In this document: piece by piece, positions 1-64,000 of the stretch
How positions within the stretch are numbered: position 1 is the stretch's first letter
How the letters are laid out: every line of letters starts with the position of its first letter
Source: a virus
Length of the DNA stretch: 64,000 bases
IMG/VR virus record: IMGVR_UViG_3300046514_000653
Span: 1-64,000 of that record
Strand: one strand, 5' to 3'
Program-made: the position numbers and the translations under genes
The notes under the pieces: model-generated
What the model was told of the DNA's origin: nothing
What the model saw: the letters and a program-made list of their open reading frames with translations, nothing else
The model's database searches: none

Positions 1-12
1 GAGGTGGATAGA

Positions 13-59
13 TGACGTGACGATCGTAGCGAATTGTACGTCAGCGAATATTTATTTTT
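13..59 (+). terminator. weak terminator-like inverted repeat at left edge
   Basis: TGACGT at 13-18 can pair with ACGTCA at 38-43, and a T-rich run follows at about 50-59. It could end a transcript entering from outside the window. The stem is only 6 bp and the loop 19 nt, so this is a weak call. Nothing else is recognisable in the first 110 bases except a repeat of the string ACATACAC that also occurs near other promoters here. Confidence 0.2.
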
Positions 60-112
60 GCCGTGATTACATAGACATACACATACACCAGAGACTAGTG
101 GCAAATGAGGAG

Positions 113-142
113 TTGAACGTATAACAGAGACAGGGTTAGACT
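113..142 (+). promoter_or_regulatory. promoter candidate for the left operon
   Basis: TTGAAC at 113-118 and TAGACT at 137-142 are separated by 18 bp. Transcription would begin near 149-150, only a few bases before the GTG at 156, in line with the leaderless or near-leaderless promoters seen elsewhere in this window. Confidence 0.45.
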
Positions 143-155
143 ATAGCTGCCCCAC

Positions 156-431
156 GTGTTATACGCGTGGGAGACTTACAGCCTGCGAGACAGGCAGAAA
201 GCAAAGGCAATGCAAACACAACAGACACTGATTGGGATACAGGATCGGTATATTCAATCGGTCCTCAGAGCAAAGGAGCGTACGCGCGCCATGGTACGTG
301 GGAAAGCACGCGCTAGTATGGTCCGTTCACTGGCGTCGCTTGGCTTCACGTTCAATCAGATTCAATACGCAATTGACGATGCACGAGACATCGCAACGCT
401 AGAGATGATCGCACGCAAGGCAGGTAACTAA
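156..431 (+). CDS. small hypothetical phage protein, 91 aa
   Basis: I do not recognise this protein. It is basic in its first half (several RDRQKAK-type stretches) and appears helical throughout, with a C-terminal amphipathic segment around residues 52-90 (SLASLGFTFNQIQYAIDDA). The GTG at 156 sits just downstream of a promoter and has no Shine-Dalgarno (SD) sequence; an ATG at 210 has an AAAGG five bases upstream and is an alternative start giving 73 aa. It is the first gene of a tight plus-strand operon that runs to 6578. Confidence 0.55.
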   Translation: MLYAWETYSLRDRQKAKAMQTQQTLIGIQDRYIQSVLRAKERTRAMVRGKARASMVRSLASLGFTFNQIQYAIDDARDIATLEMIARKAGN

Positions 432-434
432 CCC

Positions 435-638
435 ATGATCCAACTGAAGCTAGCTCGACAGTTCGGCATGCTGACAGTCAGCCTGTTGTACAACGGCCAC
501 TGTGCAGTCAAGGTGAGTATGAGAGTACTGCCGTTCAAGACAACTCAACGGATAAGCTCGGATCGCGCGGACCGCGTGCAAAGGGCCATGGATCGGGTGA
601 TGTGGAATGAGCAACAGTTCAACGGAGGTGGCAGATAA
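435..638 (+). CDS. small hypothetical protein, 67 aa
   Basis: A short basic protein with no recognisable domain. The N-terminal half looks like beta strands (QLKLARQFGMLTVSLLYNG) and the C-terminal half is arginine-rich. It starts three bases after the previous stop, and its stop overlaps the next ATG at 638, so it is probably translationally coupled to both neighbours. Confidence 0.55.
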   Translation: MIQLKLARQFGMLTVSLLYNGHCAVKVSMRVLPFKTTQRISSDRADRVQRAMDRVMWNEQQFNGGGR

Positions 639-2128
639 TGACCACTCTACAAAACAGAATCATCGCGCGGATTGACCAGCATGGAGTTGCAGTACTGGCC
701 ACAAAACAGAATCCGCAGGCATACCGGACCGCGCGCGCGTTGATGAAACACGGTTATACGTACTACGGGACAGGGCAGCATGTGGCCATTGGTACGACTG
801 CCGTAGTCTGTGAGATGGCTGTCACGTGGGCAAACAATCGGCACGAGGTTAGTCGATTCAATGCTAAGAATCCGGAAGTGCCATTGGTAGTCAATCCACC
901 CCACTATAAAGACTTCCCAGGGATTGAGATTCCCGACTTTCTACGTGGGGACGCATGGACTGATCAATCGTGGAAAAATGACGCATGCGCGCATAGTGAG
1001 ATGAGTCTAGAGATTCAATCTCCCTCTGTGGTCGACCAGCTAGACCCGGTATTGACGGTGTGGGTCGAATACGAAAAACCAGAGGACAGAGAGATGACGA
1101 ATCGGTTTGTTGTCGGGTATGCACCGAACCGGGACAGAGACAGCATGGACCATACCCTATACATCGGGGATGATCCGGAGCTAGCCAAACGCGCGGTAGA
1201 TGAATTCCTGGTGCTGTATCGCGCCAAGTGTCCCGTCTGTCATTGCTGTATGTCAATCCGGAATCCGGGGACGTGTCAAGACTGCGATTACATAAAACCT
1301 AAAACGGATCGGGACAAACAAGCGGTCCTGTATTGTACAGGGCAATGGGTGGTAGTGCCATTGGATCATGTGCTAGATGATCGGCGGAATAATGCGGCAG
1401 TCGAGACCGCTCAACATCACAGCAGTGGACTCCGCGCGTTTAAGTGCCAATTGTGCATAGACGGAATTGAACACCCGAACGAAGCGGATATGCAGGAGGA
1501 AGCAAGGAAGGATAAGGCAGCATATCAGGCAGAGGTGTTTACAGTCGATCCGGATCAGTTCGGCGAATCTGAATGGGAAGAGATGTTTAACGCGTGCGAG
1601 TTGATACCGCCGAATGAGGACAAGACGCCAGCGGAGCAAAAACACAGAGCAAAGGCGTTTACCGCCACGAGGGAGGACATCCAGCAAGCGATAGCGAGTT
1701 GTGAGAGCAAAGCCGAACGTGTAAGGGCAGGCGAGTTAGGCAAGACTGACGAAGGGGAAGGAGTTGATATAGACGATTGGGCAAATGATCTAGAGACCGC
1801 TGCTGCTGTCCTCCGTGAACTGATCGGCGAAATTAGACCACTCGATCCTGGTTTCATGCGACCAGTAGACAGCCAGAACACAAAGCACATGGAATTGATT
1901 CGTGATCTGTGGTGGTTTATCGAAAACGTTTCAGAGACGACGCCAGATAGAACGGATCGGTTTTTCGCCTTGCGTGAACGCGTGAGAGGTATGTCTCAAG
2001 ATCTGGTCTCCTGCCCCAAATGCGGTAAACAGATAGCACGCAAGGATGCTGTAACGGATCAGGGGACAGGGGAAGAGACAGGCCGAACGTTCACCTATTG
2101 TTCAGAGTTTTGTAAGGAGACTCATTAA
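638..2128 (+). CDS. large cysteine-rich hypothetical protein, 496 aa
   Basis: No known family is recognised. Several metal-binding clusters are visible: a CPVCHCC...CQDC cluster near residues 197-216, a CQLC near residue 271, and a C-terminal CPKCGK...YCSEFC pair (about residues 462-492) that resembles a TRASH or YHS-type zinc ribbon. The region between them (about residues 285-440) is acidic and helical. This is the longest gene of the left operon and it overlaps the previous gene by one base. A nucleic-acid or protein-binding role is likely from the zinc sites, but that is inference. Confidence 0.7.
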   Translation: MTTLQNRIIARIDQHGVAVLATKQNPQAYRTARALMKHGYTYYGTGQHVAIGTTAVVCEMAVTWANNRHEVSRFNAKNPEVPLVVNPPHYKDFPGIEIPDFLRGDAWTDQSWKNDACAHSEMSLEIQSPSVVDQLDPVLTVWVEYEKPEDREMTNRFVVGYAPNRDRDSMDHTLYIGDDPELAKRAVDEFLVLYRAKCPVCHCCMSIRNPGTCQDCDYIKPKTDRDKQAVLYCTGQWVVVPLDHVLDDRRNNAAVETAQHHSSGLRAFKCQLCIDGIEHPNEADMQEEARKDKAAYQAEVFTVDPDQFGESEWEEMFNACELIPPNEDKTPAEQKHRAKAFTATREDIQQAIASCESKAERVRAGELGKTDEGEGVDIDDWANDLETAAAVLRELIGEIRPLDPGFMRPVDSQNTKHMELIRDLWWFIENVSETTPDRTDRFFALRERVRGMSQDLVSCPKCGKQIARKDAVTDQGTGEETGRTFTYCSEFCKETH

Positions 2129-2129
2129 C

Positions 2130-3347
2130 ATGAAACATGTGTACAGCGACAACAAAGAGATAGCCCACCTCTGGTTTCACGAAGCGCAAGGTAACGCGCG
2201 GAATCCCCAGGGGAACTTTTACTACCAGGGAGACACGATCTATAGCTATGGGTCACACTTCCCTATCGCGCGTCTCTGCCAGAATCGCAAGGGTGAAAAG
2301 GCGGTATTGTTCACGACTAGGAAGTATAGGAACACTACCGCCAAGCACATCGGGATTGTGTGGTCTGCTATTCGGAGGTGGGATAAAGACTTCGTTACAG
2401 GGGACGGTCCCTATGATCGTGGTACGTGGGTCGACGCAGGCAGGAAGATATTCTCTGTCTATAACCCTGCCTTGCGTTTCGAGTCCACTAACAAACAATG
2501 GCGCAAGGAAGATTTAGACAAGACTATGAGAGGGTGGAATGGCCGAATCAAGGATGCGCTAGACAATGTCATCACCCCACGCATCAGGAAGGAGACTAAA
2601 GCACGCAACTACGCCAGCGCAGTCGAACTGATCACAGAAGGGAATGAGTTCTGTACTTTCTTCGGGATCAGGAAACGTTGGTCTCTTCCCACCTCGATGG
2701 AAGGTCTCGCAGGCGAACTACAGGAAGCCAAGAAACGCGCGGACGCCAAAGAGCAAAGACAGATAGCCAAGAATACACGAGACCGCATAGCGCGCGGTCA
2801 TACGTTACGGCAGGAGTATGCACGCGCGTTACCGATGTGGCTCGATGGAAAGATTCCGAAACTACCACCTAATCCGGATGTTGAACTGACAGCCTATCTG
2901 CGGATTGTCCCGAAGATTGCTTATGAGACGTTCACGGCAGAGACTGAGCGAGAGGTGGAAACGTCGCAAGGCGCAAGGTTCCCGCTGTCGCATGCCGTAC
3001 GCGCGTTGAGACTGATCCGCGGATTGCAACAATCAGCTGAACGCAGGCTACTCAATGAATCTCGTGAATCTGCCTTTGCCGATCCGTTGTTTGTGCGCAA
3101 CGGCCACTCGATCAAACTAGGCTATTACCAGATTGATCGGATCGAGTCAGACGGGACGATTAAGGCAGGCTGTCATGTGGTGAGTGGGGCGGAGTTTGAA
3201 CGATTCGCCCTAGTGGTCAAAGAATACATGCGGTCTCTGCCGCCTGCTGAATCTGCCGCCGATCCGGAATTTTGTGAATGTGGCCGTAATCCTCAAGACT
3301 GCACAACGTTTGAAGATTCTGAAGCCGAACACGGAGACAGGAGCTAG
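2130..3347 (+). CDS. uncharacterised phage protein with YSYGSHFPIA motif, 405 aa
   Basis: The N-terminal about 90 residues contain GNFYYQG and TIYSYGSHFPIARL, a motif I recall from uncharacterised proteins of many tailed phages. The middle is charged and helical, and the C-terminus carries a small cysteine cluster (FCECGRNPQDC). It starts two bases after the previous stop. The conserved motif supports a real phage gene; the function is unknown. Confidence 0.7.
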   Translation: MKHVYSDNKEIAHLWFHEAQGNARNPQGNFYYQGDTIYSYGSHFPIARLCQNRKGEKAVLFTTRKYRNTTAKHIGIVWSAIRRWDKDFVTGDGPYDRGTWVDAGRKIFSVYNPALRFESTNKQWRKEDLDKTMRGWNGRIKDALDNVITPRIRKETKARNYASAVELITEGNEFCTFFGIRKRWSLPTSMEGLAGELQEAKKRADAKEQRQIAKNTRDRIARGHTLRQEYARALPMWLDGKIPKLPPNPDVELTAYLRIVPKIAYETFTAETEREVETSQGARFPLSHAVRALRLIRGLQQSAERRLLNESRESAFADPLFVRNGHSIKLGYYQIDRIESDGTIKAGCHVVSGAEFERFALVVKEYMRSLPPAESAADPEFCECGRNPQDCTTFEDSEAEHGDRS

Positions 3348-3349
3348 CC

Positions 3350-3883
3350 ATGTCTTACGAAATTGCTGGGGTGGTTGGGGACGTTAACCCCATTCAATAC
3401 GGAGGGTGGCTAGTAGGACTCAAAGCTACTCACGTCGACGCGATTGTAATCGAGCCGATTGATTGGGAAGAAAACGGAAAACGACAGGGAGATGGGGTGG
3501 ATTGTCTCACCTATACAGTTGCTCTGGATCGGTTCAAATTAGTTTGTGATGTCGCCGATCCAATTAACGATGCTGGCTTCCTGGTGCCTGATTCGTGGAA
3601 TAACTCGTGGCCATGGGGGCCGACTAATCATGAGTGGTGGGATGAGCCAGAATTCCACAAGAACTTCACAGAGTCCACTAACCTGCCATGGTCGGATTTT
3701 GTCGAGTCCATCTGTAGCGATGATCCAATCAAACGCGCGTGTGCGTGGCAGGAGATTGCCAGCTATTACGGCATTCAAAATCTCGATGATCAGCCGATCC
3801 GTGAGACTGAAGCGGAGTTAAAAAAGAAGTTTGCTCTGCCGTTCTATCGCGCAAGGAAACGAGGTATAAGAGTCTACCTCTAG
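3350..3883 (+). CDS. hypothetical protein, 177 aa
   Basis: This acidic protein is rich in tryptophan and aromatic residues (SWNNSWPWGPTNHEWWDE near residues 82-99) and has a basic C-terminus (FYRARKRGIRVYL). No family is recognised. It starts three bases after the preceding stop. Its own stop TAG lies inside the first arm of a structured 3' region at 3880-3960, so its mRNA end may be folded. Confidence 0.6.
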   Translation: MSYEIAGVVGDVNPIQYGGWLVGLKATHVDAIVIEPIDWEENGKRQGDGVDCLTYTVALDRFKLVCDVADPINDAGFLVPDSWNNSWPWGPTNHEWWDEPEFHKNFTESTNLPWSDFVESICSDDPIKRACAWQEIASYYGIQNLDDQPIRETEAELKKKFALPFYRARKRGIRVYL

Positions 3884-3967
3884 CCTAGGGACTGCTAGCG
3901 TTCAGCGGTCTCGACTACTTCAGTCTAGATCACTGACCGCTGGGAGACACCTAAGGCTAGTAACTAG
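3880..3967 (+). other. nested inverted repeats, possible structured RNA
   Basis: Three nested arms are visible: CTAGCCT 3880-3886 with AGGCTAG 3954-3960; CAGCGGTC 3903-3910 with GACCGCTG 3935-3942; and GACT 3913-3916 with AGTC 3922-3925. The outer arm merges into the palindrome CTAGTAACTAG at 3957-3967. There is no T-run, so a simple terminator is unlikely. It may be a processing site, an RNA element or a DNA cruciform. The rest of the 128-base gap to 4012 holds only the SD of the next gene. Confidence 0.5.
3957..3967. repeat. palindrome CTAGTAACTAG, exact
   Basis: Intergenic; its left half is shared with the outer arm of the structured region 3880-3960. Confidence 0.8.
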
Positions 3968-4011
3968 AGTTGCTGGCTAGTGAATCCAGAAAGCAAAAGG
4001 AAGATAACCAA

Positions 4012-4308
4012 ATGTCCCAGAACACAAACGGTATGACCTATCAGCAGGCGGCAAAACAAGCATTAGAGATTCAAGATGCATGTAACCTCTCTGGTATCGC
4101 ATTTTCATTCGCCCGCGCGATACAAGCGGTATGCGACGAATCGACCAGATTAGGCAAAGGCACCGATTGGAAAAACACGAATCCGATTGTAACTCTGCAT
4201 TTGCTCAAGATGGCAGAGTTGAACGGATGCGGAAGTACACTCCATTCCAGCTATGATCAGGCGGAAACGGAATGCAGGCAGATTGCAGAATCGGCAGAGG
4301 TGGTCTAG
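4012..4308 (+). CDS. conserved small phage protein, 98 aa
   Basis: The protein contains the string LEIQDACNLSGIAFSFAR followed by GKGTDWKNTNP; I recall similar small proteins of unknown function from other phages. It is helical and has two cysteines in the N-terminal half. The ATG at 4012 is preferred over an upstream TTG at 3970 because an AAAGGA lies about 9 bases upstream of it. Confidence 0.65.
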   Translation: MSQNTNGMTYQQAAKQALEIQDACNLSGIAFSFARAIQAVCDESTRLGKGTDWKNTNPIVTLHLLKMAELNGCGSTLHSSYDQAETECRQIAESAEVV

Positions 4309-4310
4309 TG

Positions 4311-4715
4311 ATGACGAAGCAAGAACGGTTTTTTTATGACCAAGCTGGTTACAGCTATGACCCTAAGACGGAGACAGAAAAAACCGGCCGTGAACGTGGA
4401 GCAAAGCATTTAGCCCAAGCGGAGACATACGCGCGGGAACAAGGATGGTACTTTCAATGGGAGCATGAGCAAGAGAGACCGGAAAACGTACTTGGGAAAC
4501 GTTGCACGAAGCGCAAATGCAATGATCCCAAGTGTCCTAACGTTCACTATGGCGCTAACTCCGAGTGGCTATGCTGCATCTTGTTCGATGAACCAGAGGG
4601 AAAGGTACTTAGCTCCCTCGGGATGATAGAAGAGCCAAGTCGAGAGTATCGGCGCGTAGTCGAAGCGGAGTTAGCTTGGGAAGCTATGCCAAATGAAACG
4701 GAGGTGAAAGCATGA
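4311..4715 (+). CDS. conserved phage protein, GYSYDPKTET family, 134 aa
   Basis: The N-terminal motif FYDQAGYSYDPKTET and the later segments EQGWYFQWEHEQE and VVEAELAWEAM match a family I recall from many phages and prophages, with no known function. A basic cysteine insert (CTKRKCNDPKCPNVH) may bind zinc. The ATG at 4311 follows the previous stop by two bases, and the gene ends in an ATGA overlap with the next gene. Tryptophan-rich and acidic overall. Confidence 0.7.
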   Translation: MTKQERFFYDQAGYSYDPKTETEKTGRERGAKHLAQAETYAREQGWYFQWEHEQERPENVLGKRCTKRKCNDPKCPNVHYGANSEWLCCILFDEPEGKVLSSLGMIEEPSREYRRVVEAELAWEAMPNETEVKA

Positions 4716-5383
4716 GTCTCACTCTCAAAGCAATGGAGTCACGCGCGGTCTCCGCCAAATCTGAGATTTTCAACTTTCGCATGGATGGACGCAAAAACTT
4801 TCTCACATGGCACGCGTTCCAACAGGCTGAAATACGCGTGTATGAGGAACAAACCGAACGATACCGCGCGATCGAAGCTAAGACTAAGGACGTGCGACGC
4901 AAGAAACGCGCGCAAAAGGGGTTAGATACCTGCATACGCGCGATAGCTGGAATCATTCGGGACATCCGGTATAACCAGGAAATACGCGCGAAACGCAAGG
5001 AAGATAGAGACGCATGGCAGGCGGAGGGTTGGAGACCGTTGAATGTAATTGACTCTGGTACATTCTCAACACAGCCATGGCCGCTAGAATACGCTGCTAG
5101 CCATGCCAGAAGAGAGCAAGAGACGCTGAAAGCACTAGGGTATGAATCAAGACAGGAATGCCCAGATTATCAAGCGCATCGTATCTATGATTCTTATTGG
5201 GGTACTACCTACAATCAGCCAAGCGGCCATGTGGTCATTCTAGTTAAGGTCGGGACGGAGCTAGAACTAGAATTGGCCAAACGCGCGTACAAACAACAGC
5301 AGGCGGAGTACTGGAAAGCTTTGCACGAAAAGTATAAATGGGATCTGCCGATTCCAGAGACCAGATTAAGAGATTGGAAGTAA
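4712..5383 (+). CDS. hypothetical coiled-coil protein, 223 aa
   Basis: Residues about 35-110 are highly charged and helical with arginine and lysine runs (RRKKRAQK), probably a coiled coil. A second helical stretch at about 185-210 (LELELAKRAYKQQQAEY) follows a short segment that looks like beta structure (GHVVILVKVG). No family is recognised. It overlaps the upstream gene by four bases (ATGA). Confidence 0.6.
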   Translation: MSLTLKAMESRAVSAKSEIFNFRMDGRKNFLTWHAFQQAEIRVYEEQTERYRAIEAKTKDVRRKKRAQKGLDTCIRAIAGIIRDIRYNQEIRAKRKEDRDAWQAEGWRPLNVIDSGTFSTQPWPLEYAASHARREQETLKALGYESRQECPDYQAHRIYDSYWGTTYNQPSGHVVILVKVGTELELELAKRAYKQQQAEYWKALHEKYKWDLPIPETRLRDWK

Positions 5384-5390
5384 ACAGACC

Positions 5391-5696
5391 ATGAAGCGCA
5401 AACACTTTCTCCAGCTAGCCCATGCAATCCGCCGAATGTTCTCCGATCCGAATGAGGTAAAGTTCACCTCGATGCAACGTACGGCTATCGTCGACAACCT
5501 AGGGTACTTCGCACGCCAGATAACCCCAACATTCGACCAAGTACTTTTTCAGTTCGTTATCGACCATGGAAGAGAGATGAGCGACAACGAACGAGTCAAG
5601 GCAGGGATACCGCCAGCGGGTCGGGACATCAAAGTGCCGATCTATTGCGACTACTGCCAAACAAATCACGTAAGAGACGACAGACACAAAAAGTAG
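5391..5696 (+). CDS. small hypothetical phage protein, 101 aa
   Basis: It begins MKRKHFLQLAHAIR, a start I recall from small phage proteins of unknown function, and ends with a CDYC pair that could be half of a zinc site. Mostly helical. The start at 5391 follows the previous stop by seven bases. Confidence 0.6.
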   Translation: MKRKHFLQLAHAIRRMFSDPNEVKFTSMQRTAIVDNLGYFARQITPTFDQVLFQFVIDHGREMSDNERVKAGIPPAGRDIKVPIYCDYCQTNHVRDDRHKK

Positions 5697-5711
5697 AGAG
5701 GACACAAGCAA

Positions 5712-6464
5712 ATGAAACGCGATCCAGTTTTAGCAGTTCGTAACTTTGCACGCGGTAGCAAGTACTTTCATAACCGGGTGCCTTTGACAGTGAGAGTGGA
5801 AGGAGGGCTAGAGTACATCAGAGGTAATGATAAACCCTACTTTACTCTCACTCTTGACATCCACCGAAAAGGTTTTCCCAATCAGTGTCAATCAGGCGGA
5901 TGTGATCACGAGACCATTTTGAAGTACTGGCCTAAGTTCAAGGACCTAGCTATCCTGCATTTAAGCGACATCGAAGGTCGACCAATGCACGGAGCTGCAA
6001 ACGCATGGTTTGACCTAGCTGGCTGTTTACCGGATAACGCAGGTCAGCAATTCCATGTCGGGAATTCCCAAAGACACTTTCCTAAGCCTGCCAACGCTCC
6101 ACGCAAGCATGCGTATGACGACACGGACTATCGGGTGCCGACTCCAGAGGAGTGTTTACAACTATTCGCCAATCACGTTAGGGTACCCCTTGGTATCGCG
6201 CGTCTAGTTCGGCAATTCGTAATCGAGAAAGCTTTGGCAGGCATTGAGGACCGAAAAGCATTAGAGCGGTCCGGATTCGCCTGTCTTGGAATTCATAGCC
6301 CTATGCCCCCATACGATTGGGCAAACGCGCGTACCTGGTTCAATGCATGGATCGAGTCTCAAAGCTTCAGATGGTTGCAGGAAGCAAATGCATGTATCGC
6401 GAAACACAACCTCCGGGTGTTCGGCGACACTTGGCCACCCGAAGTTAAAACAGAGGTGGCCTAA
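5712..6464 (+). CDS. conserved phage hypothetical protein, 250 aa
   Basis: Signature strings are GGCDHETILKYWPKF, LHLSDIEGRPMHGAANAW, GNSQRHF and TPEECLQLFANHVRV. I recall this arrangement from a widespread uncharacterised family in phages and bacterial genomes (the heart is LSDxxGxPMHxxxNxW). The cysteine and histidines near residues 60-100 could bind metal. It is preceded by AGAGAGGACACA, a plausible SD. No function is known to me. Confidence 0.7.
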   Translation: MKRDPVLAVRNFARGSKYFHNRVPLTVRVEGGLEYIRGNDKPYFTLTLDIHRKGFPNQCQSGGCDHETILKYWPKFKDLAILHLSDIEGRPMHGAANAWFDLAGCLPDNAGQQFHVGNSQRHFPKPANAPRKHAYDDTDYRVPTPEECLQLFANHVRVPLGIARLVRQFVIEKALAGIEDRKALERSGFACLGIHSPMPPYDWANARTWFNAWIESQSFRWLQEANACIAKHNLRVFGDTWPPEVKTEVA

Positions 6465-6578
6465 GTGTACAAACGGATTACTAAAACAGCATGGACGCGC
6501 GCAGGCGGATTGTCTAACCCTAAGCTTTTCAGGCTGTATAAGAATGGGAGGTGGCAGTACTACGAATTCGCGACCTAG
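6465..6578 (+). CDS. very small phage protein, 37 aa
   Basis: A GTG start directly follows the previous TAA with a GAGGTGG SD upstream. The product begins VYKRITKTAWTRAGGLSNP and ends RWQYYEFAT. Short proteins with a start of this kind (YKRITK.AW...GG.SNP.L) recur in phages as I remember them, which is the main reason for calling a frame this short. It is the last gene before the terminator at 6634. Confidence 0.55.
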   Translation: MYKRITKTAWTRAGGLSNPKLFRLYKNGRWQYYEFAT

Positions 6579-6633
6579 GAGCTAGTCTCCTGCAATGAGC
6601 GTTTGAAACAACGGCAGCTAGACTGCCAGATTC

Positions 6634-6689
6634 AAAAACGCCAGAGAGTCAATCGGGACATCGGTCCTGGTTTCCTCTCTGGCGTTTTT
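6634..6689 (+). terminator. long bidirectional intrinsic terminator
   Basis: AAAAACGCCAGAGAG (6634-6648) is perfectly complementary to CTCTCTGGCGTTTTT (6675-6689). The 15-bp stem has A and T runs on its outer ends, so it can stop transcription from either side. It closes the left plus-strand operon. A smaller hairpin GGCAG/CTGCC lies just upstream at 6613-6627. Confidence 0.85.
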
Positions 6690-6707
6690 GCGTTTGGACA
6701 CAAGGAA

Positions 6708-6730
6708 GGAGCGGAAGGAGCGGAAGGAGC
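6708..6730 (+). repeat. short tandem repeat, 9-bp unit
   Basis: GGAGCGGAA is present twice in tandem (6708-6716, 6717-6725) followed by a partial third copy GGAGC. It lies between the terminator and the motif palindrome at 6756. Function unknown. Confidence 0.6.
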
Positions 6731-6739
6731 TAGACGGAG

Positions 6740-6931
6740 CTAGGACAGCACAGGGCTAGTTACTAGCTGGTCGCTGGCGTCGCACAACTCGCAGGCCAAA
6801 ACCAACGCGTCTAGCGCGCGGGAATAGCAGGCTAGGAGGTCTCTGTACTTGTCCTCTTCCCATGTGGGGAATTCGGCAAGGCAGTCCGACCAGAAAGCCA
6901 GAGAGGATAGACAGTGTTGAATCAGGGGCAT
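6740..6931 (-). CDS. possible small minus-strand protein, 63 aa
   Basis: The frame from an ATG at 6931 encodes a helical product (LSSLAFWSDCLAEFPTWEED ... ALDALVLACELCDA) that looks protein-like, and an AGGGAGA sits a few bases upstream on the minus strand. The palindrome CTAGTTACTAG lies inside it and encodes LVTS. No family is recognised and the gene would be isolated, so confidence is limited. Confidence 0.35.
   Translation of the reverse strand: MPLIQHCLSSLAFWSDCLAEFPTWEEDKYRDLLACYSRALDALVLACELCDASDQLVTSPVLS
6756..6766. repeat. palindrome CTAGTTACTAG, exact
   Basis: Just after the tandem repeat; flanks extend the symmetry to GCTAGTTACTAGC. Confidence 0.8.
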
Positions 6932-7091
6932 AAGTCTCCCTATCGGCAAGGCAGGAGGAAGTCTTTAGGGTGGTCAAAGGGATGATTCCTATGGGGGTAC
7001 ACTCGATTCCGCGCGGTCCGGAAGATAGCCAGCATGGGGCAGGCTGTCGACGCGTCCTAGCGCGTTTTGAAAATCGGCCTGCCATCCAGCT

Positions 7092-7169
7092 AGTACTTTG
7101 GACTAAGCCAGTACTTTGGGCTGAAAAGTACTCCAGATTAGGAAAGTGGTTTGTAAAAGCACTTTGGAC
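7092..7169 (+). repeat. iterated AGTACTTTGG repeats
   Basis: AGTACTTTGG occurs at 7092-7101 and 7110-7119, a shortened AGTACT at 7127-7132 and GCACTTTGGAC at 7159-7169. Spacing is about 17-18 bp for the first three, roughly 1.6-1.7 helical turns, and an A-rich, purine-rich stretch follows to about 7230. Iteron-like repeats of this kind can be replication or control sites. From 6932 to 7347 I see no convincing gene; a plus-strand frame at 6970-7248 simply reads through the repeats. Confidence 0.45.
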
Positions 7170-7336
7170 AATAAAGCGAAGGAAAAGCGAAATTGACGTG
7201 AAGAAAAGGCGAAACCGAGAAAATTCAGCAAAAGTTCGGGTGAGTTGATCTTTCCTGGTGCCTGGATTCTGTCAGAAATGAAAACGGGAAAAGGGACAGG
7301 TCAAGGTCTGATTTGAAGGAGGGTCGGGGAGAGAAG

Positions 7337-7355
7337 TTGGCTAGTTACTAGCCAA
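7337..7355. repeat. extended 19-bp palindrome over methylase stop
   Basis: TTGGCTAGTTACTAGCCAA is perfect around a central T; core at 7341-7351. The methylase TAG is within it. Confidence 0.85.
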
Positions 7356-8655
7356 GCGTCGACTTCACTGCTTCTTCAAACGACAGGATGAACCGGGCGG
7401 CGAGTGGCGGTACTATAGCGTTTCCATACCCGCGTAGCTTTCCCAGCCTGGAGGGAACGCCAGCAGCCAGCGGGTGAATTCCGGGTTGAGTACGGCGGTA
7501 CTTTCCGTCGAGACAGGGGAGGAGGGTGAAGTAGGACCAGAAGTCGAAGTTGAAAGCAGCTTCGATACGTGAGTCACGAAGCGGTTGTTTCCCGCCTGAT
7601 GTTTGTCCTTCACTGTCGGAGACGTTGGGGAGTTCCAAAGAGCGATTCGAGATTGGTCGATTAGACTGCTCTGTCGATTGTTGCGGGATTTGCGATGAAC
7701 GTCCGGACCGCTCTGACCGTCGCGGGATTGAGGGCTGACCCAGTTTGCGATTAGATGAGCCACTTGGTTGTTGAGCTGCTCCCCCTTCTTGCCGCCACCG
7801 CGGAGGGAGTAGGGTTTGAGATTGGGGAAGCGGAAGTCGCGCTCGGCTGGAGATGCCCAGGAGGCTAGAGCTACTACGTTCTCCAAGCCCACTTGAATCT
7901 TCTTCCCTGCTTTGGATTTCATTGAGATGGTCTGTTCGTGGCTGATTGATCTGCCTCCTGCTGGAACGTTGACTGTCGGCCAGGAGGCGAGCTGGACCTG
8001 CATTGCTATTGGCATCCCCATGCCGTTGCGATTGATCCCTTTGAGCTTGATGCGCTCGCGCCGGGCTAGGAAGGTCTCTAGTCCTTCGCCGTTCTGCATC
8101 ACTGAGGCGTCCGGACTGGTCCAGCCTAAGATCCGCCCCTCCCCAGTACAACCGCTGCCTGATATGCGGCGCGCCGATGCTGTGTGCGCCCAGAACGGCC
8201 GACCCGCAGGCGTAGTCTTCTTCTTCCAGGTTTGTACAAACTCTATCGAGCCAGTGGTGTCCAATGCTTGCCGCAACTTGCTCCCCAAAGACACGGTGAG
8301 GATGCGAGAAAGCGATGAGGCGGAGGAAGTCTGGCCAGAGATCCCGCGGGTCGGCGTGAGCCCGGCGTTTGCCTGCGGTGGAGTAGGGCTGGCAGGGGCA
8401 GGAGCCGGTCCAGACCTGGCGGTCCTCTGGCCAGTTGGCGAGACGGAGCGCGAGCGGCCAGCCGCCGATTCCGGCAAAGAAGTGGACATGGGTGAAATCT
8501 TCAACATCGGTTGATTGTACTTCCTTGATGGAACGAGAGTCAACGAATCCGGCCGGGAGCCGTTTGGCTTTGATGAGCTGACGAAGCCAGTCGGCGCAGA
8601 AGGGATCGTTTTCGTTGTAGTAGGACCAGTGGCGGGATCGGCGGATGTAGGGCAT
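7348..8655 (-). CDS. C5-cytosine DNA methyltransferase, 435 aa
   Basis: Transfers a methyl group from S-adenosylmethionine to cytosine C5 in a specific site, probably protecting phage DNA from host restriction. From the ATG at 8655 the motifs run in order: FAGIGG (motif I, about 60-65), GSCPCQPYS with the catalytic Cys (motif IV, 85-93), GEQV (motif VI, 124-127), HIRQRLYW (motif VIII, 164-171) and GYGNAIVPPLAARF (motif X, about 405). Between VIII and X is a long hydrophilic serine- and arginine-rich insert. It is the only large minus-strand gene in the left half, its stop codon lies inside a 19-bp palindrome, and no cognate endonuclease is nearby. The starts upstream at 8697 (TTG) and 8691 (GTG) are less likely. 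Confidence 0.85.
   Translation of the reverse strand: MPYIRRSRHWSYYNENDPFCADWLRQLIKAKRLPAGFVDSRSIKEVQSTDVEDFTHVHFFAGIGGWPLALRLANWPEDRQVWTGSCPCQPYSTAGKRRAHADPRDLWPDFLRLIAFSHPHRVFGEQVAASIGHHWLDRVCTNLEEEDYACGSAVLGAHSIGAPHIRQRLYWGGADLRLDQSGRLSDAERRRTRDLPSPARAHQAQRDQSQRHGDANSNAGPARLLADSQRSSRRQINQPRTDHLNEIQSREEDSSGLGERSSSSLLGISSRARLPLPQSQTLLPPRWRQEGGAAQQPSGSSNRKLGQPSIPRRSERSGRSSQIPQQSTEQSNRPISNRSLELPNVSDSEGQTSGGKQPLRDSRIEAAFNFDFWSYFTLLPCLDGKYRRTQPGIHPLAAGVPSRLGKLRGYGNAIVPPLAARFILSFEEAVKSTLG
7413..8507 (-). CDS. alternative-frame reading frame overlapping the methylase
   Basis: The same strand is open in a second frame over nearly the whole methylase, for 464 codons if counted from 8807. Its product carries a recurring pattern, hydrophobic-x-W-x-[TS]-P (LASWPTVNVP, LASWASPAERD, IANWVSPQSRDG, ALWNSPT), and ends LNPEFTRWLLAFPPGWESY. 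By back-translation this ending is the shifted reading of methylase motif X. I recall database proteins with WPTP repeats and an LNP...RWLMG.P..W ending, so the dual openness may recur. Whether it is translated is unknown; no good SD is seen, and 8507 is only the nearest ATG upstream of the patterned part. Confidence 0.3.
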   Translation of the reverse strand: MLKISPMSTSLPESAAGRSRSVSPTGQRTARSGPAPAPASPTPPQANAGLTPTRGISGQTSSASSLSRILTVSLGSKLRQALDTTGSIEFVQTWKKKTTPAGRPFWAHTASARRISGSGCTGEGRILGWTSPDASVMQNGEGLETFLARRERIKLKGINRNGMGMPIAMQVQLASWPTVNVPAGGRSISHEQTISMKSKAGKKIQVGLENVVALASWASPAERDFRFPNLKPYSLRGGGKKGEQLNNQVAHLIANWVSPQSRDGQSGPDVHRKSRNNRQSSLIDQSRIALWNSPTSPTVKDKHQAGNNRFVTHVSKLLSTSTSGPTSPSSPVSTESTAVLNPEFTRWLLAFPPGWESYAGMETL

Positions 8656-8800
8656 GGAAAAGGACAGGATAGCACAGAAGTGAGGTTCCACACACAAGCA
8701 CCCGTGATCATCTTTTTAGATGAGAAGAAAGATAGAAGATATAACAATAGAGATAATAGAGGAGTACAGACAAAAGATAAAAGGAGGGTAGGTGTTTTTA

Positions 8801-8829
8801 TTGACACGAATACAGCGGTATGGTATAGT
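8801..8829 (+). promoter_or_regulatory. promoter for the first regulator operon
   Basis: TTGACA (8801-8806) and TATAGT (8824-8829) with 17-bp spacing match the bacterial consensus closely. Transcription would start near 8836, leaving a leader of about 16 nt without an SD before the ATG at 8852. The 8656-8800 stretch, between the divergent methylase start and this promoter, holds an AT-rich 6-bp hairpin at 8708-8723 and nothing else I can name. Confidence 0.65.
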
Positions 8830-8851
8830 GTTGAGAAAGTGTTTTAAACCA

Positions 8852-9157
8852 ATGAGATACAACGAATACACACATGTTCGACTGCGCTATGATCAGCACC
8901 AGATTATAAAGAGACTCTCCGCATTTTGGCGAAAACCGCTAAATGTCACTATAGCGCTACTTTTGGAGGAGCCTCTTAAAGACGCAGTCAGAGTCATGAA
9001 TCTGTGCCAGGAAATCGACAATTGGCCGGAGCAGACTATTGGGTCGATTACTGTAACAAACCCGGCCGAAGCGTACGAGGTAAATGACACGGAGACGCAG
9101 GAGTTGGAGGAACGGATAAAGCAAACGATGAAGCAGAGGATGAAGGGGTCACAATGA
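8852..9157 (+). CDS. small hypothetical, possible DNA-binding protein, 101 aa
   Basis: A short strand (HVRLRYD) is followed by two helices (QHQIIKRLSAFW, NVTIALLLEEPLKDA), an order that fits a ribbon-helix-helix fold but with weak sequence support. The C-terminus is a charged helix. The ATG at 8852 lies 22 nt after the promoter -10 box. It overlaps the next gene, which is a clearer ribbon-helix-helix protein, by four bases, suggesting a regulatory pair. Confidence 0.6.
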   Translation: MRYNEYTHVRLRYDQHQIIKRLSAFWRKPLNVTIALLLEEPLKDAVRVMNLCQEIDNWPEQTIGSITVTNPAEAYEVNDTETQELEERIKQTMKQRMKGSQ

Positions 9158-9561
9158 GCAAAGAGAAGCGGAAGCAGGCCGGGCGGATCATCTGGATGGA
9201 CGCGCAGGTCCATGCAGAGCTGAAGGTCATCGCTGCGCACCAGGGGGTGACGATGCAGGATATTGTCAACATCGCTGTGCAGTCGTACGTGAGTGAAGCC
9301 AGGGAAGAGATGTTGAAGGATCTGGCGAAGGAAGCGGCAGCGTCGAGAGTAGTAGCCGCGGCTGAGAAGATCGTGGTGCAAACTGTGACTGAGAGCAAAG
9401 AGGAGAGAAGCGAGAAGTTCAACACCGAGCTGGAACGACGCCGGAGGAATATGATCGAGAAGTTCGCGCAGTTCGCTAAGTTCAGCAAGAAGACTTTTGC
9501 GGATACTGAGGCGGTGTGGGAAGCCAATGAACGGAAACTGATGAAAGAGACCGGCTGGTAA
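9154..9561 (+). CDS. ribbon-helix-helix DNA-binding protein, 135 aa
   Basis: Residues about 10-48 (GRIIWMDAQVHAELKVIAA ... MQDIVNIAVQSYVSEA) give the strand-helix-turn-helix order of Arc/CopG-type regulators, which bind DNA as dimers through the strand. The rest (50-135) is a long charged helix with an RRRR run. It is coupled to the upstream gene by an ATGA overlap. The stop TAA is inside a one-mismatch copy of the palindromic motif (9555-9565), so it could be autoregulated or bind that motif. Confidence 0.7.
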   Translation: MSKEKRKQAGRIIWMDAQVHAELKVIAAHQGVTMQDIVNIAVQSYVSEAREEMLKDLAKEAAASRVVAAAEKIVVQTVTESKEERSEKFNTELERRRRNMIEKFAQFAKFSKKTFADTEAVWEANERKLMKETGW

Positions 9562-9565
9562 CTAG
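9555..9565. repeat. palindrome near-copy (10/11)
   Basis: CTGGTAACTAG; includes the stop of the ribbon-helix-helix gene. Confidence 0.6.
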
Positions 9566-9589
9566 CGCTAACGTCCGCACGTTTTGTTG

Positions 9590-9619
9590 TTGACAAAATC
9601 ACGAGAACTGGAGTAAGCT
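9590..9619 (+). promoter_or_regulatory. promoter, distal, upstream of XRE gene
   Basis: TTGACA (9590-9595) and TAAGCT (9614-9619), 18-bp spacing. The -35 box is embedded in GTTGTTGACAAA, a string also found at 21719 and 26331 promoters. Six bases after the -10 box a GTG at 9626 opens a frame of 11 codons that ends across the second promoter's spacer; this could be a leaderless leader peptide but may be chance. Confidence 0.55.
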
Positions 9620-9644
9620 CTTCCTGTGATCCCAATTGTAGTTC

Positions 9645-9674
9645 TTGTCAAACGCTACTGAACTGCGGTATGAT
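9645..9674 (+). promoter_or_regulatory. leaderless promoter of XRE gene
   Basis: TTGTCA (9645-9650) and TATGAT (9669-9674) are spaced by 18 bp. The ATG at 9683 lies 8 nt after the -10 box, so the transcript is predicted to begin at or next to the start codon, and no SD is present. Confidence 0.65.
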
Positions 9675-9682
9675 CTCCACCG

Positions 9683-9976
9683 ATGGGAAAAGAAACCAAA
9701 ATCAAACGAGCGTTGATCCGCAGCCTAGCGGACGGGAAGCGTCGCACCGGAGCGCCGGCAAGTGGATTGTTTCCGGAAGTCAGTCGAGTCGCGCTGGCTC
9801 AAGAGCTGCAGGGGCAGGGGTTGCAGATCGACGAGTCGACCATCTCTTACATCCTCTCTGGCAGGCATAGGCCGAAGTATGATGTGCTGACCCGGATGGC
9901 CGGGCAGTTGGGGGTGGGTGTGGAAGAACTGCATCAGTTGCTCGAATCTAAAAGAGCCGAGCGGCAAAGAAGCTGA
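9683..9976 (+). CDS. XRE/Cro-type helix-turn-helix regulator, 97 aa
   Basis: Residues about 33-88 fit an HTH_3 domain: VALAQELQ, then ESTISYILSGRHRPKYDVLTRMAGQLGV, with the typical ISxILxGxRxP recognition region. It lacks a protease-sensitive C-terminal domain, so it resembles Cro more than CI. It is transcribed from two tandem promoters (9590 and 9645) and begins leaderless. Size and position beside the ribbon-helix-helix genes suggest a lysis/lysogeny or early-gene switch. It is one candidate for the protein that binds the dispersed palindrome. Confidence 0.75.
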   Translation: MGKETKIKRALIRSLADGKRRTGAPASGLFPEVSRVALAQELQGQGLQIDESTISYILSGRHRPKYDVLTRMAGQLGVGVEELHQLLESKRAERQRS

Positions 9977-10033
9977 AGTTTGGGTAGTACAAGTTCGCAA
10001 GTCCGCAAATCACACAGGGAGAATTGAATTCAA

Positions 10034-11263
10034 ATGAGCGATAAGGAGCAAGCAATGAGCAAAGGCGTCGGAACCAATCCAGTGCCACCGAAAGCAGAAG
10101 AAGATAATCCGCGGTATGTCGACATGGACGTTGATCCAGCAGACGTACTGATCGATCCGGATATTAAGGCGCTGCGTCAGTGGACGGGTGAGAGCAGGCA
10201 GGAAGGCACGATTAAGGAACTGGCTGACTCGATCATCGAGACCGGACAGTTGCAGCGCTGCGTCGCCTGGATGACGCCGGATGGGATTAGTTTGATCATC
10301 GGCAATCGGCGGCTGGAAGCGGTGAAGCTGGCGCGGGAAGAGGGCAATATGGATATCTTCCTGGAGATCAAGATCGACAATGAGGTGCAGAGCAAAGAGC
10401 AGGCCGTGAAGATGGCCATGGATGAGAACCGGCGACGCGAGCAGTTCACCGAGTTCGAGCTTTGCACGCACATCCCGTTTGTACGTACGTTGCTGAAGGC
10501 GGAAGGCAAGAAGGGGACTAAACAGGTCGCGGATTTCATCGGCATCGATCCGGCTACGGTGACGCAGTACGAACGTCTGCTGGCCGCGCCTCAGGAGTTG
10601 CAGGACAGTGTGCGGACAGGGCGGATGACTGTCACGGCCGCGCTGGAGACGTTGACCAGCAAGCCGGAGACGGTCAAGCAGGTGTCGGAGACTGCGCATA
10701 AGGCGGCAGAGGCGCGCGCGGAGAAGCAGACCAAGGAGAAGGAGAAGAAGGAAAAGGAGAAGGCGGCGAAAGAAGGGGCCAAGCCGAAGAAGGTCACTCC
10801 GGTTAAGCCGGTTACTACGACTACGGACGTGCGCCGGGCTCAGCGGAAGGTCGCTGGCGCGTTGAGTAAGCCTAAGGCTCCACGTGGGACCGAGTGGGCG
10901 GACTTCTTCCTGGAACGTAGCGGACCGGCCAATCCGCCGATCCTTGCGCAATTCGCCAGCATCATGGCTGACTGGGGTAGTGCGAAAGCCACGGACGCGC
11001 AGGCGGAGGAAGCCTGGAAGACGATTGTGCAGGCCATGAAGTCGGCGGGGATCGCGGACAAGCCCGCGCCGGAGTTGAAGGAGAAGGGGCCGGAGGGGAA
11101 GAAGAAGGCGGAGAAGGCAGTGAAAGCGCCGAAAGCTCCTAAGGCACCTGCACCTAAGAAGGCCGCGGTGAAGACGGCGGCGAAGAAGGCTCCTGCAAAA
11201 GTGGCGGCGAAGAAAGCGCCTGCGGCCAAGAAGACTCCGGTCAAATCGGCCAAAAAGAAGTAG
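10034..11263 (+). CDS. ParB-like protein with histone H1-like tail, 409 aa
   Basis: Residues about 25-140 form a ParB/Sulfiredoxin-type nuclease or CTPase domain with GNRRLEA (90-96, the GERR box) and ENRRREQFTEFE (131-142). A KorB/Spo0J-type helix-turn-helix follows (about 160-182, TKQVADFIGIDPATVTQYER). After a lysine-glutamate linker and a small helical domain (about 280-340) the last 65 residues are a Lys-Ala-Pro repeat like eukaryotic and bacterial H1-type tails. It probably loads on a specific DNA site for partition or gene control. No ParA ATPase is adjacent. A GGGAGA lies about 11 bases before the ATG. Confidence 0.8.
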   Translation: MSDKEQAMSKGVGTNPVPPKAEEDNPRYVDMDVDPADVLIDPDIKALRQWTGESRQEGTIKELADSIIETGQLQRCVAWMTPDGISLIIGNRRLEAVKLAREEGNMDIFLEIKIDNEVQSKEQAVKMAMDENRRREQFTEFELCTHIPFVRTLLKAEGKKGTKQVADFIGIDPATVTQYERLLAAPQELQDSVRTGRMTVTAALETLTSKPETVKQVSETAHKAAEARAEKQTKEKEKKEKEKAAKEGAKPKKVTPVKPVTTTTDVRRAQRKVAGALSKPKAPRGTEWADFFLERSGPANPPILAQFASIMADWGSAKATDAQAEEAWKTIVQAMKSAGIADKPAPELKEKGPEGKKKAEKAVKAPKAPKAPAPKKAAVKTAAKKAPAKVAAKKAPAAKKTPVKSAKKK

Positions 11264-11339
11264 GGAAAGAACCGGGCATTATACTTATAGATTCCGGCAG
11301 GAGTTCTATGTGTAAAGTTCCAGGGGATTTCAGTCAGCC

Positions 11340-11368
11340 AGGAGTGTGGCCGCTTGCCGTCACACTCC
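11340..11368 (+). promoter_or_regulatory. hairpin enclosing RBS and start codon
   Basis: GGAGTGTG (11341-11348) pairs perfectly with CACACTCC (11361-11368) around a 12-nt loop. The AGGAG SD lies in the stem and the TTG start of the ATPase gene (11354) in the loop. Folding would hide the ribosome site, so translation may be controlled by RNA structure, a protein or temperature. The 11264-11339 gap also has a TATACT near 11280 without a clear -35 box. Confidence 0.45.
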
Positions 11369-12607
11369 ACACCTAAACGACGAAGCGGACGAGGCGCTCT
11401 CCTCTCCGCTTCCAAACTCACTAACCCGGAGACGCCGATCTACCAGTTAGCCGCGAACTTCCAGAATTATATGCACCTGCCTGATCCGAGTCTGTTGTAT
11501 GTAACGCTCGGGACGATGGCGGGGAATATGATTGAGGGGATTCCTATTTGGACGATGTTGATCGGACAATCGGGAAGCGGCAAGACAAAGATGCTCAAGA
11601 GCCTCTTGAAACTGCCGCGGGTAGTGGCAGTTGGAAGTATGAAGGGGGAAGCGAGCTTTCTAAGCGGGACCAGTCGACGTGAGAAAGCCAAAGACGCAAC
11701 CGGAGGAGTGCTCAACAAACTCGGCGACAACGGGTGTATTGCGTACATGGACTTCACCACCTTGATCAGCAAGGGGGAGAATGTCGTGAACGAGATCCTG
11801 GGAGCGCTGAGAGAGTTGTTCGACGAGACGTACCAGAGAGAAGTCGGTACTGAGGGTGGTCGGACGATTGAGCACAAAGGCCGGGTGAATTTAATCGCAG
11901 GATGCACGCCTGCTATTGATCGTGCTGCGGAGGTGAATGGCGAGATGGGGCAGAGGACTCTGTACTATCGATTGCCGAAAACCAGCGGGTATCAGGAATC
12001 GAGCAGTGCGCTCCGCAGTAAGAACATCAAGCAGGACACTGAAGACATGCAGGACATGGTTGCGTCCATGTTCTATGCGCTCGATCTGACTATGGAGAAG
12101 GTCAGTGTACGGCGCGAGATGAACGTGACGGAGGTGGATAGGGTCGTGAGCCTCGCTATGGTCGGCTGTACGCTGCGTGGGACGATCCCAAGACACTGGA
12201 AGAACCGGGAAGTAGATGACGTCGCGGCCGTGGAGGTGGCAAGCCGGTATAGCCAGCAGCTTGGGCAGTTGTTCTTAGGAATGGAAGCGCTGGGACTCGA
12301 TGAGCCCGATTGCTGGGAAGTGTTGGAGAAGATTATTCTCGACGGGATGCCGCAGATCAGACGCGCGGCTCTGCAGGCGGTGATTGACGGGAAAGCAAAC
12401 GGCGGGATGAGGGTGAGCACGGCCGCGGTAAGCCGGGTGGTGAAAGTTAGTGAGAGTGCGGCGAGCAGGACTCTGGAGGATTTGTACATTCTCGGGGTGG
12501 TGGAGAGAATGACCGCGGTGTCCGGGGAGAGCGGGAAAAAGCTTGAGAGTTGGAAATTGACCGACTGGGCGGAAGAGAGATTTAAGAAAGTAGGAGTGGA
12601 GGGATGA
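11354..12607 (+). CDS. P-loop ATPase with C-terminal winged helix, 417 aa
   Basis: GQSGSGKT at 71-78 is a Walker A motif, and a Walker B-like strand (IAYMDFTTLI) follows near residue 128. The body resembles the DUF3987-type helicase/ATPase domains found next to phage replication genes, judged by order and not by search. Residues about 340-405 look like a winged helix (VSTAAVSRVVKVSESAASRTLEDLYILGVVER). A replicative helicase or loader role is inferred. The TTG start is chosen because of the AGGAG nine bases upstream and because the first in-frame ATG (11471) would remove conserved-looking sequence. Confidence 0.65.
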   Translation: MPSHSTPKRRSGRGALLSASKLTNPETPIYQLAANFQNYMHLPDPSLLYVTLGTMAGNMIEGIPIWTMLIGQSGSGKTKMLKSLLKLPRVVAVGSMKGEASFLSGTSRREKAKDATGGVLNKLGDNGCIAYMDFTTLISKGENVVNEILGALRELFDETYQREVGTEGGRTIEHKGRVNLIAGCTPAIDRAAEVNGEMGQRTLYYRLPKTSGYQESSSALRSKNIKQDTEDMQDMVASMFYALDLTMEKVSVRREMNVTEVDRVVSLAMVGCTLRGTIPRHWKNREVDDVAAVEVASRYSQQLGQLFLGMEALGLDEPDCWEVLEKIILDGMPQIRRAALQAVIDGKANGGMRVSTAAVSRVVKVSESAASRTLEDLYILGVVERMTAVSGESGKKLESWKLTDWAEERFKKVGVEG

Positions 12608-12849
12608 GTCAAAAAACAGTAGTCAAACAGAGTGAGCATCTTTCATTTATTGTTGGTAATAATGCAACACGACGCATTCTAGCCTCCTTTAAACTTAATA
12701 GAATTCAAACAGTAGAGCTTGAAACTTACTTAACAGAAAACGGCGTATCTCTCAGCGCTATGCTCCGTCGCGTTGTGCAACGGGAGTTGTCGGAGAAATC
12801 GATTCAATATACAAAACCCGACGAAAGAAAAGAGGAAAGCAAGACATGA
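12604..12849 (+). CDS. small putative ribbon-helix-helix protein, 81 aa
   Basis: A strand (ILASFKLNRIQ) and two helices (VELETYLTENG, SLSAMLRRVVQREL) suggest a CopG/MetJ-type DNA-binding fold. Its base composition is more AT-rich than its neighbours, possibly a later arrival. It overlaps the ATPase stop in ATGA and the next ATG in the same way. Confidence 0.55.
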   Translation: MSQKTVVKQSEHLSFIVGNNATRRILASFKLNRIQTVELETYLTENGVSLSAMLRRVVQRELSEKSIQYTKPDERKEESKT

Positions 12850-13046
12850 ACGGACAGGACCGTGGACAGCCGATTGAGATCAGTAACGGCGCCAATCTGA
12901 AGACCCGGCATGCAGACGGGAAAGTGTATCTGGAAGTCTGGATGGGCGGCGTGATCGTGACTGAGTATGAGCTGGAGCCAAAGGAAGCGATGCGGCTTTC
13001 TTTGGAGCTGGAGTATGGGGAGTTGGGTGGAGGGATCATTTTGTGA
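12846..13046 (+). CDS. small beta-rich hypothetical protein, 66 aa
   Basis: Alternating strands (KVYLEVWMGGVIVTEYELE) precede a helix (PKEAMRLSLELEYG). No family is recognised. It starts inside an ATGA overlap and its stop overlaps the GTG start of the macro domain gene, so it is coupled to both. Confidence 0.55.
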   Translation: MNGQDRGQPIEISNGANLKTRHADGKVYLEVWMGGVIVTEYELEPKEAMRLSLELEYGELGGGIIL

Positions 13047-13525
13047 AGCTGCGCAAAGGAAACATGTTCGAGTCGCGCGCCGAGCTAGTGCTAGTAACTA
13101 CCAATGCCATGGTAAGAGCCAATGGAAGTCTAGTCATGGGCAGAGGAGCGGCGAAGGAGTTGGTGGATAGGTTTCCAAGGATCGACCGGGACTTCGGGTC
13201 GATACTGCGTATGTCCAGTCTTGTCGGCAAGACTTACGGTGTGATGATTCTCGGAAAAAACTTCCCACTGAAAGATCTAGATTCTATTTTCCACTGCAAA
13301 TTTGGAGTCTTCCAGGTCAAGTATCACTGGAAGGACAAAGCGAGTTTGAACCTGATCCACAATTCAGTCGAGCGGCTGTGTGAATTGATCGACGGAAATT
13401 CGGCACAGAGTTATAGAATCTCTCTGAACTTTCCGGGGATTGGGAATGGAAGGTTGACGAGAGAGCAGGTGATGCCGTATATCGAGAAGCTTCCGGACAA
13501 CGTAACTGTCTGGGAAAAAGAATAA
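13043..13525 (+). CDS. macro domain protein, 160 aa
   Basis: Residues 15-40 (LVLVTTNAMVRANGSLVMGRGAAKEL) carry the macro domain ADP-ribose-binding signature: an N in the VTTNA strand and the GxVMGRGAAK loop. A later GIGNGRL near residue 133 fits the second phosphate-binding loop. Macro domains bind or hydrolyse ADP-ribose groups; in phages some remove ADP-ribose marks or take part in counter-defence against toxins and Thoeris-type signals, but which role applies here is unknown. The GTG start has GGAGGG eight bases upstream. A near-copy of the palindrome (13091-13101) lies in the VLVTT codons. Confidence 0.75.
   Translation: MKLRKGNMFESRAELVLVTTNAMVRANGSLVMGRGAAKELVDRFPRIDRDFGSILRMSSLVGKTYGVMILGKNFPLKDLDSIFHCKFGVFQVKYHWKDKASLNLIHNSVERLCELIDGNSAQSYRISLNFPGIGNGRLTREQVMPYIEKLPDNVTVWEKE
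13091..13101. repeat. palindrome near-copy (10/11)
   Basis: CTAGTAACTAC inside the macro domain gene. Confidence 0.5.
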
Positions 13526-13537
13526 GACAGTCAGTCA

Positions 13538-15184
13538 ATGCTTGAAGACCTTACGCCAGCAGACCTAGGATTGCCGAAGAAGTTCACCGAGTTCCGGCCG
13601 ATTCAGGACTCCATGGTCCAGTTCGGGCTCTACGGTCAGAACGACAGGATCAGAAGAGTCCATGCGCTCGGCGTACCCCCTGGAGGCGGCAAGTCGGTGG
13701 GCGCCCACGCAATTGGCCGGCTGAGCGGTGGGAAGTATGCAGTGTTGACGGTCTCACTGAGTCTCTCCGATCAATATCTTGACGACGGGTTTGCGGTGAC
13801 CGACATCCGCGGCAAGAAAAACTACACGTGCTTTGCCGAGCCCGAACAAATGGGCATGAAGTTTACCGAGCCGCTCAATTGTGAGCAAGGGGAGCAGGAG
13901 GATTGTCCTTTTGCCGGGAGCGGGGATTGTCATTATCACGCGTGGGTGGGAGTAGCGAAGGAAGATCAATTCGGAATCAGTTCTAACTATCAGTACTGGA
14001 TGAGCGCCAGAAGAAATCGCGCGGCTCTTGAGGAAGAAGGCGGCGGCAATCCGATTCAAATGTTGATCGGAGATGAAGCTCACCTCATCCCTGGCGAGCT
14101 GAGCAGACATCTCGGCGCTTGGTTCTCCTCCAATACGCTGCAGTCCTTAGGTGGAGAAGCGTACCGGCACGCGCTAGGAGAGACCAAAGGCGGGGAATGG
14201 GGAAAGGTGGGTGTAGGCTGGCTCAACGCGCTGGGCAGCGCCTGTGCAAGAGCGGACAGCATCCTGGCAGAGATTGCGGATGAGTACGGAAGTGTTTATT
14301 TAGCCAATAAGAAGAGCGCGGAGTACAGGAAGCTCGACAAGATCAGGGATGCGCTCATCAGAGTTGTAAGACACGGCGGGGATAACAACTGGATTTGGCA
14401 TTGGGAAGGGAAAGGGATTAAGTTCGATTGCATCTGGCCGCGGCTGTATGCGGAGCAGTATTTGTGGCAAGGGATACCACGGATCGTGCTCATGTCCGCG
14501 ACGCTCCGTCCGAAGACGCTGAACATGCTTGGGATCAAAAGCGGGGAGAGATGGTTTAAAGAGTGGCCGAGAGTGTTTCCTGCGCACTACACGCCGATCT
14601 ACTGGGTGCCGACCGGACGGATGGGGAAGAAGGCGAGTGAGGATGAACGCGGGAAGAGTGTAGAACGGTTTGACGAGATCTTTGCGCTTTGGGGTGAGGG
14701 GGCGGGGAAGAAGGGGATCGTCCACGTGCCGAGCTATGACCTGGCTGTGTGGATGCGGGATCGGAGCAGGTTTGGAAGGAAGATGATTCTCAATGAAAAA
14801 GGGGAGGTGGGCGGGCAGACAAGAGCGGCGACGGAGTACAGAGAGAAGAAAGGTGCGTGTGCTCTTGTCAGCCCGAGCTTTACAACCGGGTATAACTTTC
14901 CTGATGAAGAGTGCGAATGGATTCACATCCCAAAGTTACCCTGGCCGTACAAAGGCGATCCGGTGGTGCAGGCAAGATGCGCGGATGATGAGACGTATTA
15001 CAATTCCGAGACCATGCAGCAATTGGTCCAGAGTTGTTTCCGCGGAACAAGGCACGACCGGGATAAATGCACGGTGATTATCACTGATGACGCAATCGGT
15101 GGATTTAGATGGTATGCGAAGGAGTACGCGCCACAGTATTTCAAGATCATGGAGAGGGCGGAAGTACCGAGACCAAGAGGCTAG
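13538..15184 (+). CDS. DinG/XPD-type superfamily 2 helicase, 548 aa
   Basis: PPGGGKS at 47-53 is Walker A and GDEAH at 178-182 is the DEAH box. Between them four cysteines (about 98, 115, 123, 131) match the arrangement that holds a 4Fe-4S cluster in XPD, DinG and Rad3 helicases. The C-terminal half has SPSFTTGYNFP and QQLVQSCFRGTRHDRD, which fit motifs V and VI. It would unwind DNA 5'-3' in phage replication or recombination. Length is shorter than DinG. It follows the macro gene by 12 bases. Confidence 0.75.
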   Translation: MLEDLTPADLGLPKKFTEFRPIQDSMVQFGLYGQNDRIRRVHALGVPPGGGKSVGAHAIGRLSGGKYAVLTVSLSLSDQYLDDGFAVTDIRGKKNYTCFAEPEQMGMKFTEPLNCEQGEQEDCPFAGSGDCHYHAWVGVAKEDQFGISSNYQYWMSARRNRAALEEEGGGNPIQMLIGDEAHLIPGELSRHLGAWFSSNTLQSLGGEAYRHALGETKGGEWGKVGVGWLNALGSACARADSILAEIADEYGSVYLANKKSAEYRKLDKIRDALIRVVRHGGDNNWIWHWEGKGIKFDCIWPRLYAEQYLWQGIPRIVLMSATLRPKTLNMLGIKSGERWFKEWPRVFPAHYTPIYWVPTGRMGKKASEDERGKSVERFDEIFALWGEGAGKKGIVHVPSYDLAVWMRDRSRFGRKMILNEKGEVGGQTRAATEYREKKGACALVSPSFTTGYNFPDEECEWIHIPKLPWPYKGDPVVQARCADDETYYNSETMQQLVQSCFRGTRHDRDKCTVIITDDAIGGFRWYAKEYAPQYFKIMERAEVPRPRG

Positions 15185-15194
15185 AGGCTAACAA

Positions 15195-15452
15195 ATGAGC
15201 GACAGAAAACAATACCCGGATGTCAAAAGCTCTGTAGTGAAAGGAGATGTGATCAGTTTATTTCGTGATAACGACACACGCACATACAGACTGTTTGTAA
15301 GTAAGGAATGGAAAGAGATTCCTCCAAATAAATTTTCATTTGACAGATGTGAGTGTTGTGACCTTTCACTTGAGGATCTCCGTCAGTTGTCGGCACGTAT
15401 CGATGAAATTGTTTTAGCACATGAGGAATGGCGTCCTTTAGAAGACGATTGA
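15195..15452 (+). CDS. small hypothetical protein, 85 aa
   Basis: The N-terminal part looks like beta structure (VKGDVISLFRDND, TYRLFVSKEWKEI), a CECC sits near residue 53, and an acidic helix ends the protein. No family is recognised. It is AT-richer than its neighbours. The end overlaps the -35 box of the next promoter. Confidence 0.5.
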   Translation: MSDRKQYPDVKSSVVKGDVISLFRDNDTRTYRLFVSKEWKEIPPNKFSFDRCECCDLSLEDLRQLSARIDEIVLAHEEWRPLEDD

Positions 15453-15478
15453 CTTTGTTATACGACATACACTATACT
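15449..15478 (+). promoter_or_regulatory. leaderless promoter
   Basis: TTGACT (15449-15454) and TATACT (15473-15478) are spaced by 18 bp. The ATG at 15486 comes 7 nt after the -10 box and there is no SD, so a leaderless transcript is predicted. The spacer contains the recurring CATACAC string. Confidence 0.7.
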
Positions 15479-15485
15479 TCACCTC

Positions 15486-15704
15486 ATGGCTGAGAATCGG
15501 GTGCGGGAATCGCACCGTAAATCAAATGGGAAAAGTAAGCAGCCGGTGGAGAAAGCCGTGAAACCGCGGAATAAGATTTTCGCATTACGGCTCAGTCCGG
15601 AAGAATTCAAGCTGTTGTCTAACAGAGCCAGGAAGAGTCAGTCGAGTAGTCTCTCGGCTTATCTTCGTGGCCTTGCTGGGCTCAGCGAGACGGCGGCGGT
15701 GTAA
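15486..15704 (+). CDS. ribbon-helix-helix regulator, 72 aa
   Basis: After a basic, disordered N-terminus (about 30 residues) comes KIFALRLSPEEFKLLSNRA...SSLSAYLRGLA, a strand-helix-helix order typical of MobC or CopG-type DNA-binding proteins. It has its own leaderless promoter. The 15705-15816 gap that follows has the near-repeat GTTGTAGTT/TTGTAGTT and the SD (CAGGAGA) of the next gene. Confidence 0.6.
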   Translation: MAENRVRESHRKSNGKSKQPVEKAVKPRNKIFALRLSPEEFKLLSNRARKSQSSSLSAYLRGLAGLSETAAV

Positions 15705-15816
15705 GAGGCAAGAACAGACAAGGGAGTACCACCCAAGTCAGAGGTTGTAGTTAAGAGTTTGTAGTTGAAAGTAGTTCATTCGTTCGAATTTCAAAACAGG
15801 AGAATCGGAAAGACAA

Positions 15817-16758
15817 ATGGCAAGAGCAGGATTTGCACCAGAACAGACAAAGCTCGGCGGAAGTAATTTCAAATTTGCAGCAGGCAAAGGTGAGATTATC
15901 AACGCCGAGGTTGGACTGGATACAGGCGGCGGCGATGAATTGAAGTGCGGAATGTTCCTCACCTTCCAGCGGCTGGACAAGGATTGGAACGCAACCGAAG
16001 AAGAGCCGGTGACCGAGTTCTTGAGCTTCGGCAAAACGCACTTCATCAAGGACGGGGATGAGGTTGAGCTGTTCCATCCCGGCCAAGCGAAGGGTCCGGA
16101 CGATGATGACCCGAAAGATCTCGGCCGCGAGGAATCGGCGATGGGCAATTGTCTCTGGTCCGGAGACGAGACGTTCATGATCGACAAACGCAGCAAGTCG
16201 GCGATCTTCGGGGAGAGTCTGGTCAAGCACGGCTTCCCGAGCGACAAACTGAACGGGTACATGCCCAATCTGATCGGGATCAAGGCGGAGTTTTACCAAG
16301 CGCCGCAACAGAAGCAAGAGGGGAAAGAGTACAAGAACGACCCGACCTGCATTTCGGTGAAAGAGAAGTTGATTCAGCCCGGCAAGACGGCAGGGAAAAC
16401 TACTGCGGCTGGAAAGACCGCGGCTGGAAAGCCTGCTGCGTCCGCGGCTAGCGGTAAGGTGAATGGCAAGGCGGCGGAGGGTAGCGACGCGGGCGGCAGT
16501 GAGGTTGAGGGCAGGGCTGAAGAGCTGTTGCTGATCCTCAAGAAGAAGCTGTCGTCTGCCGATGACGGTGTTGTCGTGGATCGGGCGAAGGTGAGCACGC
16601 AATTGCTCATGCTCTTCCCGAAGGAGAAGATTGGACCGGCTGTCAGTAAGCCGATCCAGGTGTTGTTCAAGAACGATGCATGGCTCACTCAGATGGCTGA
16701 GAAGCACGGCTTCGGCGTGGACGATACGCAGTTTGCATTCCCGCAGTTGGAGGGGTAG
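15817..16758 (+). CDS. probable single-strand DNA-binding type recombination protein, 313 aa
   Basis: The first about 190 residues look like a beta-rich domain: GEIINAEVGLDTGGGDELKC ... FLTFQRLDKDW ... FLSFGKTHFI, then SAIFGESLVKHGFPSDKLNG and a GIKAEFYQAP strand. I recall this layout from phage proteins in recombination modules that behave like SSBs. A Lys-Gly-Ala linker (about 190-225) precedes a helical C-terminal domain (about 228-310). Its neighbours, an exonuclease and a Sak4-like ATPase, support a role on single-stranded DNA. The assignment is by order and pattern only. Confidence 0.5.
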   Translation: MARAGFAPEQTKLGGSNFKFAAGKGEIINAEVGLDTGGGDELKCGMFLTFQRLDKDWNATEEEPVTEFLSFGKTHFIKDGDEVELFHPGQAKGPDDDDPKDLGREESAMGNCLWSGDETFMIDKRSKSAIFGESLVKHGFPSDKLNGYMPNLIGIKAEFYQAPQQKQEGKEYKNDPTCISVKEKLIQPGKTAGKTTAAGKTAAGKPAASAASGKVNGKAAEGSDAGGSEVEGRAEELLLILKKKLSSADDGVVVDRAKVSTQLLMLFPKEKIGPAVSKPIQVLFKNDAWLTQMAEKHGFGVDDTQFAFPQLEG

Positions 16759-16810
16759 GTGTAAGAGCTTGGCCTGGACGGTTAAGTAAGACCAGTCTAG
16801 GTTAAGGAAG

Positions 16811-16841
16811 CGGGCGGCGTGCCTCGAACACTCGCCGCCCG
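16811..16841 (+). terminator. GC-rich hairpin, likely terminator
   Basis: CGGGCGGCG (16811-16819) pairs with CGCCGCCCG (16833-16841) around a 13-nt loop, followed by TAACTTTTAG. The stem is strong but the T-run is short, so it may only weaken transcription past the SSB-like gene. Confidence 0.55.
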
Positions 16842-16876
16842 TAACTTTTAGTGAAAGAGCAAGGGAGAGCAGTCTG

Positions 16877-17092
16877 ATGAAGCGGACATTGCGGGAGCAA
16901 TCATTAAAGACGCGCTCCGAACGTTCAGCGGCGGCAATTTACAGGTATAGGAATCTTACGAACGATAAGGATTCCACGTCTATATTTTTCGCGCTTCACA
17001 ATGCCGTTATGGCAGGTTGGCGCATGGCCCAGCGGGACCTAAAGAAAGGCGCTCCTGTAGTCACTACCCTAAAGAAGAATAAGAAAAACTAG
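16877..17092 (+). CDS. small basic hypothetical protein, 71 aa
   Basis: Basic and helical with lysine-rich ends and a middle segment IFFALHNAVMAGWRMAQRDL. No family recognised. The TAG stop is embedded in an exact CTAGTAACTAG copy (17089-17099), and a second imperfect palindrome GTAGTCACTAC lies 20 bases upstream. Confidence 0.55.
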   Translation: MKRTLREQSLKTRSERSAAAIYRYRNLTNDKDSTSIFFALHNAVMAGWRMAQRDLKKGAPVVTTLKKNKKN

Positions 17093-17099
17093 TAACTAG
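17089..17099. repeat. palindrome CTAGTAACTAG, exact
   Basis: Overlaps the TAG stop of the small gene at 16877, upstream of the exonuclease gene. Confidence 0.8.
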
Positions 17100-17116
17100 G
17101 AATTCAAATCCCACCC

Positions 17117-17806
17117 ATGCCCACTCTCCTCTCCTGTCGCGACATCAAAATATCTTTCGCCGATCTTTACAAACGATCACCAATCACACGACCTAAAGAT
17201 CCACTCGAACGTTATCCCGGTGCTCATCAGTCCGATATCCTTACATACTGCGCGGTCATTGCGAAATACCTCAAGCCCGGCGAGAAGCTGGAAGAGGACA
17301 TGCCAGAGCGAATGCTCATGGGCCTTATGTTCGAGGAGTTCTTTTTCTCGCTACTGCTTGCCATCGTCGAGTTAGAAATGGCTTGGCAACCGGGAGAGAA
17401 AGTAGAGGATGAGATCGCTTGTAACTGCGACGGGATCGGATGGTTGAAAGAAACGTTTGTACTCGAAAAGCCTAAAGACGGAAAGCTTAAATGGCTGATT
17501 GCCGAGTATGCGATTTGGGAAACGAAGTGTACGGAGAAAAAGGCGCGAACGGCTGAAGAGTTTTTGCAGGAGTTCGTGTACATGCAGCAGGGGCGGTCGT
17601 ACTGTAAGACGTACGGCTGTAATGTAGTCCGCTGGATCATCTGGTTTTACCGCGGGAATTACGACGGGAAGGGACCGGTGTGCAGAGAGTACACTGTGCA
17701 TTTCAGTGATAAGGAGATCGAGGATACTTGGACGATGATGAAAAAGAATAAGGACGATGCAATGGAGTACAAGAAACAAATGGAAGCGAAGGGGACTGCC
17801 GCGTGA
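17117..17806 (+). CDS. PD-(D/E)XK exonuclease, Cas4/RecB-like, 229 aa
   Basis: The catalytic pattern is visible: D105 in CNCDGIGWL, then WETKC with E135-x-K137 after a strand, and a downstream helix with Q157/Q158 and Y162 (YMQQGRSYCKTYG), the Qxxx-Y motif of RecB/Cas4 exonucleases. It would resect DNA ends to expose single strands. Cysteines (C102, C104, C138, C163, C168) raise the possibility of a Cas4-like iron-sulfur cluster, though the usual N-terminal Cys spacing is not evident. It is coupled to the next gene by a GTGA overlap and belongs with the Sak4-like ATPase. Confidence 0.7.
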   Translation: MPTLLSCRDIKISFADLYKRSPITRPKDPLERYPGAHQSDILTYCAVIAKYLKPGEKLEEDMPERMLMGLMFEEFFFSLLLAIVELEMAWQPGEKVEDEIACNCDGIGWLKETFVLEKPKDGKLKWLIAEYAIWETKCTEKKARTAEEFLQEFVYMQQGRSYCKTYGCNVVRWIIWFYRGNYDGKGPVCREYTVHFSDKEIEDTWTMMKKNKDDAMEYKKQMEAKGTAA

Positions 17807-18042
17807 CTAAAGACGAGATGCTTCGCGCGGAAATCCACCTAAATTCTCCAATCATGTTCTCTGCTGAGAATCTCCATCGTGATTTAAAGCTAGCGATGGA
17901 GTACATCAAAGAACAGCAACAATACATCGACGGTTGCAAAGAGATTCTAATTGAAGCTGGCATTGAACCGCATGCCTTGCTTGCTGTTGTTGTTACGCGT
18001 GCCGCCAACGAGATTAAGACATATAGAAAGAGGACGGCGTGA
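17803..18042 (+). CDS. small helical hypothetical protein, 79 aa
   Basis: All-helical, with AENLHRDLKLAMEYIKEQQQYID in the middle. GTG start within the previous stop and a GTGA overlap with the following ATPase, so it is expressed together with the recombination pair. Possibly an accessory subunit; no family recognised. Confidence 0.55.
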   Translation: MTKDEMLRAEIHLNSPIMFSAENLHRDLKLAMEYIKEQQQYIDGCKEILIEAGIEPHALLAVVVTRAANEIKTYRKRTA

Positions 18043-19064
18043 GAACTGTACCAGTGCCAGCGAGTAAAAAACCGGGATCGGGATCGACAGGATCAAGCTC
18101 CTCGTCCTCCTCGTCCTCTTCCACACGTCCTACACCTGCCGGCGACAGGCTCCAGATGGGGCTGGCTGACGTTACCGATGAAGAAGCCACTGGTCCCATC
18201 TGCATCGGAATGTACGCGCCTCCAGGGGCCGGGAAGAGTCGTTTTATCGGGACGGCGAAGGGGAAGATTGGAGTCCTGGCGCTGGAAAGTAAGACGAAGA
18301 AATCTGTGACTGCCTCTGCACGCGAGTTTGGGCGCCGGGTGGTCATGCCGAAGATTAAGGGTGAAGAGGTGAATCTCATCCGCGTCGCCAATCCAGTGTT
18401 GTTCTCCAGCATTCCAAAGACGTGCATTGTCGTCGGCGATTCCGCACACGTCGGTTGGAGCGCGGGGAAGATTCAGGATGAGATGCAGAGGATTGCGGAT
18501 ACAATCACGATTGACGGAGATCCACCGTACTGTTGCCAGCGGCATTACTCGCGGTGGAGTGTGAATCGCGTGAAGTACTTCGGGTACATGATGCTGGAAG
18601 ACCCGGATATCAACACGATCTGCATTGACCCGTTCGGCAGCTTTGTCGAAGATGTGAGCTATGCGAACTACGGGCTCAGTGGTGTGATCGACCCGAAGGA
18701 GTTTGGCTTTGCTCCGCGGGAAGACTTTCTGAAGGAGATCAGAGAGTTCCTGAATGTCATCACACAGAAGCACACGATTCTCACGCATCACGCAAAACCT
18801 CAATGGGTGGATAATAAGCCGACGAGCAAGTGGGAATTGGACGGGAAGTTCTCGAAGATCGGGCATTATGTCAATGTCATGGTCGAGCTGAAGCAGGATA
18901 AGAAGAAAGCGATTGGGGAGGGGAGGTATAGTTTGGTGGTCAATGACTGCCAGGATAATATCGGGTTGATCAGCAAGGACCCGATTCTGTTTGATGAAGA
19001 TATTACGTTCACCAATCTGGCCGTGCAGGTCAGAGAGGGAACAGAACCAGAGGAGTGGGAATGA
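18039..19064 (+). CDS. Sak4-like RecA-fold ATPase, 341 aa
   Basis: YAPPGAGKSRFI at 59-70 is Walker A; a hydrophobic strand ending in Asp (INTICIDPFGSF, about 197-208) is Walker B; ILTHHAKPQ near residue 248 fits the third motif of the AAA_24/Sak4 group. Such proteins help anneal or pair single strands in phage recombination. The N-terminus is disordered with an uninterrupted run of at least ten serines (about 19-28) coded by a TCC/TCG repeat. GTG start overlapping the upstream stop. Confidence 0.7.
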   Translation: MRTVPVPASKKPGSGSTGSSSSSSSSSSTRPTPAGDRLQMGLADVTDEEATGPICIGMYAPPGAGKSRFIGTAKGKIGVLALESKTKKSVTASAREFGRRVVMPKIKGEEVNLIRVANPVLFSSIPKTCIVVGDSAHVGWSAGKIQDEMQRIADTITIDGDPPYCCQRHYSRWSVNRVKYFGYMMLEDPDINTICIDPFGSFVEDVSYANYGLSGVIDPKEFGFAPREDFLKEIREFLNVITQKHTILTHHAKPQWVDNKPTSKWELDGKFSKIGHYVNVMVELKQDKKKAIGEGRYSLVVNDCQDNIGLISKDPILFDEDITFTNLAVQVREGTEPEEWE

Positions 19065-19231
19065 ACAAGAAATTGACTATTCTCATGCCGGATGAAGTAA
19101 AAGAACAAGGAGTGCTGACCAAAAAGGATCTGGAGCAGACAATTAAAGCTCTAAGGTATTGTGATCTTGACAGGATTGCAGACAAGTTCGAGATTCAATT
19201 GAAGAAGTTTACAAAAGGGGCGACACATTGA
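19061..19231 (+). CDS. very small hypothetical protein, 56 aa
   Basis: An ATG inside the preceding stop (ATGA) opens a 56-codon frame: MNKKLTILMPDEVKEQG, then helices KKDLEQTIKALRYCD and ADKFEIQLKKF. It ends by overlapping the TTG of the next gene. Position, coupling at both ends and the protein-like composition support it; no function known. Confidence 0.55.
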   Translation: MNKKLTILMPDEVKEQGVLTKKDLEQTIKALRYCDLDRIADKFEIQLKKFTKGATH

Positions 19232-19512
19232 ACTTTCGCGCAACTTTACTTGGCCTGCCTGTTAAGGACCCGGCCAATCCACCTAAGCCACAGGTGATTC
19301 ATTCAAACAGCATGGAGGATGTACAGGCGTGGACTAACGCACAACTGGGAATGTTCCCAAAGTGCTGGGTGGTTGTGGATAAGCAGGAGTGGAAGCCGCT
19401 GTTGATCATGCGCGGCGTGGAGGTGTTGTTAGACACAGATACAGGGACGTTTAAGCAGATCCCAGGATTGCCAGGACTTCCACAGAGCCCACAGGTCCCA
19501 AAGATTCCTTAA
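19228..19512 (+). CDS. hypothetical protein, possibly truncated by a stop, 94 aa
   Basis: The TTG start overlaps the previous stop with an AAAGGGG upstream. The product has WVVVDKQEWKPLLIMRGVEVLLD in its middle and a proline-rich end. The frame stays open after the TAA (19510-19512) for 26 more codons encoding a lysine-arginine-rich tail (PGKRKKRKARAQQAMKNKRK) and closes with a TGA at 19591 that overlaps the next ATG. That tidy second ending suggests a recent nonsense change or stop readthrough. Confidence 0.55.
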   Translation: MNFRATLLGLPVKDPANPPKPQVIHSNSMEDVQAWTNAQLGMFPKCWVVVDKQEWKPLLIMRGVEVLLDTDTGTFKQIPGLPGLPQSPQVPKIP

Positions 19513-19589
19513 GCTCCAAATCCAGGGAAGCGCAAGAAGAGGAAGGCCAGAGCACAACAGGCAATGAAGAACAAACGGAAGAAACAGAT

Positions 19590-19754
19590 ATGAAGCGCAA
19601 CGATCCAAACGAACGGTGTGGATACTGCGGCGGTCCGCACGCAGAAGCTGTATGTCCTAAGACCTGGAAGGGTCAAATTGCCGCTCGCGATCTACGCTGT
19701 ACCTATTGCGGCAGCACAGAACATGATTACGACAGTTGTCCAAAGCACGCCTGA
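19590..19754 (+). CDS. two-knuckle zinc protein, 54 aa
   Basis: The product holds two zinc knuckles: CGYCGGPHAEAVC (C-x2-C-x3-H-x4-C) and CTYCGSTEHDYDSC (C-x2-C-x4-H-x4-C), the second a perfect match to the retroviral-type knuckle that binds single-stranded nucleic acid. The ATG at 19590 overlaps a TGA of the preceding frame and the TGA stop overlaps the ATG of the nuclease gene by one base (TGATG). A small accessory to the neighbouring XPF-type nuclease is a reasonable guess. Confidence 0.65.
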   Translation: MKRNDPNERCGYCGGPHAEAVCPKTWKGQIAARDLRCTYCGSTEHDYDSCPKHA

Positions 19755-20686
19755 TGATCTTCCTCGATCGTCGCGAGCCTCCTGAACTAGCCGAAGCCAT
19801 CCGCAAACATGGCGTGGAGGTAGAGCACGGACCGCACATTGAATTCGAGGACGGGGATATAGTCTTTGAAGGGAACGGCGAGAAGGGGCCGGGGGCGATG
19901 ATTGCGATTGAACGCAAGAAACTCACAGACCTGGTCAACTGCATGAAGGATCGGCGGCTCGCCGGCAAGCAACTCCGCGGGCTCCAACGCACGTACGATT
20001 ACATCTTCCTGCTTTGTGAAGGCATGTGGAGATGTGCCGAGGACGGCAGTGGAAGCATTGAGGTGTTTGGCGTCGAGAAGAAAAAGATCAAGGGGAACTG
20101 GGTGAGTAAGCGTGGCTGGGTGCCGTATTACAGTCACGTGGATAAGCGCAGTGTGAATCATCGCCAGATCACCAGCTTCATCCACAGCTTGTCTCTCCGC
20201 GGCCGGACGAAAAGTACAGGTGAAGCGTTCAGGTTGATCAGGACGGCAGGGCTAGAAGAAAGTGCTGCGTGGATTGTCAGCCTCTACTACAACTTCACCG
20301 AGAAAGAATGGGGGCAGCACCACGCACACGATCAGATCTACTCCCCGATCCCGCCAAAAGGGCATGGGTATGAGTGGGGCAAGGTGCATGGACATAACAC
20401 GAAATACAGCCGGGCGGTGATGGCGGCGAACGGAGATCCGACTACAGTGTGGCGAGCCGCAGCGCAGTTGCCAGGGGTGGATAGACGAGCGACGGACGTA
20501 GCGGCTGCGTTCAGGACGATTCGCGGGATGGCATTGGCGGGATTGGAGCCAGGGTTGAGGCGGAGAGTCGAGCGGTGGTTTGCTGACAATCCTAGCGCGG
20601 CCGTGGACGCGTGGATGGAGTTGGATGGGTTTGGGATAGTGAAGGCGGAAGCAGCGGTAAGAGCGATTGCGGTAGAGGGGGCGTAG
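19754..20686 (+). CDS. XPF/ERCC4-type structure-specific nuclease, 310 aa
   Basis: The N-terminal domain has the ERCC4 core: D5 in MIFLDRREP, GD at 34-35, and IAIERKKLTDL with E53-RKK-D59, the ERKxxxD catalytic motif. The C-terminus (about 222-305) contains two helix-hairpin-helix elements (LPGVDRRATDVAAAF, LDGFGIVKAEAAVRAI), as in XPF/MUS81. The enzyme would cut branched DNA during recombination or repair. The ATG at 19754 is chosen over a TTG at 19736 because it overlaps the previous stop in TGATG. Confidence 0.75.
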   Translation: MIFLDRREPPELAEAIRKHGVEVEHGPHIEFEDGDIVFEGNGEKGPGAMIAIERKKLTDLVNCMKDRRLAGKQLRGLQRTYDYIFLLCEGMWRCAEDGSGSIEVFGVEKKKIKGNWVSKRGWVPYYSHVDKRSVNHRQITSFIHSLSLRGRTKSTGEAFRLIRTAGLEESAAWIVSLYYNFTEKEWGQHHAHDQIYSPIPPKGHGYEWGKVHGHNTKYSRAVMAANGDPTTVWRAAAQLPGVDRRATDVAAAFRTIRGMALAGLEPGLRRRVERWFADNPSAAVDAWMELDGFGIVKAEAAVRAIAVEGA

Positions 20687-20695
20687 GGAGTAAGT

Positions 20696-21088
20696 ATGAA
20701 AGCTAAGACCTGGAGATGTTTCCATTGCAACGAAGTCTTTCGCTCGCGCAAATCTGCATGGCTGCACTTCGGGCCGGATGACGATTGTGAGAAGCTCCCA
20801 CCTGCTTGCATCGATCCTCTGCGTAAGGATGAAAAGACCCGGTTGTCAGAGTTAAGAGAGGCGCAAGATTACGCTTTTCAATGCCAGGAAAAGGCTAGTG
20901 AGTTTGAAGACAAATTGGATGATGCAATGCGCGAGCTGGCTGAGTTCAAGCGCCTCTCCAACTGCTCTTCCTCAAACGAGCTGCGCAACTGGCTAGACAT
21001 TCAAAACGGACGCGTCGCTGTAGCCGATGCGCTCACAGAAGGTTTTAAAAAGGCCGACCCAAGATTGGCTGCGAAGATCATAGGATAG
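20696..21088 (+). CDS. zinc finger plus coiled-coil protein, 130 aa
   Basis: Residues 7-31 (WRCFHCNEVFRSRKSAWLHFG...C) form a C2H2/C2HC-type finger, with the CxxC...AxxHFG pattern that I recall from small phage proteins. A long charged helix follows (about 45-90, LSELREAQDYAFQCQEKASE), probably a coiled coil. DNA-binding or adapter role likely; function unknown. Confidence 0.65.
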   Translation: MKAKTWRCFHCNEVFRSRKSAWLHFGPDDDCEKLPPACIDPLRKDEKTRLSELREAQDYAFQCQEKASEFEDKLDDAMRELAEFKRLSNCSSSNELRNWLDIQNGRVAVADALTEGFKKADPRLAAKIIG

Positions 21089-21170
21089 TGATAGGTTCAA
21101 ACTAGATGAGTGAGGATAGATACATTTGTGCGACCAACGCACGTTTCGATGAAAGCGGGAAGAATACCCA

Positions 21171-21425
21171 TTGGCAAAGTCAGGAAAACAACTCCTGCTC
21201 GCCCGGATACGCGAGCGGTTGGATGCGCCCCGGCAGGTGGCGCCTGTAACTGAAATTAAACCGAAGCAACAAAGGAAAGTGAGGAAGATTCAGGATCTGC
21301 AGAAGATCATGCCGCTAAGAGCTACGCAGTCTCGACGGCTGACAGAAGAAGAGTTGAAGGAGGTACGGAAGCAGGCGAGAATGGAGCATGATGCGTTCTA
21401 CGGCCTGGAGCGTAAAGTATGGTAA
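21171..21425 (+). CDS. small basic hypothetical protein, 84 aa
   Basis: Basic and helical (LLLARIRERLD, EEELKEVRKQARMEHDAFYGL). TTG start with GGGAAG about ten bases upstream. The gap before it (21089-21170) contains an ATG at 21106 opening a frame of about 47 codons in another register; I do not call it. No family recognised. Confidence 0.5.
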   Translation: MAKSGKQLLLARIRERLDAPRQVAPVTEIKPKQQRKVRKIQDLQKIMPLRATQSRRLTEEELKEVRKQARMEHDAFYGLERKVW

Positions 21426-21703
21426 CACAATGCGTAGATTGTGATCATATTGAACTTTCAATAAACCCAGCGTGCGGTTGCGCATGTCATACAAAGGAGA
21501 AACCAATGAAGGAATCAATCTTACAGTTCTTTGCCTATGCTCACTTGCCGGATCATTTGCAGGCAGTCAGTATACACTTCCATGAACTTGCACATAGAAT
21601 TGCGGTTGAGCTACCACGCAATCCTGAGCGCACAGTAGCTCTCCGTAAACTACTTGAAGCTAAGGATGCGGCTGTTCGAGCCGTGCTCTTCAAGGACGTA
21701 TAG
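21419..21703 (+). CDS. candidate Acb2/Tad1-type cyclic nucleotide sponge, 94 aa
   Basis: Residues 30-94 read FFAYAHLPDHLQAVSIHFHELAHRI, then ELPRNPERTVALRKLLEAKDAAVRAVL. The helix-turn-helix hairpin with the P-x-ERTxALxKLxEAxxxA pattern resembles the Acb2/Tad1 hairpin of phage proteins that soak up cyclic oligonucleotides and block CBASS or Thoeris signalling; this is from memory of the family. Residues 1-29 are a cysteine-rich extension (CVDC...CGCACH). An internal ATG at 21506 has an excellent AAAGGAGA six bases upstream, so a 65-aa hairpin-only product may be the main or a second form. Confidence 0.6.
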   Translation: MVTQCVDCDHIELSINPACGCACHTKEKPMKESILQFFAYAHLPDHLQAVSIHFHELAHRIAVELPRNPERTVALRKLLEAKDAAVRAVLFKDV

Positions 21704-21721
21704 TACACATACACTTTGTTG

Positions 21722-21751
21722 TTGACAAACGCCACCCAACTAAGCTAGACT
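21722..21751 (+). promoter_or_regulatory. leaderless promoter
   Basis: TTGACA (21722-21727) within GTTGTTGACAAA, 18-bp spacer, TAGACT (21746-21751), then seven bases to the ATG at 21759. No SD is present. The string ACACATACACTT lies just upstream at 21706-21717. Confidence 0.7.
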
Positions 21752-21758
21752 TCCTGTC

Positions 21759-22580
21759 ATGGAATCTACAATGACGATGCGGTTGAACCTTAACGATGTA
21801 GTTCGTGTGAAGCTGACCGGCAACGGCATGCTTGGTTGGCTGGCGCACTGGAAGAAAGTGGGGATGACTGCACCAAAGCCGGATGCGTACCGCTACTTTC
21901 ATATGCAGTTCTGGTATCTATGCCAGATCTTTGGTCATGATCTGCAGTCAAGGAAAACACAGCTATTCGTGCAGAACGAGATCTGCGTCGACTACCCGGC
22001 CGAGTTAGTTTCTGCTCCGATGCTAGTAACTAGTGCGTTACAGGAAGTCATTCGCAACTACGACATTCTGGTTCAAAACGACGATGATATCTGCCGCGAC
22101 TTGGATATTGGACAGCACGGCAAGTATTTCATCCACAGTATCGACGAGGCTCGCCGGGTACTAAAAAGTAAAGTGAAGAGTGAGACGGGCAAGAGCGAAA
22201 AAGACACGCTCACTAACACTGTCTACTGCGAACAGCCTGAAGATACACCGCGTAATCCACCTAAATTTACCTGGAGTGGATTTCAGCCTGCAAGCGGACG
22301 TGTAGATCTGGACTCCCCGTACAACACCGATCTGCTCTCCTGTGACTGCCACATCAGTTGCTGGCAGCATCACGCACAGAAGCGTAATTGGCCCTATCTT
22401 ATGGTTTTTGGTCTTCCTGATTTCAGACACCAGGATATGGAAGACATCGTACCGTACGGCGCGTATGTGATGACTAACAACCCTACACGTTACTTGATCC
22501 ATCCGCGGTACTTTCAGAGCGCAAAGGATGGAATGCGAGAACGGCGTCATCGATACGGTAAGTCAGCGGGGAAGCTGTAA
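21759..22580 (+). CDS. hypothetical protein, leaderless, 273 aa
   Basis: The start MRLNLNDVVRVKLTGNGM...LAHWKKVG resembles a short N-terminal domain I recall from phage proteins of unknown role; here it is followed by about 230 more residues with several cysteines and histidines (LLSCDCHISCWQHHAQK near 197-213). An exact CTAGTAACTAG (22023-22033) falls in codons for LVTS. Expressed from its own promoter, so probably needed early. Function unknown. Confidence 0.65.
   Translation: MESTMTMRLNLNDVVRVKLTGNGMLGWLAHWKKVGMTAPKPDAYRYFHMQFWYLCQIFGHDLQSRKTQLFVQNEICVDYPAELVSAPMLVTSALQEVIRNYDILVQNDDDICRDLDIGQHGKYFIHSIDEARRVLKSKVKSETGKSEKDTLTNTVYCEQPEDTPRNPPKFTWSGFQPASGRVDLDSPYNTDLLSCDCHISCWQHHAQKRNWPYLMVFGLPDFRHQDMEDIVPYGAYVMTNNPTRYLIHPRYFQSAKDGMRERRHRYGKSAGKL
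22023..22033. repeat. palindrome CTAGTAACTAG, exact
   Basis: Inside the leaderless gene at 21759. Confidence 0.8.
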
Positions 22581-22614
22581 GGAAAGAATCAAGGAAAGTA
22601 ATCAAGGATTAGGG

Positions 22615-23034
22615 ATGAGCGACGATTCAAATCTCAACGGGCGCACCACCACTGTCGACGAGGGTGAGCAGTGGGCGTTCAGCCATAACCTCATCCCCTT
22701 CGCGGCTCTCTCTGACGAGTTGCTCATCGATCTCGACGCCGGAGAGGAGTTTGATTCCGTCGCGCTCGACCTGCTTACCGAAAGCGGCGTGGAGATCATC
22801 GACCTGCTAGTAACTACCAGCAAGTCCGGACACCAGCATGTGTACATCCGGCTGAACCACAATATGAACGAGTTGGAGAGAGTGGCGCTGCAGGCGATGA
22901 GCGGCAGTGATCGGAGGAGAGAGGCGCACAGCTACAACCGGATTAAGCGCGGAAGTAAGACGCCGACGATGTTGTTCGAGACACCGGATATGGCTCAGGA
23001 GGTGGTGGAATGGAGAAAGAAGAGAAATCCTTAA
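22615..23034 (+). CDS. hypothetical protein, PrimPol-like fragment possible, 139 aa
   Basis: The core VEIIDLLVTTSKSGHQHVYIRLN followed by ELERVALQAMSGSDRRRE resembles a family I recall near phage replication genes; the S-x-x-G-x-H-x-Y string is reminiscent of the active-site strand of small primases, but the catalytic acidic pair is not evident. The ATG at 22615 is preferred (AAGGATTAGGG upstream) over an upstream frame opening at 22528. A near-copy of the palindrome (22807-22817) lies in the LLVTT codons. Confidence 0.55.
   Translation: MSDDSNLNGRTTTVDEGEQWAFSHNLIPFAALSDELLIDLDAGEEFDSVALDLLTESGVEIIDLLVTTSKSGHQHVYIRLNHNMNELERVALQAMSGSDRRREAHSYNRIKRGSKTPTMLFETPDMAQEVVEWRKKRNP
22807..22817. 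repeat. palindrome near-copy (10/11)
   Basis: CTAGTAACTAC inside the gene at 22615. Confidence 0.5.
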
Positions 23035-23189
23035 AGCCAGATCTGGAGTATTGTGTCAACCGCTGCCAGGAATTGATTTGTGATAATTGCCGTGAAGTCA
23101 TGGGAGCGGTGTACGATTTTGATTTACAGGGGAATGAATTCTTCTGTCTTGAGTGCATGAAACTTTTGGGAAAGGTGGAGGAACTATAA
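23010..23189 (+). CDS. small zinc ribbon protein, 59 aa
   Basis: The frame overlaps the end of the previous gene by 25 bases and begins MEKEEKSLKPDLEYC. Two CxxC pairs (CDNC at 24-27, CLEC at 46-49) on either side of a beta-type hairpin (GAVYDFDLQGNEFF) make a clear zinc ribbon. It is followed one base later by a membrane protein gene. Function unknown. Confidence 0.6.
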   Translation: MEKEEKSLKPDLEYCVNRCQELICDNCREVMGAVYDFDLQGNEFFCLECMKLLGKVEEL

Positions 23190-23190
23190 G

Positions 23191-23448
23191 ATGCTGATCG
23201 GAAATAGTGACACCCAGAACTGGATTTTGCCGCCCTGGATAATTGCTCTCCTTATGCTGTTCGGCATTGTGGGAGTCTGGGCTATCTATCGCAGCGATCA
23301 GGATTGGGAGAAGTATTCTAAAGAGCATGGATGCGTGGTTGTGGCTGTAGTAAACGCACAGACCGGCATGGTCGGGGATAAAACGATCTACATTCCTGGG
23401 TCGACGACGTACGCGTGTGATGAAGGAAGAATGAAGGTGACGCGATGA
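23191..23448 (+). CDS. single-pass membrane protein, 85 aa
   Basis: Residues about 12-33 (ILPPWIIALLMLFGIVGVWAIY) are a transmembrane helix; the outer part has two cysteines (HGCVVVAVVN...TTYACDEGR) that may form a disulfide. Small phage membrane proteins of this plan, with a C..V/V...YxC ending, are common as I recall them but unexplained. Starts right after the zinc ribbon gene. Confidence 0.65.
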   Translation: MLIGNSDTQNWILPPWIIALLMLFGIVGVWAIYRSDQDWEKYSKEHGCVVVAVVNAQTGMVGDKTIYIPGSTTYACDEGRMKVTR

Positions 23449-23681
23449 AGATTGACCCAAGTGTCACACCTAGTAAACTACCAGTGAAAACAGAAGAAGA
23501 GATACGCAAAGCGATAGAGATTCTTCGCGCTGGTGCAAAACATTGCATAAGAAAGGGGGATCGGAACAAAGCCGCTATGTCTCTCGCCTCCGCCGACACT
23601 CTTTCCTGGGTATTAGGGGAAGGAAGTAGTGCAATCGTAGCTTTTCTTGAATATAAAGAGCCGTTTAAGCAGAAAAATTAA
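23445..23681 (+). CDS. small helical hypothetical protein, 78 aa
   Basis: Helical throughout (EEEIRKAIEILRAGAKHCIRK, AAMSLASADTLSWVLG), in the manner of small helix-hairpin adapters. It overlaps the membrane protein gene by four bases (ATGA) and precedes the glycosylase-exonuclease gene by three. No family recognised. Confidence 0.5.
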   Translation: MKIDPSVTPSKLPVKTEEEIRKAIEILRAGAKHCIRKGDRNKAAMSLASADTLSWVLGEGSSAIVAFLEYKEPFKQKN

Positions 23682-23684
23682 AGT

Positions 23685-25274
23685 ATGACTGCCCGTTGTC
23701 CAGACTGCCCGACCCAGGACTTCCTGCCGATCATCGGTTCTGGCCCCATCCCCTGCCCGATCCTAGGTCTCGGAGAACGTCCTGGCAGACGCGAGATGGA
23801 AAGGAATGCAGTCTTCTGTGGACCGACCGGAGAAGAGCTGGATCAAACCTACCTGCCTCTGGCCAATCTCTACCGCTCCGAGATCCGCATTGAAAACATC
23901 TGCCGCTGCTACGCTCTCGGCAATCGTGCGCCGACTAATAAAGAGATCTTCTCTTGCGCCCGGTTCTTTCTTCCAAATGTACTGAAGCGAGTACAGCCGG
24001 AGTTGATCATCCTCATGGGCGGAAGCGCACATCGGATTGTAGACCAGATCGGAGATAGGAAAGTCAGAGTTGATATGATGCATGGGCGCCCGTTTCAGGC
24101 TAGTCTGCTCGATGGGCTCTGGACTGGCTGGATCTGGTCGAGTTACCATCCGTCTTTAGGGATGCACGATACAAGCAAGATGTCGGATCTCATGGATGAC
24201 TTCCGAAATCTTGCGGGTTGGAGAAGCGGGGAGTGGACGCCACCAGAACCGGGAGAGGTGAAGAAGGATTATGCGCTTATTGAAACTGCTTCTGCACTAC
24301 GAAGCTATCTCCAAGCTGGAACTAATTTCCAGCGAGATCAGGGACATGGGTTTGGAATCCCAGGAGTCATCAGAAGCGCGACAGACACAGAGAGACATGG
24401 ATCTGCCATGTGGTCGACCCAGGTGTCTCTCAGACCTCATAGCGCCCGTCTCTTGCGCTATCTCCCCGGTGATTCCGTCAGCCGCTCCATCTTTGATGAA
24501 TTCCTCCGATGGCAGCAAGAAACGCGAGCGGAGATCGTCCTTCATAACGCACCTCAGGATCTCGACGCAATGGGCAAGATGGGAGTCGAGCCGGACGAGG
24601 ATTTATTCTCGGACACAATGCAGGAAGCATTTCAGCAGGCGCGCCCTCAGGGGTTAAAGACGCTCGCGTACCGGTTCAAAGGCGTCTCGATGCAGAGCTG
24701 GCAGGAAGTAGTTTGGCCAGCTAGTGTGGAAGCGGCCGTGGAATGGCTGGATCGCGCGATAGGTTTAGCAGAGGAGCATCTCAGGACCGATGTGGTCACA
24801 GAGATGAAGACCTGGACGTGCAAGGCTTGTGGACATAAAGCTCATCCGGAGAAAAAGTGTAAGTCTAAAGCCGGTGGAGCGGCGGTTCCATGCGGCTGTG
24901 AAGACTGGGAACGATTTAGTAATCTTGTGCGCAGTACCAAGCCGGGGGCTATGGAGGCAGTGTTGAGGCACGTGCTCGCGCACACAGGGAGAAGCAGCGA
25001 GGACGATAAGCCGTACAATCCCTGGAAGGCGATTAAAAAGACAGTGTTTGAACGCGGCGGGTTACGGGGGAATGTACCTGAACCGTATGAGTGGGAAGGG
25101 CTGGAGGCGGTGTTAGGACCGATGCCGATTCTAGGGATCGGTAACTGTACAATCACGGAGGCAGTTGCGTATGGATGTTCCGACGCAGATCATACCGGAC
25201 AGGTGGCTGAAGAGCTGGCACTGGGGCGGGCGAGCGAAGCGGATTTGGTTCCTGAGGAGGATTGGGATAGGTGA
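23685..25274 (+). CDS. uracil-DNA glycosylase fused to 3'-5' exonuclease, 529 aa
   Basis: Residues 1-175 fit a family 4/5-like uracil-DNA glycosylase: GLGERPGRRE (28-37), FCGPTGEEL (44-52), YHPSL (154-158), and cysteines C5, C8, C73/C75 and C91 that could hold a 4Fe-4S cluster. Residues 228-345 fit the DnaQ/PolA proofreading exonuclease: DTE (234-236), HNAPQDLD (287-294), DTMQEAF (310-316). A zinc insert follows (CKACGHKAH...CGC, 379-405). The end (SDADHTGQVAEELAL) is where, in the fused phage enzymes I recall, the polymerase domain begins. Here the polymerase is a separate gene at 31659. Confidence 0.75.
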   Translation: MTARCPDCPTQDFLPIIGSGPIPCPILGLGERPGRREMERNAVFCGPTGEELDQTYLPLANLYRSEIRIENICRCYALGNRAPTNKEIFSCARFFLPNVLKRVQPELIILMGGSAHRIVDQIGDRKVRVDMMHGRPFQASLLDGLWTGWIWSSYHPSLGMHDTSKMSDLMDDFRNLAGWRSGEWTPPEPGEVKKDYALIETASALRSYLQAGTNFQRDQGHGFGIPGVIRSATDTERHGSAMWSTQVSLRPHSARLLRYLPGDSVSRSIFDEFLRWQQETRAEIVLHNAPQDLDAMGKMGVEPDEDLFSDTMQEAFQQARPQGLKTLAYRFKGVSMQSWQEVVWPASVEAAVEWLDRAIGLAEEHLRTDVVTEMKTWTCKACGHKAHPEKKCKSKAGGAAVPCGCEDWERFSNLVRSTKPGAMEAVLRHVLAHTGRSSEDDKPYNPWKAIKKTVFERGGLRGNVPEPYEWEGLEAVLGPMPILGIGNCTITEAVAYGCSDADHTGQVAEELALGRASEADLVPEEDWDR

Positions 25275-25627
25275 TGTCAAAGCATTTAACAAGCAATTCG
25301 ACGATTCAAGAGATCCAGGAAGCAATGGCCGCACTCCGGAAATCGAGCGATTTCAAACCGAATCGGATGCTCATCCCCATGTCCTTACTGGAGAGCCGGT
25401 ACGGGAAGCCAGGGTTGAAGCTTGAAGCTATGCAGGAGGGCGGGTTGTATCGTTGCTGCATTACCTGTGGGGCCAGGACTATCTTCTGGGGCAAGGATGA
25501 GAAACGGTTCTTGCGCCGGCATCCGAAGTTGTGCAAAGAGCGGGGAGCGTTCATGCGACAACTGGCGCAAGGGGTGAGGAGTGTGGAAAGCGAGCCGCGA
25601 GGAGAGGAAGGAGGAAGTGATGAGTGA
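25274..25627 (+). CDS. hypothetical protein with zinc motif, 117 aa
   Basis: Residues about 60-92 (YRCCITCGARTIFWGKDEKRFLRRHPKLC) form a possible CxxC...HxxxC zinc site. The ATG overlaps the last base of the glycosylase gene stop; a GTG three bases earlier is an alternative. The C-terminus is charged and coupled to the next gene by TGATG. Confidence 0.55.
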   Translation: MSKHLTSNSTIQEIQEAMAALRKSSDFKPNRMLIPMSLLESRYGKPGLKLEAMQEGGLYRCCITCGARTIFWGKDEKRFLRRHPKLCKERGAFMRQLAQGVRSVESEPRGEEGGSDE

Positions 25628-25907
25628 TACAGAATTTGATGCCGAGCACATGTTGGATAGAGCGGAATTGTTTACGTCTTTTGACGCCTACAATCCAATC
25701 ACACGCCTACCTCTCTGGATGCAAGAACGATACTTTGAGGATCGCGCGGCCGAGTATCAACGCCTGAAAAACGCGCAAGCCGCGCTCGACATTCTGCAGG
25801 CAGGTGGAGTCGTCAACACTCCAGATCTCTTCTGGTCCGCGGCGAGCGGAGAGACTCTGGTCGATGCGATCAAGCGCATTCACCAGGAAAGACTCTGGCA
25901 CAGATAA
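25620..25907 (+). CDS. small hypothetical protein, 95 aa
   Basis: Acidic N-terminus, then a helical body (LWMQERYFEDRAAEYQRLKN). The ATG at 25620 has a strong GGAAGGAGGAAG upstream and is preferred over a frame opening at 25581. No family is recognised. It shares its last base with the following ATG. Confidence 0.55.
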   Translation: MSDTEFDAEHMLDRAELFTSFDAYNPITRLPLWMQERYFEDRAAEYQRLKNAQAALDILQAGGVVNTPDLFWSAASGETLVDAIKRIHQERLWHR

Positions 25908-26095
25908 TGGGACAGGTGATGTTCGCCCGCGATTACGGTCCTGGAAAGTGCAAGTATTGCGACGTGGACTTCCGGCGTCCTAACGCCCGCAGCAATGGGA
26001 CTGTCTGCAGCAAAGACGGGTGCCAGGACAAAGCGAAGAAAGAAAGGATGAGGGTGACGAATGCCTTACGACCTCGCGTACATCGAAGAGCATAA
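25907..26095 (+). CDS. small zinc finger protein, 62 aa
   Basis: CKYC (15-18) and CSKDGC (34-39) separated by a basic loop make a CxxC...CxxxxC zinc site. The C-terminus is rich in arginine and lysine. It overlaps the next gene by 35 bases in a different frame. Likely nucleic-acid binding; function unknown. Confidence 0.5.
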   Translation: MGQVMFARDYGPGKCKYCDVDFRRPNARSNGTVCSKDGCQDKAKKERMRVTNALRPRVHRRA

Positions 26096-26318
26096 CCGAG
26101 CGCACGGCTGCACGGAAATCTGCCCGGCCTGTCATGGCGACGGAGGCAGAGGAGCGCAGCCACATTGCTCGCAGTGCGTCGGTTGGGGCAAGGTCAAGCC
26201 AGGTCTTGATGCAACGTGTGTACACGAAGATGATCGAGGAGAAAATATCGGACGGTGTTTAACGCTCTATCGCTGTACGAAGTGCGGCAGGCGCAGGGAA
26301 GTGGATTCGAGCGATTAA
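26061..26318 (+). CDS. DnaJ-type zinc repeat protein, 85 aa
   Basis: CPACHGDG and CSQCVGWG are CxxCxGxG-type repeats as in the DnaJ central domain, and CTKCGRR near the end adds another pair. GAGGGTG lies about eight bases before the ATG. Zinc-binding adapter of unknown function. Confidence 0.6.
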   Translation: MPYDLAYIEEHNRAHGCTEICPACHGDGGRGAQPHCSQCVGWGKVKPGLDATCVHEDDRGENIGRCLTLYRCTKCGRRREVDSSD

Positions 26319-26333
26319 GATTGAAGCTCGTTG

Positions 26334-26362
26334 TTGACAAACTCTCACAATACACATACACT
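26334..26362 (+). promoter_or_regulatory. consensus leaderless promoter of PEP-CTERM gene
   Basis: TTGACA (26334-26339), 17-bp spacer, TACACT (26357-26362), then eight bases to the ATG at 26371. No SD. The -35 lies in GTTGTTGACAAA and the -10 in ACACATACACTT, both shared with other promoters in this window. Confidence 0.75.
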
Positions 26363-26370
26363 TAAATCCT

Positions 26371-26880
26371 ATGAAACCAAGACTCGGCGGTCTCACTCTC
26401 TTAACTATGGCGGCGTCGATGCTGACAGCGGTATCATACGGCTCGTCCATCCAGGACTACACCCCTTGTACACAAATGGGAGACAGCGCGTATTGCAACG
26501 TACTCTTCCCGCAACTCATGGGGACTCTGTTCTACTCTCCGCAAAATCCCATTGGCGGCATCCGGTGGTTATCACATGAAGCCGAGACCGATGCGATTCT
26601 TTACTTCGGTCCAGTAATCGCCCCAAATCCTTCCTGGTTCTACGTCCCTGGACTGGCCGGGTATTTTAGCCTGCAGACCGAACAAACAAATCCGCCGCTA
26701 ACCCTTCCTGCCCCATCTACTGCCGTCCCCGAGCCGTCAATCCGATACATCTTCTCAGCGCTCCTAGGCATCTGGTTCGGAATGTATGTCTGGGATCGGA
26801 TTCGCCAGCGTCAAACGCGCAAGAGGCTGGATCATCTGCGCAATTCCCACCCGGAGTTGCACGATTTAAGCGACAATTGA
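26371..26880 (+). CDS. PEP-CTERM (exosortase-sorted) secreted protein, 169 aa
   Basis: An N-terminal signal peptide (about 1-25, LTLLTMAASMLTAVSYGSS) is followed by a short extracellular domain with C33 and C42, and then VPEPS (119-123), a transmembrane helix (124-142, IRYIFSALLGIWFGMYVW) and a basic cluster (RIRQRQTRKR). This is the tripartite PEP-CTERM signal recognised by exosortases of Gram-negative bacteria. The roughly 17-residue tail after the basic patch is longer than usual. The leaderless consensus promoter suggests expression independent of the phage operon, perhaps as a lysogenic or early cell-surface protein. Confidence 0.7.
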   Translation: MKPRLGGLTLLTMAASMLTAVSYGSSIQDYTPCTQMGDSAYCNVLFPQLMGTLFYSPQNPIGGIRWLSHEAETDAILYFGPVIAPNPSWFYVPGLAGYFSLQTEQTNPPLTLPAPSTAVPEPSIRYIFSALLGIWFGMYVWDRIRQRQTRKRLDHLRNSHPELHDLSDN

Positions 26881-26900
26881 ACAGTGAGGTGAACTAGAAC

Positions 26901-27227
26901 ATGGGCGCGATTGTCAATGTCCTGTTAACCATCAGTGGTACGTTGATCAGCATTTGGAATACCGCCAGGGGACTCCTGGAAGAATTGAGAGGACTAAGAA
27001 TGGACTTTACGAAGTTGATTGCGATTATGCAACAGTTGCAGACCGATGTGAGCACGGAAATTGCCGCAGCACAGGCTGCTATTAACGCAGCGAAAGCTGG
27101 CGATCAGAGCCAGTTGGATGCGGCGACAGACAGCTTGACCAAAACGGATCAGGCAATTAAGGATGCCACGACTGCGTTCATTGCCGCGGTTCCTGCAGGG
27201 CCGGCCGCGGAAGCGACGAAGAGCTAA
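26901..27227 (+). CDS. small membrane-anchored coiled-coil protein, 108 aa
   Basis: A hydrophobic N-terminus (IVNVLLTISGTLISIWN) precedes a long amphipathic helix (residues 25-95, rich in A, Q, D, L), probably a coiled coil. The plan resembles small phage membrane proteins and XhlA-like lysis accessories, but no motif is decisive. An SD-like GAGGTG lies about 11 bases upstream. Confidence 0.55.
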   Translation: MGAIVNVLLTISGTLISIWNTARGLLEELRGLRMDFTKLIAIMQQLQTDVSTEIAAAQAAINAAKAGDQSQLDAATDSLTKTDQAIKDATTAFIAAVPAGPAAEATKS

Positions 27228-27250
27228 GAAGCTGTAGGAAGGCCGACAGT

Positions 27251-27297
27251 TCACCTGCGTTAGTGGTGAGGGAAGCCGGGAGCCCATACATCCCGGC
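27251..27297 (+). other. two hairpins between genes
   Basis: TCACC 27251-27255 pairs with GGTGA 27265-27269, and GCCGGGA 27275-27281 with TCCCGGC 27291-27297. No T-run follows, so these are more likely RNA control or processing structures than terminators. Confidence 0.4.
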
Positions 27298-27320
27298 AAT
27301 CATCTATAGGAACAAGGGGA

Positions 27321-28544
27321 ATGACGAATATGGCAGCGGCGGCTCCAAATCTCGGCACGATCAAGTGCCCGGCCTGTAAGAACATTATCAAGCTCACAGA
27401 AGCGATGGCAAGTACACTTCTGGAGCAGGAACAGACCAAGCATCAGGCGGAGATGCTGGATGTTGAGAATAAACTCAGGGTCGAGTTTAACGCCAAGTTC
27501 CAAACCACCGTGGACAAGAGCGTTGCATTACGCGTCGCAAAGACCATGGAGATTGCTGACAACACACGTAAGAACGCTGAACAAGCCTTCGCCGACCTGG
27601 AAGTCATGAAAAGACAGCTTGGCGAGGCGCAAAAGGCACAGGCGGCGTCTCTAGCTCGGGAACGGGCATTAGAAACGAAGGAACGGGAGTTGGATTTGAC
27701 TATCCAGCGCCGGGTGAATAGTGAAGCTTCCCAGATCCGTGATCAAGCACGGAATTCAGTCGCGGCTGAATATCAGTTGCAAGTCGCCGAGAAGGACCAG
27801 CAACTCTCCGGTCTGCAAGTTCAGATTGAAGAACTTCGACGCCGGGCGGAGCAGGGGAGCACGCAGTTGCAAGGCGAGACACAGGAGATCGTTCTAGAAG
27901 ATACGCTTCAAGCAACCTGGATGGAAGATACGATCTCGCCTGTTGCCAAAGGTGTCTTTGGCGGCGACTGTCTTCAATCCGTCATGGGTCCGAATCTTCG
28001 CCCGGCCGGATCGATTCTCTTTGAGTCCAAGCGGACGAAGGTGTGGCAAGACAATTGGTTGAGTAAGCTGCGGCTCGACCAGAGGAACGCAAAGGCAGAT
28101 GTGGCTGTCATTGTCACGCAGGCATTGCCGCGCGAAATGGTGGCGAACAATCAATCCTTCATGCTGGTCGAAGGAGTGTGGGTGTGCCAGTGGGCGCTCC
28201 TCATTCCATTCGTCTTCGTCCTTCGCCGCGGGCTGATCGACTTAGCCTCATCCAAAATCGCCGCGGCTGGAGCGGAGACTAAAGCGGAGCTGGTCTACGC
28301 TTATCTATCCAGCCAGTTGTTCAAACAACGTGTGCAGGGGATGCTGGAGTACGTCGCCGGGATGAAAGACCTGCTGGAGAAAGAGAAGAGGCAGATGCAG
28401 GCGGCGTGGGCAGCGAGAGACCGGCAGATCGATGGGCTGGTTACTAGCGTTGCGGGGATGTACGGGGATCTGTCGGGGATTGCAGGCGGCGGGATCGCGC
28501 AGGTGGAAGGGTTGCAGGTGGGAGTGGTGGAGGGAAAGGTGTAA
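27321..28544 (+). CDS. DUF2130 family protein, 407 aa
   Basis: It has an N-terminal CPAC zinc pair (16-19), a long coiled coil (about 30-185), then the DUF2130 core: QGETQEIVLEDTLQ, GVFGGDCLQSV, GSILFESKRTKVWQDNWLSKL (E235, K237) and ADVAVIVTQALP. The E-x-K on a strand after an acidic QE..LE helix looks like a PD-(D/E)XK nuclease core, an inference. The last part is again helical (MKDLLEKEKRQMQ). DUF2130 proteins occur in bacteria and phages; none has a role known to me. Confidence 0.75.
   Translation: MTNMAAAAPNLGTIKCPACKNIIKLTEAMASTLLEQEQTKHQAEMLDVENKLRVEFNAKFQTTVDKSVALRVAKTMEIADNTRKNAEQAFADLEVMKRQLGEAQKAQAASLARERALETKERELDLTIQRRVNSEASQIRDQARNSVAAEYQLQVAEKDQQLSGLQVQIEELRRRAEQGSTQLQGETQEIVLEDTLQATWMEDTISPVAKGVFGGDCLQSVMGPNLRPAGSILFESKRTKVWQDNWLSKLRLDQRNAKADVAVIVTQALPREMVANNQSFMLVEGVWVCQWALLIPFVFVLRRGLIDLASSKIAAAGAETKAELVYAYLSSQLFKQRVQGMLEYVAGMKDLLEKEKRQMQAAWAARDRQIDGLVTSVAGMYGDLSGIAGGGIAQVEGLQVGVVEGKV
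28437..28447. repeat. palindrome near-copy (10/11)
   Basis: CTGGTTACTAG inside the DUF2130 gene. Confidence 0.5.
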
Positions 28545-28546
28545 GT

Positions 28547-28849
28547 ATGAAGACTATCCAAGCAAACTGTATTTCACCAGAAGTAGCACGTGAAATATGT
28601 TCTGTCGGAGTCTTTCCAGAATATACGCCTGCTAGCCCCGATCCTATTCAGGGCATCGGCTGCAAGTTCTTACTCGGAGGACCGCTTACAGGACAGTTAG
28701 TTGTAGTCGTTGGGGAGACAGATCTAGCAGGGTTTAGAGAGGCTGTGGCTATAAGCGACCTGCCTGAACAGTTAAAAGTAATGTTGATCCTTGATCCAAT
28801 GACCAACACACGTTTCTGGAAGATCTCGACGGATTATAACAGGGATTAA
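28547..28849 (+). CDS. small hypothetical protein, 100 aa
   Basis: Mixed alpha/beta with a central strand (GQLVVVVGETDLAGF) and C-terminal RFWKISTDYNRD. No family recognised. Starts two bases after the DUF2130 stop. Confidence 0.5.
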   Translation: MKTIQANCISPEVAREICSVGVFPEYTPASPDPIQGIGCKFLLGGPLTGQLVVVVGETDLAGFREAVAISDLPEQLKVMLILDPMTNTRFWKISTDYNRD

Positions 28850-28857
28850 GAACAGTC

Positions 28858-29073
28858 ATGAAGATCAAACTCCCACGTCCGTTCGTTTACTACTGGAATG
28901 GCGCTTGGTACGTGGAATGTTCCAGTTGGCCGGATAGTCCTGTCTCTGGTTATGAGGTATACGGTCCCATTCCCGACCTGGAAACTGCGATTAACGTGGC
29001 TATCGAACGTGTGATGTTTGTTCAAGTCGTCTTCAAGAAAATGCTCATAGAGATAGAGAGTAAATTAGCATGA
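28858..29073 (+). CDS. small hypothetical protein, 71 aa
   Basis: N-terminal aromatic-rich beta segment (PFVYYWNGAWYVECSSWPD) then a helix. Overlaps the DUF4326 gene by four bases (ATGA). No family recognised. Confidence 0.5.
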   Translation: MKIKLPRPFVYYWNGAWYVECSSWPDSPVSGYEVYGPIPDLETAINVAIERVMFVQVVFKKMLIEIESKLA

Positions 29074-29402
29074 CTACTGTGATCAACATCACCACCCAGC
29101 GCAACGCGTACTACCACGCACGCAAGGCTGGCACGTATGTTTACATCGGGCGCCATCCACACTCACTCGGTCCGTGGGGAAATAAGTACACGCATGTGCT
29201 GAAGACCGCGGTTCCTGGAGTGGTGAGAGTCAATAACCGGGAAGAAGCGGTGCGCAGGCATCGGGAAGACATGCTCGCCGACCCGGTTATGATGAAGAAG
29301 ATCAGGGAAGAGTTGAAGGACAAGGTGCTCGGATGCTGGTGTCATCCGCTATCTTGTCATGGCCAGACATACGCTGCGATTGCGAATGGAGAATTGAAAT
29401 AA
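29070..29402 (+). CDS. DUF4326 family protein, 110 aa
   Basis: Strings VYIGRHPHSLGPWGNKY, EEAVRRHREDML and VLGCWCHPLSCHGQTYA are the hallmarks of DUF4326, a small family common in phages. The CWC...CHG cluster may bind metal. Molecular role unknown. Confidence 0.75.
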   Translation: MTTVINITTQRNAYYHARKAGTYVYIGRHPHSLGPWGNKYTHVLKTAVPGVVRVNNREEAVRRHREDMLADPVMMKKIREELKDKVLGCWCHPLSCHGQTYAAIANGELK

Positions 29403-29405
29403 CAC

Positions 29406-29837
29406 ATGAGCGAACAATCGAGAATCATCCTACCTGGAGCACCGGCCAATAATCCCGCGCAGATGTCCGCGGAGCAAGTACGGAAGCTGAATAATGCCCG
29501 GCAGATCAGCGCCTACCTCACGCTTATCATGAACCTTCGCTCCGGCCGCGAGACTGCACAGATTGAAGTAGCTGGGAAGCTATATGATCTGACGGCCGCT
29601 ATCGCCATTCATCCAATCCTGGAGATTCTGGTCCCATTAATAACCATGCAGGAGTTGCTGAACGTCTGCGCTTCTCTCGTCGGAGCGCCTGTCAAGACCG
29701 CGGTAGGAAAGTTCCATCTACATGTGCATCAGGTAAAGCAAACGCCACTGCCGCAAATATCAACAGAACCGGCAGATACAATCACTCATGATCTAGAAAT
29801 TAAGGAGCCCGCAAATGAAACTGATGAACAGAAGTAA
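29406..29837 (+). CDS. hypothetical protein, 143 aa
   Basis: Helical with a hydrophobic middle (IAIHPILEILVPLITMQELLNV) that might be a membrane or core helix. Its last 23 bases overlap the next gene in another frame. No family recognised. Confidence 0.5.
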   Translation: MSEQSRIILPGAPANNPAQMSAEQVRKLNNARQISAYLTLIMNLRSGRETAQIEVAGKLYDLTAAIAIHPILEILVPLITMQELLNVCASLVGAPVKTAVGKFHLHVHQVKQTPLPQISTEPADTITHDLEIKEPANETDEQK

Positions 29838-30501
29838 GAGCAGTCAGAGCAGTCAGAGCAGTCAGATTGCGTTATTGCTTGCGCTAGTTACTAGTTCAGG
29901 AATGGCGCAACTCGGCCGGGGACAAACGCCGAACGCGACAATTACAGTCACAGCCAGTCCCACGAGCGTGAAGCCGGGTGGACAGACTACGATCACCTGG
30001 ACACTTTCAGGAAACGCAGCACCCGCGGCTCTGCAAGCTCTTCCGTCCATTCCTCTTGGCTGGAACATGACGACGCCGGCCGCGACGCCTGCATTGACCG
30101 CAGTGCCTAAGCAGGTGCAGTGTGGGACAGCGACGTGCGTGATCTATGGACAGAACCTGCTTCCTATTCCGAACGTAGCAATCGTTACGCAAGTCTTGAC
30201 CGTTCCGGTGACGGCTACTACTGGAACACAAACGGCGACAGTGACAGGAGGGCTCTGGTCAAATACTATAGGAGCGTTCCCGACTGCGCTGACTGTAGTG
30301 CCAGTGACGTTGACGGTTCTACCTTCACCGTATGACGTGAATGGAGACGGGCAGGTGACGACGGCTGATATTACAGCTATGGCGCTGCAGGTGGCCAACG
30401 GGAATTGTACAGCGGACCCGAGCGGGCTGGGAGGACCGTGTCAAGTGAATAGGGTTTATGACGAGATCAGCGGTTGGCAGGCTAATGGGAGCAAACCATG
30501 A
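29815..30501 (+). CDS. secreted protein with dockerin-like repeat, 228 aa
   Basis: The N-terminus has a basic start, a serine-glutamine repeat (SSQSSQSSQ) coded by a tandem 9-bp repeat, and a hydrophobic stretch IALLLALVTSSGMAQ, a Sec signal peptide. Residues 40-165 look like an Ig-like or cohesin-like beta domain (SPTSVKPGGQTTITWTLSG). Residues 174-185 (DVNGDGQVTTAD) are a dockerin type I calcium loop, with a degenerate second half. Such DVNGDG modules end many secreted proteins of Acidobacteriota and related bacteria. An exact palindrome copy (29884-29894) falls in the signal peptide codons. Confidence 0.7.
   Translation: MKLMNRSKSSQSSQSSQIALLLALVTSSGMAQLGRGQTPNATITVTASPTSVKPGGQTTITWTLSGNAAPAALQALPSIPLGWNMTTPAATPALTAVPKQVQCGTATCVIYGQNLLPIPNVAIVTQVLTVPVTATTGTQTATVTGGLWSNTIGAFPTALTVVPVTLTVLPSPYDVNGDGQVTTADITAMALQVANGNCTADPSGLGGPCQVNRVYDEISGWQANGSKP
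29884..29894. repeat. palindrome CTAGTTACTAG, exact
   Basis: Inside the signal peptide codons of the dockerin gene. Confidence 0.8.
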
Positions 30502-31259
30502 AGCCAGGGTTAAGCTACAGATTCAAACGATTTCTGTTCATCTACATATTCTGTTGTCTCACACTTGCGTTTGTATTCTGGCTTATTCGACACAGGATAG
30601 AGCAGACAAAAGCAGAGAAAATAGAACACGTCGAGAAACCTATCGCCGCCTCTCAAGGACCCTGTGATCCCGGCGAGACGCTATTCAGTATTGAGGGTGA
30701 ACCTCTTTGCGGGATTTGGAAAACCGATAGTGTTGTTGCAGTACATAGTCCACACGAGCCCGCGACGAATACAAGCCCCGAGTTTAAGATTGTTGACGCC
30801 AGACCGCCGATCCAGGTAGCGCTCGCGGAAGAGATCGCGCGGGAAGAAGGATGGTATGCCAAAGTCAAATGTATAGAAGATGAACACCGGGTCAATCGAT
30901 CCACTGTATTTTACAAAGACGGGACGTATCCAAATCAAACCTGCATGAATTTGCCGCAGGTGCTACACAACCCTGGATCGTTAGCGTATGCAAAGCAGGA
31001 TGGGGCAGTGGTGTTTTGTACCTCATTGCTTACCGGCGCCGATGAATGTGGTGGGTATGCCAGCTTCAGTACGGATGAAGCCGGGTGGGCGGCATTGCAT
31101 AAAGACATCGAAGCGAAGTGGGCGCATTGGAAGAAATTCCGCATAGAATTAAACGACTTAGACATTGCTGAGATGATCTCCTTCTCGTGGTCAAGCGGAG
31201 GGTATAGGGGTAAGTATGCAGATGACGTGCTCACCCGGCTGCATAAGAGAGGGTTTTGA
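30498..31259 (+). CDS. membrane-anchored phage domain protein, 253 aa
   Basis: Residues about 9-30 (FKRFLFIYIFCCLTLAFVFWLI) are an N-terminal membrane anchor. The periplasmic part includes LHNPGSLAYAKQ ... GYASFSTDEAGWAALHKDI, which resembles the NPGNLR...FxTxxxGxxAL module found in phage cell-wall-degrading proteins. An EE..REEGW segment could supply catalytic glutamates, but this is not certain. A membrane-tethered wall hydrolase or superinfection factor is possible. ATGA overlap with the dockerin gene. Confidence 0.55.
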   Translation: MKPGLSYRFKRFLFIYIFCCLTLAFVFWLIRHRIEQTKAEKIEHVEKPIAASQGPCDPGETLFSIEGEPLCGIWKTDSVVAVHSPHEPATNTSPEFKIVDARPPIQVALAEEIAREEGWYAKVKCIEDEHRVNRSTVFYKDGTYPNQTCMNLPQVLHNPGSLAYAKQDGAVVFCTSLLTGADECGGYASFSTDEAGWAALHKDIEAKWAHWKKFRIELNDLDIAEMISFSWSSGGYRGKYADDVLTRLHKRGF

Positions 31260-31260
31260 A

Positions 31261-31419
31261 ATGACACCTGGACAGTGGAATCTGTTAGTCCGCGTCCTGA
31301 TCTTCCTGGTAGCAGACAAGCTACACTTGGTCACCGGTATCAACGAAGGCGCAGGCGTTATAGGTACGACGATCAAAGGGACTGAACTACTGCAAGACTT
31401 GATAGACGAGGACAGTTGA
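31261..31419 (+). CDS. very small hypothetical protein, 52 aa
   Basis: Starts one base after the previous stop with MTPGQWNLLVRVLIFLVADKL; one hydrophobic helix and an acidic end. It may be membrane-associated. It overlaps TTG and precedes an ATG of the next gene. Confidence 0.45.
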   Translation: MTPGQWNLLVRVLIFLVADKLHLVTGINEGAGVIGTTIKGTELLQDLIDEDS

Positions 31420-31424
31420 CCGCC

Positions 31425-31649
31425 ATGACATTAGAGAAAATCATAAAGCTTAAAGAAGGCACGCGCGTTTGCTACTACCGTCCTAAGAGCGTCGAGCATG
31501 GTGACGAAGGGCAAGTGCTCTTCGGTCTGCCTATGGGGCAGCATCCGGCAAGGATGTACATACGCTGGGACGACGGATGTATTATGGACGATCTTACTAT
31601 TCCCAATCGAGCTTTCCGTTACATCCGCATTCTCTCGCTTCCTAAGTAA
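31425..31649 (+). CDS. small hypothetical protein, 74 aa
   Basis: Beta-rich, with KEGTRVCYYRPKSVEHGDEG and ARMYIRWDDGCIMDD, similar to SH3-like small beta barrels. The ATG at 31425 has GAGGA 11 bases upstream; a TTG at 31416 is an alternative. No family recognised. Confidence 0.5.
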   Translation: MTLEKIIKLKEGTRVCYYRPKSVEHGDEGQVLFGLPMGQHPARMYIRWDDGCIMDDLTIPNRAFRYIRILSLPK

Positions 31650-31658
31650 CCACTCTCC

Positions 31659-33116
31659 ATGGCTCTCTTCGGCGGCATTGAAATCCCCGGTCATCCGGAT
31701 CTTGAAAATATCCGCAAACTCGATCTCCTCCCCATCCCCTTCATCCGTCGCGCAAACCGTCTAGGCATCGGATTCGATCCAGAGTACGCGCATTATCTGA
31801 CCAGCAAGTTCTCGACTGAGATGGACGGGCTTGCAAAAGACATTGCGTCTTACATTCCTAAGCAGAACCTGGAAGAGTTTGCTGAGTCTGTGTCTGAAGA
31901 AGATGAGGAGAGCGGAGAGACAGAGTTCAACGCCGGCAGTCCCGAACAGATCGGAGATTTGCTCTTCAATAAACTCGGGATCGGCAGAGACAAGAAGCTC
32001 AAGAAGACGAAGACTGGGAATCGTATATCAGCCGGGAAAAAGAATCTGGAGTTGATCCGCTGGGAACATCCGGTTGTGCCACTTGTCTTTCGGTACACGG
32101 AGCTGAAGACACTTAAGAAGAACTATACCGTCAAGCTTCCTCTCATGGCTGTGCTGCACAAGCGCGGCTCCTGCTGTCCACGGTGCGAGCTTCCACATCA
32201 GGAAGATCATTACCGCATCCATGGGGAGATGGGGACGACTCGCGCGGTCACAGGCCGGATCAATCACAAGAATCCGAATCTGGGTAATGTCAGTGCGCGG
32301 ACGGAGGACGGGCAGGATGTTCAACGGTGTTTTATAGCACAATGTGGATCGAAGCTAGTTATTAGAGATTTGAGTCAGATCGAATTACGCGGGCTTGCGC
32401 ATCTGTCCATGTGTAAGTCGATGATCGACATTTACGATCAAGACGGGGATCTGCACATAGACACATGCTGGCGGACAGGGCTGTGTCCACAGGGACAGAA
32501 GCCGAGTATTGCTCAACGTATGGGGGCCAAGAGATGCAATTTCGGAATCCAGAATGGGACGACGGAGATTGGACTCTTCCTGCAGCTAGTCTCTGACTTC
32601 GGAGCCCAGAAGATCCCAGTTCCAGATTGGCTGACTGAAGAGTGGTGCAAAGAGTTTATCGCCGCCTGGCTGGAGTCGCGGCCGGAAGTCATGGAGTTCT
32701 TCGAGCAGTGCTGGTACAGAGCACGACGCTACGGCCGTAGCTGGGAGCCCTTCGGACGCTACAGGCCGATTCCTGAGATGCGTAGCTGTCATCCATGGAT
32801 CGTACACTCGGGAATGCGGTACGCGCAGAACTTCCCGGTGACTGCGCTCGCGGCCGAGCAGTTGAAGATCTCGATGGGGCATACGAATCGGCTGCTAGAG
32901 CAAGCTTGGGATAAAGGGAATGGGATCTGGTGCTGGCCGCTCCTGTCTATTCATGACGCCGAGATGGTCGAAGCTGATGAGAAGTATGCGGACGATGTGA
33001 ACGATCTAGTAGGATACGCCATGGACACGTGCATGCAGGATCAGGAGACTGGTGAACACAGATTCAGAACGCCGATTAAGAGTGATGGGAGTGTATGTAC
33101 AAGATGGGAAAAGTAA
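31659..33116 (+). CDS. family A DNA polymerase, polymerase domain only, 485 aa
   Basis: Motif A is IRDLSQIELRGLAHLS (catalytic D237, with Leu where E. coli Pol I has Tyr), motif B is QRMGAKRCNFGIQNG (K291) and motif C is SIHDAEMVEA (D433, with Ala where Pol I has Glu). I recall DLSQxELRGLAHLS and VHDxxxxE from phage polymerases that are fused to a glycosylase-exonuclease, so the variants fit that clade. A cysteine insert (CCPRCELPHQEDH, about 172-184) may bind zinc. There is no exonuclease domain here; it is in the separate gene at 23685. Confidence 0.85.
   Translation: MALFGGIEIPGHPDLENIRKLDLLPIPFIRRANRLGIGFDPEYAHYLTSKFSTEMDGLAKDIASYIPKQNLEEFAESVSEEDEESGETEFNAGSPEQIGDLLFNKLGIGRDKKLKKTKTGNRISAGKKNLELIRWEHPVVPLVFRYTELKTLKKNYTVKLPLMAVLHKRGSCCPRCELPHQEDHYRIHGEMGTTRAVTGRINHKNPNLGNVSARTEDGQDVQRCFIAQCGSKLVIRDLSQIELRGLAHLSMCKSMIDIYDQDGDLHIDTCWRTGLCPQGQKPSIAQRMGAKRCNFGIQNGTTEIGLFLQLVSDFGAQKIPVPDWLTEEWCKEFIAAWLESRPEVMEFFEQCWYRARRYGRSWEPFGRYRPIPEMRSCHPWIVHSGMRYAQNFPVTALAAEQLKISMGHTNRLLEQAWDKGNGIWCWPLLSIHDAEMVEADEKYADDVNDLVGYAMDTCMQDQETGEHRFRTPIKSDGSVCTRWEK
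32355..32365. repeat. palindrome near-copy (10/11)
   Basis: CTAGTTATTAG just before polymerase motif A codons. Confidence 0.5.
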
Positions 33117-33307
33117 CAGCAAAACAAAGACTCAAAGAATTGAAAGAGTATTTACAACAGGGTGCTGATCTAGAACCTGAAGAGGTTTCGCTTTGGGCAG
33201 ACGTTCTTTCAGAAACTACCCCAAATCGAACCACCCGGTATAAAGCCAGTCGGCATTTAAAACGAATGGCCTACGCTCTCCGTCTGCTCCGCGGAGACTT
33301 TGACTGA
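33095..33307 (+). CDS. small helical protein, 70 aa
   Basis: Charged and helical (AKQRLKELKEYLQQGADLE, ASRHLKRMAYALRLLRGDFD). It overlaps the end of the polymerase gene by 22 bases; a second ATG at 33104 is possible. No family recognised. Confidence 0.5.
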   Translation: MYKMGKVTAKQRLKELKEYLQQGADLEPEEVSLWADVLSETTPNRTTRYKASRHLKRMAYALRLLRGDFD

Positions 33308-33984
33308 TGCCTCCTTGCCCTGCCTGCGGCTTCCACGATCATCAGGTCTGCTTAGTCCTAGGCCACACCTATCCGCTCCACCAGTTATTGACAAACAGAC
33401 CTGATACACATACACTTGGAAACATGGCTAGAGCAAAGTTGGTTTCTACTCCCCCTACATCCGGATACGTGCCGAAGAGAAGGTCACTGACAGTCGTCGC
33501 GCGTCCGACACATCCACCGATCCCGAATTTTAAGAAGCCTCCAAAGTCTTCTGCAGCATCCGCGGCCGCGGAATCCGCGACTGCGCCGGTCAAAGAAAAG
33601 AAGCCTCCTGTCGATCGCAACGCTCTTCCTCTTGTCTCCGTCCTGGGGAAAGATGACATGCGCCGGGCGATTGAGATTCTCAAAGAAGACGCTGAGCTGC
33701 TGGAACAGGAGCAGTTGATTGCTGAAGCGCGGAAGGACATCAAAGACGAATTCGTGAAGCTCTGCTTGCGCAATGACATCCCTGAAGGACTCCGCTACGG
33801 ATCGCTCTCGGGGACGTACGTGCAGATGAGTAGCACTAAACTGGACAAAGGCAAGCTCATGCTTGAAGCCGGTGTCACGGCCAAGCAGATCGCGGATTGC
33901 TACGTTGAAGGAAAGTCCTACTACCGTGTCGACATTATCGACTCCACCCGGCCTAGGAAACAGAAGCCTGCGGAGGATGAGTAA
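33307..33984 (+). CDS. hypothetical protein with internal leaderless start, 225 or 186 aa
   Basis: From the ATG at 33307 (overlapping the previous stop) the N-terminus has a CPACGFHDHQVC cluster. A full consensus promoter lies inside this stretch and points to the ATG at 33424, giving MARAKLVSTPPTSG and 186 aa. The body has a Pro/Ala linker (about 75-100) and a helical domain KDDMRRAIEILKEDAELLEQEQ, then LRNDIPEGLRYGSLSGTYVQM. Both forms could be made. Its 3' end overlaps the convergent lipase gene by 32 bases, a head-on collision of the two transcription blocks. Confidence 0.6.
   Translation: MPPCPACGFHDHQVCLVLGHTYPLHQLLTNRPDTHTLGNMARAKLVSTPPTSGYVPKRRSLTVVARPTHPPIPNFKKPPKSSAASAAAESATAPVKEKKPPVDRNALPLVSVLGKDDMRRAIEILKEDAELLEQEQLIAEARKDIKDEFVKLCLRNDIPEGLRYGSLSGTYVQMSSTKLDKGKLMLEAGVTAKQIADCYVEGKSYYRVDIIDSTRPRKQKPAEDE
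33388..33416 (+). promoter_or_regulatory. consensus leaderless promoter inside a gene
   Basis: TTGACA (33388-33393), 17-bp spacer, TACACT (33411-33416), seven bases to the ATG at 33424, no SD. The downstream half (GATACACATACACTT) nearly repeats the promoter at 26334. Confidence 0.7.
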
Positions 33985-34726
33985 GAGGCAGGTTGAGTTG
34001 ACTGGTCTCGACTGAAGCGACCAGCTTGCTCATCGCGGCAACATAGAGCGGCATGTGGTGACGCGCGAACATACCGAGGAGCATGCGCTCGGGAAGAGCT
34101 GGCGCTTGGTCTACGTAGGTGAGAGGACCGGAGTGCTCGTATAGATTCGGTCCTACTTTCCACGGTACATCAGTGACCTTGTCGTGATCGTGCGCCATCG
34201 CCCCGTTACAGTAATTCCCCTGTGGAATATCAGAGAGCACATCGGCCAATTGCTTAAATCCTGGACGTGGCTGGCCAAAGCACACCATCCGAGCTGGTTT
34301 CACCCCTTTTAAAACCATGAGCCCCGCTAATAGGGCGGTCCTGGCAGCGCCGAGGGAGTGTCCAGCCACTACATACGGCCCCGGAAGCCGCAACGCGTCC
34401 TGGAGCACGTCATCCAGACCTATTTTGAAGCCAGCGTGGACTGGACCGAGACCTTTGTTCACGAACGGGTTGCAGAAGGCGTCGAGATCGCGCAGCCAAT
34501 CGAGTAAGCTTTTCGATCCGCGGAGGGCGATGAGAGTAGCTGGGGCGCCGGAAGGAAGAAGGACAGGACGACTGCCCCAATAAACACCATCGTCTCCGGA
34601 GTCGGCAATTGTTGTCCAGTCGCTCATGCTCGACTTACCGTCGCTTAAGTCATACATGTCCTGCAGACTTTGTGCCACGGCCGCGTCGAACTTCAATTCC
34701 TCAACGGATGCTTGCATACTTCTCAT
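33953..34726 (-). CDS. class 3 lipase, 257 aa
   Basis: An alpha/beta hydrolase of the fungal lipase type: VVAGHSLGAARTALLAG with nucleophile S124, MVCFGQPRPG strand after it, DHDKVTDVPW supplying the Asp (D182 or D186) and ARHHMPLY supplying the His. No signal peptide. It is the last gene of the virion/lysis block and is coupled by ATGA to a short upstream gene, next to holin and spanin candidates. It may cut membrane or outer-membrane lipid during lysis, or act on the cell after infection; which is not shown by sequence. Confidence 0.75.
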   Translation of the reverse strand: MRSMQASVEELKFDAAVAQSLQDMYDLSDGKSSMSDWTTIADSGDDGVYWGSRPVLLPSGAPATLIALRGSKSLLDWLRDLDAFCNPFVNKGLGPVHAGFKIGLDDVLQDALRLPGPYVVAGHSLGAARTALLAGLMVLKGVKPARMVCFGQPRPGFKQLADVLSDIPQGNYCNGAMAHDHDKVTDVPWKVGPNLYEHSGPLTYVDQAPALPERMLLGMFARHHMPLYVAAMSKLVASVETSQLNLPLTHPPQASVS

Positions 34727-34905
34727 CTCCCCACTTTACTTGGCGGAAGAGTGATGCGTTGTCTCTCCCATTCCCGATGGTAATACGTGTCTTCGGATTT
34801 AAGGCAGATCTTACAAAGAGGACCAGGGGGAGTCTGAGCCTCTTCCACGCGTTGAAACTGATGAGGACTGTGCGCTTTATCCGCCAAGCTGTACTCCCTG
34901 CTCAC
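34723..34905 (-). CDS. small hypothetical protein, 60 aa
   Basis: GTG start; the product has a CKIC pair followed by a YYHREWERQ segment, possibly half a zinc site, and overlaps the lipase start by four bases (ATGA). Coupling is the main support. Confidence 0.45.
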   Translation of the reverse strand: MSREYSLADKAHSPHQFQRVEEAQTPPGPLCKICLKSEDTYYHREWERQRITLPPSKVGR

Positions 34906-34940
34906 AAGATTACAAACTTACTTCTTCCCTTACTTCTGCT

Positions 34941-35303
34941 CTACTTCTTCCCCTCGTCTACCTTCATTTCAATAATACTCAGCCGCCTGGTTACTTCAAT
35001 CAATTGATCGAGTACCCGGTCGTTCTGAACCTTAGCCACGTCGGCGCGGGCGAAAGAGGCTTGGTCTAATTTCACTTGAGCTAGGGCTAGCTCCAGCGCG
35101 TGTACACGAGAGTCCATCTGCATGTACACCAAAAAGAGACCAAGGATGTAGCCAGCCAGTTTAAGCCAGTTAGAGATAGACATACCTATTGGGGAAGGCG
35201 GGTCGGGAGTGATCTCTACTCTCATCTGCCGCCTGTCTGTCTGTGGCTCGTCTTCATCTGCTAGTGTAGTATCCAACATAGCGAGATCAGCCCCCATTCC
35301 CAT
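34941..35303 (-). CDS. membrane protein with coiled coil, lysis accessory candidate, 120 aa
   Basis: An acidic cytoplasmic N-terminus (1-42) precedes one transmembrane helix (about 45-63, WLKLAGYILGLFLVYMQM) and a helical C-terminal coiled coil (about 65-118, ALELALAQVK ... VLDQLIEVTRRLSIIEMK). This layout resembles an inner-membrane spanin or an XhlA-type protein. It lies directly downstream of a two-helix holin candidate and upstream of a lipase. Confidence 0.6.
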   Translation of the reverse strand: MGMGADLAMLDTTLADEDEPQTDRRQMRVEITPDPPSPIGMSISNWLKLAGYILGLFLVYMQMDSRVHALELALAQVKLDQASFARADVAKVQNDRVLDQLIEVTRRLSIIEMKVDEGKK

Positions 35304-35304
35304 T

Positions 35305-35589
35305 TTATTTTTGCGGCTCCGAGTGCGTCTCGACTACTCCGGCGAGAGTGCCGCCCGGACCACGTAAAGTGGAGACAATAGACTGACCTGCCTTATCTCC
35401 ACTTGGCGTAAGGTCGTAAGCCTGCAGTCCAATCACCATTTGGTATGCCTGAAAAATCACGGCCAGGAAGGCGGTGACTGCTGTCAATTGCATTGCATTG
35501 AGGTGGCTGAAGGCCGGGAGAAGGTATTGATCCGCTGCACCTAAAGTGATCAGCCCAAGATGAATTGCCAGTGCAACGCTACGACTCAT
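35305..35589 (-). CDS. holin candidate, two membrane helices, 94 aa
   Basis: Two hydrophobic helices (ALAIHLGLITLGAADQYLL and LTAVTAFLAVIFQAYQMVIGL) and a hydrophilic, charged C-terminus fit the size and topology of class II/III holins. It starts after a terminator at 35656 with its own GAGGTAG SD and a TATACT-like box about 22 bases upstream, so it may be transcribed separately to time lysis. Confidence 0.6.
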   Translation of the reverse strand: MSRSVALAIHLGLITLGAADQYLLPAFSHLNAMQLTAVTAFLAVIFQAYQMVIGLQAYDLTPSGDKAGQSIVSTLRGPGGTLAGVVETHSEPQK

Positions 35590-35655
35590 TTGCAGTTTCT
35601 ACCTCGATATAAGTATAGAACAAACGGAATGGAAATTGATTTGAAGAAAAGAACA

Positions 35656-35690
35656 TGCGCTCCCAAGCTTGGTACTTGCCTGGGAGCGCA
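35656..35690 (-). terminator. intrinsic terminator on minus strand
   Basis: TGCGCTCCCA (35656-35665) pairs with TGGGAGCGCA (35681-35690), a 10-bp stem; on the minus strand it is followed by a T-rich run (TGTTCTTTTCTT). It separates the virion genes from the holin-lipase genes. Confidence 0.7.
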
Positions 35691-35695
35691 CCCCT

Positions 35696-35929
35696 CTAAC
35701 TCGCCTTTAAGATGGACGCGGTGACGGGAAGAGGAGCAGTAGAGGAAGGGGCAGTCGGCACGGTAATGCTCTGCAGTCCTTCCAATTTGATCAGCAGACG
35801 ATGCAGAGGATCGGTAAGTTGAATGTACCGGTCCCATAGGATCTGCGCCTGCTCCGGAGTTTGAGATTTGATCAACTCCGCAATCACGCCGGAAAGCGTG
35901 GTGAGAATAGCTAGGATGGTGGCAGTCAT
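35696..35929 (-). CDS. small membrane-associated protein, 77 aa
   Basis: A hydrophobic N-terminus (TATILAILTTLSGVIAELI) precedes a helix EQAQILWDRYIQLTDPLHRLLIKLEGL and a proline-threonine tail. No family recognised; position suggests a lysis or virion accessory. Confidence 0.5.
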   Translation of the reverse strand: MTATILAILTTLSGVIAELIKSQTPEQAQILWDRYIQLTDPLHRLLIKLEGLQSITVPTAPSSTAPLPVTASILKAS

Positions 35930-35933
35930 CTGG

Positions 35934-36545
35934 TTAGACGACGCCTCCTTTAATGGGGAGCAGCCATACGCCAGTGCGCTGATTAGGATTCATGAGTTCA
36001 TGTCCCATCAGGTGATACATGTACGCTCCGTTCATGTAGCCTTCATTGAAGTGCGCCTGTGCGCGAGCCGAGAAGACTTCGTAGTTGACACCGTCGACAG
36101 GTTCACTGAAGCACATGTCAACGCCGACAAGCGACGGGTCGAAGGGAGTGGGAGATGGAGGGACCGGAAGGAACGGTGGCCAGTCGTTAATGTTGGACGA
36201 TACACGGACTGCCCCAGCCGGCCAATTTTTGGGGTTAGGGTCCGCGTATGCCGACACATTGCCTGCAGGCTGAAGTGCATTCCACATGGAATGGTATCCC
36301 TGATTCTCCATCGTGATCATCCAGAGCAGAGGGCAGGCGCCCATGCAATCGACATCGAAGTTGAGAAGTATGCGCCCCTTCTGTGCAATTGCCATCATTT
36401 CCAGGAACATGGTCTCGTAAGGCAAAGACGGGTTGTTGTTGATCCGCTTGTTCCATGAAGCTTGAAGCTCCGGATCAAGGGAGAGGATGTAGGCTTTGGT
36501 GAAAGCCGCGATCTCGGCCGCAGTAGCGTTATAAACAGAAGTCAT
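35934..36545 (-). CDS. hypothetical virion-block protein, 203 aa
   Basis: The first half is helical (ATAAEIAAFTKAYILSLDPE), the middle has DVDCMGACPLLWMITMENQG with two cysteines, and the last third ends in a stretch with HLMGHELMNPNQRTG. The HxxxH resemblance to a metal site (YHLMGHEL) is suggestive but not a full zincin motif. AAAGGAG SD upstream. Not recognised. Confidence 0.6.
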   Translation of the reverse strand: MTSVYNATAAEIAAFTKAYILSLDPELQASWNKRINNNPSLPYETMFLEMMAIAQKGRILLNFDVDCMGACPLLWMITMENQGYHSMWNALQPAGNVSAYADPNPKNWPAGAVRVSSNINDWPPFLPVPPSPTPFDPSLVGVDMCFSEPVDGVNYEVFSARAQAHFNEGYMNGAYMYHLMGHELMNPNQRTGVWLLPIKGGVV

Positions 36546-36568
36546 TTTAAGTAGCTCCTTTGTGTGCT

Positions 36569-36579
36569 CTAGTTACTAG
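36569..36579. repeat. palindrome CTAGTTACTAG, exact
   Basis: Intergenic, between the genes at 35934 and 36586. Confidence 0.8.
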
Positions 36580-36585
36580 CTGTCC

Positions 36586-37008
36586 TTAGCTTCCCTGTTG
36601 CGACTGCGCCTGCTCCGCTTCGGTCAACTTCTCCAGGATGGACGCATCGGCTTCAAATTGAATGTCGCCGATGTTCGACGCTGCGTTTGCGGCCATGTCT
36701 CCACCCGCGAGGATCGCCGCGATCAGGCCGGGGATGGAGCGGAGATCGTTGGAGGTGGTGAGCATCTGGATGGTTGTAGCTGGGGCTAGACCATCGGGAT
36801 CGGCGCTCGGAGGAAGAAGAGCTACTTTTCCATTGGCCGCTTCAATGACAATGCCTTGGAGCGGATCTCCGTCCTCATCGACGTAGGTCGTCGGTCCGCT
36901 TCCGCCTGGACTCGACGCGCCACTGAGTTGCTCTGCCGCTTTCATTGCGACCAGGAGATCGACTCCGGGTCGCAGTTGATTCACGTCTGTGATAAAGAAT
37001 CGTTGCAT
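36586..37008 (-). CDS. hypothetical virion-block protein, 140 aa
   Basis: Starts MQRFFITDVNQLRPGVDLL with an AGGGAAAG upstream of the ATG at 37008 (an upstream frame from 37044 is less likely). Low-complexity Ser/Gly loop, then alanine-rich helix ending EKLTEAEQAQSQQGS. Not recognised. An exact palindrome copy (36569-36579) lies just past its stop. Confidence 0.55.
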   Translation of the reverse strand: MQRFFITDVNQLRPGVDLLVAMKAAEQLSGASSPGGSGPTTYVDEDGDPLQGIVIEAANGKVALLPPSADPDGLAPATTIQMLTTSNDLRSIPGLIAAILAGGDMAANAASNIGDIQFEADASILEKLTEAEQAQSQQGS

Positions 37009-37096
37009 TTTGCTTTCCCTTTTCAAAATCCGTGTAATACACACGGTGAATTGTTTTACAGCAACTATGGTAGCTCAAATGAAGAGTAACTTGTGT

Positions 37097-40000
37097 TTAC
37101 TTCTTACGATTCCCTTTGCTGCCGTGGTTGCCTGTGATTGTAGCGTTGTAGCTGAACACTTCGGCCGGGATGCTGGAAGCGTTGCCCATTCCGTTAGTGA
37201 AACCCGGCCATTTGTAAGCGCCGAGAGACACGTTGGAGAATTCACCGGCCTTGTTCACAAAGTTCGGATCGCAGTAGTAGCCAGCACGTGTCATAGAGCA
37301 GTCGCCCCAGATGGCGCCGTAGTATTTGAGGACGAAAGTTTTGGCTGCATTGCATTGAGAAACACCAAGTAGGCATTGAGCCTTTAAGTAAGCGGCTAGT
37401 CCGGTGGTTCCTTCCGCAGTGTTCACGCGCGATGTGAATTCACCTGTGCCGTCACCGAGGGTGGTAGTCAGCCCCATGAGCCCGCATCCAGGTTGCCCGG
37501 TGCTAGAGAAGGCGTGGATGGTGTCGAAGAGATGAACCGCGTTGGGGATTCCAGGTTCTTCGCAATCACCGGAGACGCGGTTATAGTACATGCCTAAGGT
37601 GCCGGGATTGTTGAGATCGAGTCCGTAGGTAGCCATCCAATTCCCCAACTGACCGCTCATCGTTTGATAAGCAGTGGAGATGGTGGAATTGGAATGCTTG
37701 GATGCCCAACGCATGCCGGAGGCTTTGATACCGGTGAGCATAAAGCCCTGGAGTTCAAAGCCAGAAGTTACATAGCTGACCATGTGATTATCAGTAGTGG
37801 TACCGGCCCTCTGATCCCATGGGCGATTGAGTTTGAGCTGTCCAGAGTTGACGTAGTGGCATGCCCAGAAGGGCTGAAGCATCTTGTTATTCGCGAGCCC
37901 GGCCGCAACCGTCACATCCGGCCAGTCAAGGTTGCTGACTCCGATGGAAGTCATGTAGCCACCACCGAGGCTATTGTCTTCCACCATGAAGTGATAGTCG
38001 CCGGCAGTGAGCCCCGGCCAGAGAGCGGCGAGGGTGACGTTGCCGCCGCTGACAGAGAACTGACGAGTGACGACTAGAGGAGGAGAGACGCTGGTGTCTG
38101 TGATCGTGATGCGAGCACCGGGGTTGACCGTACCGCTGACTACTGTAGCGGCCGTCAAGCCAGGGGTGACGTGGATCAGACCTGTGCCGTCGTCGATACC
38201 AGCGCACATACCGGGCTTCACGATTCCGGTTGTTGGAGCTACGTTGGTAGAACCGTTAACGAGAGTCAGCGGGACAGACGCAGGATCGAAAATCGAAGCA
38301 CCCGCCCACGAGTTTGTATAGACATTAGGAGTGCCGCCAGGGACGAAGCCAGCAGCGTATCCATCTACCGCATTACGACGGCAGGTTTCGTCGCGCGTTT
38401 TCCAAGCCAGCAAACCATTCACCCATGCTGTTTGCCGGGTGGGATCGGTATCTCCCAAAGCAGCCAACGCATTCCAGCCTTGCGGATAGCCCTGGTCGCG
38501 CGGGTCGGCAGTGTTGCAGTTAAGTAGTGCGGTCGCGGCTCCGGATGCTGCGAATGGTTGAATGTCCAACCAAGTAAGTGGGGTGGAGACGTTGAAGATC
38601 TTGTCGATGATACTGCCGACAACGCCACCACCGTAATCCAGCACAAGCCCACCCAGAGCCCCGGAGATCTCCGGATCTCGAATGTAGTTGTCATCGATCT
38701 TGTTGGCGCTAATGACAGCCGGTTTATATCCGCTACGATGTTCGAACCGCCGCTCCTGCAAACCTTCTGCATAGAAGTCCGGACCGAATGGACTCCCAGC
38801 ACTGATCAGATCTTTATAGCTGAATTGTCCAACCAACGGCATCAAGTTCAAAGCAGTGATGTCATGAGTCGCGGCACCAAAAGCCGTCGTCTCGGAAGCG
38901 CAACCGGAGAGTTGAGTGAGAGCCCGATAGATGTTGCTGTTGGACGGAGAGGTGTAATCCAGCGAGGCGTACCGCAGGCTGGTGAATACATAGTTGAAAT
39001 TGCCGGAGTCGAAGTTGGTAGGTAGCGGCCGGCTGATAGTGATGGATAGATTGTCGGCGGCGACTGCGGTTACAAATGCCCAAAATGAGAATGGCATGCC
39101 GGTGTCGTGGGTAGCGAAGACCCGGATGTAGACCTGCGCTTGCATGTTATGCATGCAATCAGTGTTGAGAATGCCTAAAGAAGACGGACCCACCCCGCAC
39201 GAAGGAAATACGTTCTGTGTCCATGAAGCGGAATGCGCGGTCAATGTTGTGGACCCGGCCGTGCCGCTCACTGTGCCTGTGAAATAGAAAGCCTCACCTG
39301 GAGGGCCAGGAGCGCCGTTGGGGCAGAGAGCACGTACAGGGTCTGAGACAAAGAGAGTGCCGCTGCCTTGAATCAACATCTCGCCAACGGTAGTGGTAGA
39401 TGGCCACATAGAAGCGGGAGCTATAGGCTGAGCGTTGAGGTAGAATGCTCCGGCCATGCCGCGCCCGTCGTAGCAGGTAGTGAGATCAGCATCACCAGTT
39501 GTGGCTGTGGTGGAAGCGATACAAACTTGCTCCTGTAATCCAACTCCACCTCCGGTAGAGCCATCATTACCGAGTGAATTCCCGATCAAGATCCAGGTGG
39601 GAGTGCCGGGAAGAGAGAGAAGGCCGTGGAGACATTCAGCGTGATGGATATGGATCGTCGTGTCGGTCGACATGATGTCGGCGGAAAGAGTCGCTTTGGT
39701 CCCGCCTGATACACCCGATCCATAACATCCTTGACCTGGAGCTGGTCCGATGCCAGCGATTGTATAAGTCACCGTACCGGTAGCAGGAGTCAGCCAAGTT
39801 GTCGTAGCAAAGTATGGATTGCCTGAAGGCTGGAGCTGATTGAAATTGCAATCCTGGCCGTTGAGCTGCAGCATGACCGCGGTACAGTGCCGCTCGTCCG
39901 CATACCCGTATGGGTTTTGACCGAAGACGATTTGCGGCGCGTAAACTTGTTCTTCCAAATCAGACTGCACTAAAACACCATCGTTGTTGTAGTCAACGGC

Positions 40001-43000
40001 GCCGACTAGAAGTTGCTGATCCGCTGCATTACCTGTTGCGTCGGACGTATGGAGATTGAACGTGTAGGTACCGCGTTGTGTAAGACCGGTAACGTCGGTC
40101 AAGCACGAATTGGGAGACACGATTGTAGGAACTACAGGATCGTCGGCGGTGATATTGCTCCAGAGACAAGTAACGTTCGGCGTCGAATTGCTCTGCGTGT
40201 AGGAAGTGGTCCCATCGAGCTGATTGGTCGAGTTGACCTTGAAGCTGATCCATGGCGTCCAGGAAGGAGTAGCCACACCATTACCAACAATGCCGGTACG
40301 CGGAGTCGACTTTATCAAAGTCTGATATGGAGTCGGGACGTAGGTAGGCGAGCCCGAAGATAGAACCGCCGTCAACATATTTCCGGTTGAGTCCGCGAGC
40401 GTGCCGGTTTGATTAGCGGAATCAAATTTCCATTGGAAGATAGCAGCCGTTTGATCCTGCGCTGTAGTCGGGGGCGTGGAAGTTGCAGGGACGGCGGAAG
40501 AATAGATTCGAGCGTAGCCGTAAGCAATGGGGACAGTGGTACCGCCAATGATAAACCCGGCCGTGGAAGTGGGGCCGGTGATGCTTGTGTAGTTTGTCAC
40601 CAGATTCACATACACGAGACCGTTCTCGTCCACAGCTTGACAAGTGATCTGGCCTGTTGTGCCGCTAGTAGGTTTACGCTGCCAACGAATATCAACTAGG
40701 TTCTTACCGACGAATGGGATTTGGCAGTCCGATGCTCCAACGTTGTGGAGTGGAGAAAGCAGCATCAAGGGCTGTTCTCCAGGATTTTGAATCCAGTAGG
40801 TGTTGATATCGCACGTCGCATTTTGGATCGGGTGCTCAAACTGAACTTGCTGCCCCCAATCGGTTGCGCCCGGTACCGTGTGCATACGAATCTCCATGCG
40901 GCATGTACCGTTGGATGCAATGCCGGGAGTGGAAGTGGATGCTGTCTGAGAGCTGAGCACAATGGACCGGCCGAATTGAGTGGCGGGGACAAGAGTCTTG
41001 AACGCCATGCCGATATCGGAAGCACCTTCCGAATTCATATAGCGCCCGATGTTGGCGAAGTTTGCAATAGAGTACTGATCCACAAAAGAAGTGAAAGGCC
41101 GGATCGTATCTTCCCCACGAATGATTGTCGGAGGGTTGGAAGGAACGATGGTGGTTGGGGCGCCGGCAATAAGCGCGATGTTGATGTCGCCGGGCTCGGA
41201 CGGATATGGGCCGGTGGTAGCAGGAGGACCGCCCGGTCCGCTGACAAAGGATAGGTAGGAGGCACCGGATTCAATCGCACCAAGCCCGCTGTATACAACA
41301 GCAGACATGATCATGAAGTTGGCGTGGGTGTTGGTAAAGGTAACCACCTCATCCACGGCCGTGTCGGATGGTACGACGGTCATCATGATCGCGCCGTTAG
41401 CATCATCGAGATCCGCGAAGGGTCCGGAAGATACACCTTTGACCAGGGTCCAAGTGTAGCTGTGTGTGGTGGTAATGTCGGTGATCTGCGGGATCTGATC
41501 GCCCCAGCGGTTAACGATTGCATTGATATCGTGGGCTATTGCAATGGAGCAAGAAGTGGTATCTCCATTCGGAGTCACACAATCGGCTCCAGCTACACCA
41601 CGCGCGGAAAGAGTGGCGGTCGTGCCGGTACATGCGGAGACGGTGACTTTCTCTACGCGGCCGTAGTTTGCGTAAGTCGCATGCTCATTGACTTTGATGT
41701 CGAATGGTGGAGATGGAAAGTTGGAACAGTTTCCCACCATGCTCATGATCGTTGCCCCGGAAGTCATGGGAGCGGCGAGAGTGGTCTCGTAGACCTGATT
41801 TGTCCCCATAGACGCCTGCAGGATGATTGTCTCTCCGGCTTTGAGCCCGACTCCAGCTACAGCCGGGATTGTCATCGAGAGATTGAACGGCGATCCACTA
41901 CCACCGCTCAACGTAGCGTACTTCTCACAAAACACATTGACTGCTGTAGGTCCTACAACCGTGTGATTGCAAGCACCGGCCGTGTGGACTACGTTCGCGC
42001 TGACTACTGGAGAGACAGCGCTATTGCCCATCGAGTCGGTGGCTTTGACTCGGAACGTATGAATGCCCTCGGGGATAGGACGCACATCGGTGTTGACATT
42101 CCACACACTGCCGCTAAGTAGAGCTAGCGGACCAAACGTTGCGTTGTATGGCCCGCCGTCAAACGACAGATCCATGTTGGTGATCGAGCCCGCGTTGGAG
42201 GTGGCGGAAGCGATGACGCTAGAAAGTTCTGCAAACGCCTCACCTGGCTGCGTGCGCGGGAAGGGTTCGGAGATGAATACCTGAACACCAGATCCGCTGA
42301 TCACAGTGGGATGGAATGCGATGGAAGTCTGGAAGAACCCGTCGACGTTTAAATCGGTCTCGGGCTGTACGGTGCTGGTAGTAGCAGCAAAGTAATTGAT
42401 CTGACCAAAGGGCTTAGAGGTGTCCTCGATTGCTTCGATCGCCGGGCTGATAGGTTTGATCGGCGCCGCGAAAACAGAGGAGACGATCAGATCGCCGACT
42501 GTGACAGAGAATGGATCGACGTAGGCCGGTCCAGGAAGAGTGGTAGAGCCGTCGTTCTGTCCGCCCCAGCCCATCAAGTGTGCGCCGTTGCCGACCGATC
42601 CTACACCAGAGAAAAGAACGCACTGAAGTAGATTAACCTGCCCGGTACCATTGGGATTTTGGGACGTGATGACTTCGTTGGAGCCTGTGGTCGCTGGGAC
42701 GAAAGCAAAGTAATTGCCTATTTGCTCAACGTCGCTGTCCGTCGCACGCGTGCCAATCTCATCATAGAAAGTGAAGGTGTAACCCAGACTATTTGTTAAA
42801 TAGGAAGATTTCCAGGGGTAGTTGCTCTGTCCCTGCACCACACTCCAGTTGCCGACTACTTCACCGGAGACGTGATTGTGACCTACGGCCGTGACTGTCC
42901 AGTCTAGATTACCGGCTCCAGACATAGCGGTAACAGTAACGGTGTCCTCTGGATTGGGAATTTGTGGCGTGCCTGTCCCTAACCCACCCACCGGGCTCAA

Positions 43001-43612
43001 GGTTGCAAAGAACGGCGTGGATGGGAATCCAGCAGAGCTGGTGACGTGAATTAAAGTTGCTCCGGCTGTGACGCCGCTAGAGAGCTGTGTTTCGGGTGAT
43101 GCAGGTACGGACGCCTCCGCTTGACAGAAGATCAATTGGCCGGCCGTCAATCCGCCTGTGAGCGTGACCGAGCGGGCGACGTTGCTACTAGTGCTGATAC
43201 TAGTTACTGCCTGTTCGCAGAATTCTGTCGAGCTGCCAGGGACGGTCGTGTGAGAGCATTGCGGGTTGCTGTGTATGACCGTAACGTTTATCACAGACGA
43301 CACACCGGTATTCATCATGGCGTCGGTCGCTCGAACCTGTAGAGTTGTTGCTCCAACAGTCAAGCTCGATCCTTGCAATGACATGAGCCATTGAGTCGGA
43401 GGCATTCCAAAAAGCGTTGCCGCGCCGGTAAACGATCCACCGTTAATTGATAATTCAACTAGCGTGATCGCTGCGGCTGAAGATGCTACCGGTCCGGAGA
43501 TCTGAATACCACCGCCTCCAATCGTCGCCGTATTGGCTGGATAGGAGAAGGAGACGGTGACTTGTGCCGCTGCGCTGACTGCAAATAAGAGTGCTAGAAG
43601 TGTCTGTTTCAT
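37097..43612 (-). CDS. giant fibre/adhesin-like protein with signal peptide, 2171 aa
   Basis: The first 17 residues (MKQTLLALLFAVSAAAQ) are a typical Sec signal peptide. Two Ig-like beta modules follow, each ending in V[IV]H...C[SN]HT[TV]V...FCE (about 20-140 and 440-570), then long cysteine-poor beta repeats, a DYNNDGVLVQSD calcium loop near residue 1205 similar to a dockerin half, and a C-terminal domain of about 700 residues rich in aromatic residues. It sits after the tail tip genes in fibre position. The C-terminus may hold a carbohydrate-binding or hydrolase domain, not recognised. No frameshift seen. Confidence 0.7.
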   Translation of the reverse strand: MKQTLLALLFAVSAAAQVTVSFSYPANTATIGGGGIQISGPVASSAAAITLVELSINGGSFTGAATLFGMPPTQWLMSLQGSSLTVGATTLQVRATDAMMNTGVSSVINVTVIHSNPQCSHTTVPGSSTEFCEQAVTSISTSSNVARSVTLTGGLTAGQLIFCQAEASVPASPETQLSSGVTAGATLIHVTSSAGFPSTPFFATLSPVGGLGTGTPQIPNPEDTVTVTAMSGAGNLDWTVTAVGHNHVSGEVVGNWSVVQGQSNYPWKSSYLTNSLGYTFTFYDEIGTRATDSDVEQIGNYFAFVPATTGSNEVITSQNPNGTGQVNLLQCVLFSGVGSVGNGAHLMGWGGQNDGSTTLPGPAYVDPFSVTVGDLIVSSVFAAPIKPISPAIEAIEDTSKPFGQINYFAATTSTVQPETDLNVDGFFQTSIAFHPTVISGSGVQVFISEPFPRTQPGEAFAELSSVIASATSNAGSITNMDLSFDGGPYNATFGPLALLSGSVWNVNTDVRPIPEGIHTFRVKATDSMGNSAVSPVVSANVVHTAGACNHTVVGPTAVNVFCEKYATLSGGSGSPFNLSMTIPAVAGVGLKAGETIILQASMGTNQVYETTLAAPMTSGATIMSMVGNCSNFPSPPFDIKVNEHATYANYGRVEKVTVSACTGTTATLSARGVAGADCVTPNGDTTSCSIAIAHDINAIVNRWGDQIPQITDITTTHSYTWTLVKGVSSGPFADLDDANGAIMMTVVPSDTAVDEVVTFTNTHANFMIMSAVVYSGLGAIESGASYLSFVSGPGGPPATTGPYPSEPGDINIALIAGAPTTIVPSNPPTIIRGEDTIRPFTSFVDQYSIANFANIGRYMNSEGASDIGMAFKTLVPATQFGRSIVLSSQTASTSTPGIASNGTCRMEIRMHTVPGATDWGQQVQFEHPIQNATCDINTYWIQNPGEQPLMLLSPLHNVGASDCQIPFVGKNLVDIRWQRKPTSGTTGQITCQAVDENGLVYVNLVTNYTSITGPTSTAGFIIGGTTVPIAYGYARIYSSAVPATSTPPTTAQDQTAAIFQWKFDSANQTGTLADSTGNMLTAVLSSGSPTYVPTPYQTLIKSTPRTGIVGNGVATPSWTPWISFKVNSTNQLDGTTSYTQSNSTPNVTCLWSNITADDPVVPTIVSPNSCLTDVTGLTQRGTYTFNLHTSDATGNAADQQLLVGAVDYNNDGVLVQSDLEEQVYAPQIVFGQNPYGYADERHCTAVMLQLNGQDCNFNQLQPSGNPYFATTTWLTPATGTVTYTIAGIGPAPGQGCYGSGVSGGTKATLSADIMSTDTTIHIHHAECLHGLLSLPGTPTWILIGNSLGNDGSTGGGVGLQEQVCIASTTATTGDADLTTCYDGRGMAGAFYLNAQPIAPASMWPSTTTVGEMLIQGSGTLFVSDPVRALCPNGAPGPPGEAFYFTGTVSGTAGSTTLTAHSASWTQNVFPSCGVGPSSLGILNTDCMHNMQAQVYIRVFATHDTGMPFSFWAFVTAVAADNLSITISRPLPTNFDSGNFNYVFTSLRYASLDYTSPSNSNIYRALTQLSGCASETTAFGAATHDITALNLMPLVGQFSYKDLISAGSPFGPDFYAEGLQERRFEHRSGYKPAVISANKIDDNYIRDPEISGALGGLVLDYGGGVVGSIIDKIFNVSTPLTWLDIQPFAASGAATALLNCNTADPRDQGYPQGWNALAALGDTDPTRQTAWVNGLLAWKTRDETCRRNAVDGYAAGFVPGGTPNVYTNSWAGASIFDPASVPLTLVNGSTNVAPTTGIVKPGMCAGIDDGTGLIHVTPGLTAATVVSGTVNPGARITITDTSVSPPLVVTRQFSVSGGNVTLAALWPGLTAGDYHFMVEDNSLGGGYMTSIGVSNLDWPDVTVAAGLANNKMLQPFWACHYVNSGQLKLNRPWDQRAGTTTDNHMVSYVTSGFELQGFMLTGIKASGMRWASKHSNSTISTAYQTMSGQLGNWMATYGLDLNNPGTLGMYYNRVSGDCEEPGIPNAVHLFDTIHAFSSTGQPGCGLMGLTTTLGDGTGEFTSRVNTAEGTTGLAAYLKAQCLLGVSQCNAAKTFVLKYYGAIWGDCSMTRAGYYCDPNFVNKAGEFSNVSLGAYKWPGFTNGMGNASSIPAEVFSYNATITGNHGSKGNRKK
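43200..43210. repeat. palindrome near-copy (9/11)
   Basis: CTAGTTACTGC inside the 2171-aa fibre gene. Confidence 0.35.
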
Positions 43613-43615
43613 TCC

Positions 43616-46336
43616 TTATTGCCTCACGCTCAAGAAATTCCCTGTGTAAGCCTGCCCGGCAGTGCCGGTAGTGTAGATCGAGAATGTATGTGTTCCAGAT
43701 CCCATGGCGATGTTGTTGGAAACTGTCGGGTGGATTGCAAACTGTCCGGTGTTGTCAGTCGCCCAACTTGCGCACGATGCAAGAGTTGTACAGTACCCGG
43801 CCGGTGCCTTCATAGTGATGGTCTGCGCGTTCGTTACACCCGCGTTGTTGCAGTAGGTAAACGTCCTTTGATATGCATACCCAGCCGCAGCAGAGATGGT
43901 CTGTACTTGAAACACGAGGGTGGCATCGACATAGAAGAGAATGTTTCCTGCGGCTGTACCAGTGTTGGTATCGATGCCCATTTCCATGTTCATGCAATTG
44001 CCGGATGATCCACCCGCAGCCATCGCCGGCACTCCGGTTACTTCCATTAAGGGGATTGCTGATCCTGTTTGCGTGACCAACGTATTGCCAGTCGTGGAAG
44101 AGAACGATCCCCCACCCCCACTCATACACCCCATAGTTTCTAAACACACACGACCAGTACCGAGCGCTCCGTTGCTCAAATCAGTCGCCGCCATCTGATC
44201 GCCAGACGCAACGCGCGGCATCGCATGACGGTTAGGAGACGCGTTTCCAAAATAGACCAGGGTATGAGCCGCAGAGTCAAAGCACCAGAACCCCTGGCCG
44301 GAGATGGTGGTAGTCGGGCATGCCATCTCAGGGCCGGTATCTGACTCCCCAGTTAAATCGTTCGTGCATCCGGTACCTCGAATGGTCCCATCCGGCATCA
44401 CCTGCATACCCTGTGTGGTAGTGATGCCGTTAGCTAGAATAATCGATGAGTCGCACGTCGCGACCGCACTTCCACCGAACGCTACGGTGTATGTCGGTCC
44501 CATCGTCGGCTGGATGAAGTTGATATAGAAGATCGCGCCTCCGCCTGAGGGAACGCTTGCAAACGTTACCGAGGTGATGTTAACGGAAAGCGTGCAGCCG
44601 ATCACCGTGGTAGACTTCCCGCCCACGTCGGCCAGAGAGATCGTTGGAGTGGCGCCGCATGCGTTTGTAGCGCCTGTCGATCCAGTAAACACGCTTACTC
44701 CACTACCGCCGCCGCCCGCACCTGCAGCCGCCCATCCGGTGTTGACGGTACAAGCTCCGCTCTCTTTCTTATAGAGCGTGGTATTGGTGCCTCCGTCGAT
44801 CCGCATGTAGATAGAGCCGATGCAACCGGCCTTGCTGCCTTCTGGTGTGCCGCTGCCTGTGTAGATGCCAGGACCGCCGCTCAATTGAAGCTCGGGCGCA
44901 TCGTCGGAAGTATTCACCTTGTCTGAATTGATAAGGTGCTTGATCTCACCGTTGTTCGAAACTTCTCCACTCTGGTTGTTCTTGAATGCCGCGGTGTAGC
45001 CACCAACGTTAACGCCGGTGATCTCCCAATTAGCTAGAGTCCCTCCGCCCGCTTCTTCATAAAGCGCGTAGGTGCCAGAGCCGATTGTGTTGATCGCGGT
45101 GAGCCCATTGACAATCAGATTGAATGGATGACCACCTGAGGATCGAGGAGTGAAGTCGATGACATGCTGGTGATTCGTACTTCCGCTCGTTGCCTCAAAC
45201 TTAGTGTTGATAAACGTCGCAATATTAGACCCTCCAGTGTCTCCAGTATCTTGTACAATCTGGATCGGATTAACGCCAGAGTTGTCGATCTGCGTATCGA
45301 CCATAAGCATCACATTCGCCCCGACCAGATCGTTTAGGAATACCGCGCCTCCATTCTGCCCACCAAAGGTGCAGGAGTAGCAGGAGAAGTTAACCACCTG
45401 GTTGTCGAGTTCAAGACAGAAGTTCTTGCAGTTCTGAAACTGAACATGCCGGTATGTATTTTGATACCCGCCATTCCATTGTTTGACCAAGGACGGAGCG
45501 CTGGCGTTGTTGGTTGCATTCCCGTCCAACGTACAATTCTCCATTTGAAGGAAGTGCGCGTATCCATTCGCCATGAAGTAAGCAGAGGTGAAGGAGAAGA
45601 GCGCGGTGTTGCGCGAGTTGCCAAGCTTGATTACAGAAGCGAAGTTTACACCTTCCGCATTGTCGCCAGAAGCAGCGCAGACGAAGTGAAGATTTGCGTT
45701 AAATTCAATCGGCGTTACAGTCTCAGTAAACGTACCCGGTCCGATGTTCACAGTGCCTGTGTGTGACGGTACTCCGCCAACTGAGAGAGGAAGAGCGGCT
45801 ACGGCCGCGGCGACGGTGAGCTTTGCGGTCGGCCAGGATGTACCAGGGTTGGAATCGTTACCAGAGGCGGATACGTACATGATCGTAGAGTCGACGAGTC
45901 CGCCGGGAGGGCCGGTAGCTCCAGCAAGACCGGTAGCGCCAGCGCCTCCGTTGCTGTTCAGCACGACTAGGACGTTGCTGGAGCTGGAGTAGGTGACGTG
46001 GACAGATGTGAAGGAATCGCGCACGAGCACGCAAGGAAGAGCAGTGAGGTTGCCAGTGATCTCTCCAGTGGTGATCCCAGTGCCTGTCCAGCATTGAGCC
46101 ACAAGAGTGTTGAGCAGGGTTTGAGTGCTAAGAGCAAGAGCAGTGATGTCAATCGCTCCGGAGTTTGTAGCCGGTCCTGCAATAGACGCGTGAACGTTCG
46201 ACGCTCCCACTCCCACCCCACCTCCAGTGGGAGGAAAGGCAAATTGCGCGTGGAGCGCAGAGGAAAGCAGGAGGAAGCAGAAGCAGATGCTAGTAACTAG
46301 CTGGACTACAAACGATCCAAGGCGGCGGCGATTCAT
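43616..46336 (-). CDS. tailspike-like beta-helix protein with signal peptide, 906 aa
   Basis: Residues 1-31 (basic RRR, then VTSICFCFLLLSSALHAQ) form a signal peptide. A short collagen-like GATGLAGATGPPGG lies near residue 134, and a pectate-lyase-type right-handed helix follows (YVSASGNDSNPGTSWPTAK, then many N/C/T-rich rungs to about 450). The rest is beta-rich with a C-terminal lectin-like domain. Many cysteines (over 20), unusual for a cytoplasmically assembled phage fibre but normal for exported proteins. Confidence 0.7.
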   Translation of the reverse strand: MNRRRLGSFVVQLVTSICFCFLLLSSALHAQFAFPPTGGGVGVGASNVHASIAGPATNSGAIDITALALSTQTLLNTLVAQCWTGTGITTGEITGNLTALPCVLVRDSFTSVHVTYSSSSNVLVVLNSNGGAGATGLAGATGPPGGLVDSTIMYVSASGNDSNPGTSWPTAKLTVAAAVAALPLSVGGVPSHTGTVNIGPGTFTETVTPIEFNANLHFVCAASGDNAEGVNFASVIKLGNSRNTALFSFTSAYFMANGYAHFLQMENCTLDGNATNNASAPSLVKQWNGGYQNTYRHVQFQNCKNFCLELDNQVVNFSCYSCTFGGQNGGAVFLNDLVGANVMLMVDTQIDNSGVNPIQIVQDTGDTGGSNIATFINTKFEATSGSTNHQHVIDFTPRSSGGHPFNLIVNGLTAINTIGSGTYALYEEAGGGTLANWEITGVNVGGYTAAFKNNQSGEVSNNGEIKHLINSDKVNTSDDAPELQLSGGPGIYTGSGTPEGSKAGCIGSIYMRIDGGTNTTLYKKESGACTVNTGWAAAGAGGGGSGVSVFTGSTGATNACGATPTISLADVGGKSTTVIGCTLSVNITSVTFASVPSGGGAIFYINFIQPTMGPTYTVAFGGSAVATCDSSIILANGITTTQGMQVMPDGTIRGTGCTNDLTGESDTGPEMACPTTTISGQGFWCFDSAAHTLVYFGNASPNRHAMPRVASGDQMAATDLSNGALGTGRVCLETMGCMSGGGGSFSSTTGNTLVTQTGSAIPLMEVTGVPAMAAGGSSGNCMNMEMGIDTNTGTAAGNILFYVDATLVFQVQTISAAAGYAYQRTFTYCNNAGVTNAQTITMKAPAGYCTTLASCASWATDNTGQFAIHPTVSNNIAMGSGTHTFSIYTTGTAGQAYTGNFLSVRQ
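46290..46300. repeat. palindrome CTAGTAACTAG, exact
   Basis: In the signal peptide codons of the 906-aa spike gene; flanks give GCTAGTAACTAGC. Confidence 0.8.
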
Positions 46337-46347
46337 ATTTGACTCTC

Positions 46348-46358
46348 CTAGTAACTAG
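46348..46358. repeat. palindrome CTAGTAACTAG, exact
   Basis: Intergenic, between GACTC (46341-46345) and GAGTC (46366-46370), upstream of the 906-aa spike gene and 58 bp from the previous copy. Confidence 0.8.
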
Positions 46359-46436
46359 CGCTAATCGAGTCTTCCCGCCGCCGCGAAGAGACCTGGCGTT
46401 CACTTATCCGTACCAGTTTAACGCATCTAGGAAAGA

Positions 46437-48278
46437 TTAGCTTCCATTCGCAGAACAGTGAACAAAGTAGGTCACATCAAATGTAGATGGTCCGACCGTA
46501 CCGGCCGATGTGTTCAAGAATTCCTGAACAATCGTGACGCCATTGACGGCTGGGGTGAGGGCGAAGGTGCCGATTTTGGGATTGCCGCCTGTAACGTACA
46601 TTGTCGTGTTTGGAGTTGCGACGCAGTTAGGAGGATTGTTGAAAGGGATTGCAAAGATAAAGGCGGCAGAGACAGCACCCGTTGGCATGAGGAGCTGAAA
46701 GCTCTGGTCGGCATTGGTGTTTGAATAAAGGAAATGAAAGCCTGTACTGTTGCCGAGTTGCACAGTGTTAGGGGTACGCATAGAAGCGCCGAGGGCATCG
46801 ACGTAGTATATAGGCGGGGAGCCCCAGCCAAAAGAAGGACCAAAGCCTACTTTGCCGCTGAGAGAATCTAGATAGAGAATATTTAGTTCCGCAGGGCCAG
46901 AGCCTTGTACGTTCACGTCGACATTGGTGTTGTCTGTCGCACGTTTTACGAACTGAACAGAGCAGTTGTTTTCAGTGCCACCGTAAGAAGCGAGATAGGC
47001 TTTAAAATCCCCACCGTTGCCTGTAGTCGTGTTTGGCCAGCCGAAGCCGTACTTGCACTTGCGTTGTGGTAAAATGCCGCCTCCTGCCCACCATCCGGCT
47101 ACACCTGTGATTGGATCGACAGGGAGTGGGACGGAGGCAGAGGTTTGACCGGCTCCACCGGCAAGCATGACACCACCGGTGATGTTGATTTCACCAGGAG
47201 CGTAGAGTTCAGAGTTGGCGTCAGTCCAGACAGAGTAGAGAGGACCGGCCCCTGTAGTAAGTTCGCCGAGGAGTTGAATGGACTGCCGCTCGATGACAGC
47301 ACCGTTAGTGAGTTTTACGGTGTACATCGGGCCTGTCCCGTTGCCATTCACACGAAGGTGGATAGAGTCGCCGAACATCAGGATGCTGTTAGAGCCCGAG
47401 CCGTCAGCCATGAGGCATCCAGTGTTCGGATTGATCAAACTACAGTGCCAGTCCTCAATGGTGTTATACGCAAATGAATTGGTGCCACCTGTGTTGATCA
47501 TGCGCAAGTGTTCAGTGCAGTCGAACGTATCCATAACACGCACGGTTGTCTGTTCAGTGAACTGCGGTGAGGTTGCAGAATTCTCCCAGGTCATGCAAGT
47601 ACTTGTAGATCCGTTGAAACCGCGGATGGTTAGGTTTTCGTACTTCATCCCGAGGCGCGACTCTTGCCAGATACCAGTGGAAGAAGTAGGCGAGCCGTTG
47701 CCGTCCGTGACGCGGCAATTGCGCATGACTCCGGAGATGTAGGGAACGTCAGAGGCAAAGGGAGAAACGTACACAGCTTGCCCGGTCGCGGCCGTGTAGA
47801 GAATTGTTGAGCCCTGGCAGTCGAAGACCACCATGGACGCGGGGATAGTCACGTCACGGCTTGTAGCGACAGCGCAGATCTTCCCTGGAGGAAGCTTGAC
47901 TGTACCTCCTGTCATGGGAAGAGCTGCGAGCGCCGCGGCGATCACTGGACCGTCATTAGTCACCCCATCACATACTGCGTTGACTACAGTAGGATCGCAA
48001 ATGTTGGAGAGTCGAAGATTGTGCGTTCCATCTCCATTGATCGTATTCGGGCTCGTCACGCAGCCGAAGGTATCGGTAGTCCATAAACGATAAGACAGAT
48101 TTGCTCCACCCATAGAATCAGGCGGACGAAAGCCAAAGAAATGCGCCGGATTCTGTTTGTCGCGAAGCTGTATCTCACCGGTTGTAGTCCTGGTGCTATC
48201 TGGAATGATCGTCAAAAGATGCTGCTGCGATTGTCCAAGAAGGACAGAGCTGAGTAAGACAAAGATTGCTGTTTTCAT
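46437..48278 (-). CDS. tailspike-like protein with signal peptide, 613 aa
   Basis: MKTAIFVLLSSVLLGQSQ is a short signal peptide. GVTNDGPVIAAALAALP and GGTVKLPPGKICAV are the classic opening of right-handed beta-helix tailspikes and polygalacturonase-like enzymes, followed by rungs (YENLTIRGFNG). The C-terminus resembles phage fibre ends (NSTGFHFLYSNTNADQSF). Cysteine-rich. The intergenic 46337-46436 upstream of the next spike holds two inverted repeats (GACTC/GAGTC and GGCGGCGG/CCGCCGCC) around a palindrome copy. Confidence 0.7.
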   Translation of the reverse strand: MKTAIFVLLSSVLLGQSQQHLLTIIPDSTRTTTGEIQLRDKQNPAHFFGFRPPDSMGGANLSYRLWTTDTFGCVTSPNTINGDGTHNLRLSNICDPTVVNAVCDGVTNDGPVIAAALAALPMTGGTVKLPPGKICAVATSRDVTIPASMVVFDCQGSTILYTAATGQAVYVSPFASDVPYISGVMRNCRVTDGNGSPTSSTGIWQESRLGMKYENLTIRGFNGSTSTCMTWENSATSPQFTEQTTVRVMDTFDCTEHLRMINTGGTNSFAYNTIEDWHCSLINPNTGCLMADGSGSNSILMFGDSIHLRVNGNGTGPMYTVKLTNGAVIERQSIQLLGELTTGAGPLYSVWTDANSELYAPGEINITGGVMLAGGAGQTSASVPLPVDPITGVAGWWAGGGILPQRKCKYGFGWPNTTTGNGGDFKAYLASYGGTENNCSVQFVKRATDNTNVDVNVQGSGPAELNILYLDSLSGKVGFGPSFGWGSPPIYYVDALGASMRTPNTVQLGNSTGFHFLYSNTNADQSFQLLMPTGAVSAAFIFAIPFNNPPNCVATPNTTMYVTGGNPKIGTFALTPAVNGVTIVQEFLNTSAGTVGPSTFDVTYFVHCSANGS

Positions 48279-51200
48279 CTAAGTAATCGAACCTCCAGTG
48301 CGCCAAGCGTCAATTCCCCAAAGAGTGCCGTGATATTCAAACAGAGCTGTCGAGCGTGTACTTAAATCCGCGGCAATCGGAGCCTCATTTTCATCGTTGG
48401 TATCAGCCGTGAATCCAGGTGTGCCAGTCGTGAATACGCAGCGTTGGCGCCCACCGGTTGCGTCCTGGTCGATGTAGAGAGTAAAGTCGATACCTGCTGT
48501 GATGACTCCACCGGTCCAAATTGGAGCGTCGACAGTGATCAGACTTCCGTCCAGGACAATGCGTTGATTCAAGCCATTGGCTAAATCGATGACTGCATGC
48601 CCGGCCACAATGATGATGTCGTAATAGCCGCGGTTAATTCCCGCCCCTTCTTTGCCGAAGCTATAGAGCATGCGCGTCGGAGCAAATTCTTCCGCGGATT
48701 CTACATCATCCATGTCGACTGTAAATCCGCCGACTAAGAAAGCCGCGCCTGCTTGATTCTTGATTGGAACTGAGATAGAAGTGTTCGCACTGATATCAGC
48801 GTTCTGGAAATCTGCGCTGTCGATCGGCGATGACCAAGCGTTGACTACAACAACAACAATGGATGTGGCGTCGAGAGGAAGAGGCTGGTCGAGGACGTAG
48901 CTGATATTCGTGTCTACATCTACGATCTTTGCTGAGAGCCCGCGCGAGAGACCGCGGATGCACATGACGACATTGCCGATACGATTCGGGTCGTGGATCG
49001 TCTCGCCGGAGTGAGGCGGAGTGTTAGTTGCGTTCAAAAGACCGAAGTCAGAAAACGCGTACTGGTTACTAGAGTTGTCATAACCAGAGAAGCAGACAAC
49101 GATGACATCGCCGACAAGAAGCGGAAAAACGCCGGCTGTTGGATCACGATTGAGTGTAAGTTTTCCTGTCGCGGGATTAAAGGCCGTACAGTTCGCGTGA
49201 AAGTAAGGAGCTTCTCCGTTGTTGCGCCCAATGCAAGCGATTTGACGACCGGCCCAGCTATCGGTAGAGGAGATGTCGACGAGCTGTGAACAAGTGATGG
49301 AGGTGGAATCGAGAGCGTCGATTGGAGCACCGGCGACGCCACCGTGGATGAGATCGCGGGTTTTGATCCGGATCTTTTTCGTGCGCGTGTTCGGGACCGC
49401 ATAGGTGGAGCGGACGAAAGGACCATCGACTACAAAGCTCGTAGCAGGTAGAACAACAGGTTGCTGAAAGCAGATCAATTGATCGATGTCAGAGATGAAG
49501 ATAGCTCCAGCCGTAGGTGTTGGACCACCAGTCGTTGACCAAGTAATTCCAAAGACAGTAAATACATTTGTATTTGTACCGGCCGGGATTTGTACGATCA
49601 GGATCTTAGACGCACCCGAGAGGCTGAAATCAAATCCGGCAGCAAATTGGACGCGAAGAGTGATGCCGCCTTTAATAAACCCGCCTGTTGTAGCCTGTGT
49701 AACCTTTACGCCAGTGATGTCGGGAGCCCCGGAGTCTTGAAACGGAGAGGTGACGGGGAGACTACCGGAGACAATGACTTCAGAATTAACAGTGCCGCCA
49801 AAGACTGTGTAGTCTTGCTTTAAGCTGAACGTACGTTCATTGGCAAACAATACGTCAGTCGGATCTGCGACAACAGCATTGGGAGCCCACGCTGGATTAG
49901 AGCTAGGCGGATGGTAGAGGATCGGCAATGGAGCTGGTTTAACGCTAGTAGGCTTCGGTCCTTTATCCAAGTCGTACATGGAATCGGTGACGGAGCGAAG
50001 GATGAAAGAGATGGAATAGTCTTTGTACAATGCCCAGTTGCGAATCCGGAAGTTCCAGGTGTGATCTGGATATGAAGAGGCTCCGACAGCACCTGGGTAG
50101 GTAGGAACATCTGGATGAGTGATAGAAACAACTTGCCCAACATACGTCTCAAGCGAGAGGATCGTCGATTTAAAGACTGCATCTCTTGCTCCGTCCCATT
50201 CGATGTAAGGATTGAGAAGATCCGGACGCAGGATGCCGCCGATCTCCTCACGCACACGAGTAGCAGCAACGCGTAGAGCCTGGGACATGTTGCACATGCC
50301 GACAGAGCGCATGTCAGTTTGAAGCGCTGCGTTATTGCGGCCGAAGTAAAGCGCATGGTCTTTGTCCGTGTACTCGGCCTGATCATTCTGATATTGCAGA
50401 GCACGATTGGCAAAGAGCAAGCGGATGGACTCAAAAGACGCTTCGATGGGAGTGCAGGAGAAGGACTGAAAGAGCATGTTGGCCAGTGTGAAAGCAGAGG
50501 TAGCTGCTGCATTCTCACGGATGGATAACCGCAGCCGGCCGAATTCAAAAGAGAAGATACCGAGAGCACAAGAAATGATTTCAGCAAGCCAGTCACGAAA
50601 TGGTTTGGACTCAGACAAAGCACCATTGAATACAAATTGAGTTTCAGTTCCTCCACCGAGTAGAGCAGGGACGACAAGATCCGCGATCTCTGCACAGCCG
50701 CTGCCATCACCGACAAAAAGCGATTCGGGAATGTAGTACTGTGTCTGCACACTCGGATCTGTGTTGAAGACACCAAGAGCACGCAGGAGACAGGAGACCG
50801 CGACCCAGAAGGGATTAGTGAGACCGGGGGTGAGAGTTCCGGAAGCTGAAGAGATTCCTGTGAGCCCACGCGAGATAGGGATGGTCATCGAGTGGGCATC
50901 AGTGTTTGTTGGAAGTATGCCAGCGCCGGAAGATTTGGCATAACGCATTTCAACAAACGCTGTCCCGGCCGCGAAGGGAAGAATGTCGTGAGCTTGACTA
51001 GTATTGATATTTCCGAAGACAGGATCGGGAACATCCCAGTGCTGCGGAGTCCCCTGGCCGAGCGAGAAGAAGTCAAAGGTTTTTGATGCCGGGTCAGCGC
51101 CGAGTACTTCACGTAAACCTAATTCTGGATGAAAACCTGTGACGTTGAGTTGACTATCGACGTTGAACCCTTGAGGTGTAAAGCCGTCAGCAAGCGGAGA

Positions 51201-52580
51201 GACTACAATCTTGTACCCGTCTGCAGTAGTCTGCACAGACATGCCTGTGTAAGCGCCGAGTGGACCGGCTCCAACGATACCAAGGATGTCTTCAAAGTCC
51301 GATTCTTCTCTGACGGCCGCTATGATTGTATTCGCTACAAAGGCTTGCTTAGGATCGCCATTGTCATTGCACCAGATCTCAGGCAGAACCTTGCCCCACA
51401 TGGAGTCGGCGATGATCGAAGTGGCAGTGACAGTATCGCGGAGGAAGCCGCCGATGATCCCAGTGCCGTTGTCTTTGATGGACGCAGACTGCGGGAATGC
51501 CGGGTGTCCACCAAAGAACGGGGACATACCATGAGCAAGACAACCGTTGGGGGTGTTGAAAAAGTAATCACAAGAATGCGGATCGCCGCCGAGCGCGACA
51601 AGAGCGGCTCCGGATGCGCCTTGTGTATCGAAGGGACAAAGCGGTGCTACGTTGAACTTCTTGTAGCACTGATGTGAGATCTTCTGTTGAGGGTAAGCGA
51701 GCGTGATTGGATAGAGACCATCTGAACAGATGATCTTGAACTTGGAGCTGGCGTCGAGTTGCCATTTTTGAATAAAGCCGCGCCAGAGATCCAGTCTAAT
51801 CGCAGTGTTGACATGAAATAAAGAAAATTGCACATCCGCGTATTGAAGGCCGGTGTCCTGGACGAAGAGCGACATCGCGCGATCTGCATTGCCAAGTGTA
51901 AATTGAACATTGTCCGCTCGGCCGGAGATGTCCTGAGACATGATTAGATCACTGCCTGGCTCTCCAATAGAGAGAACACGAGGGAGATAGAGTTGATCAC
52001 CGATCTTACAACGACGGTCGGAGAGGTAAAGAGGTAGGACAGCCGGGTCGCGAACTTGAATACGAAAGAGCGGGATGATCGTCTGCACTTCCGAGAGCAG
52101 AGCTGTGGCGAGAGAGGACCGTGGGAAGCGAGTGTCTACACCGTTGAGCGGATAAGTAGGCGGAGATGTTGGATCGATGATCTCCAGAAACGTCATCCCC
52201 GTTTGAGTCATTGTGGCGAGATCGGTTAAAGACAAAGGATTGAGATCGTGGATGACTGTAAAAGGTGTAGTCGTAGTTGGGTCGATGTCTGGAGCGTTGT
52301 AAGTGAATGAGGAAAGCGATCCGGAGGTGAGATTGTAGAAGTCTGTGAGTTGCTTCCGTTCTGCACGTGATAAAGCCGCACGGACAAAGGTGAAGCGGCG
52401 AAGACCAGAACCGGTAGAGAAGACTTGTTTCTGAAGCGTCGCGCCAGAGCCGAATTCATGTGTGATTGTTTTCCAATCACGAGACATGGAATAGCCAAAG
52501 TCCGTGGCAACAGACAACGGCCACGTGGCGCCAGATGGAGTGGGAGTCGGGATAGTAATGCGACCAAGAGTGTCTGACAT
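48279..52580 (-). CDS. tail tip hub protein, fused gpL-type and hub domains, 1433 aa
   Basis: The N-terminus (about 1-110) resembles the DUF2460-type adaptor at tail ends; residues about 160-290 match the DUF2163/gpL-type pattern (LSDRRCKIGDQLYLPRVLSI). Four cysteines near 305-350 (C...LCPFD...CDYFF...GCLAHGM...FGGHPAFP) match the iron-sulfur-binding C-terminal domain of lambda gpL. The remainder is a large hub and beta-sandwich region. The gene appears to combine roles that are separate in lambda (gpM/L and J). It starts after a 35-aa membrane peptide gene. Confidence 0.75.
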   Translation of the reverse strand: MSDTLGRITIPTPTPSGATWPLSVATDFGYSMSRDWKTITHEFGSGATLQKQVFSTGSGLRRFTFVRAALSRAERKQLTDFYNLTSGSLSSFTYNAPDIDPTTTTPFTVIHDLNPLSLTDLATMTQTGMTFLEIIDPTSPPTYPLNGVDTRFPRSSLATALLSEVQTIIPLFRIQVRDPAVLPLYLSDRRCKIGDQLYLPRVLSIGEPGSDLIMSQDISGRADNVQFTLGNADRAMSLFVQDTGLQYADVQFSLFHVNTAIRLDLWRGFIQKWQLDASSKFKIICSDGLYPITLAYPQQKISHQCYKKFNVAPLCPFDTQGASGAALVALGGDPHSCDYFFNTPNGCLAHGMSPFFGGHPAFPQSASIKDNGTGIIGGFLRDTVTATSIIADSMWGKVLPEIWCNDNGDPKQAFVANTIIAAVREESDFEDILGIVGAGPLGAYTGMSVQTTADGYKIVVSPLADGFTPQGFNVDSQLNVTGFHPELGLREVLGADPASKTFDFFSLGQGTPQHWDVPDPVFGNINTSQAHDILPFAAGTAFVEMRYAKSSGAGILPTNTDAHSMTIPISRGLTGISSASGTLTPGLTNPFWVAVSCLLRALGVFNTDPSVQTQYYIPESLFVGDGSGCAEIADLVVPALLGGGTETQFVFNGALSESKPFRDWLAEIISCALGIFSFEFGRLRLSIRENAAATSAFTLANMLFQSFSCTPIEASFESIRLLFANRALQYQNDQAEYTDKDHALYFGRNNAALQTDMRSVGMCNMSQALRVAATRVREEIGGILRPDLLNPYIEWDGARDAVFKSTILSLETYVGQVVSITHPDVPTYPGAVGASSYPDHTWNFRIRNWALYKDYSISFILRSVTDSMYDLDKGPKPTSVKPAPLPILYHPPSSNPAWAPNAVVADPTDVLFANERTFSLKQDYTVFGGTVNSEVIVSGSLPVTSPFQDSGAPDITGVKVTQATTGGFIKGGITLRVQFAAGFDFSLSGASKILIVQIPAGTNTNVFTVFGITWSTTGGPTPTAGAIFISDIDQLICFQQPVVLPATSFVVDGPFVRSTYAVPNTRTKKIRIKTRDLIHGGVAGAPIDALDSTSITCSQLVDISSTDSWAGRQIACIGRNNGEAPYFHANCTAFNPATGKLTLNRDPTAGVFPLLVGDVIVVCFSGYDNSSNQYAFSDFGLLNATNTPPHSGETIHDPNRIGNVVMCIRGLSRGLSAKIVDVDTNISYVLDQPLPLDATSIVVVVVNAWSSPIDSADFQNADISANTSISVPIKNQAGAAFLVGGFTVDMDDVESAEEFAPTRMLYSFGKEGAGINRGYYDIIIVAGHAVIDLANGLNQRIVLDGSLITVDAPIWTGGVITAGIDFTLYIDQDATGGRQRCVFTTGTPGFTADTNDENEAPIAADLSTRSTALFEYHGTLWGIDAWRTGGSIT
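49062..49072. repeat. palindrome near-copy (10/11)
   Basis: CTGGTTACTAG inside the hub gene. Confidence 0.5.
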
Positions 52581-52583
52581 GGA

Positions 52584-52691
52584 TTAGTGATCACGAAAAG
52601 CAAGGTAAGTCAGGAAAGTTGCGACGGCCAGAGCGAGAAGTAGAATCGCCCAATCCGGAAGACTCCGTGTAATTCGTACGATGACTCTCAT
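52584..52691 (-). CDS. tiny membrane protein, 35 aa
   Basis: The ATG directly follows the TAG of the upstream tail gene. The product, MRVIVRITRSLPDWAILLLA and then LAVATFLTYLAFRDH, is one basic segment plus one transmembrane helix. It ends three bases before the hub gene start. Its tight fit between two tail genes argues for translation; function unknown. Confidence 0.5.
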   Translation of the reverse strand: MRVIVRITRSLPDWAILLLALAVATFLTYLAFRDH

Positions 52692-53147
52692 CTAAGTTGT
52701 CTCCTCTAGGGTGATGCCTGGAATATCGCAACGGCCGAGGTTTACAATGATTTTCCAATCTCCCTTAAAGCGCACAACAACACGTCCTGTGGTACTGATA
52801 CCGGTTGGGTCGTAGTTAGAGCCAATTTGAGTACCTGGGAGAGCACCATACGGATCATAGAAGTAGAAAGGGACGAGACCGCCAAAGACAGATTCAAAAA
52901 AGTCAAGGAAAGTAACAGCGTCACTATAGCCAAGTCGTCTCGACATGTACCACGTACGCGCCGGCCGCGGAGGATTTACACCGTCGACGATGAGACTACG
53001 CTCGATTGTGCCGTCGTTGTAGATTGCCGAGAGGATCGGAAATTGAGAGGTTAGAGAGAAAGCTGTGGCTAGACCGGCTGGCATGACTAACGATGGGGCG
53101 GCGAGTTGAAGAGAGCCGGGCATAGTGTAGTTTTGGTTAGCTCGCAA
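52692..53147 (-). CDS. minor tail protein, 151 aa
   Basis: The string FDFFESVFGGLVPFYFYDPYG ... TGRVVVRFKGDW (written as RRLGYSDAVTFLDFFESV in the preceding part) is typical of minor tail proteins that lie between tape measure and tip. It overlaps the tape measure gene end by 11 bases. Probably joins the tail tube end to the hub. Confidence 0.65.
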   Translation of the reverse strand: MRANQNYTMPGSLQLAAPSLVMPAGLATAFSLTSQFPILSAIYNDGTIERSLIVDGVNPPRPARTWYMSRRLGYSDAVTFLDFFESVFGGLVPFYFYDPYGALPGTQIGSNYDPTGISTTGRVVVRFKGDWKIIVNLGRCDIPGITLEETT

Positions 53148-56100
53148 TCGATCCGGGTTGGCTCAGTGCCAGAGCTGCATCGACTCTCCCTTGACTTCCT
53201 CTCCAAGCCGCGGCTTGCGCCTGCGCGACGTAGGACGGTGTGATGACTTGCCCCTGCATGAACGGCGAGATCCCATCTCCATCCACGTTCAGCGACAGAG
53301 AGATATTTCCACCTCCGCCACCAGGGGACGGGAAAGTCCCGACGCCAGCGGTCCCACCGTAGACGGGGAGGTTGGAGCTGTACGCATACTGATTGCCGTA
53401 GAGCGATGTTGTTTGTTGAAACAGCCGCCCACCGGATTCTACAAGTCCGCCTCCATGTGGAGTATCCGCGCCTTGCGGGAAGTTGCGCGACTGTCCAGTC
53501 CCGGCCGCGTAGAGCCCGAGCATCTGGCGTACTTCAGGGGAGCGGACGGCGAGAGAGACGTGAGAAGCGTAGGACTGCTGCGAGATCGCGACAATCTGAT
53601 CAGCCATGGCAGTGTTGATTGTGATTCCGTACTGAGATTTCACAAGCCGCTTGGCTTCATTACGCGGAGACTCGACGCCAGCGATCTGCTCACCAAAACC
53701 AATGCCAGCGCCTACAGCCGCGCCAATAGGACCGGCAATGAGATAGCCACCGGCTGCACCTTGGAGAGTACCGGCGAATGTTCCACGTTGATTACCGAGT
53801 AATCCGTGCTCGGCCAAAGCGATACCAATCCCTCCAGCGATTCCTCCGAAGGGAGTGTTGGCAAGTGGAGCTTTAGACAGAGATCCAATAGAGAAACCTT
53901 GTCCCTCATCCACACCGGGTGTGTTGTCATCGATTCCTGGAGTACCGCCTTTATCACCACGGCCGAAAAGGTCGCCGATGTGAAAGCCGGAGTAGGAAGA
54001 TTTGTTGAAGAGACTGCCGATGCCTTTGATGAAGCCACCGAAACCTCCGCCTCCTTGAGTCCCACCTCCACCTCCACCTCCGCGGAAGATGCCGCCGAGG
54101 ATGCCGCCAATCCCTCCACCTCCGCCGCCTCCAGACGTAGACCCTCCACCCGAGAATCCGCCAAAGCCGCTGTTGAGTCCGCCGCTCCCACTGTTCACAA
54201 ATCCTGGAGTTCCACCAGGACCAAGGAAGGAAGGAAGGCCAAGAGGGCTAGCCCCGAAGTCTCCACTGCCTCCAGAGAACCCAGAAGTCCCGCCTAGACT
54301 GCCCCCAGGACCTACAGGGAAGGGGGAGAAGCCGCCTCCGCCGCCCGAGAACCCACCACCACCCCCTCCACCCCCTGCGATAGCTCCTGCGGCGTTTGTA
54401 AGCGCGGAAGCCGCATAGGTTAGAGCAGAGGCTGCTGGGATGAGTGGGGCGCCAATGCCGGTCGAGCCTCCAGAGATCCCGCGAAGAGCCCCATTGATCC
54501 CACCGTTGCCGCCTGCACCAAAGATGACGGGTTGCAGGAAAGTAGAGATGTGCTCACTGATCCCTTCTGTGATCGGCTTGAGTGCCGCAGTCTTCACAGT
54601 GCCGAGCAGATCCTTACCGAAATTGCCGGGCTTAGTGAAAAGGGTAGTTACTAGCGTATTGACCTGCCCCTTGATTTCTTCTGTCTGCTGCTTGACGATC
54701 TCCAGACGTTTGATGTCATATTCATCCTGCGCCTGGTTGCGTTCTAGTGCGAGAGTGTTAAGACGACGAGCGTTGGCGATGTCGCGCTCATTGCCTTCGT
54801 CAAGAAGATTGATCCGACGTTGCTCGATTTGATCAAGTTGTTGGGCGAGCTGGAGACGGATTTGGTATGCGTTGGTGGCTTGCGCAACAGGATTGCCAGA
54901 GTTAGAGAGAGAAGAGATTTGACCAGCGCGGCCGAAGCGGCGTTCTGTTTCAGACTTCGCTCCACCAAGGTTAATGTCCAGGATCTCGTCCTGCGCACGA
55001 AAGCGCTTTTGGTTCTCTTCAAAGAAGAGCTTCTCAGCAGCGCCGATGGGTCCGCGGGCTCGACGCTCACCAGTACCTTCGGCTTGATAGTTGTTCAGTA
55101 GCTCACGCTGAATCTGCTTATCTTCCGCATCCTTGCGATTTACTTCAGCGATGCGAAGCGCAAAACCAGCAGCCTCCTGGCCGTAGAGCTTTTGGAAAAC
55201 AGCCCGTCCTCCAGGTTGAGCAAGGACACCATTGTTCGTGTTCTCACGCAGAAGGTTGCGCAGAGCGATGTCTTCTTCTCCGCGGATCTTTCCAGCTTCA
55301 CCTAAGTTTTGATACTTCGTGCGCGTATCGTTGTCGGCAACTTGATCGCGAAGATGTGCAACGTTCTGAAGATAATTCAGTCGCTCTTGTTCTTCTTTAC
55401 CGAGACGTTTGACTAACTCTTCCTGGCGTTGGTATGCGGCGTTTGCTTTATTGACCGCTTTCTCTTGCTCCTGAACAACAGAGAGGAGAGTTCCGTTTGC
55501 TGCAGAGCGCTCAAGTAGGACTCGCTTTTCATCCAGGTCCTGTTTGCGTACAGAAAGTTCACGCTCCGCTCCTTCACGCGTGCCGGAGCCGAAGTTAGAA
55601 AGGAACCGCTTGGCTTCATCCGATCCTTGTGTGCCGAAGATCAAATCAGCATTGCGACGAGTTTGTAAAATACCGCGGTTGAACAAACCTCGCGCGGCAT
55701 CTCCACGGATGTCTGTGAAGGGGACGACGTTTGAGAAGTCACCGCGGGACCGGGCGAGAAGATCTTCTTTACTTGCCTGTCCGATGTCGAGTGGCGTCTC
55801 GCCGGCAGTGATAGCTGAACCAGCTTGAACTACTTTAAGAAAGACAGTGGCAGTGATGTCTTTGAAGCTGTTCTTAAACTGCTCCCAGCGCGCGTCTACG
55901 TCCGCGATCTGCTGTTTGTAGCTCGCCCATTTGTCAATGTCATCTTGCTTTGGAGCTGGAAGACCGTGAGCGTCGAAGTAGACAGTGTTTGCTTGAAGTT
56001 CTTTGAGGAACGGGATTGCTTCTACACCTGCACGCTGGAAGAGATCGCGAGCGTCTTGCGCGAGCTTCGTACCAGGATTGAGGTGAGAGAACTTCTCAGA

Positions 56101-56949
56101 GATCTCCTGTAAGAGTTGTGCGGTCGGACGGACCTTGCCGTTTAGGTCGGTGACTGAGACTCCAAGATCCTGAAGAGTCTTCCGTCCCTTCTGCCCGGCC
56201 GGGGAAAGGTCTTCGGTTGCTTCGGTAAGTCCGCGCATCAGGCGCGCGACGATTGACACATCCTGGCCGACTGCTTTAGCTGCGAAGGAGAACTGCGCGG
56301 TCTCGCGGGCAGTAAGGCCGGTTTGAAGCTGCAGGTCCTTGAATTCAGTTCCGTAGTCAGCAAGAGAACGGACTGCAGAGGCGCCGGCCGCGGCGAGCCC
56401 TACAAAGCCAGCAGTGATGCCTCCGATAATCAAGGACGCTCCACCGAGCCGGGTGAGAATGTTCACACCTTCCGCCGCGGCGTTGGTTGTACGGCCTTCA
56501 GCAAGATCCTTAGCCGCGAAGATACCGAAGCGGGTGATGCCAGATCCACCATGACCAGAGCCTTGCTGTTGCTGCTGACGTTCAGCTTCAATCAACTTCT
56601 TGGTAGATGCAGTGACAAGATCAATGGCTTTCTGGTTCTGACCGAGCTGGCGAATAACTGCGTCACGCCGGGCGATGATTCGATCCTCCGCACTCTTCCC
56701 TGCTTGATCCGCTTGCAAGGCATAAGATTTGGCGAGACGGTTCTGCGCTTGCAACTGCCGATCCGTGATAGTGATGAGATTCTTGTAAAGATTCTCAGTT
56801 GCGACTAGCGACGCGTCTAGCTCCTCACCTGCAGCCACACCAGACTTCGCCATGGCTTTATGCGCGTCTTGAATCTGACGAATGGCTGCAAGCGCGGATT
56901 TAGGATCGATGTTGTAGCTAAGATCGTTTGAGCTAGAGCCGCCAGCCAT
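53137..56949 (-). CDS. tape measure protein, 1270 aa
   Basis: Long helical protein with coiled coils (about 20-140 and 480-800), a hydrophobic pair of segments (about 165-195, LGGASLIIGGITAGFVGLAAAGA, and about 1060-1130), and an extended glycine- and serine-rich region (about 850-1010) with GGGGGGGGFSGGGG-type runs. Position after the frameshifting chaperone pair is diagnostic. At about 1.5 angstrom per residue, tail length would be near 190 nm. The glycine tract is unusual for tape measure proteins. Confidence 0.9.
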   Translation of the reverse strand: MAGGSSSNDLSYNIDPKSALAAIRQIQDAHKAMAKSGVAAGEELDASLVATENLYKNLITITDRQLQAQNRLAKSYALQADQAGKSAEDRIIARRDAVIRQLGQNQKAIDLVTASTKKLIEAERQQQQQGSGHGGSGITRFGIFAAKDLAEGRTTNAAAEGVNILTRLGGASLIIGGITAGFVGLAAAGASAVRSLADYGTEFKDLQLQTGLTARETAQFSFAAKAVGQDVSIVARLMRGLTEATEDLSPAGQKGRKTLQDLGVSVTDLNGKVRPTAQLLQEISEKFSHLNPGTKLAQDARDLFQRAGVEAIPFLKELQANTVYFDAHGLPAPKQDDIDKWASYKQQIADVDARWEQFKNSFKDITATVFLKVVQAGSAITAGETPLDIGQASKEDLLARSRGDFSNVVPFTDIRGDAARGLFNRGILQTRRNADLIFGTQGSDEAKRFLSNFGSGTREGAERELSVRKQDLDEKRVLLERSAANGTLLSVVQEQEKAVNKANAAYQRQEELVKRLGKEEQERLNYLQNVAHLRDQVADNDTRTKYQNLGEAGKIRGEEDIALRNLLRENTNNGVLAQPGGRAVFQKLYGQEAAGFALRIAEVNRKDAEDKQIQRELLNNYQAEGTGERRARGPIGAAEKLFFEENQKRFRAQDEILDINLGGAKSETERRFGRAGQISSLSNSGNPVAQATNAYQIRLQLAQQLDQIEQRRINLLDEGNERDIANARRLNTLALERNQAQDEYDIKRLEIVKQQTEEIKGQVNTLVTTLFTKPGNFGKDLLGTVKTAALKPITEGISEHISTFLQPVIFGAGGNGGINGALRGISGGSTGIGAPLIPAASALTYAASALTNAAGAIAGGGGGGGGFSGGGGGFSPFPVGPGGSLGGTSGFSGGSGDFGASPLGLPSFLGPGGTPGFVNSGSGGLNSGFGGFSGGGSTSGGGGGGGIGGILGGIFRGGGGGGGTQGGGGFGGFIKGIGSLFNKSSYSGFHIGDLFGRGDKGGTPGIDDNTPGVDEGQGFSIGSLSKAPLANTPFGGIAGGIGIALAEHGLLGNQRGTFAGTLQGAAGGYLIAGPIGAAVGAGIGFGEQIAGVESPRNEAKRLVKSQYGITINTAMADQIVAISQQSYASHVSLAVRSPEVRQMLGLYAAGTGQSRNFPQGADTPHGGGLVESGGRLFQQTTSLYGNQYAYSSNLPVYGGTAGVGTFPSPGGGGGNISLSLNVDGDGISPFMQGQVITPSYVAQAQAAAWRGSQGRVDAALALSQPGSIAS
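54644..54654. repeat. palindrome near-copy (10/11)
   Basis: GTAGTTACTAG inside the tape measure gene. Confidence 0.5.
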
Positions 56950-56969
56950 AGTAAATATCCTTTAGCCAA

Positions 56970-57002
56970 AGGGCGGCAGGAAGGGTTAGTAGCTGCCGCC
57001 CT
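56970..57002 (-). other. strong hairpin in the tape measure leader
   Basis: AGGGCGGCAG (56970-56979) pairs with CTGCCGCCCT (56993-57002). Read on the minus strand it ends in TTT about 21 bases before the ATG. It may attenuate transcription between the tail chaperone genes and the tape measure. A second hairpin, AGCGAG/CTCGCT, lies at 57017-57038. Confidence 0.5.
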
Positions 57003-57087
57003 CGTCTCTGGCAGAAAGCGAGTCCGGAGGGTGCTCGCTCTCCCGTCTGCGTACTAGGATACCAATTGAGTAAGAACTACGCTCGGA

Positions 57088-57564
57088 TTACGCTCGCTTT
57101 AAAAAGCGCTGCCAATCCTGTTGATTACCACCGAGGACAATCACGCGGCTAGACTTGGTCTGTTGCAGCGTTGCGCGAAGGGCGGCATGAAGAGTCTCAG
57201 TGTCCTTTGGGGAGTCGGCAAGCATCTCTTCTCTGCGCCGGTTGATCGTCGCTTCATCGTTCGCCCGCGCATTAGTAAAGCCGATTGTCACGTGATCCTG
57301 GTCCGCAACTTTCACTTTGAAACTCCCCATCATCGCACCCGACCAGCGCCAGTCTCGAATAGGCGCTCGATTACGAAGAAGTTTACGGCGAGCGTATTTG
57401 TCGATGAGAGCTTTTGCTTTAGAGTCCTGGGAGTTAATCCCTCGTGCGATCCGGTCGGACTTTGTGTCGACCATGACTTGACCAAGCGTCTTCATTTGCT
57501 CAGAGGAGAGCGGAGAGAGCGTGAATTTAAGATCTCGGACGTTGGTCTCGAAGCGCTTGCCCAT
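57088..57564 (-). CDS. tail-associated hypothetical protein, 158 aa
   Basis: Basic helical N-terminus (LSSEQMKTLGQVMVD), a middle IRDWRWSGAMMGSFKVKVADQ, then TNARANDEATINRRREEML, a pattern seen in small phage virion proteins of unknown place. It lies between the chaperone pair and tape measure. Not recognised further. Confidence 0.6.
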   Translation of the reverse strand: MGKRFETNVRDLKFTLSPLSSEQMKTLGQVMVDTKSDRIARGINSQDSKAKALIDKYARRKLLRNRAPIRDWRWSGAMMGSFKVKVADQDHVTIGFTNARANDEATINRRREEMLADSPKDTETLHAALRATLQQTKSSRVIVLGGNQQDWQRFLKRA

Positions 57565-57573
57565 GAGTCCATT

Positions 57574-58062
57574 CTAACGTTTTGCGCGTTCACTAGCTTC
57601 TCTCATCCTTCTCTCCATCTCGGCCTTCTTCCGCTTTGCTTCCGCATCTTCCATCATCCAATTCGAACGTTCAGAGTCAAGTGTATTCAGAGCCCGGTGC
57701 TCTTCCATCGTGATCTCATCAAGCCCTAGATGATAACGCTTAATCAATACGTCTAATTCAAGGACGCGAGTCAACAGACGGCCAGCGCGAGAGAAATTCC
57801 AGTGATGTCGCATGAGTGGCGTGGGACAGGCATCACAAGGGAGGATCTTAGAGTTGGTTGAATCACACACCGGACAGTTTTGTAACGTCTCCGGATCGTC
57901 GAATGTCCATTCTTTACCACAGTCGTTACAGGCCGCGTTTCGCGAGCTGATACACCCCAGCGGACCTTTCTCGCCGCCGCGGCAAAGAACGGATTCACGC
58001 AACAGCCGGTGAAGGAGGAGACGGAACGTTACCGGCTCCGGCCATTCATCCGGCGCGATTAG
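57574..58062 (-). CDS. tail chaperone T half, made by -1 frameshift
   Basis: This frame is open from the slippery site at 58062-58068 to a stop at 57574-57576 and is entered by a -1 shift from the upstream gene, adding about 162 residues (L-I-A-P-D-E-W-P-E-P start). It contains a zinc ribbon (CNDCGK...CPVC...CDAC, about 45-85) and a charged helix ending (KRKKAEMERRMREASERA). A separate start at 58002 (TTG) is possible but lacks an SD. In lambda-type phages the G-T fusion guides tape measure assembly. Confidence 0.8.
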   Translation of the reverse strand, partial: LIAPDEWPEPVTFRLLLHRLLRESVLCRGGEKGPLGCISSRNAACNDCGKEWTFDDPETLQNCPVCDSTNSKILPCDACPTPLMRHHWNFSRAGRLLTRVLELDVLIKRYHLGLDEITMEEHRALNTLDSERSNWMMEDAEAKRKKAEMERRMREASERAKR

Positions 58063-58715
58063 TTTGGGTCGGTAGCGTCCTGCTCTTCAAGCCCAAGCTT
58101 GTACATGAGCGAGTTGATCACTGTGCGTTTGTGGTGGATCGGGACAGCAGTGCCAGGGGCGTATCCTGCGGAGGACTGGATGATGGCATCGAAGAGTTCC
58201 GCGGGGACCTGGACTGGATAGCGCTGTTCCTGCATGCCATCGGGGAGATCGACGGGAGACATAATGAACTTACGATAGCGCTCGGCTTCAGAGGCTTTCG
58301 GCATGCGGAGAGTGTGGACGATGGGGATACGCTCTCCATTGTCGTCTTTGTCATCGAGTGGAGTGGCCAGGGTGACGACGAAGAGATCACCGTCATGGAG
58401 ACAAGAGAGCATGCGGTGGAAGCTGATCTCACCCAGCGCCTTGCGCATTTCCGCTTCGTCAAACTCTTCCCCATTATCGAGACGAAGTAGTTTGAAGAGC
58501 GTCGCTTCAGCCCGGACGTTGTTCTTATCCTCTGACACCGACTTCCCGCGGCCGAGAGTCTTGACAATCGTGCGCTGCGAGTTCAGGAACGGAATGATCT
58601 CTTCACTCGTCGGCAAACGCAGGAAAGCTATTTTCTTCGGATACTTGATGGAGACAGGAAATGCCTCAATCTCCTTACCGTCTTCTGTCTTTACTTTTGG
58701 AAGCTGACCGTACAT
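58059..58715 (-). CDS. tail assembly chaperone G, 218 aa
   Basis: An alpha/beta protein (KYPKKIAFLRLPTSEEIIPFL, then AEATLFKLLRLDNGEEFDEAEMRKAL) with the size, position and frameshift of lambda gpG. Its last codons are GAC CCA AAC TAA, containing the slippery heptamer. A product ratio of G to G-T controls tape measure folding in related phages. AAGGGG lies 11 bases before the ATG. Confidence 0.8.
   Translation of the reverse strand: MYGQLPKVKTEDGKEIEAFPVSIKYPKKIAFLRLPTSEEIIPFLNSQRTIVKTLGRGKSVSEDKNNVRAEATLFKLLRLDNGEEFDEAEMRKALGEISFHRMLSCLHDGDLFVVTLATPLDDKDDNGERIPIVHTLRMPKASEAERYRKFIMSPVDLPDGMQEQRYPVQVPAELFDAIIQSSAGYAPGTAVPIHHKRTVINSLMYKLGLEEQDATDPN
58062..58068 (-). promoter_or_regulatory. 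-1 ribosomal frameshift slippery site
   Basis: On the minus strand the heptamer CCCAAAC (X-XXY-YYZ) is placed in frame as C CCA AAC directly before the TAA stop of the upstream gene. A -1 slip re-pairs on CCC AAA and continues into the open frame that ends at 57574. The stop right after the heptamer is a known stimulator of slippage. Confidence 0.85.
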
Positions 58716-58801
58716 GTGTTGATTTTCCCCTTAGTGTTATACAAACTTACCGCCGAGTCACTACAGGGAGAGGATAACACAGTAAGCCTAGAGACAAAAA
58801 G

Positions 58802-58829
58802 AGCAGGTGGCTTTTTAGTTCCACCTGCT
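58802..58829 (-). terminator. intrinsic terminator on minus strand
   Basis: AGCAGGTGG (58802-58810) pairs with CCACCTGCT (58821-58829); on the minus strand CTTTTTG follows. It lies after the small virion gene and before the chaperone genes, so it sets a lower level for downstream tail genes. A TATAAC box at about 58741-58746 (minus strand) could restart transcription after it. Confidence 0.7.
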
Positions 58830-58907
58830 GTTTAAGGTTCCCAAGTGCGAAAGGCTCACAAGAAATACAAGCAGACTTAAGTATACCAGAATTGAAAGCT
58901 GGCTAAT

Positions 58908-58918
58908 CTAGTTACTAG
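58908..58918. repeat. palindrome CTAGTTACTAG, exact
   Basis: Overlaps the stop of the small virion gene at 58908-59291. Confidence 0.8.
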
Positions 58919-59291
58919 CCATCGAGCGAATCTTGAGATTCACGATACCTGCGTTTGTCACGTAGGCTGTCGTCACGTCGCCGGCAAAGGGACAGCGAGC
59001 GATTGCATCAGTGGCGAGAGTCCAGATCAAGACTTGATTGGCGACGAGGGCAATGGTGTCCTGCGGAGCACTGCCGCTAGGATTGTTAGTGAAGATTGTG
59101 CAAGGACCGTCAGCAGAGATGACGATGCTCTTCAGCTTTGAATGCGTAAAGGCCAGTTGAATCTGAGTGTTCGCGCCGACAGCAACCTGCTTGTCCAGGT
59201 TGTGCGCCACCTCAGAGGTGATTGTTTCGTTAAAGGAGAGACCCGAAGCGCTCTCGTCCTTGTACGTCCTGGTCACTGTGTGCGTCGGCAT
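58908..59291 (-). CDS. conserved small virion protein, 127 aa
   Basis: Beta-rich: TVTRTYKDES, then NTQIQLAFTHSKLKSIVIS, TIALVANQVLIWTLAT and VTTAYVTNAG. I recall this plan as a common small protein next to the major tail or capsid genes in siphoviruses, perhaps a decoration or tail-tube accessory. Its TAG stop is inside an exact palindrome copy (58908-58918). Confidence 0.65.
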   Translation of the reverse strand: MPTHTVTRTYKDESASGLSFNETITSEVAHNLDKQVAVGANTQIQLAFTHSKLKSIVISADGPCTIFTNNPSGSAPQDTIALVANQVLIWTLATDAIARCPFAGDVTTAYVTNAGIVNLKIRSMASN

Positions 59292-59319
59292 GACTCAATT
59301 CTCCTTATTGACTAATGGA

Positions 59320-60321
59320 TTACTGGCAGATGTCGGTGAGATCGTTCTTACTGGTGAACGTCAAGATCGTACTGTCGGAAGTCTTGAACTGGATGGCTGC
59401 ATTGACAGAGACTGCGACAAGCCCTTCTTCGCTCGTGCGGTCAACAGAAGCCAGAGAGACCTGAGACAGATCCCATTGAACGAAGTGCGTTGCGTCCTTC
59501 TGCAGTTTCAGCGACGCTGTGCCGGGCGTCTGTGCGATCAAAGCGGCCAGTTCAGGGCTGGTTGCTTTCAGAAAAGCTGTGATCTGCAGAGAAGGGACAC
59601 GAGGACCGAAGAAGATTGTGCTTCCTACAGCCGCGCCGTCCTGCACACCGGAGCCAGGTCTGTACATCAGACGTTCGAGCAGGTTGTTCTTCCACGAGAT
59701 TGTACCGGAGAGGATGGAAGAGTCGGCGACGTAATCATGGCCGAGGAGCGAGAGGGAGAGAGTGGCCGATAGAAGTTCGTTCTCAGCCAGTGCCGCGGGA
59801 AGAGAGACACCGGATGGGAAGACGTGGCGTCCGGTACCGAGCAGGGTGACTGAGGTGGTCGAGTCGTTGCGGGTTGGACCAAAGGAGAAGGTGGTCGAGA
59901 CTTCCTCTACCTGCACGCCGATCAGCGCTTCGTCAACCGCCATCCCTCCACCTTCCGCGAGCTGCGCGACGAAGGAGGTGTAAGGGAGTTCGAGCGAGAC
60001 GCCAGGGTCCTGAGGGACGGCGGTGTAGAGAGACGAGGCGAGCCCCACGTTGCCGAGCGCATAGCACCATGCCAGTGCGGTGAATTCGGCCGTGGTCACC
60101 TTCTGAAACCGGTGCTGGAAAGCCCAGTTATCCAGATAGACCTTGGAGATGAATTCATTCCCTTTACCGATCTCATTCGCATCGGTCTCGGTGACAAGCC
60201 GGATGGTATCGACTTCCTGCGAGAGCTGACGGAATCGCTTAATCCCGGTAGAGATGGTATGGGAGTCGACTTGTTTCGCCGACCCGATTCCGAATGCGTA
60301 CGCTTGTACTCTGTTAGGCAT
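59320..60321 (-). CDS. major tail tube protein candidate, 333 aa
   Basis: Size, position upstream of the chaperones and internal repeats (SLSLLGHDYVADSS, STIFFGPRVPSLQITAFLKA) suggest the tail tube subunit or a tube protein with an extra domain. It begins MPNRVQAYAFGIGSAKQVDSHTIS. Strands alternate throughout and no membrane segment is seen. There is no clear sequence signature, so the name rests on order. Confidence 0.65.
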   Translation of the reverse strand: MPNRVQAYAFGIGSAKQVDSHTISTGIKRFRQLSQEVDTIRLVTETDANEIGKGNEFISKVYLDNWAFQHRFQKVTTAEFTALAWCYALGNVGLASSLYTAVPQDPGVSLELPYTSFVAQLAEGGGMAVDEALIGVQVEEVSTTFSFGPTRNDSTTSVTLLGTGRHVFPSGVSLPAALAENELLSATLSLSLLGHDYVADSSILSGTISWKNNLLERLMYRPGSGVQDGAAVGSTIFFGPRVPSLQITAFLKATSPELAALIAQTPGTASLKLQKDATHFVQWDLSQVSLASVDRTSEEGLVAVSVNAAIQFKTSDSTILTFTSKNDLTDICQ

Positions 60322-60377
60322 GGAAGTGATTTCTCCTTAGCAAACAACTAATCAACTGTAGCAGATAGTAAGAACGT

Positions 60378-60872
60378 TTACGAGTCCCCTTGTTCGGGAA
60401 TGGACACGAGAATTTTGAAGTAGTCCTGCTCTTGACTATCTGTCTGCCCCTGGATCGTAGGAGTATCACAAGGGAGAAGTTCAGGGAGTAAAGAAGCTGT
60501 ACGAAAGTTTTGGTTAAATGCACTTGGAACAGTCAATGGGTTATTCATGAGCATCCAAGCAATGTGCAAAGGCGAGGAGTGAGTTTGTGCTACGTTCCCG
60601 CCTTCTGCTGCATTGTTAGGACGAATGAAGATCTCCAGTCGATGCTTCCAGCGGCCGTAACCAGAGATAGAGCCTTCAAGAAGATCGAGATATGCAACCA
60701 TCACTGTACCAGCCGGCTGCTGTTCTATCGCGCGGGTAAGGGAGTTGTCGACACCGTAGAGATACTGATGGGCATAGATATTGTTCACGTCGCCACCAAC
60801 TTCACGCACTACATCATTGATTGACTGTAGAGAAGTGATGACAGAGGCAAGGACAAGATCTGGATCAAGCAT
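60378..60872 (-). CDS. tail terminator candidate, 164 aa
   Basis: Position between head-tail joining and tail tube genes, and a mixed alpha/beta pattern (LASVITSLQSINDVVREV ... GTVMVAYLDLLEGSI ... YFKILVSIPEQ), fit a tail completion or terminator protein. No decisive motif. Confidence 0.5.
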   Translation of the reverse strand: MLDPDLVLASVITSLQSINDVVREVGGDVNNIYAHQYLYGVDNSLTRAIEQQPAGTVMVAYLDLLEGSISGYGRWKHRLEIFIRPNNAAEGGNVAQTHSSPLHIAWMLMNNPLTVPSAFNQNFRTASLLPELLPCDTPTIQGQTDSQEQDYFKILVSIPEQGDS

Positions 60873-60882
60873 GGGAGTCTAC

Positions 60883-61212
60883 TTAATCCCTCCAGATTGG
60901 AACAGGGACTGTCTGTCCGCGGAGTTTATGAGCGCAGTCCATGAGGAATTGGATCTGCCCGTCCTTTACGTAAATGTGACAGATACGTGCCGGGTCGTCC
61001 TTAAAGCAGACGAGTGAAGGCAGGAATGTAGGTTTGGTTAACGACCCATTCCAGGTCCATTGTGGACGTTGTGCCGCGTCTCCGCCGACATGATAGGGAT
61101 GATCAAAGCCGCAGCCGGGACAGTGGAAGACAAAGATCCTCTGCCCTCCATGCTTCGGATATTCGTGTATTACATCCTCTGCGCTTGTCTTCTGTTCTAT
61201 TACTGGTTCCAT
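60883..61212 (-). CDS. DUF6527 family protein, 109 aa
   Basis: Strings FHCPGCGFDH, WTWNGSLTKPTFLPSL, ICHIYVKDGQIQFLMDCAHKLRGQTV are hallmarks of DUF6527, a small zinc-ribbon family frequent in phages. The CPGC...CH...CAH residues likely bind zinc. The ATG at 61212 has AAGGA seven bases upstream; an ATG at 61242 also exists. Its presence inside the virion block is typical of an inserted morons-type gene. Function unknown. Confidence 0.75.
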   Translation of the reverse strand: MEPVIEQKTSAEDVIHEYPKHGGQRIFVFHCPGCGFDHPYHVGGDAAQRPQWTWNGSLTKPTFLPSLVCFKDDPARICHIYVKDGQIQFLMDCAHKLRGQTVPVPIWRD

Positions 61213-61556
61213 GGCAGATTCCTTGTCTTCAACTTCATCCATCCTCCGCCGACCTGATCCGCCACCACCTCATTCACGTCGTAATCTACTCCATTGAGAG
61301 TAGCTGTGTCGCCTTTGCGCGGGCGCCGAGATAAGGCAAGGAATGTAGAAGAAGCAATCCACAAGTGCAAAAGAGCAGACCCAGGATTTGACCCAGGTAC
61401 ATAATCGTCTTGAAATTGCGGGTCAGATTGAGTGGCAATGACATTGAAGTCGGCTCCATTAGGACGCGGGTGGATGATGATGGAGAAGTCCGAAACAGCG
61501 GATTCAATGGCCGCATCCGCATCCTGAAATAATTGTGCGAAGTTGGATAGAGCCAT
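61200..61556 (-). CDS. head-tail joining protein, 118 aa
   Basis: Helical start (NFAQLFQDADAAIESAVS) then DGVDYDV-like beta end (GDTATLNGVDYDVNEVVADQVGGGWMKL), which resembles head-tail connector or closure proteins of siphoviruses. It overlaps DUF6527 by 13 bases or more. Confidence 0.6.
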   Translation of the reverse strand: MALSNFAQLFQDADAAIESAVSDFSIIIHPRPNGADFNVIATQSDPQFQDDYVPGSNPGSALLHLWIASSTFLALSRRPRKGDTATLNGVDYDVNEVVADQVGGGWMKLKTRNLPWNQ

Positions 61557-61575
61557 GGTGTAGCTGCACTCGCGG

Positions 61576-61586
61576 CTGGTTACTAG
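61576..61586. repeat. palindrome near-copy (10/11)
   Basis: CTGGTTACTAG, intergenic between 61556 and 61596; extended to GCGGCTGGTTACTAGCCGC with one mismatched pair. Confidence 0.6.
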
Positions 61587-61595
61587 CCGCGCAGA

Positions 61596-62027
61596 TTAGT
61601 GGACTCCGTACATCGAGCCGTTGACGAGAGCGGAAGCGTCAACAGACCATTTCATGCCATTGCGGAAACGGGTTTGGTTCAAAGGGATCACCCAGGTTGT
61701 TTTCGCTGCTATAGGTGAAGCGGAGAAGAGCGCGAAAGGCGTCGGGCTCTGCATGTCCTGGATGGTAAGGTTGTGAGAAACAGTATCTGTGTTGGAGATG
61801 ACCAGGACGATGATATCCACGTCTGTGTTTGTCGTGCCGCCTTCAAGGACAGTCGCGAAGCCAAGTGAGGTTGGGATCGTCTGCATCGTCACGTGCATAG
61901 GACGGCCGGAGGTAGCAGCATGAACGGAGAGAGGCGGATTGGATATGGGGAGCACGAAGACAAACAGGGCGCTCAATAAAAGCAGGCCGAAGGCACCTAA
62001 ATAACGTTTGAAAGTCATGCTCTCCAT
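61596..62027 (-). CDS. exported or membrane-anchored protein in the virion block, 143 aa
   Basis: After MESMTFKRYLGAF come about 20 hydrophobic residues (LLLLSALFVFVLPISNPPL) then HAATSG, a signal peptide or anchor. The rest is a beta-sandwich-like domain (VDIIVLVISNTDTVSHNLTI ... FRNGMKWSVDASAL). An internal ATG at 62018 is an alternative start. An exported product encoded between capsid and tail genes is unusual. Confidence 0.6.
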   Translation of the reverse strand: MESMTFKRYLGAFGLLLLSALFVFVLPISNPPLSVHAATSGRPMHVTMQTIPTSLGFATVLEGGTTNTDVDIIVLVISNTDTVSHNLTIQDMQSPTPFALFSASPIAAKTTWVIPLNQTRFRNGMKWSVDASALVNGSMYGVH

Positions 62028-62058
62028 TCTCCTCTACCTTCTTAAATTACTGCGCACG

Positions 62059-62541
62059 CTAATTCGTGCATTCCATAAAATACACTTCGATCTCCAGAAC
62101 GCCGGCAGTCAGAGCGGCGACAGCGACAGTGCAGGTGATCTTACCTGCGGCTGTCATCTTGAACGCAGAGCCCGCAGTAAAGACCGGGATGAGTGGAAGG
62201 ATGGCATTGAGCGAGTAGGTCGCAACCGCGGTAGCTGCCTTAAGGGAAGCCGCGGAGGACCCGGCGCTTGTGCCGATGGCAATTGTTGCCGTAGCTCCAG
62301 CTAGAGCTGTCGTAGGGATGGCGAGACCACCAAAGACAATAGCATTGGCTGGGATCACTGCATTACGTACAGGAGTGATCAGACCAATAACTCCGCCGTC
62401 TGCGGCAAAGTTATAGATGGCCTTTGCCTTACGCATAAGACCGACGCCTTCCTGTGAAGCCTTCTGGAAGCGGGTGGCGTTTGCGCCTTGCAGTCCGAAG
62501 AATGGGGCGATGATGGGAGAGCCGGGACGAGTGATTGCCAT
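62059..62541 (-). CDS. probable structural (decoration) protein, 160 aa
   Basis: Alanine/glycine/threonine-rich beta repeats (GVIGLITPVRNAVIPANAIV, GATATIAIGTSAGSS, AAGKITCTVAVAALTAGVLEIEVYF) as in phage decoration and capsid accessory proteins. It lies close to the major capsid gene. AAAGGAG upstream. A GTCTT/AAGAC hairpin (62569-62582) is in its leader. Confidence 0.6.
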   Translation of the reverse strand: MAITRPGSPIIAPFFGLQGANATRFQKASQEGVGLMRKAKAIYNFAADGGVIGLITPVRNAVIPANAIVFGGLAIPTTALAGATATIAIGTSAGSSAASLKAATAVATYSLNAILPLIPVFTAGSAFKMTAAGKITCTVAVAALTAGVLEIEVYFMECTN

Positions 62542-62588
62542 AGGGTGCTATAGCTCCTTTGTTTACGGTCTTAAAAAAGACTCTATAT

Positions 62589-62870
62589 CTACTTCTTATT
62601 TTGGCGCTTCGGCTTATAGCCAGAGGAGCTAACAGGTTCTGGGACTACGGGCTTCTTAACTACTTGCGTGGCGCTACTTGCTACATCGGTCATCGGCTCA
62701 ATATGCCGCTGTTCGTACAGCAATTTCAATCGGCGTGGCGGAAGAGATTCCATTGGGAGTACTGATCCCGCAGGCAACATCACCCCCTCTCGGAGCAGCG
62801 GCCGGGCGGTCCGGAATTGCGGGACTCCCGCGGCTACTACGTCCTTAAACTTTGCTCTCTTTTGCAGCAC
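62589..62870 (-). CDS. small virion-block protein, 93 aa
   Basis: From a GTG at 62870 (AGAAGGGGAAAC upstream) the product is basic with VPQFRTARPLLREGVMLPAGS and LPPRRLKLLYEQRHIEPM, a pattern I recall from small head-to-tail region proteins (ending xxLLxxGxIxPV). It overlaps the end of the next upstream gene by 26 bases. The frame is open further to 63107 but that part reads as noise. Confidence 0.5.
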   Translation of the reverse strand: MLQKRAKFKDVVAAGVPQFRTARPLLREGVMLPAGSVLPMESLPPRRLKLLYEQRHIEPMTDVASSATQVVKKPVVPEPVSSSGYKPKRQNKK

Positions 62871-63204
62871 GTTTCCCCTTCTTCTTGCCGTTCTCGGTCC
62901 CGTTCTCAGACAATGCACTGATGCTATCGCCGATGCCAGTGAGACGCGCGTGACGCATGGCAATGGCCATGGAGTTGGAGACTCCAGACATCCGCGCTCG
63001 CCGCGGAGCAGCAATCCTACGCGCTTCTGCCGCCGCCGCAGCCTGAAGACTTTCTTCCTTCGCCAGATGCTCGATGTGAAGATGCAGAGAATGTTGTGTC
63101 TCTGCAATCACCGTTAGCTCTGCAGGACCAAGGGACCGGTGCTGACAAAAGATGTAATGATCCAGCGAGGCTAGAAGCACGCGAGACTTTTCAAGATCCG
63201 TCAT
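62845..63204 (-). CDS. hypothetical virion-block protein, 119 aa
   Basis: Starts MTDLEKSRVLLASLDHYIFC with AAGGGG eight bases upstream of the ATG at 63204. Helical with an alanine/arginine-rich middle (EESLQAAAAAEARRIAAPRRA) and a lysine-rich end. Not recognised. Confidence 0.55.
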   Translation of the reverse strand: MTDLEKSRVLLASLDHYIFCQHRSLGPAELTVIAETQHSLHLHIEHLAKEESLQAAAAAEARRIAAPRRARMSGVSNSMAIAMRHARLTGIGDSISALSENGTENGKKKGKRAAKESKV

Positions 63205-63258
63205 AACCGATCCCCTTCCAAATGATTCAACCAACCTTCACCGAAAGCGCTCTAAGAT

Positions 63259-64000
63259 TTAGCTGACTGCGCCGGAGATGAACGCGCCCATTTCCTTCGC
63301 GGTCTGCTGATAGATGTAGGCCAACTCCATCTCGACGCGAGTGGACTCGTTCTCGTCGATGTAGAAGCTCTTCATGCGGCCACCGAGAGCAGAAGCACCC
63401 AGATAGCCGTTCCAGGAGTAGCAGAAGCCAGAGCCGGGGATGCCGAGCCCTGCGGACTGCGGCGTGTAGACCAACAGCACATGCTTGCCGCCGATGAACG
63501 CATTGGTCTCGGTAGCGTTGATCGAGGTGCCACCCGAGTCCGGACCAACACCCTCTTCGCCGTTGTTGACGATGCCATCCATGACCAGCACTTCTTCGAG
63601 TTCGAAGAGCTGAGCCATGGCGCGTTTCGCCACCTGTGCAGGCGCGTCGTTGGTGCCACCGAACTTGATGCGCTCAATGAAGTCCGGATGATCACAGAGT
63701 TTGTCGAAGACCTGGCGACCGAGAACCATCTTGTTCGGACGCATCAGGCCAGCGAGCTGCACGCGATTCTTGAGATCGCGGATGTCGGCGATGGGAGTGG
63801 ACCCGGTGTAGTCATCCCATTGCTGAACAGAAGTACCTGCGGTCGCGCCGGAGGTAACGCCAGTGATGTCGGTCGTCCACAGGCCGGAGTTGAAGAAGGC
63901 CGTCGCCCACGACTGCTCCTTGTTGATCATGGCCTGCTGGGTCAGATACTTCGTGGCGTCGGCGTCCAAGTTGAACGGGAAGTCGGCGTTGGCACGAGTC
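63259..64000 (-). CDS. major capsid protein, C-terminal part (cut by window edge)
   Basis: The frame is open to the right edge (continuing as RANADFPFNLDADATK). About 245 residues are present: AFFNSGLWTTDITGV, a NKMVLGRQVFDKLCDHPDFIERIK helix, LFELEEVLVMDGIVN, and the end SFYIDENESTRVEMELAYIYQ. The order and the NxxVLGxxVxxxLxxHPxxxxxIK string are those of HK97-fold phage capsid proteins that I recall. The start codon lies outside the window. Confidence 0.8.
   Translation of the reverse strand, partial: TRANADFPFNLDADATKYLTQQAMINKEQSWATAFFNSGLWTTDITGVTSGATAGTSVQQWDDYTGSTPIADIRDLKNRVQLAGLMRPNKMVLGRQVFDKLCDHPDFIERIKFGGTNDAPAQVAKRAMAQLFELEEVLVMDGIVNNGEEGVGPDSGGTSINATETNAFIGGKHVLLVYTPQSAGLGIPGSGFCYSWNGYLGASALGGRMKSFYIDENESTRVEMELAYIYQQTAKEMGAFISGAVS

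Follow-up and report, generated by a model that had tools for sequence, protein, structure and literature searches.

A dispersed 11 bp palindrome, CTAGTWACTAG, forms a real, strongly selected and genome-wide set of sites on the phage contig studied here. The window that was analyzed comprises bases 1-64,000 of an IMG/VR virus contig of 76,302 bp (G000). These palindromes are most likely dispersed stoperator-like or KorB-like sites with a symmetric, dimeric phage-encoded binder. We give about an even chance to a more specific form of this reading, in which all 24 sites would be bound by one homodimeric phage protein, with an XRE protein or a KorB/ParB-like protein as the most likely candidates, that silences the genome away from promoters, possibly in a lysogenic or otherwise quiescent state.

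Number and sequence of the palindromes

Thirteen exact copies of CTAGTWACTAG were found on the 76,302 bp contig, and a control pattern consisting of the motif read backwards had no match there. Ten of the exact copies lie in the window, each at the position given in a preliminary description of this DNA, and three more (69427, 71554 and 76221) lie in the last 12.3 kb outside the window, together with near copies at 64788, 66775 and 68667. When all gapped palindromes with arms of 4-6 bp were ranked contig-wide, CTAGT-N-ACTAG was by far the most over-represented, with 13 copies versus 0.03 expected (Poisson p ~1e-30), and CTAGTAACTAG/CTAGTTACTAG shares first place among all 11-mers of the contig. 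Because the motif is over-represented, restriction avoidance of CTAG was ruled out as an explanation. With up to two mismatches allowed, the window holds 20 copies, compared with a mean of 6.4 and a maximum of 12 in 100 dinucleotide shuffles.

At one mismatch or fewer there are 24 sites on the contig. Each scores 15-23 bits on a symmetric 15 bp matrix, which was trained on the same sites and therefore favors them somewhat, although they remain clearly separated from the background: the best non-site scored 10 bits, and six Markov-simulated genomes gave chance maxima of 5-13 bits. This drop from 15-23 bits to 10 bits and then noise indicates that the sites form a discrete class. The window had been credited with about nine copies carrying one or two mismatches; ten were found, but the two at 6575 and 43200, both with two mismatches, scored in or near the noise and were dropped as sites. 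The consensus sequence is g-CTAGTWACTAG-c, with 71% G/C at the flanking position. Perfect symmetry covers 11 bp in most exact copies, 13 bp in four of them (6756, 46290, 71554 and 76221) and 19 bp at 7341, in agreement with the range of 13-19 bp first described. The spacing, put earlier at 3-4 kb, averages 3.1 kb over the 24 sites, with a little more regularity than expected by chance (CV 0.66, p = 0.03). Overall, the observation is stronger than the first account of it stated.

Selection at the DNA level and symmetry of the sites

Since an exact copy contains TAG in two of its three frames, an intragenic copy is restricted to a single frame, which reads L-V-T-[S/R]. Eleven of the 24 sites are fully intragenic. 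All five LVT[S/R] peptides in the phage gene set are encoded by the motif, four by exact copies and one by a copy with one mismatch; from codon usage, 0.014 exact motif-encoded LVT[S/R] peptides were expected versus the 4 observed. As every such peptide is motif-encoded, it is the DNA word, rather than the peptide, that is kept by selection. Within the window (where sites are given without strand), LVTS is encoded by exact copies at 22023-22033 and 29884-29894, the latter 69 nt into a gene, and by a one-mismatch copy at 28437-28447, while one-mismatch copies at 22807-22817 and 54644-54654 encode LVTT. Other intragenic copies with one mismatch are located at 13091-13101 (48 nt into a gene), 32355-32365 (within the DNA polymerase A gene) and 49062-49072, and an exact copy at 46290-46300 lies just within a gene whose start is at 46336.

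Read on the strand of the local gene, 15 sites have A as the central base and 8 have T (p = 0.21), and three mismatches fall in the upstream half versus eight in the downstream half (p = 0.23); these orientation tests use 23 sites, so that a weak bias is still possible. The imperfect sites have one perfect half and show no compensating change. The lack of significant orientation, together with the uncompensated mismatches, is consistent with a symmetric dimer on DNA and speaks against both an L5-like oriented site and an RNA hairpin. Such a hairpin, with a CUAG stem and a three-base loop in the mRNA, would draw on the ability of the word to pair as a 4 bp stem and on the many copies near start codons. 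We regard it as extremely unlikely, given that the stem would be very short, that the sense-strand loop base is A or T with no significant bias, and that one half of an imperfect site is altered while the other stays perfect.

Placement relative to genes and promoters

Thirteen of the 24 sites are noncoding or lie over a gene end, while 92.5% of 11 bp windows lie inside genes (p = 2.6e-9). The sites lie a median of 42 bp from a gene boundary, and random points 229 bp; these boundary statistics depend on our own choice of ORFs as the gene set, from which a dubious ORF at 6756-7085 was omitted. Exact copies are found at 3957-3967, which is intergenic, and at 6756-6766, in the noncoding gap 6465-7347. 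The exact copies at 7341-7351, 17089-17099 and 58908-58918 lie over stop codons, the first of them that of a C5 methyltransferase gene, and a one-mismatch copy at 9555-9565 lies over the stop codon of a ribbon-helix-helix (RHH) gene, upstream of the XRE and ParB-like genes. All four of these overlaps had been recognized correctly in the preliminary description.

The two halves of the genome, one rightward (early and replication genes) and one leftward (structural genes), hold 11 and 13 sites. Within the leftward structural operon, sites occupy short gaps at 36569, 46348, 61576, 64788, 66775, 68667 and 71554, and the site at 76221 precedes the gene for the terminase small subunit. Many sites of this operon are 12-45 bp ahead of start codons. 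Examples within the window are the exact copies at 36569-36579 (intergenic, with the start codon 24 bp on) and 46348-46358 (12 bp ahead of the start codon at 46336) and the one-mismatch copy at 61576-61586 (intergenic, start codon 20 bp on).

This proximity to start codons could mean that the phage is lytic and that the palindromes serve positive or temporal regulation, as activator sites or as elements that control translation or transcription near the start. Lytic T1-like phages (T1, Stevie and TLS) have 16-20 dispersed 22 bp repeats of unassigned role that are, like the sites here, mainly intergenic and often ahead of start codons (PMC4319613, PMC11447400). However, repeats of the T1 type differ from the palindromes here in being asymmetric and in following transcription; eleven sites are buried within genes, and no promoter-like sequence was seen at a constant spacing from the palindromes. 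We therefore think positive regulation improbable.

The strongest predicted early promoter, a sigma70-like TTGACA-17-TATAGT at 8801-8829 on the + strand, is overlapped by no site, the nearest being ~740 bp away, as judged by promoter prediction. For the strongest predicted sigma70-like promoters together (8801, 33388, 26334 and 15449), the nearest palindrome is 0.7-2 kb off, and the mean promoter score near sites was marginally higher than random (p = 0.045). With the strongest predicted promoters this far away and no significant orientation, the palindromes do not appear to be ordinary promoter operators. Two of them, at 9555 (~100 bp from a promoter-like sequence ahead of the XRE gene) and 71554, may be promoter operators.

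Candidate binding proteins

Two genes for putative DNA-binding proteins are located downstream of the 9555 site. The first (9683-9976, + strand) encodes a 97 aa XRE-type helix-turn-helix (HTH) protein with a match above the cut-off to Pfam HTH_31 (6.8e-7). The second (10034-11263, + strand) encodes a ParB-like protein with a Lys/Ala-rich tail that matched PHROG 1033 (1.9e-14), and its Pfam matches were under the curated cut-off. Among PDB sequences this protein is a relative of Spo0J/ParB (Spo0J, 2e-7), with a weaker match to the plasmid repressor KorB (1.4e-4), and GNRR and ENRRR can be seen by eye where the CTP-binding motifs of ParB fall. RHH-type proteins were identified by Pfam/PHROGs at 9154-9561 on the + strand (Arc-like PHROG 582, 6e-4; Pfam below cut-off) and at 15486, and by our own reading at 8792 and 12604.

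Of the binders proposed earlier, we keep the XRE protein (9683) and the ParB-like protein (10034), and the RHH proteins (9154 and 15486) now appear less likely. In our judgement the XRE protein is the tentative first choice and the ParB-like protein a possible second, while an RHH protein would be a somewhat unlikely binder and something else an unlikely one. Controller proteins of restriction systems, which are of XRE type, bind short odd palindromes with 4 bp half sites, and the target of KorB is a 13 bp odd palindrome; these two precedents serve as leads to the binder. Single-sequence structure models were poor (pLDDT 60 for the XRE protein and 47 for the ParB-like protein), and a Foldseek search with the XRE model returned TP901-1 CI and C.BclI at scores that were not significant.

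We propose that a single phage-encoded homodimer, most likely the XRE-type protein or the KorB/ParB-like protein co-encoded downstream of the 9555 site, binds specifically to all 24 copies, its target probably being the 13 bp G-CTAGTWACTAG-C. This protein would sit near gene boundaries across the rightward and leftward halves alike. Silencing might come about through a roadblock to RNA polymerase elongation, as with stoperators, or, should the sites be bound by the ParB-like protein, through its loading there and subsequent spreading in the manner of KorB. Several observations count against this proposal: no integrase or excisionase was recognized among the proteins scanned and ParA had no match among those scanned with Pfam, on a contig that is probably incomplete; the promoter at 8801 has no site; and six contigs with related capsid proteins lack the motif.

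The ParB-like protein might also segregate, compact or bridge phage DNA without silencing genes directly, the palindromes then being centromere or genome-organizing sites. The presence of a ParB-family gene and the contig-wide distribution of the sites, with its slight excess of evenness, are in keeping with such a role, but a ParA partner was not recognized among the proteins scanned and parS-type sites are usually clustered. In addition, the preference of the sites for boundaries over gene interiors suggests a role in transcription, yet intergenic gaps are the cheapest location for any site. We consider a centromere role somewhat unlikely.

Relatives and other genomes

The genome that carries the palindromes is that of an orphan tailed phage. 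A nucleotide search with 9000-17000 against phages gave no match, and no relatives of the XRE, ParB-like, AAA, DNA polymerase or terminase proteins were found within the searched parts of phage, plasmid and IMG/VR collections. The expectation that the motif would be enriched in the full genome and in relatives was borne out for the genome, with the three further exact copies beyond the window, but not for the distant capsid relatives: the motif was absent from six contigs with capsid proteins 38-46% identical and from L003, and no comparable dispersed palindrome was detected in the capsid relatives L003 and L074-L079. In 64 IMG/VR records chosen for an extended copy there were 1-3 exact copies each, versus 13 here. 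Since the capsid relatives lack the motif and these records have so few copies, the motif appears, on the sequences available, to be peculiar to this lineage. Clusters of the motif in G018, G025 and G045 are located within CTAG-rich sequence and appear unrelated. A sibling fragment of 5.7 kb (L002; 98.3% identical) contains three sites at one mismatch or fewer, and is too short and too close to serve as a conservation test.

The sites could also be recognized by a host-encoded protein, such as a nucleoid protein, that the phage has recruited or mimicked. No phage protein is yet tied to the motif, which leaves room for such a protein, but the distant capsid relatives do without the motif, though their hosts may differ, and we view host recognition as quite unlikely.

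Comparison with known systems

In cluster A and CA phages, stoperators measure 13-14 bp, run one way with respect to transcription and are intergenic or lie over gene termini (PMC13313380, PMC6550527, PMC9934374). Sites of the L5 type are asymmetric and mostly in a single direction relative to transcription (PMC6550527), and the cluster A stoperator repressor is reported to be monomeric (PMC9283540). The likeness to L5-type stoperators that was pointed out at first extends to dispersal and placement: cluster A phages (L5, Bxb1, and Rhodococcus and Gordonia relatives) have ~14-25 or more short dispersed sites, intergenic or at gene termini, and the phage studied here has 24, 13 of them in noncoding sequence or at gene ends. 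It does not extend to the site itself, which is an 11-13 bp palindrome with no significant orientation rather than an asymmetric 13-14 bp one-way sequence. In L5-type systems Pleft carries at least one true operator, and here the strong early promoter predicted at 8801 stands clear of the nearest site. No L5-type repressor was recognized among the proteins scanned. Because L5-type sites are asymmetric and oriented, this palindrome set is not an L5-type stoperator system by membership.

KorB operators (OB) of the IncP plasmid RK2 are dispersed palindromes. KorB is a CTP-dependent sliding clamp, with KorA as its lock, and its silencing reaches over distances of 45 to >1,000 bp from its operators (PMC11790492). 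The phage shares with KorB/OB (with KorA/OA) the dispersed palindromes and a ParB-family protein with an HTH domain that has a weak sequence match to KorB, and silencing away from promoters, as in RK2, is what we propose for the phage sites. The site sequences are different, however, and no KorA homologue was identified in the phage. A full counterpart of KorA-KorB, unrelated to the monomeric L5-type repressors, in which a KorB/ParB-like clamp loaded at ~24 palindromes silences the whole phage genome, possibly with the XRE protein as lock, seems unlikely to us.

Phage SPbeta has a repeated element, SPBRE, across its genome that is served by a single master repressor, MrpR (PMC10516654). SPBRE differs from the palindromes in having about ten 15 bp sites in promoter regions and a binder with a tyrosine-recombinase fold, while the sites described here are mostly off promoters. 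No paper describing a phage with repressor palindromes dispersed over its genome was found in the open literature, a weak negative given partial journal coverage. The conserved inverted repeats of phiC31 and the c1 operators of P1 provide many dispersed sites for one phage repressor, and they differ from these palindromes in sequence and length. The stoperators in the literature cited are asymmetric sites of actinobacterial phages. If the proposed silencing is true, an orphan phage with symmetric sites free of orientation would suggest that silencing of a whole genome from dispersed sites has evolved on more than one occasion, using different proteins. The neighboring XRE and ParB-like genes provide a directly testable candidate pair.

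Palindrome copies within the phage and in other records

Between the 5.7-kb sibling fragment L002, 98.3% identical to the present phage contig, and the contig itself, only one site differed clearly. This site reads CTAGTAACCAG at contig positions 68667-68677 and CTAGTAACTAC at positions 39-49 of L002, and despite the two substitutions separating them the L002 form is still only one mismatch from the CTAGTWACTAG consensus. Within the window, the longest palindrome of the set, at 19 bp, covers the stop codon of a C5-cytosine DNA methyltransferase gene (7348-8697, minus strand).

Exact copies of CTAGTWACTAG were also present in other IMG/VR records. Four of these (L004, L007, L008 and L016) carry two exact copies approximately 650 bp apart in a common sequence context, with CTAGTWACTAA copies lying about 8-9 kb beyond the pair. 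Loci L026 (record G025), L046 (G045) and L019 (G018) contain CTAG-rich intergenic clusters that include exact copies, and these clusters appear to have no relation to the present phage. Another phage contig, L070 (record G045), has a dispersed palindrome of its own across 1397-17083, TGTTTAAACA, found in 11 places, eight of which were intergenic by a simple ORF call; this set is a second candidate dispersed-site system.

Additional features of the window

One protein in the scanned set matched DUF2130 (1.2e-59), a hit tallied without its member name; judged by its sequence, this protein is tentatively assigned as the 407-aa product of 27321-28544 (plus strand). Several rightward genes are preceded by a common, repeated predicted promoter module, GTTGTTGACAAA...TACACATACACT (TTGACA-17-TACACT or similar), at 9586, 21718 and 26330 on the plus strand and also at 33388.

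Follow-up and report, generated by a model that had tools for sequence, protein, structure and literature searches.

Export signals and paired cysteines suggest extracytoplasmic maturation and late virion docking of tail spikes in Acidobacteriota phages

Results

Export signals on three consecutive putative spikes

Three consecutive genes for putative fiber or spike proteins of 2171 aa (37097..43612), 906 aa (43616..46336) and 613 aa (46437..48278), all on the minus strand, begin with a Sec-type signal peptide, which, in combination with paired cysteines, suggests that maturation probably takes place outside the cytoplasm and that the spikes are added to the virus at a late stage. The genes lie in a window of 64,000 nucleotides, the whole stretch analyzed here (positions 1 to 64,000 of the IMG/VR virus record IMGVR_UViG_3300046514_000653). 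The initial annotation had given the positions and lengths of the three reading frames exactly, and its claim of a signal peptide on each was upheld by a rule-based caller (charge, hydrophobic core and an A-x-A-like site, with an additional strict form), which was positive for all three.

The predicted signal peptides, again on the minus strand, are MKQTLLALLFAVSAAA^Q for the 2171-aa protein (43565..43612), MNRRRLGSFVVQLVTSICFCFLLLSSALHA^Q for the 906-aa protein (46247..46336, predicted cut at about residue 27 to 30) and MKTAIFVLLSSVLLGQS^Q for the 613-aa protein (48228..48278), the last being the weakest, with the site G-Q-S^Q. The true starts show the features of Sec and signal peptidase I substrates: a positive n-region, a hydrophobic h-region and small residues at -3 and -1. 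Each signal-bearing ATG has a Shine-Dalgarno match, the upstream in-frame stop is 1, 6 and 0 codons away in the genes for the 2171-, 906- and 613-aa proteins, respectively, and no credible internal start that would remove the signal was found in any of them. The strict caller was positive in 2 of 416 control head and tail genes; with their residues shuffled, the same proteins passed the caller in 0.3 to 1.4% of trials. Of 187 ATG frames in the contig, taken without regard to type, 10 passed the strict form, real genes among them; its false positives arose at internal starts in the tape-measure gene and in small membrane proteins. Sec export of the three putative spikes is strongly indicated by these features.

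The spike genes adjoin the tail tip and hub genes inside the late operon, in tail-fiber position. The 1433-aa tail tip/hub protein (48279..52580, minus strand) has no signal and served both as a control and as the anchor for finding relatives; the tape measure protein (53137..56949, minus strand; PF10145 and PHROG tape-measure families) and the major capsid protein (63259..63969, minus strand; Phage_cap_E, PF03864) are also without one. The presence of a tape measure gene implies that the phage is long-tailed. The initial annotation had overlooked a small signal-bearing head-region protein of 140 to 143 aa (61596..62018, minus strand), whose homolog in locus L082 also has a signal-like N terminus, and three further signal-bearing late-operon genes (249, 908 and 125 aa) that lie between the terminase subunits beyond the window, two of them encoding fiber-like proteins and one a small protein. 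All five fiber-like genes of this phage carry a signal, and no signal-less fiber or spike candidate was seen in its late operon.

The 613-aa protein, first of the three, is pectate-lyase-like from about residue 100, although this pectate-lyase/β-helix match is marginal; the middle of the 906-aa protein (residues 144-538) is β-helix-like, and the 2171-aa protein has an Ig-like start with weak Big_13 and PKD matches. None of the three gave a noteworthy database domain match, and no virion-anchoring N-terminal domain was matched directly. A PDB sequence search with the 613-aa protein returned nothing meaningful, and an AlphaFold model of this protein alone (pLDDT 35) was discarded. Searches up to an E value of 10 found none of the muralytic domains expected of SAR or secreted endolysins in the window spikes.

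Signals retained in orthologs and placed before virion anchors

A second phage, L243, with a P22-like portal, has orthologs of all three proteins in the same order, each with a signal. A pattern scan with the 2171-aa protein across viral contigs did not pick up its ortholog, which was recovered only via the 906-aa protein. The ortholog of the 613-aa protein (L243:549-2492; 43% identity over 527 aa) carries a signal of its own together with a head-binding domain, with weak matches to PF12708 (E 0.033) and an EPS depolymerase PHROG (E 0.0015). The ortholog of the 906-aa protein (L243:7455-10004; 69% identity over 395 aa) has swapped N- and C-terminal parts and likewise its own signal, and that of the 2171-aa protein (L243:10732-17103) is 65% identical in the mature part and keeps 32 of 35 aligned cysteines. 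In this 2171/2123 pair the identity runs from the predicted cut onward (Q^VTVSFSYP or Q-VTVSFSYP) and the signals themselves differ, whereas in the 613/647 and 906/849 pairs the N-terminal parts are different and both members retain a signal. The signal segments diverge in sequence, yet charge, hydrophobic core and small -3/-1 residues persist.

A virion-anchoring N-terminal domain was found in the orthologs of the 613- and 906-aa proteins. This head-binding domain of the L243 spikes, also present in gp12 of the Tunturi phages described below, matches the N terminus of the Serratia MTx and Escherichia coli ep3 spikes, which have no signal and carry Ala at the positions where exported relatives have Cys; in this domain a cysteine pair accompanies the signal, and signal-less relatives are without the pair. 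In a second family, that of the DT domain, 17 of 18 loci from viruses and 28 of 29 from hosts encode a signal; the related L177, which lacks one, begins directly with the mature N terminus. The DT fold is nearest to the Ur-lambda and Bxb1 tail tips and lambda-like fiber N termini, a weak resemblance (best PDB E 0.008; model pLDDT of about 80 there), and a PDB sequence search with the DT alignment gave nothing meaningful. The neighbors of the DT copies in host genomes were checked by homology to one block. Most copies sit in phage-derived blocks of genes, but L137, L139 and L140 lack all other genes of that block; a host-genome relative has a GDSL lipase at its end. Gene order, operon position and the orthologs suggest that the window proteins would carry a virion anchor of their own.

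Relatives collected via the hub form a family of 80 IMG/VR loci and one Solibacteraceae MAG contig. The fibers of many relatives have no signal, and L025 encodes a signal-bearing fiber alongside signal-less ones. In L001, the closest of these relatives by its hub, the equivalent place is taken by an 827-aa pectate-lyase spike that has no signal, which indicates that spikes are exchanged.

Recurrence in cultured phages

Unrelated Acidobacteriota phages show the signal pattern as well, among them the cultured podoviruses Tunturi_1 and Tunturi_2 (PP887698, PP885685; PMC11924767). Their gene 12-17 cluster resembles the window in its consecutive large spike or fiber genes, nearly all Sec-signaled, and the large proteins have even mature cysteine counts (20, 10, 20 and 32), like the window class. 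In Tunturi_1, signals are present on gp12, gp13, gp14, gp16 and gp17, five of six consecutive genes of the fiber/spike region, versus none of the 20 other listed genes (Fisher 9e-5). GenBank labels gp13 as tail fiber (in Tunturi_2), gp14 as tail spike/pectin lyase and gp17 as virion structural protein. No sequence match between the Tunturi proteins and the three window proteins was found. The paper makes no mention of mass spectrometry or SDS-PAGE, and the term "signal peptide" is absent from its main text. The annotated fibers of Tunturi_3, a phage of the same host strain, have no signals; since this phage and many of the relatives use signal-less fibers, the host does not require export.

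Cysteine parity and conservation

The spikes had been described as cysteine-rich, which holds against other late proteins (2.3, 2.6 and 1.7% in the three spikes versus 0.8%) but not as a distinguishing property, since the signal-less hub reaches 1.3% and content does not separate the groups across relatives. Cysteine content as proof of an oxidizing compartment was rejected, signal-bearing and signal-less fibers showing no difference (p 0.96), and parity and conservation were used in its place. The number of cysteines is even in 22 of 28 signal-bearing versus 14 of 34 signal-less fibers, with Fisher p values (0.0001-0.014 for mature parts, 0.015-0.055 for whole proteins) that are sensitive to cut-site choice and clustering. 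Conserved cysteines make up 47 of 54 in exported-type proteins versus 8 of 19 in the hub. The suggestion of an oxidizing compartment gains support from this conservation, which is far above background in the exported proteins and not in the hub, and from the cysteine pair found together with the signal in the head-binding domain.

Discussion

Phage tails are assembled in the cytoplasm. We propose that the three proteins are tail spikes or fibers of an Acidobacteriota phage that are synthesized as preproteins, which the Sec machinery would move into the periplasm, where signal peptidase I would cut off the N terminus and conserved cysteine pairs would form disulfides. As the mature N terminus would be, or lead straight into, the virion-anchoring part, the folded spike could dock on tails, most likely once the envelope breaks at lysis, because head and tail assembly is cytoplasmic. 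On balance, we favor the reading that the three window proteins are genuine virion spikes that would be exported by Sec, would fold under oxidizing conditions in the periplasm and would dock at a late stage, probably on lysis. Good sequence support exists for the fixed-start signals, the anchors behind signals in several relatives, the kept and even cysteines and the recurrence in cultured phages; from these we infer actual export, cleavage, disulfides, virion presence and late docking. More speculatively, a second assembly route of tailed phages may exist, in which the receptor-binding spikes mature in the periplasm with disulfides, the virion is completed only when the cell bursts and infectivity is switched on by lysis; it could have arisen or spread in several Acidobacteriota phage lineages, and perhaps in phages of other phyla.

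A less probable reading, which we nevertheless take seriously, is that the proteins are depolymerases or adhesins that act outside the virion, either released ahead of lysis for the removal of exopolysaccharide or placed on the surface of the infected cell or lysogen, for example to block superinfection. The signals themselves are real, signal-less fibers coexist with a signaled one in L025-type phages, a host relative ends in a GDSL lipase, WceF shows that a cellular enzyme exported by Tat can have a tailspike fold (PMC7949094), and a signal has been described on a phage hydrolase resembling tail-associated hydrolases (PMC10975493). However, such a role leaves unexplained why relatives keep a virion-anchoring domain directly behind the signal, and it sits poorly with genes in tail-fiber position beside hub and tail genes, with a late operon that shows no alternative spike candidate and with the GenBank labels of Tunturi gp13, gp14 and gp17.

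It is improbable that the N termini stay uncut, as hydrophobic components of the virion or as anchors in the membrane, whether they assist the tail tip in contacting a membrane or tether spikes to the inner membrane until assembly. Hydrophobic N-terminal helices could do such a job, but the properties that persist in the diverging signals include the small -3/-1 residues, and both the 2171/2123 homology and the signal-less L177 start at the predicted cut. Recent capture of host secreted proteins, fused into the fiber locus with their signals as functionless relics, is slightly less probable still. The spike exchange seen in L001 and the presumed resemblance of the window signals to acidobacterial ones (A-Q at the cut) are in its favor. 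Relics would decay, yet the signals persist across phages of different tails and through swaps of neighboring domains, and cysteine conservation and pairing go with them; with phage anchors behind the signals and most examined host copies in phage-derived blocks, the recent capture put forward in the initial annotation is not supported for the class. Mis-called starts or chance hydrophobic N termini are scarcely credible, despite the non-classical site of the 613-aa protein, given the Shine-Dalgarno matches, the lack of upstream room, the rarity of strict calls in controls, the signals on every fiber-like gene of this phage and their retention in orthologs.

Were the spikes part of the virion, the morphogenesis of tailed phages would need an extra-cytoplasmic step and disulfide-stabilized spikes, which could suit survival outside cells in soil. 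A missing signal peptide serves as evidence for the viral origin of an adhesin (PMC6199706), and for cellular targets a membrane segment or signal is described as the usual case (PMC8144416); signal-bearing phage spikes would break the rule that no signal means viral, and in soil metagenomes they would resemble host secreted enzymes. As Tunturi_1 and Tunturi_2 form plaques and Tunturi_3, whose annotated fibers have no signal, grows on the same strain, the question is directly testable.

We found no report of signal-bearing tail fibers in tailed phages in the open-access PMC literature. The "signal peptides" of eCIS (PMC12210884) were set aside as a parallel, being disordered loading tags and a different thing. 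Lys44 of fOg44 and SAR endolysins are late phage proteins that use the host Sec system (PMC6116005), but they are lysis enzymes and not virion parts. WceF of Pantoea stewartii is likewise an exported protein, with a trimeric tailspike fold, but it is cellular, leaves by Tat and belongs to no virion. Closer are the spikes and fibers of other tailed phages, which resemble this class in their tail-fiber gene position and, by weak matches, in their pectate-lyase/β-helix-like bodies: those of Serratia MTx (gp038) and Escherichia ep3 have the same anchor that lies behind the signal in the L243 spikes and Tunturi gp12, and the N-terminal domain of lambda-type fibers has a fold similar to that of the DT domain, but these known relatives start directly at the anchor, with neither a signal nor a cysteine pair. 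The coat proteins of filamentous phages are virion proteins with Sec signals that are assembled at the envelope; these phages are unrelated and non-tailed, and each of their particles is assembled in the membrane.

Genome organization and host

The record IMGVR_UViG_3300046514_000653 is an IMG/VR virus contig of 76,302 bases, with a DNA polymerase, a helicase and a ParB-like protein among its rightward genes. The leftward late operon runs, in order, from a TerS-like gene through lambda-type TerL, lambda-type portal, S49 head protease, capsid protein E and tape measure protein to the 1433-aa tail tip/hub protein (48279..52580, minus strand), followed by the 613-, 906- and 2171-aa proteins, the putative spikes or fibres. 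The hub family comprises 80 loci in IMG/VR and one Solibacteraceae MAG contig, which makes an acidobacterium the very probable host. Close to where the late operon putatively ends, there is a class 3 lipase/esterase gene (PF01764, PHROG 21992; 33953-34726) with a possible role in lysis. In the early region, an N-terminal uracil-DNA glycosylase domain occurs in a protein of 529 aa (23685-25274).

Signal peptides on the fibre-like proteins

The initial annotation had claimed Sec signals for the three proteins, and their build, fixed starts and a strict rule-based caller set against controls bear this out. Each N-terminus follows the classical plan of a positive start, a hydrophobic core of 8-10 residues, a small residue, the cut and Gln; Gln directly after the cut is frequent in Acidobacteria. 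Shine-Dalgarno matches fix the start codons, together with stops that lie only 0, 6 and 1 codons upstream of the 613-, 906- and 2171-aa genes, respectively. The strict caller was positive in 2/416 control head and tail genes and in 0.3-1.4% of trials with shuffled versions of the same proteins. Beyond the window, the last 12.3 kb of the record encodes further signal-bearing proteins of 249, 908 and 125 aa (L221 7572-11426, record 71572-75426), two of them fibre-like, at an unusual location between TerS and TerL. Signals are thus present on each of the five fibre-like proteins of this phage. The 249-aa protein ends in PHROG 5417 (function unknown). A small signal-bearing protein among the head genes (61596-62018) has a relative in the contig L082 (about 2063-2503), with 36% identity over 118 aa and a signal-like N-terminus in both.

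Conservation and distribution of the signal

A second viral contig, L243, encodes orthologues of the three proteins in unchanged order, in a phage unlike the first, with a P22-like portal and other head genes. The mature 2171-aa protein and its 2123-aa orthologue share 65% identity from a common QVTVSFSYP onward, preceded by the signals MKQTLLALLFAVSAAA and MKNLFLLFFLCLGNLFS. The bodies of the 613- and 906-aa proteins match at 43% and 69%, and their counterparts each have their own signal despite differing N-terminal parts. In all three pairs, then, a signal is maintained independently of its neighbours.

Tunturi_1 and Tunturi_2 are cultured podoviruses infecting Tunturiibacter psychrotolerans X5P2 (PMC11924767). 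Both carry signals on gp12, gp13, gp14, gp16 and gp17, of which GenBank annotates gp13 as tail fibre (Tunturi_2), gp14 as tail spike/pectin lyase and gp17 as virion structural protein; the other listed genes of the Tunturi_1 stretch gave 0/20. In about the first halves of the Tunturi_3 and Tunturi_4 genomes, no signals were found on the annotated fibres of Tunturi_3, which infects the same strain, or on the tail genes of Tunturi_4. The signal is thus not forced by the host but is characteristic of certain phages. Tunturi_1 gp78 (L249 13744-14946), a 400-aa 'tail protein' distant from the other tail genes, has a lipoprotein-type signal, MNTKILLLSLLLTGC.

Among hub relatives, a fibre-like signal gene lies immediately upstream of the hub in 12/78 loci by our count, and in most of these relatives the fibres downstream of the hub lack a signal. 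A second signal-bearing fibre family, with an N-terminal domain (DT) and variable C-termini, directly precedes the hub in several relatives. Signals were called in 17/18 of its viral loci; the eighteenth, L095, has the same core but a Glu in its n-region. One relative, L177, has the DT domain without a signal and starts at the mature N-terminus. Many members contain a GQxLxW/VFGRTGAVTAQAGDY linker; across all viruses, about nine of roughly 76 linker-bearing fibres have convincing signals, two of these on low-GC contigs.

About two thirds of 29 acidobacterial genomes examined (L132-L136, L222-L241) contain a syntenic phage-derived block of TerL, a portal-like 414-aa protein, a HipA-like gene, a capsid-like 323-aa protein (81-94% identity), a head-tail adaptor, three small tail-like genes and a signal-bearing fibre, often of 1100-1550 aa and in L132 ending in a GDSL lipase. 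The block looks vertically inherited and strongly selected, and is a candidate gene transfer agent or domesticated particle.

Anchor domains and cysteines

The DT structure model, reasonably confident at residues 18-115 only (pLDDT about 80), best matched in the PDB the Ur-lambda and Bxb1 tail tips, the XM1 neck and a neck fibre; matches in a viral library included tail fibre, minor tail and lambda-like fibre N-terminal proteins. A different domain is common to the L243 spikes, Tunturi gp12 and Serratia and E. coli phage tailspikes. The latter are signal-less and read MELKTFFAQDKFGNLVPGATVTVY or MELKTYFAQDRNGNLIPSATVSIF, with an Ala that is Cys in the L243 and gp12 spikes (SCTVTVY, ACTVTVY, GCTVTVY); these spikes also have a signal and an additional segment that contributes the other Cys of the pair (GYCEAG, GNCEQG, GVCSAG). 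Signal and cysteine pair co-occur across the five spike sequences compared.

Cysteine content alone did not separate signal-bearing from signal-less fibres. Even cysteine counts occurred in 22/28 clusters of mature signal-bearing proteins versus 14/34 signal-less ones (Fisher 0.004, weaker under other settings). Between this phage and L243, cysteine retention is 32/35 (background identity 65%), 9/11 (46%) and 6/8 (69%). For the hub, compared in a different phage pair, it is 8/19 (48%); pooling gives 47/54 versus 8/19 (p 0.0003). This is the sequence pattern to be expected of disulphides that form outside the cytoplasm.

Proposed route and relation to known systems

The main alternative is that the spikes are secreted enzymes or adhesins outside the virion; against it, relatives have an anchor domain behind the signal, and no other spike candidate was seen in the late operon of the present phage. 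The signals, the anchors in relatives, the cysteine pattern and its conservation are supported at the sequence level. For virion spikes, we infer that Sec would export the preproteins, signal peptidase I would remove the signal, disulphides would form and the trimer fold in the periplasm, and the folded spikes would dock onto tails at lysis or afterwards. P22 tailspikes add spontaneously to finished particles in vitro.

The open-access literature searched yielded no description of Sec signals on tailed-phage tail spikes, and 'signal peptide' has no match in the main text of the Tunturi paper (PMC11924767). For adhesins, the lack of a signal has been used to support viral origin (PMC6199706). 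Already known are endolysins exported by Sec (PMC6116005) and an enzyme of cellular origin with a tailspike fold (PMC7949094).
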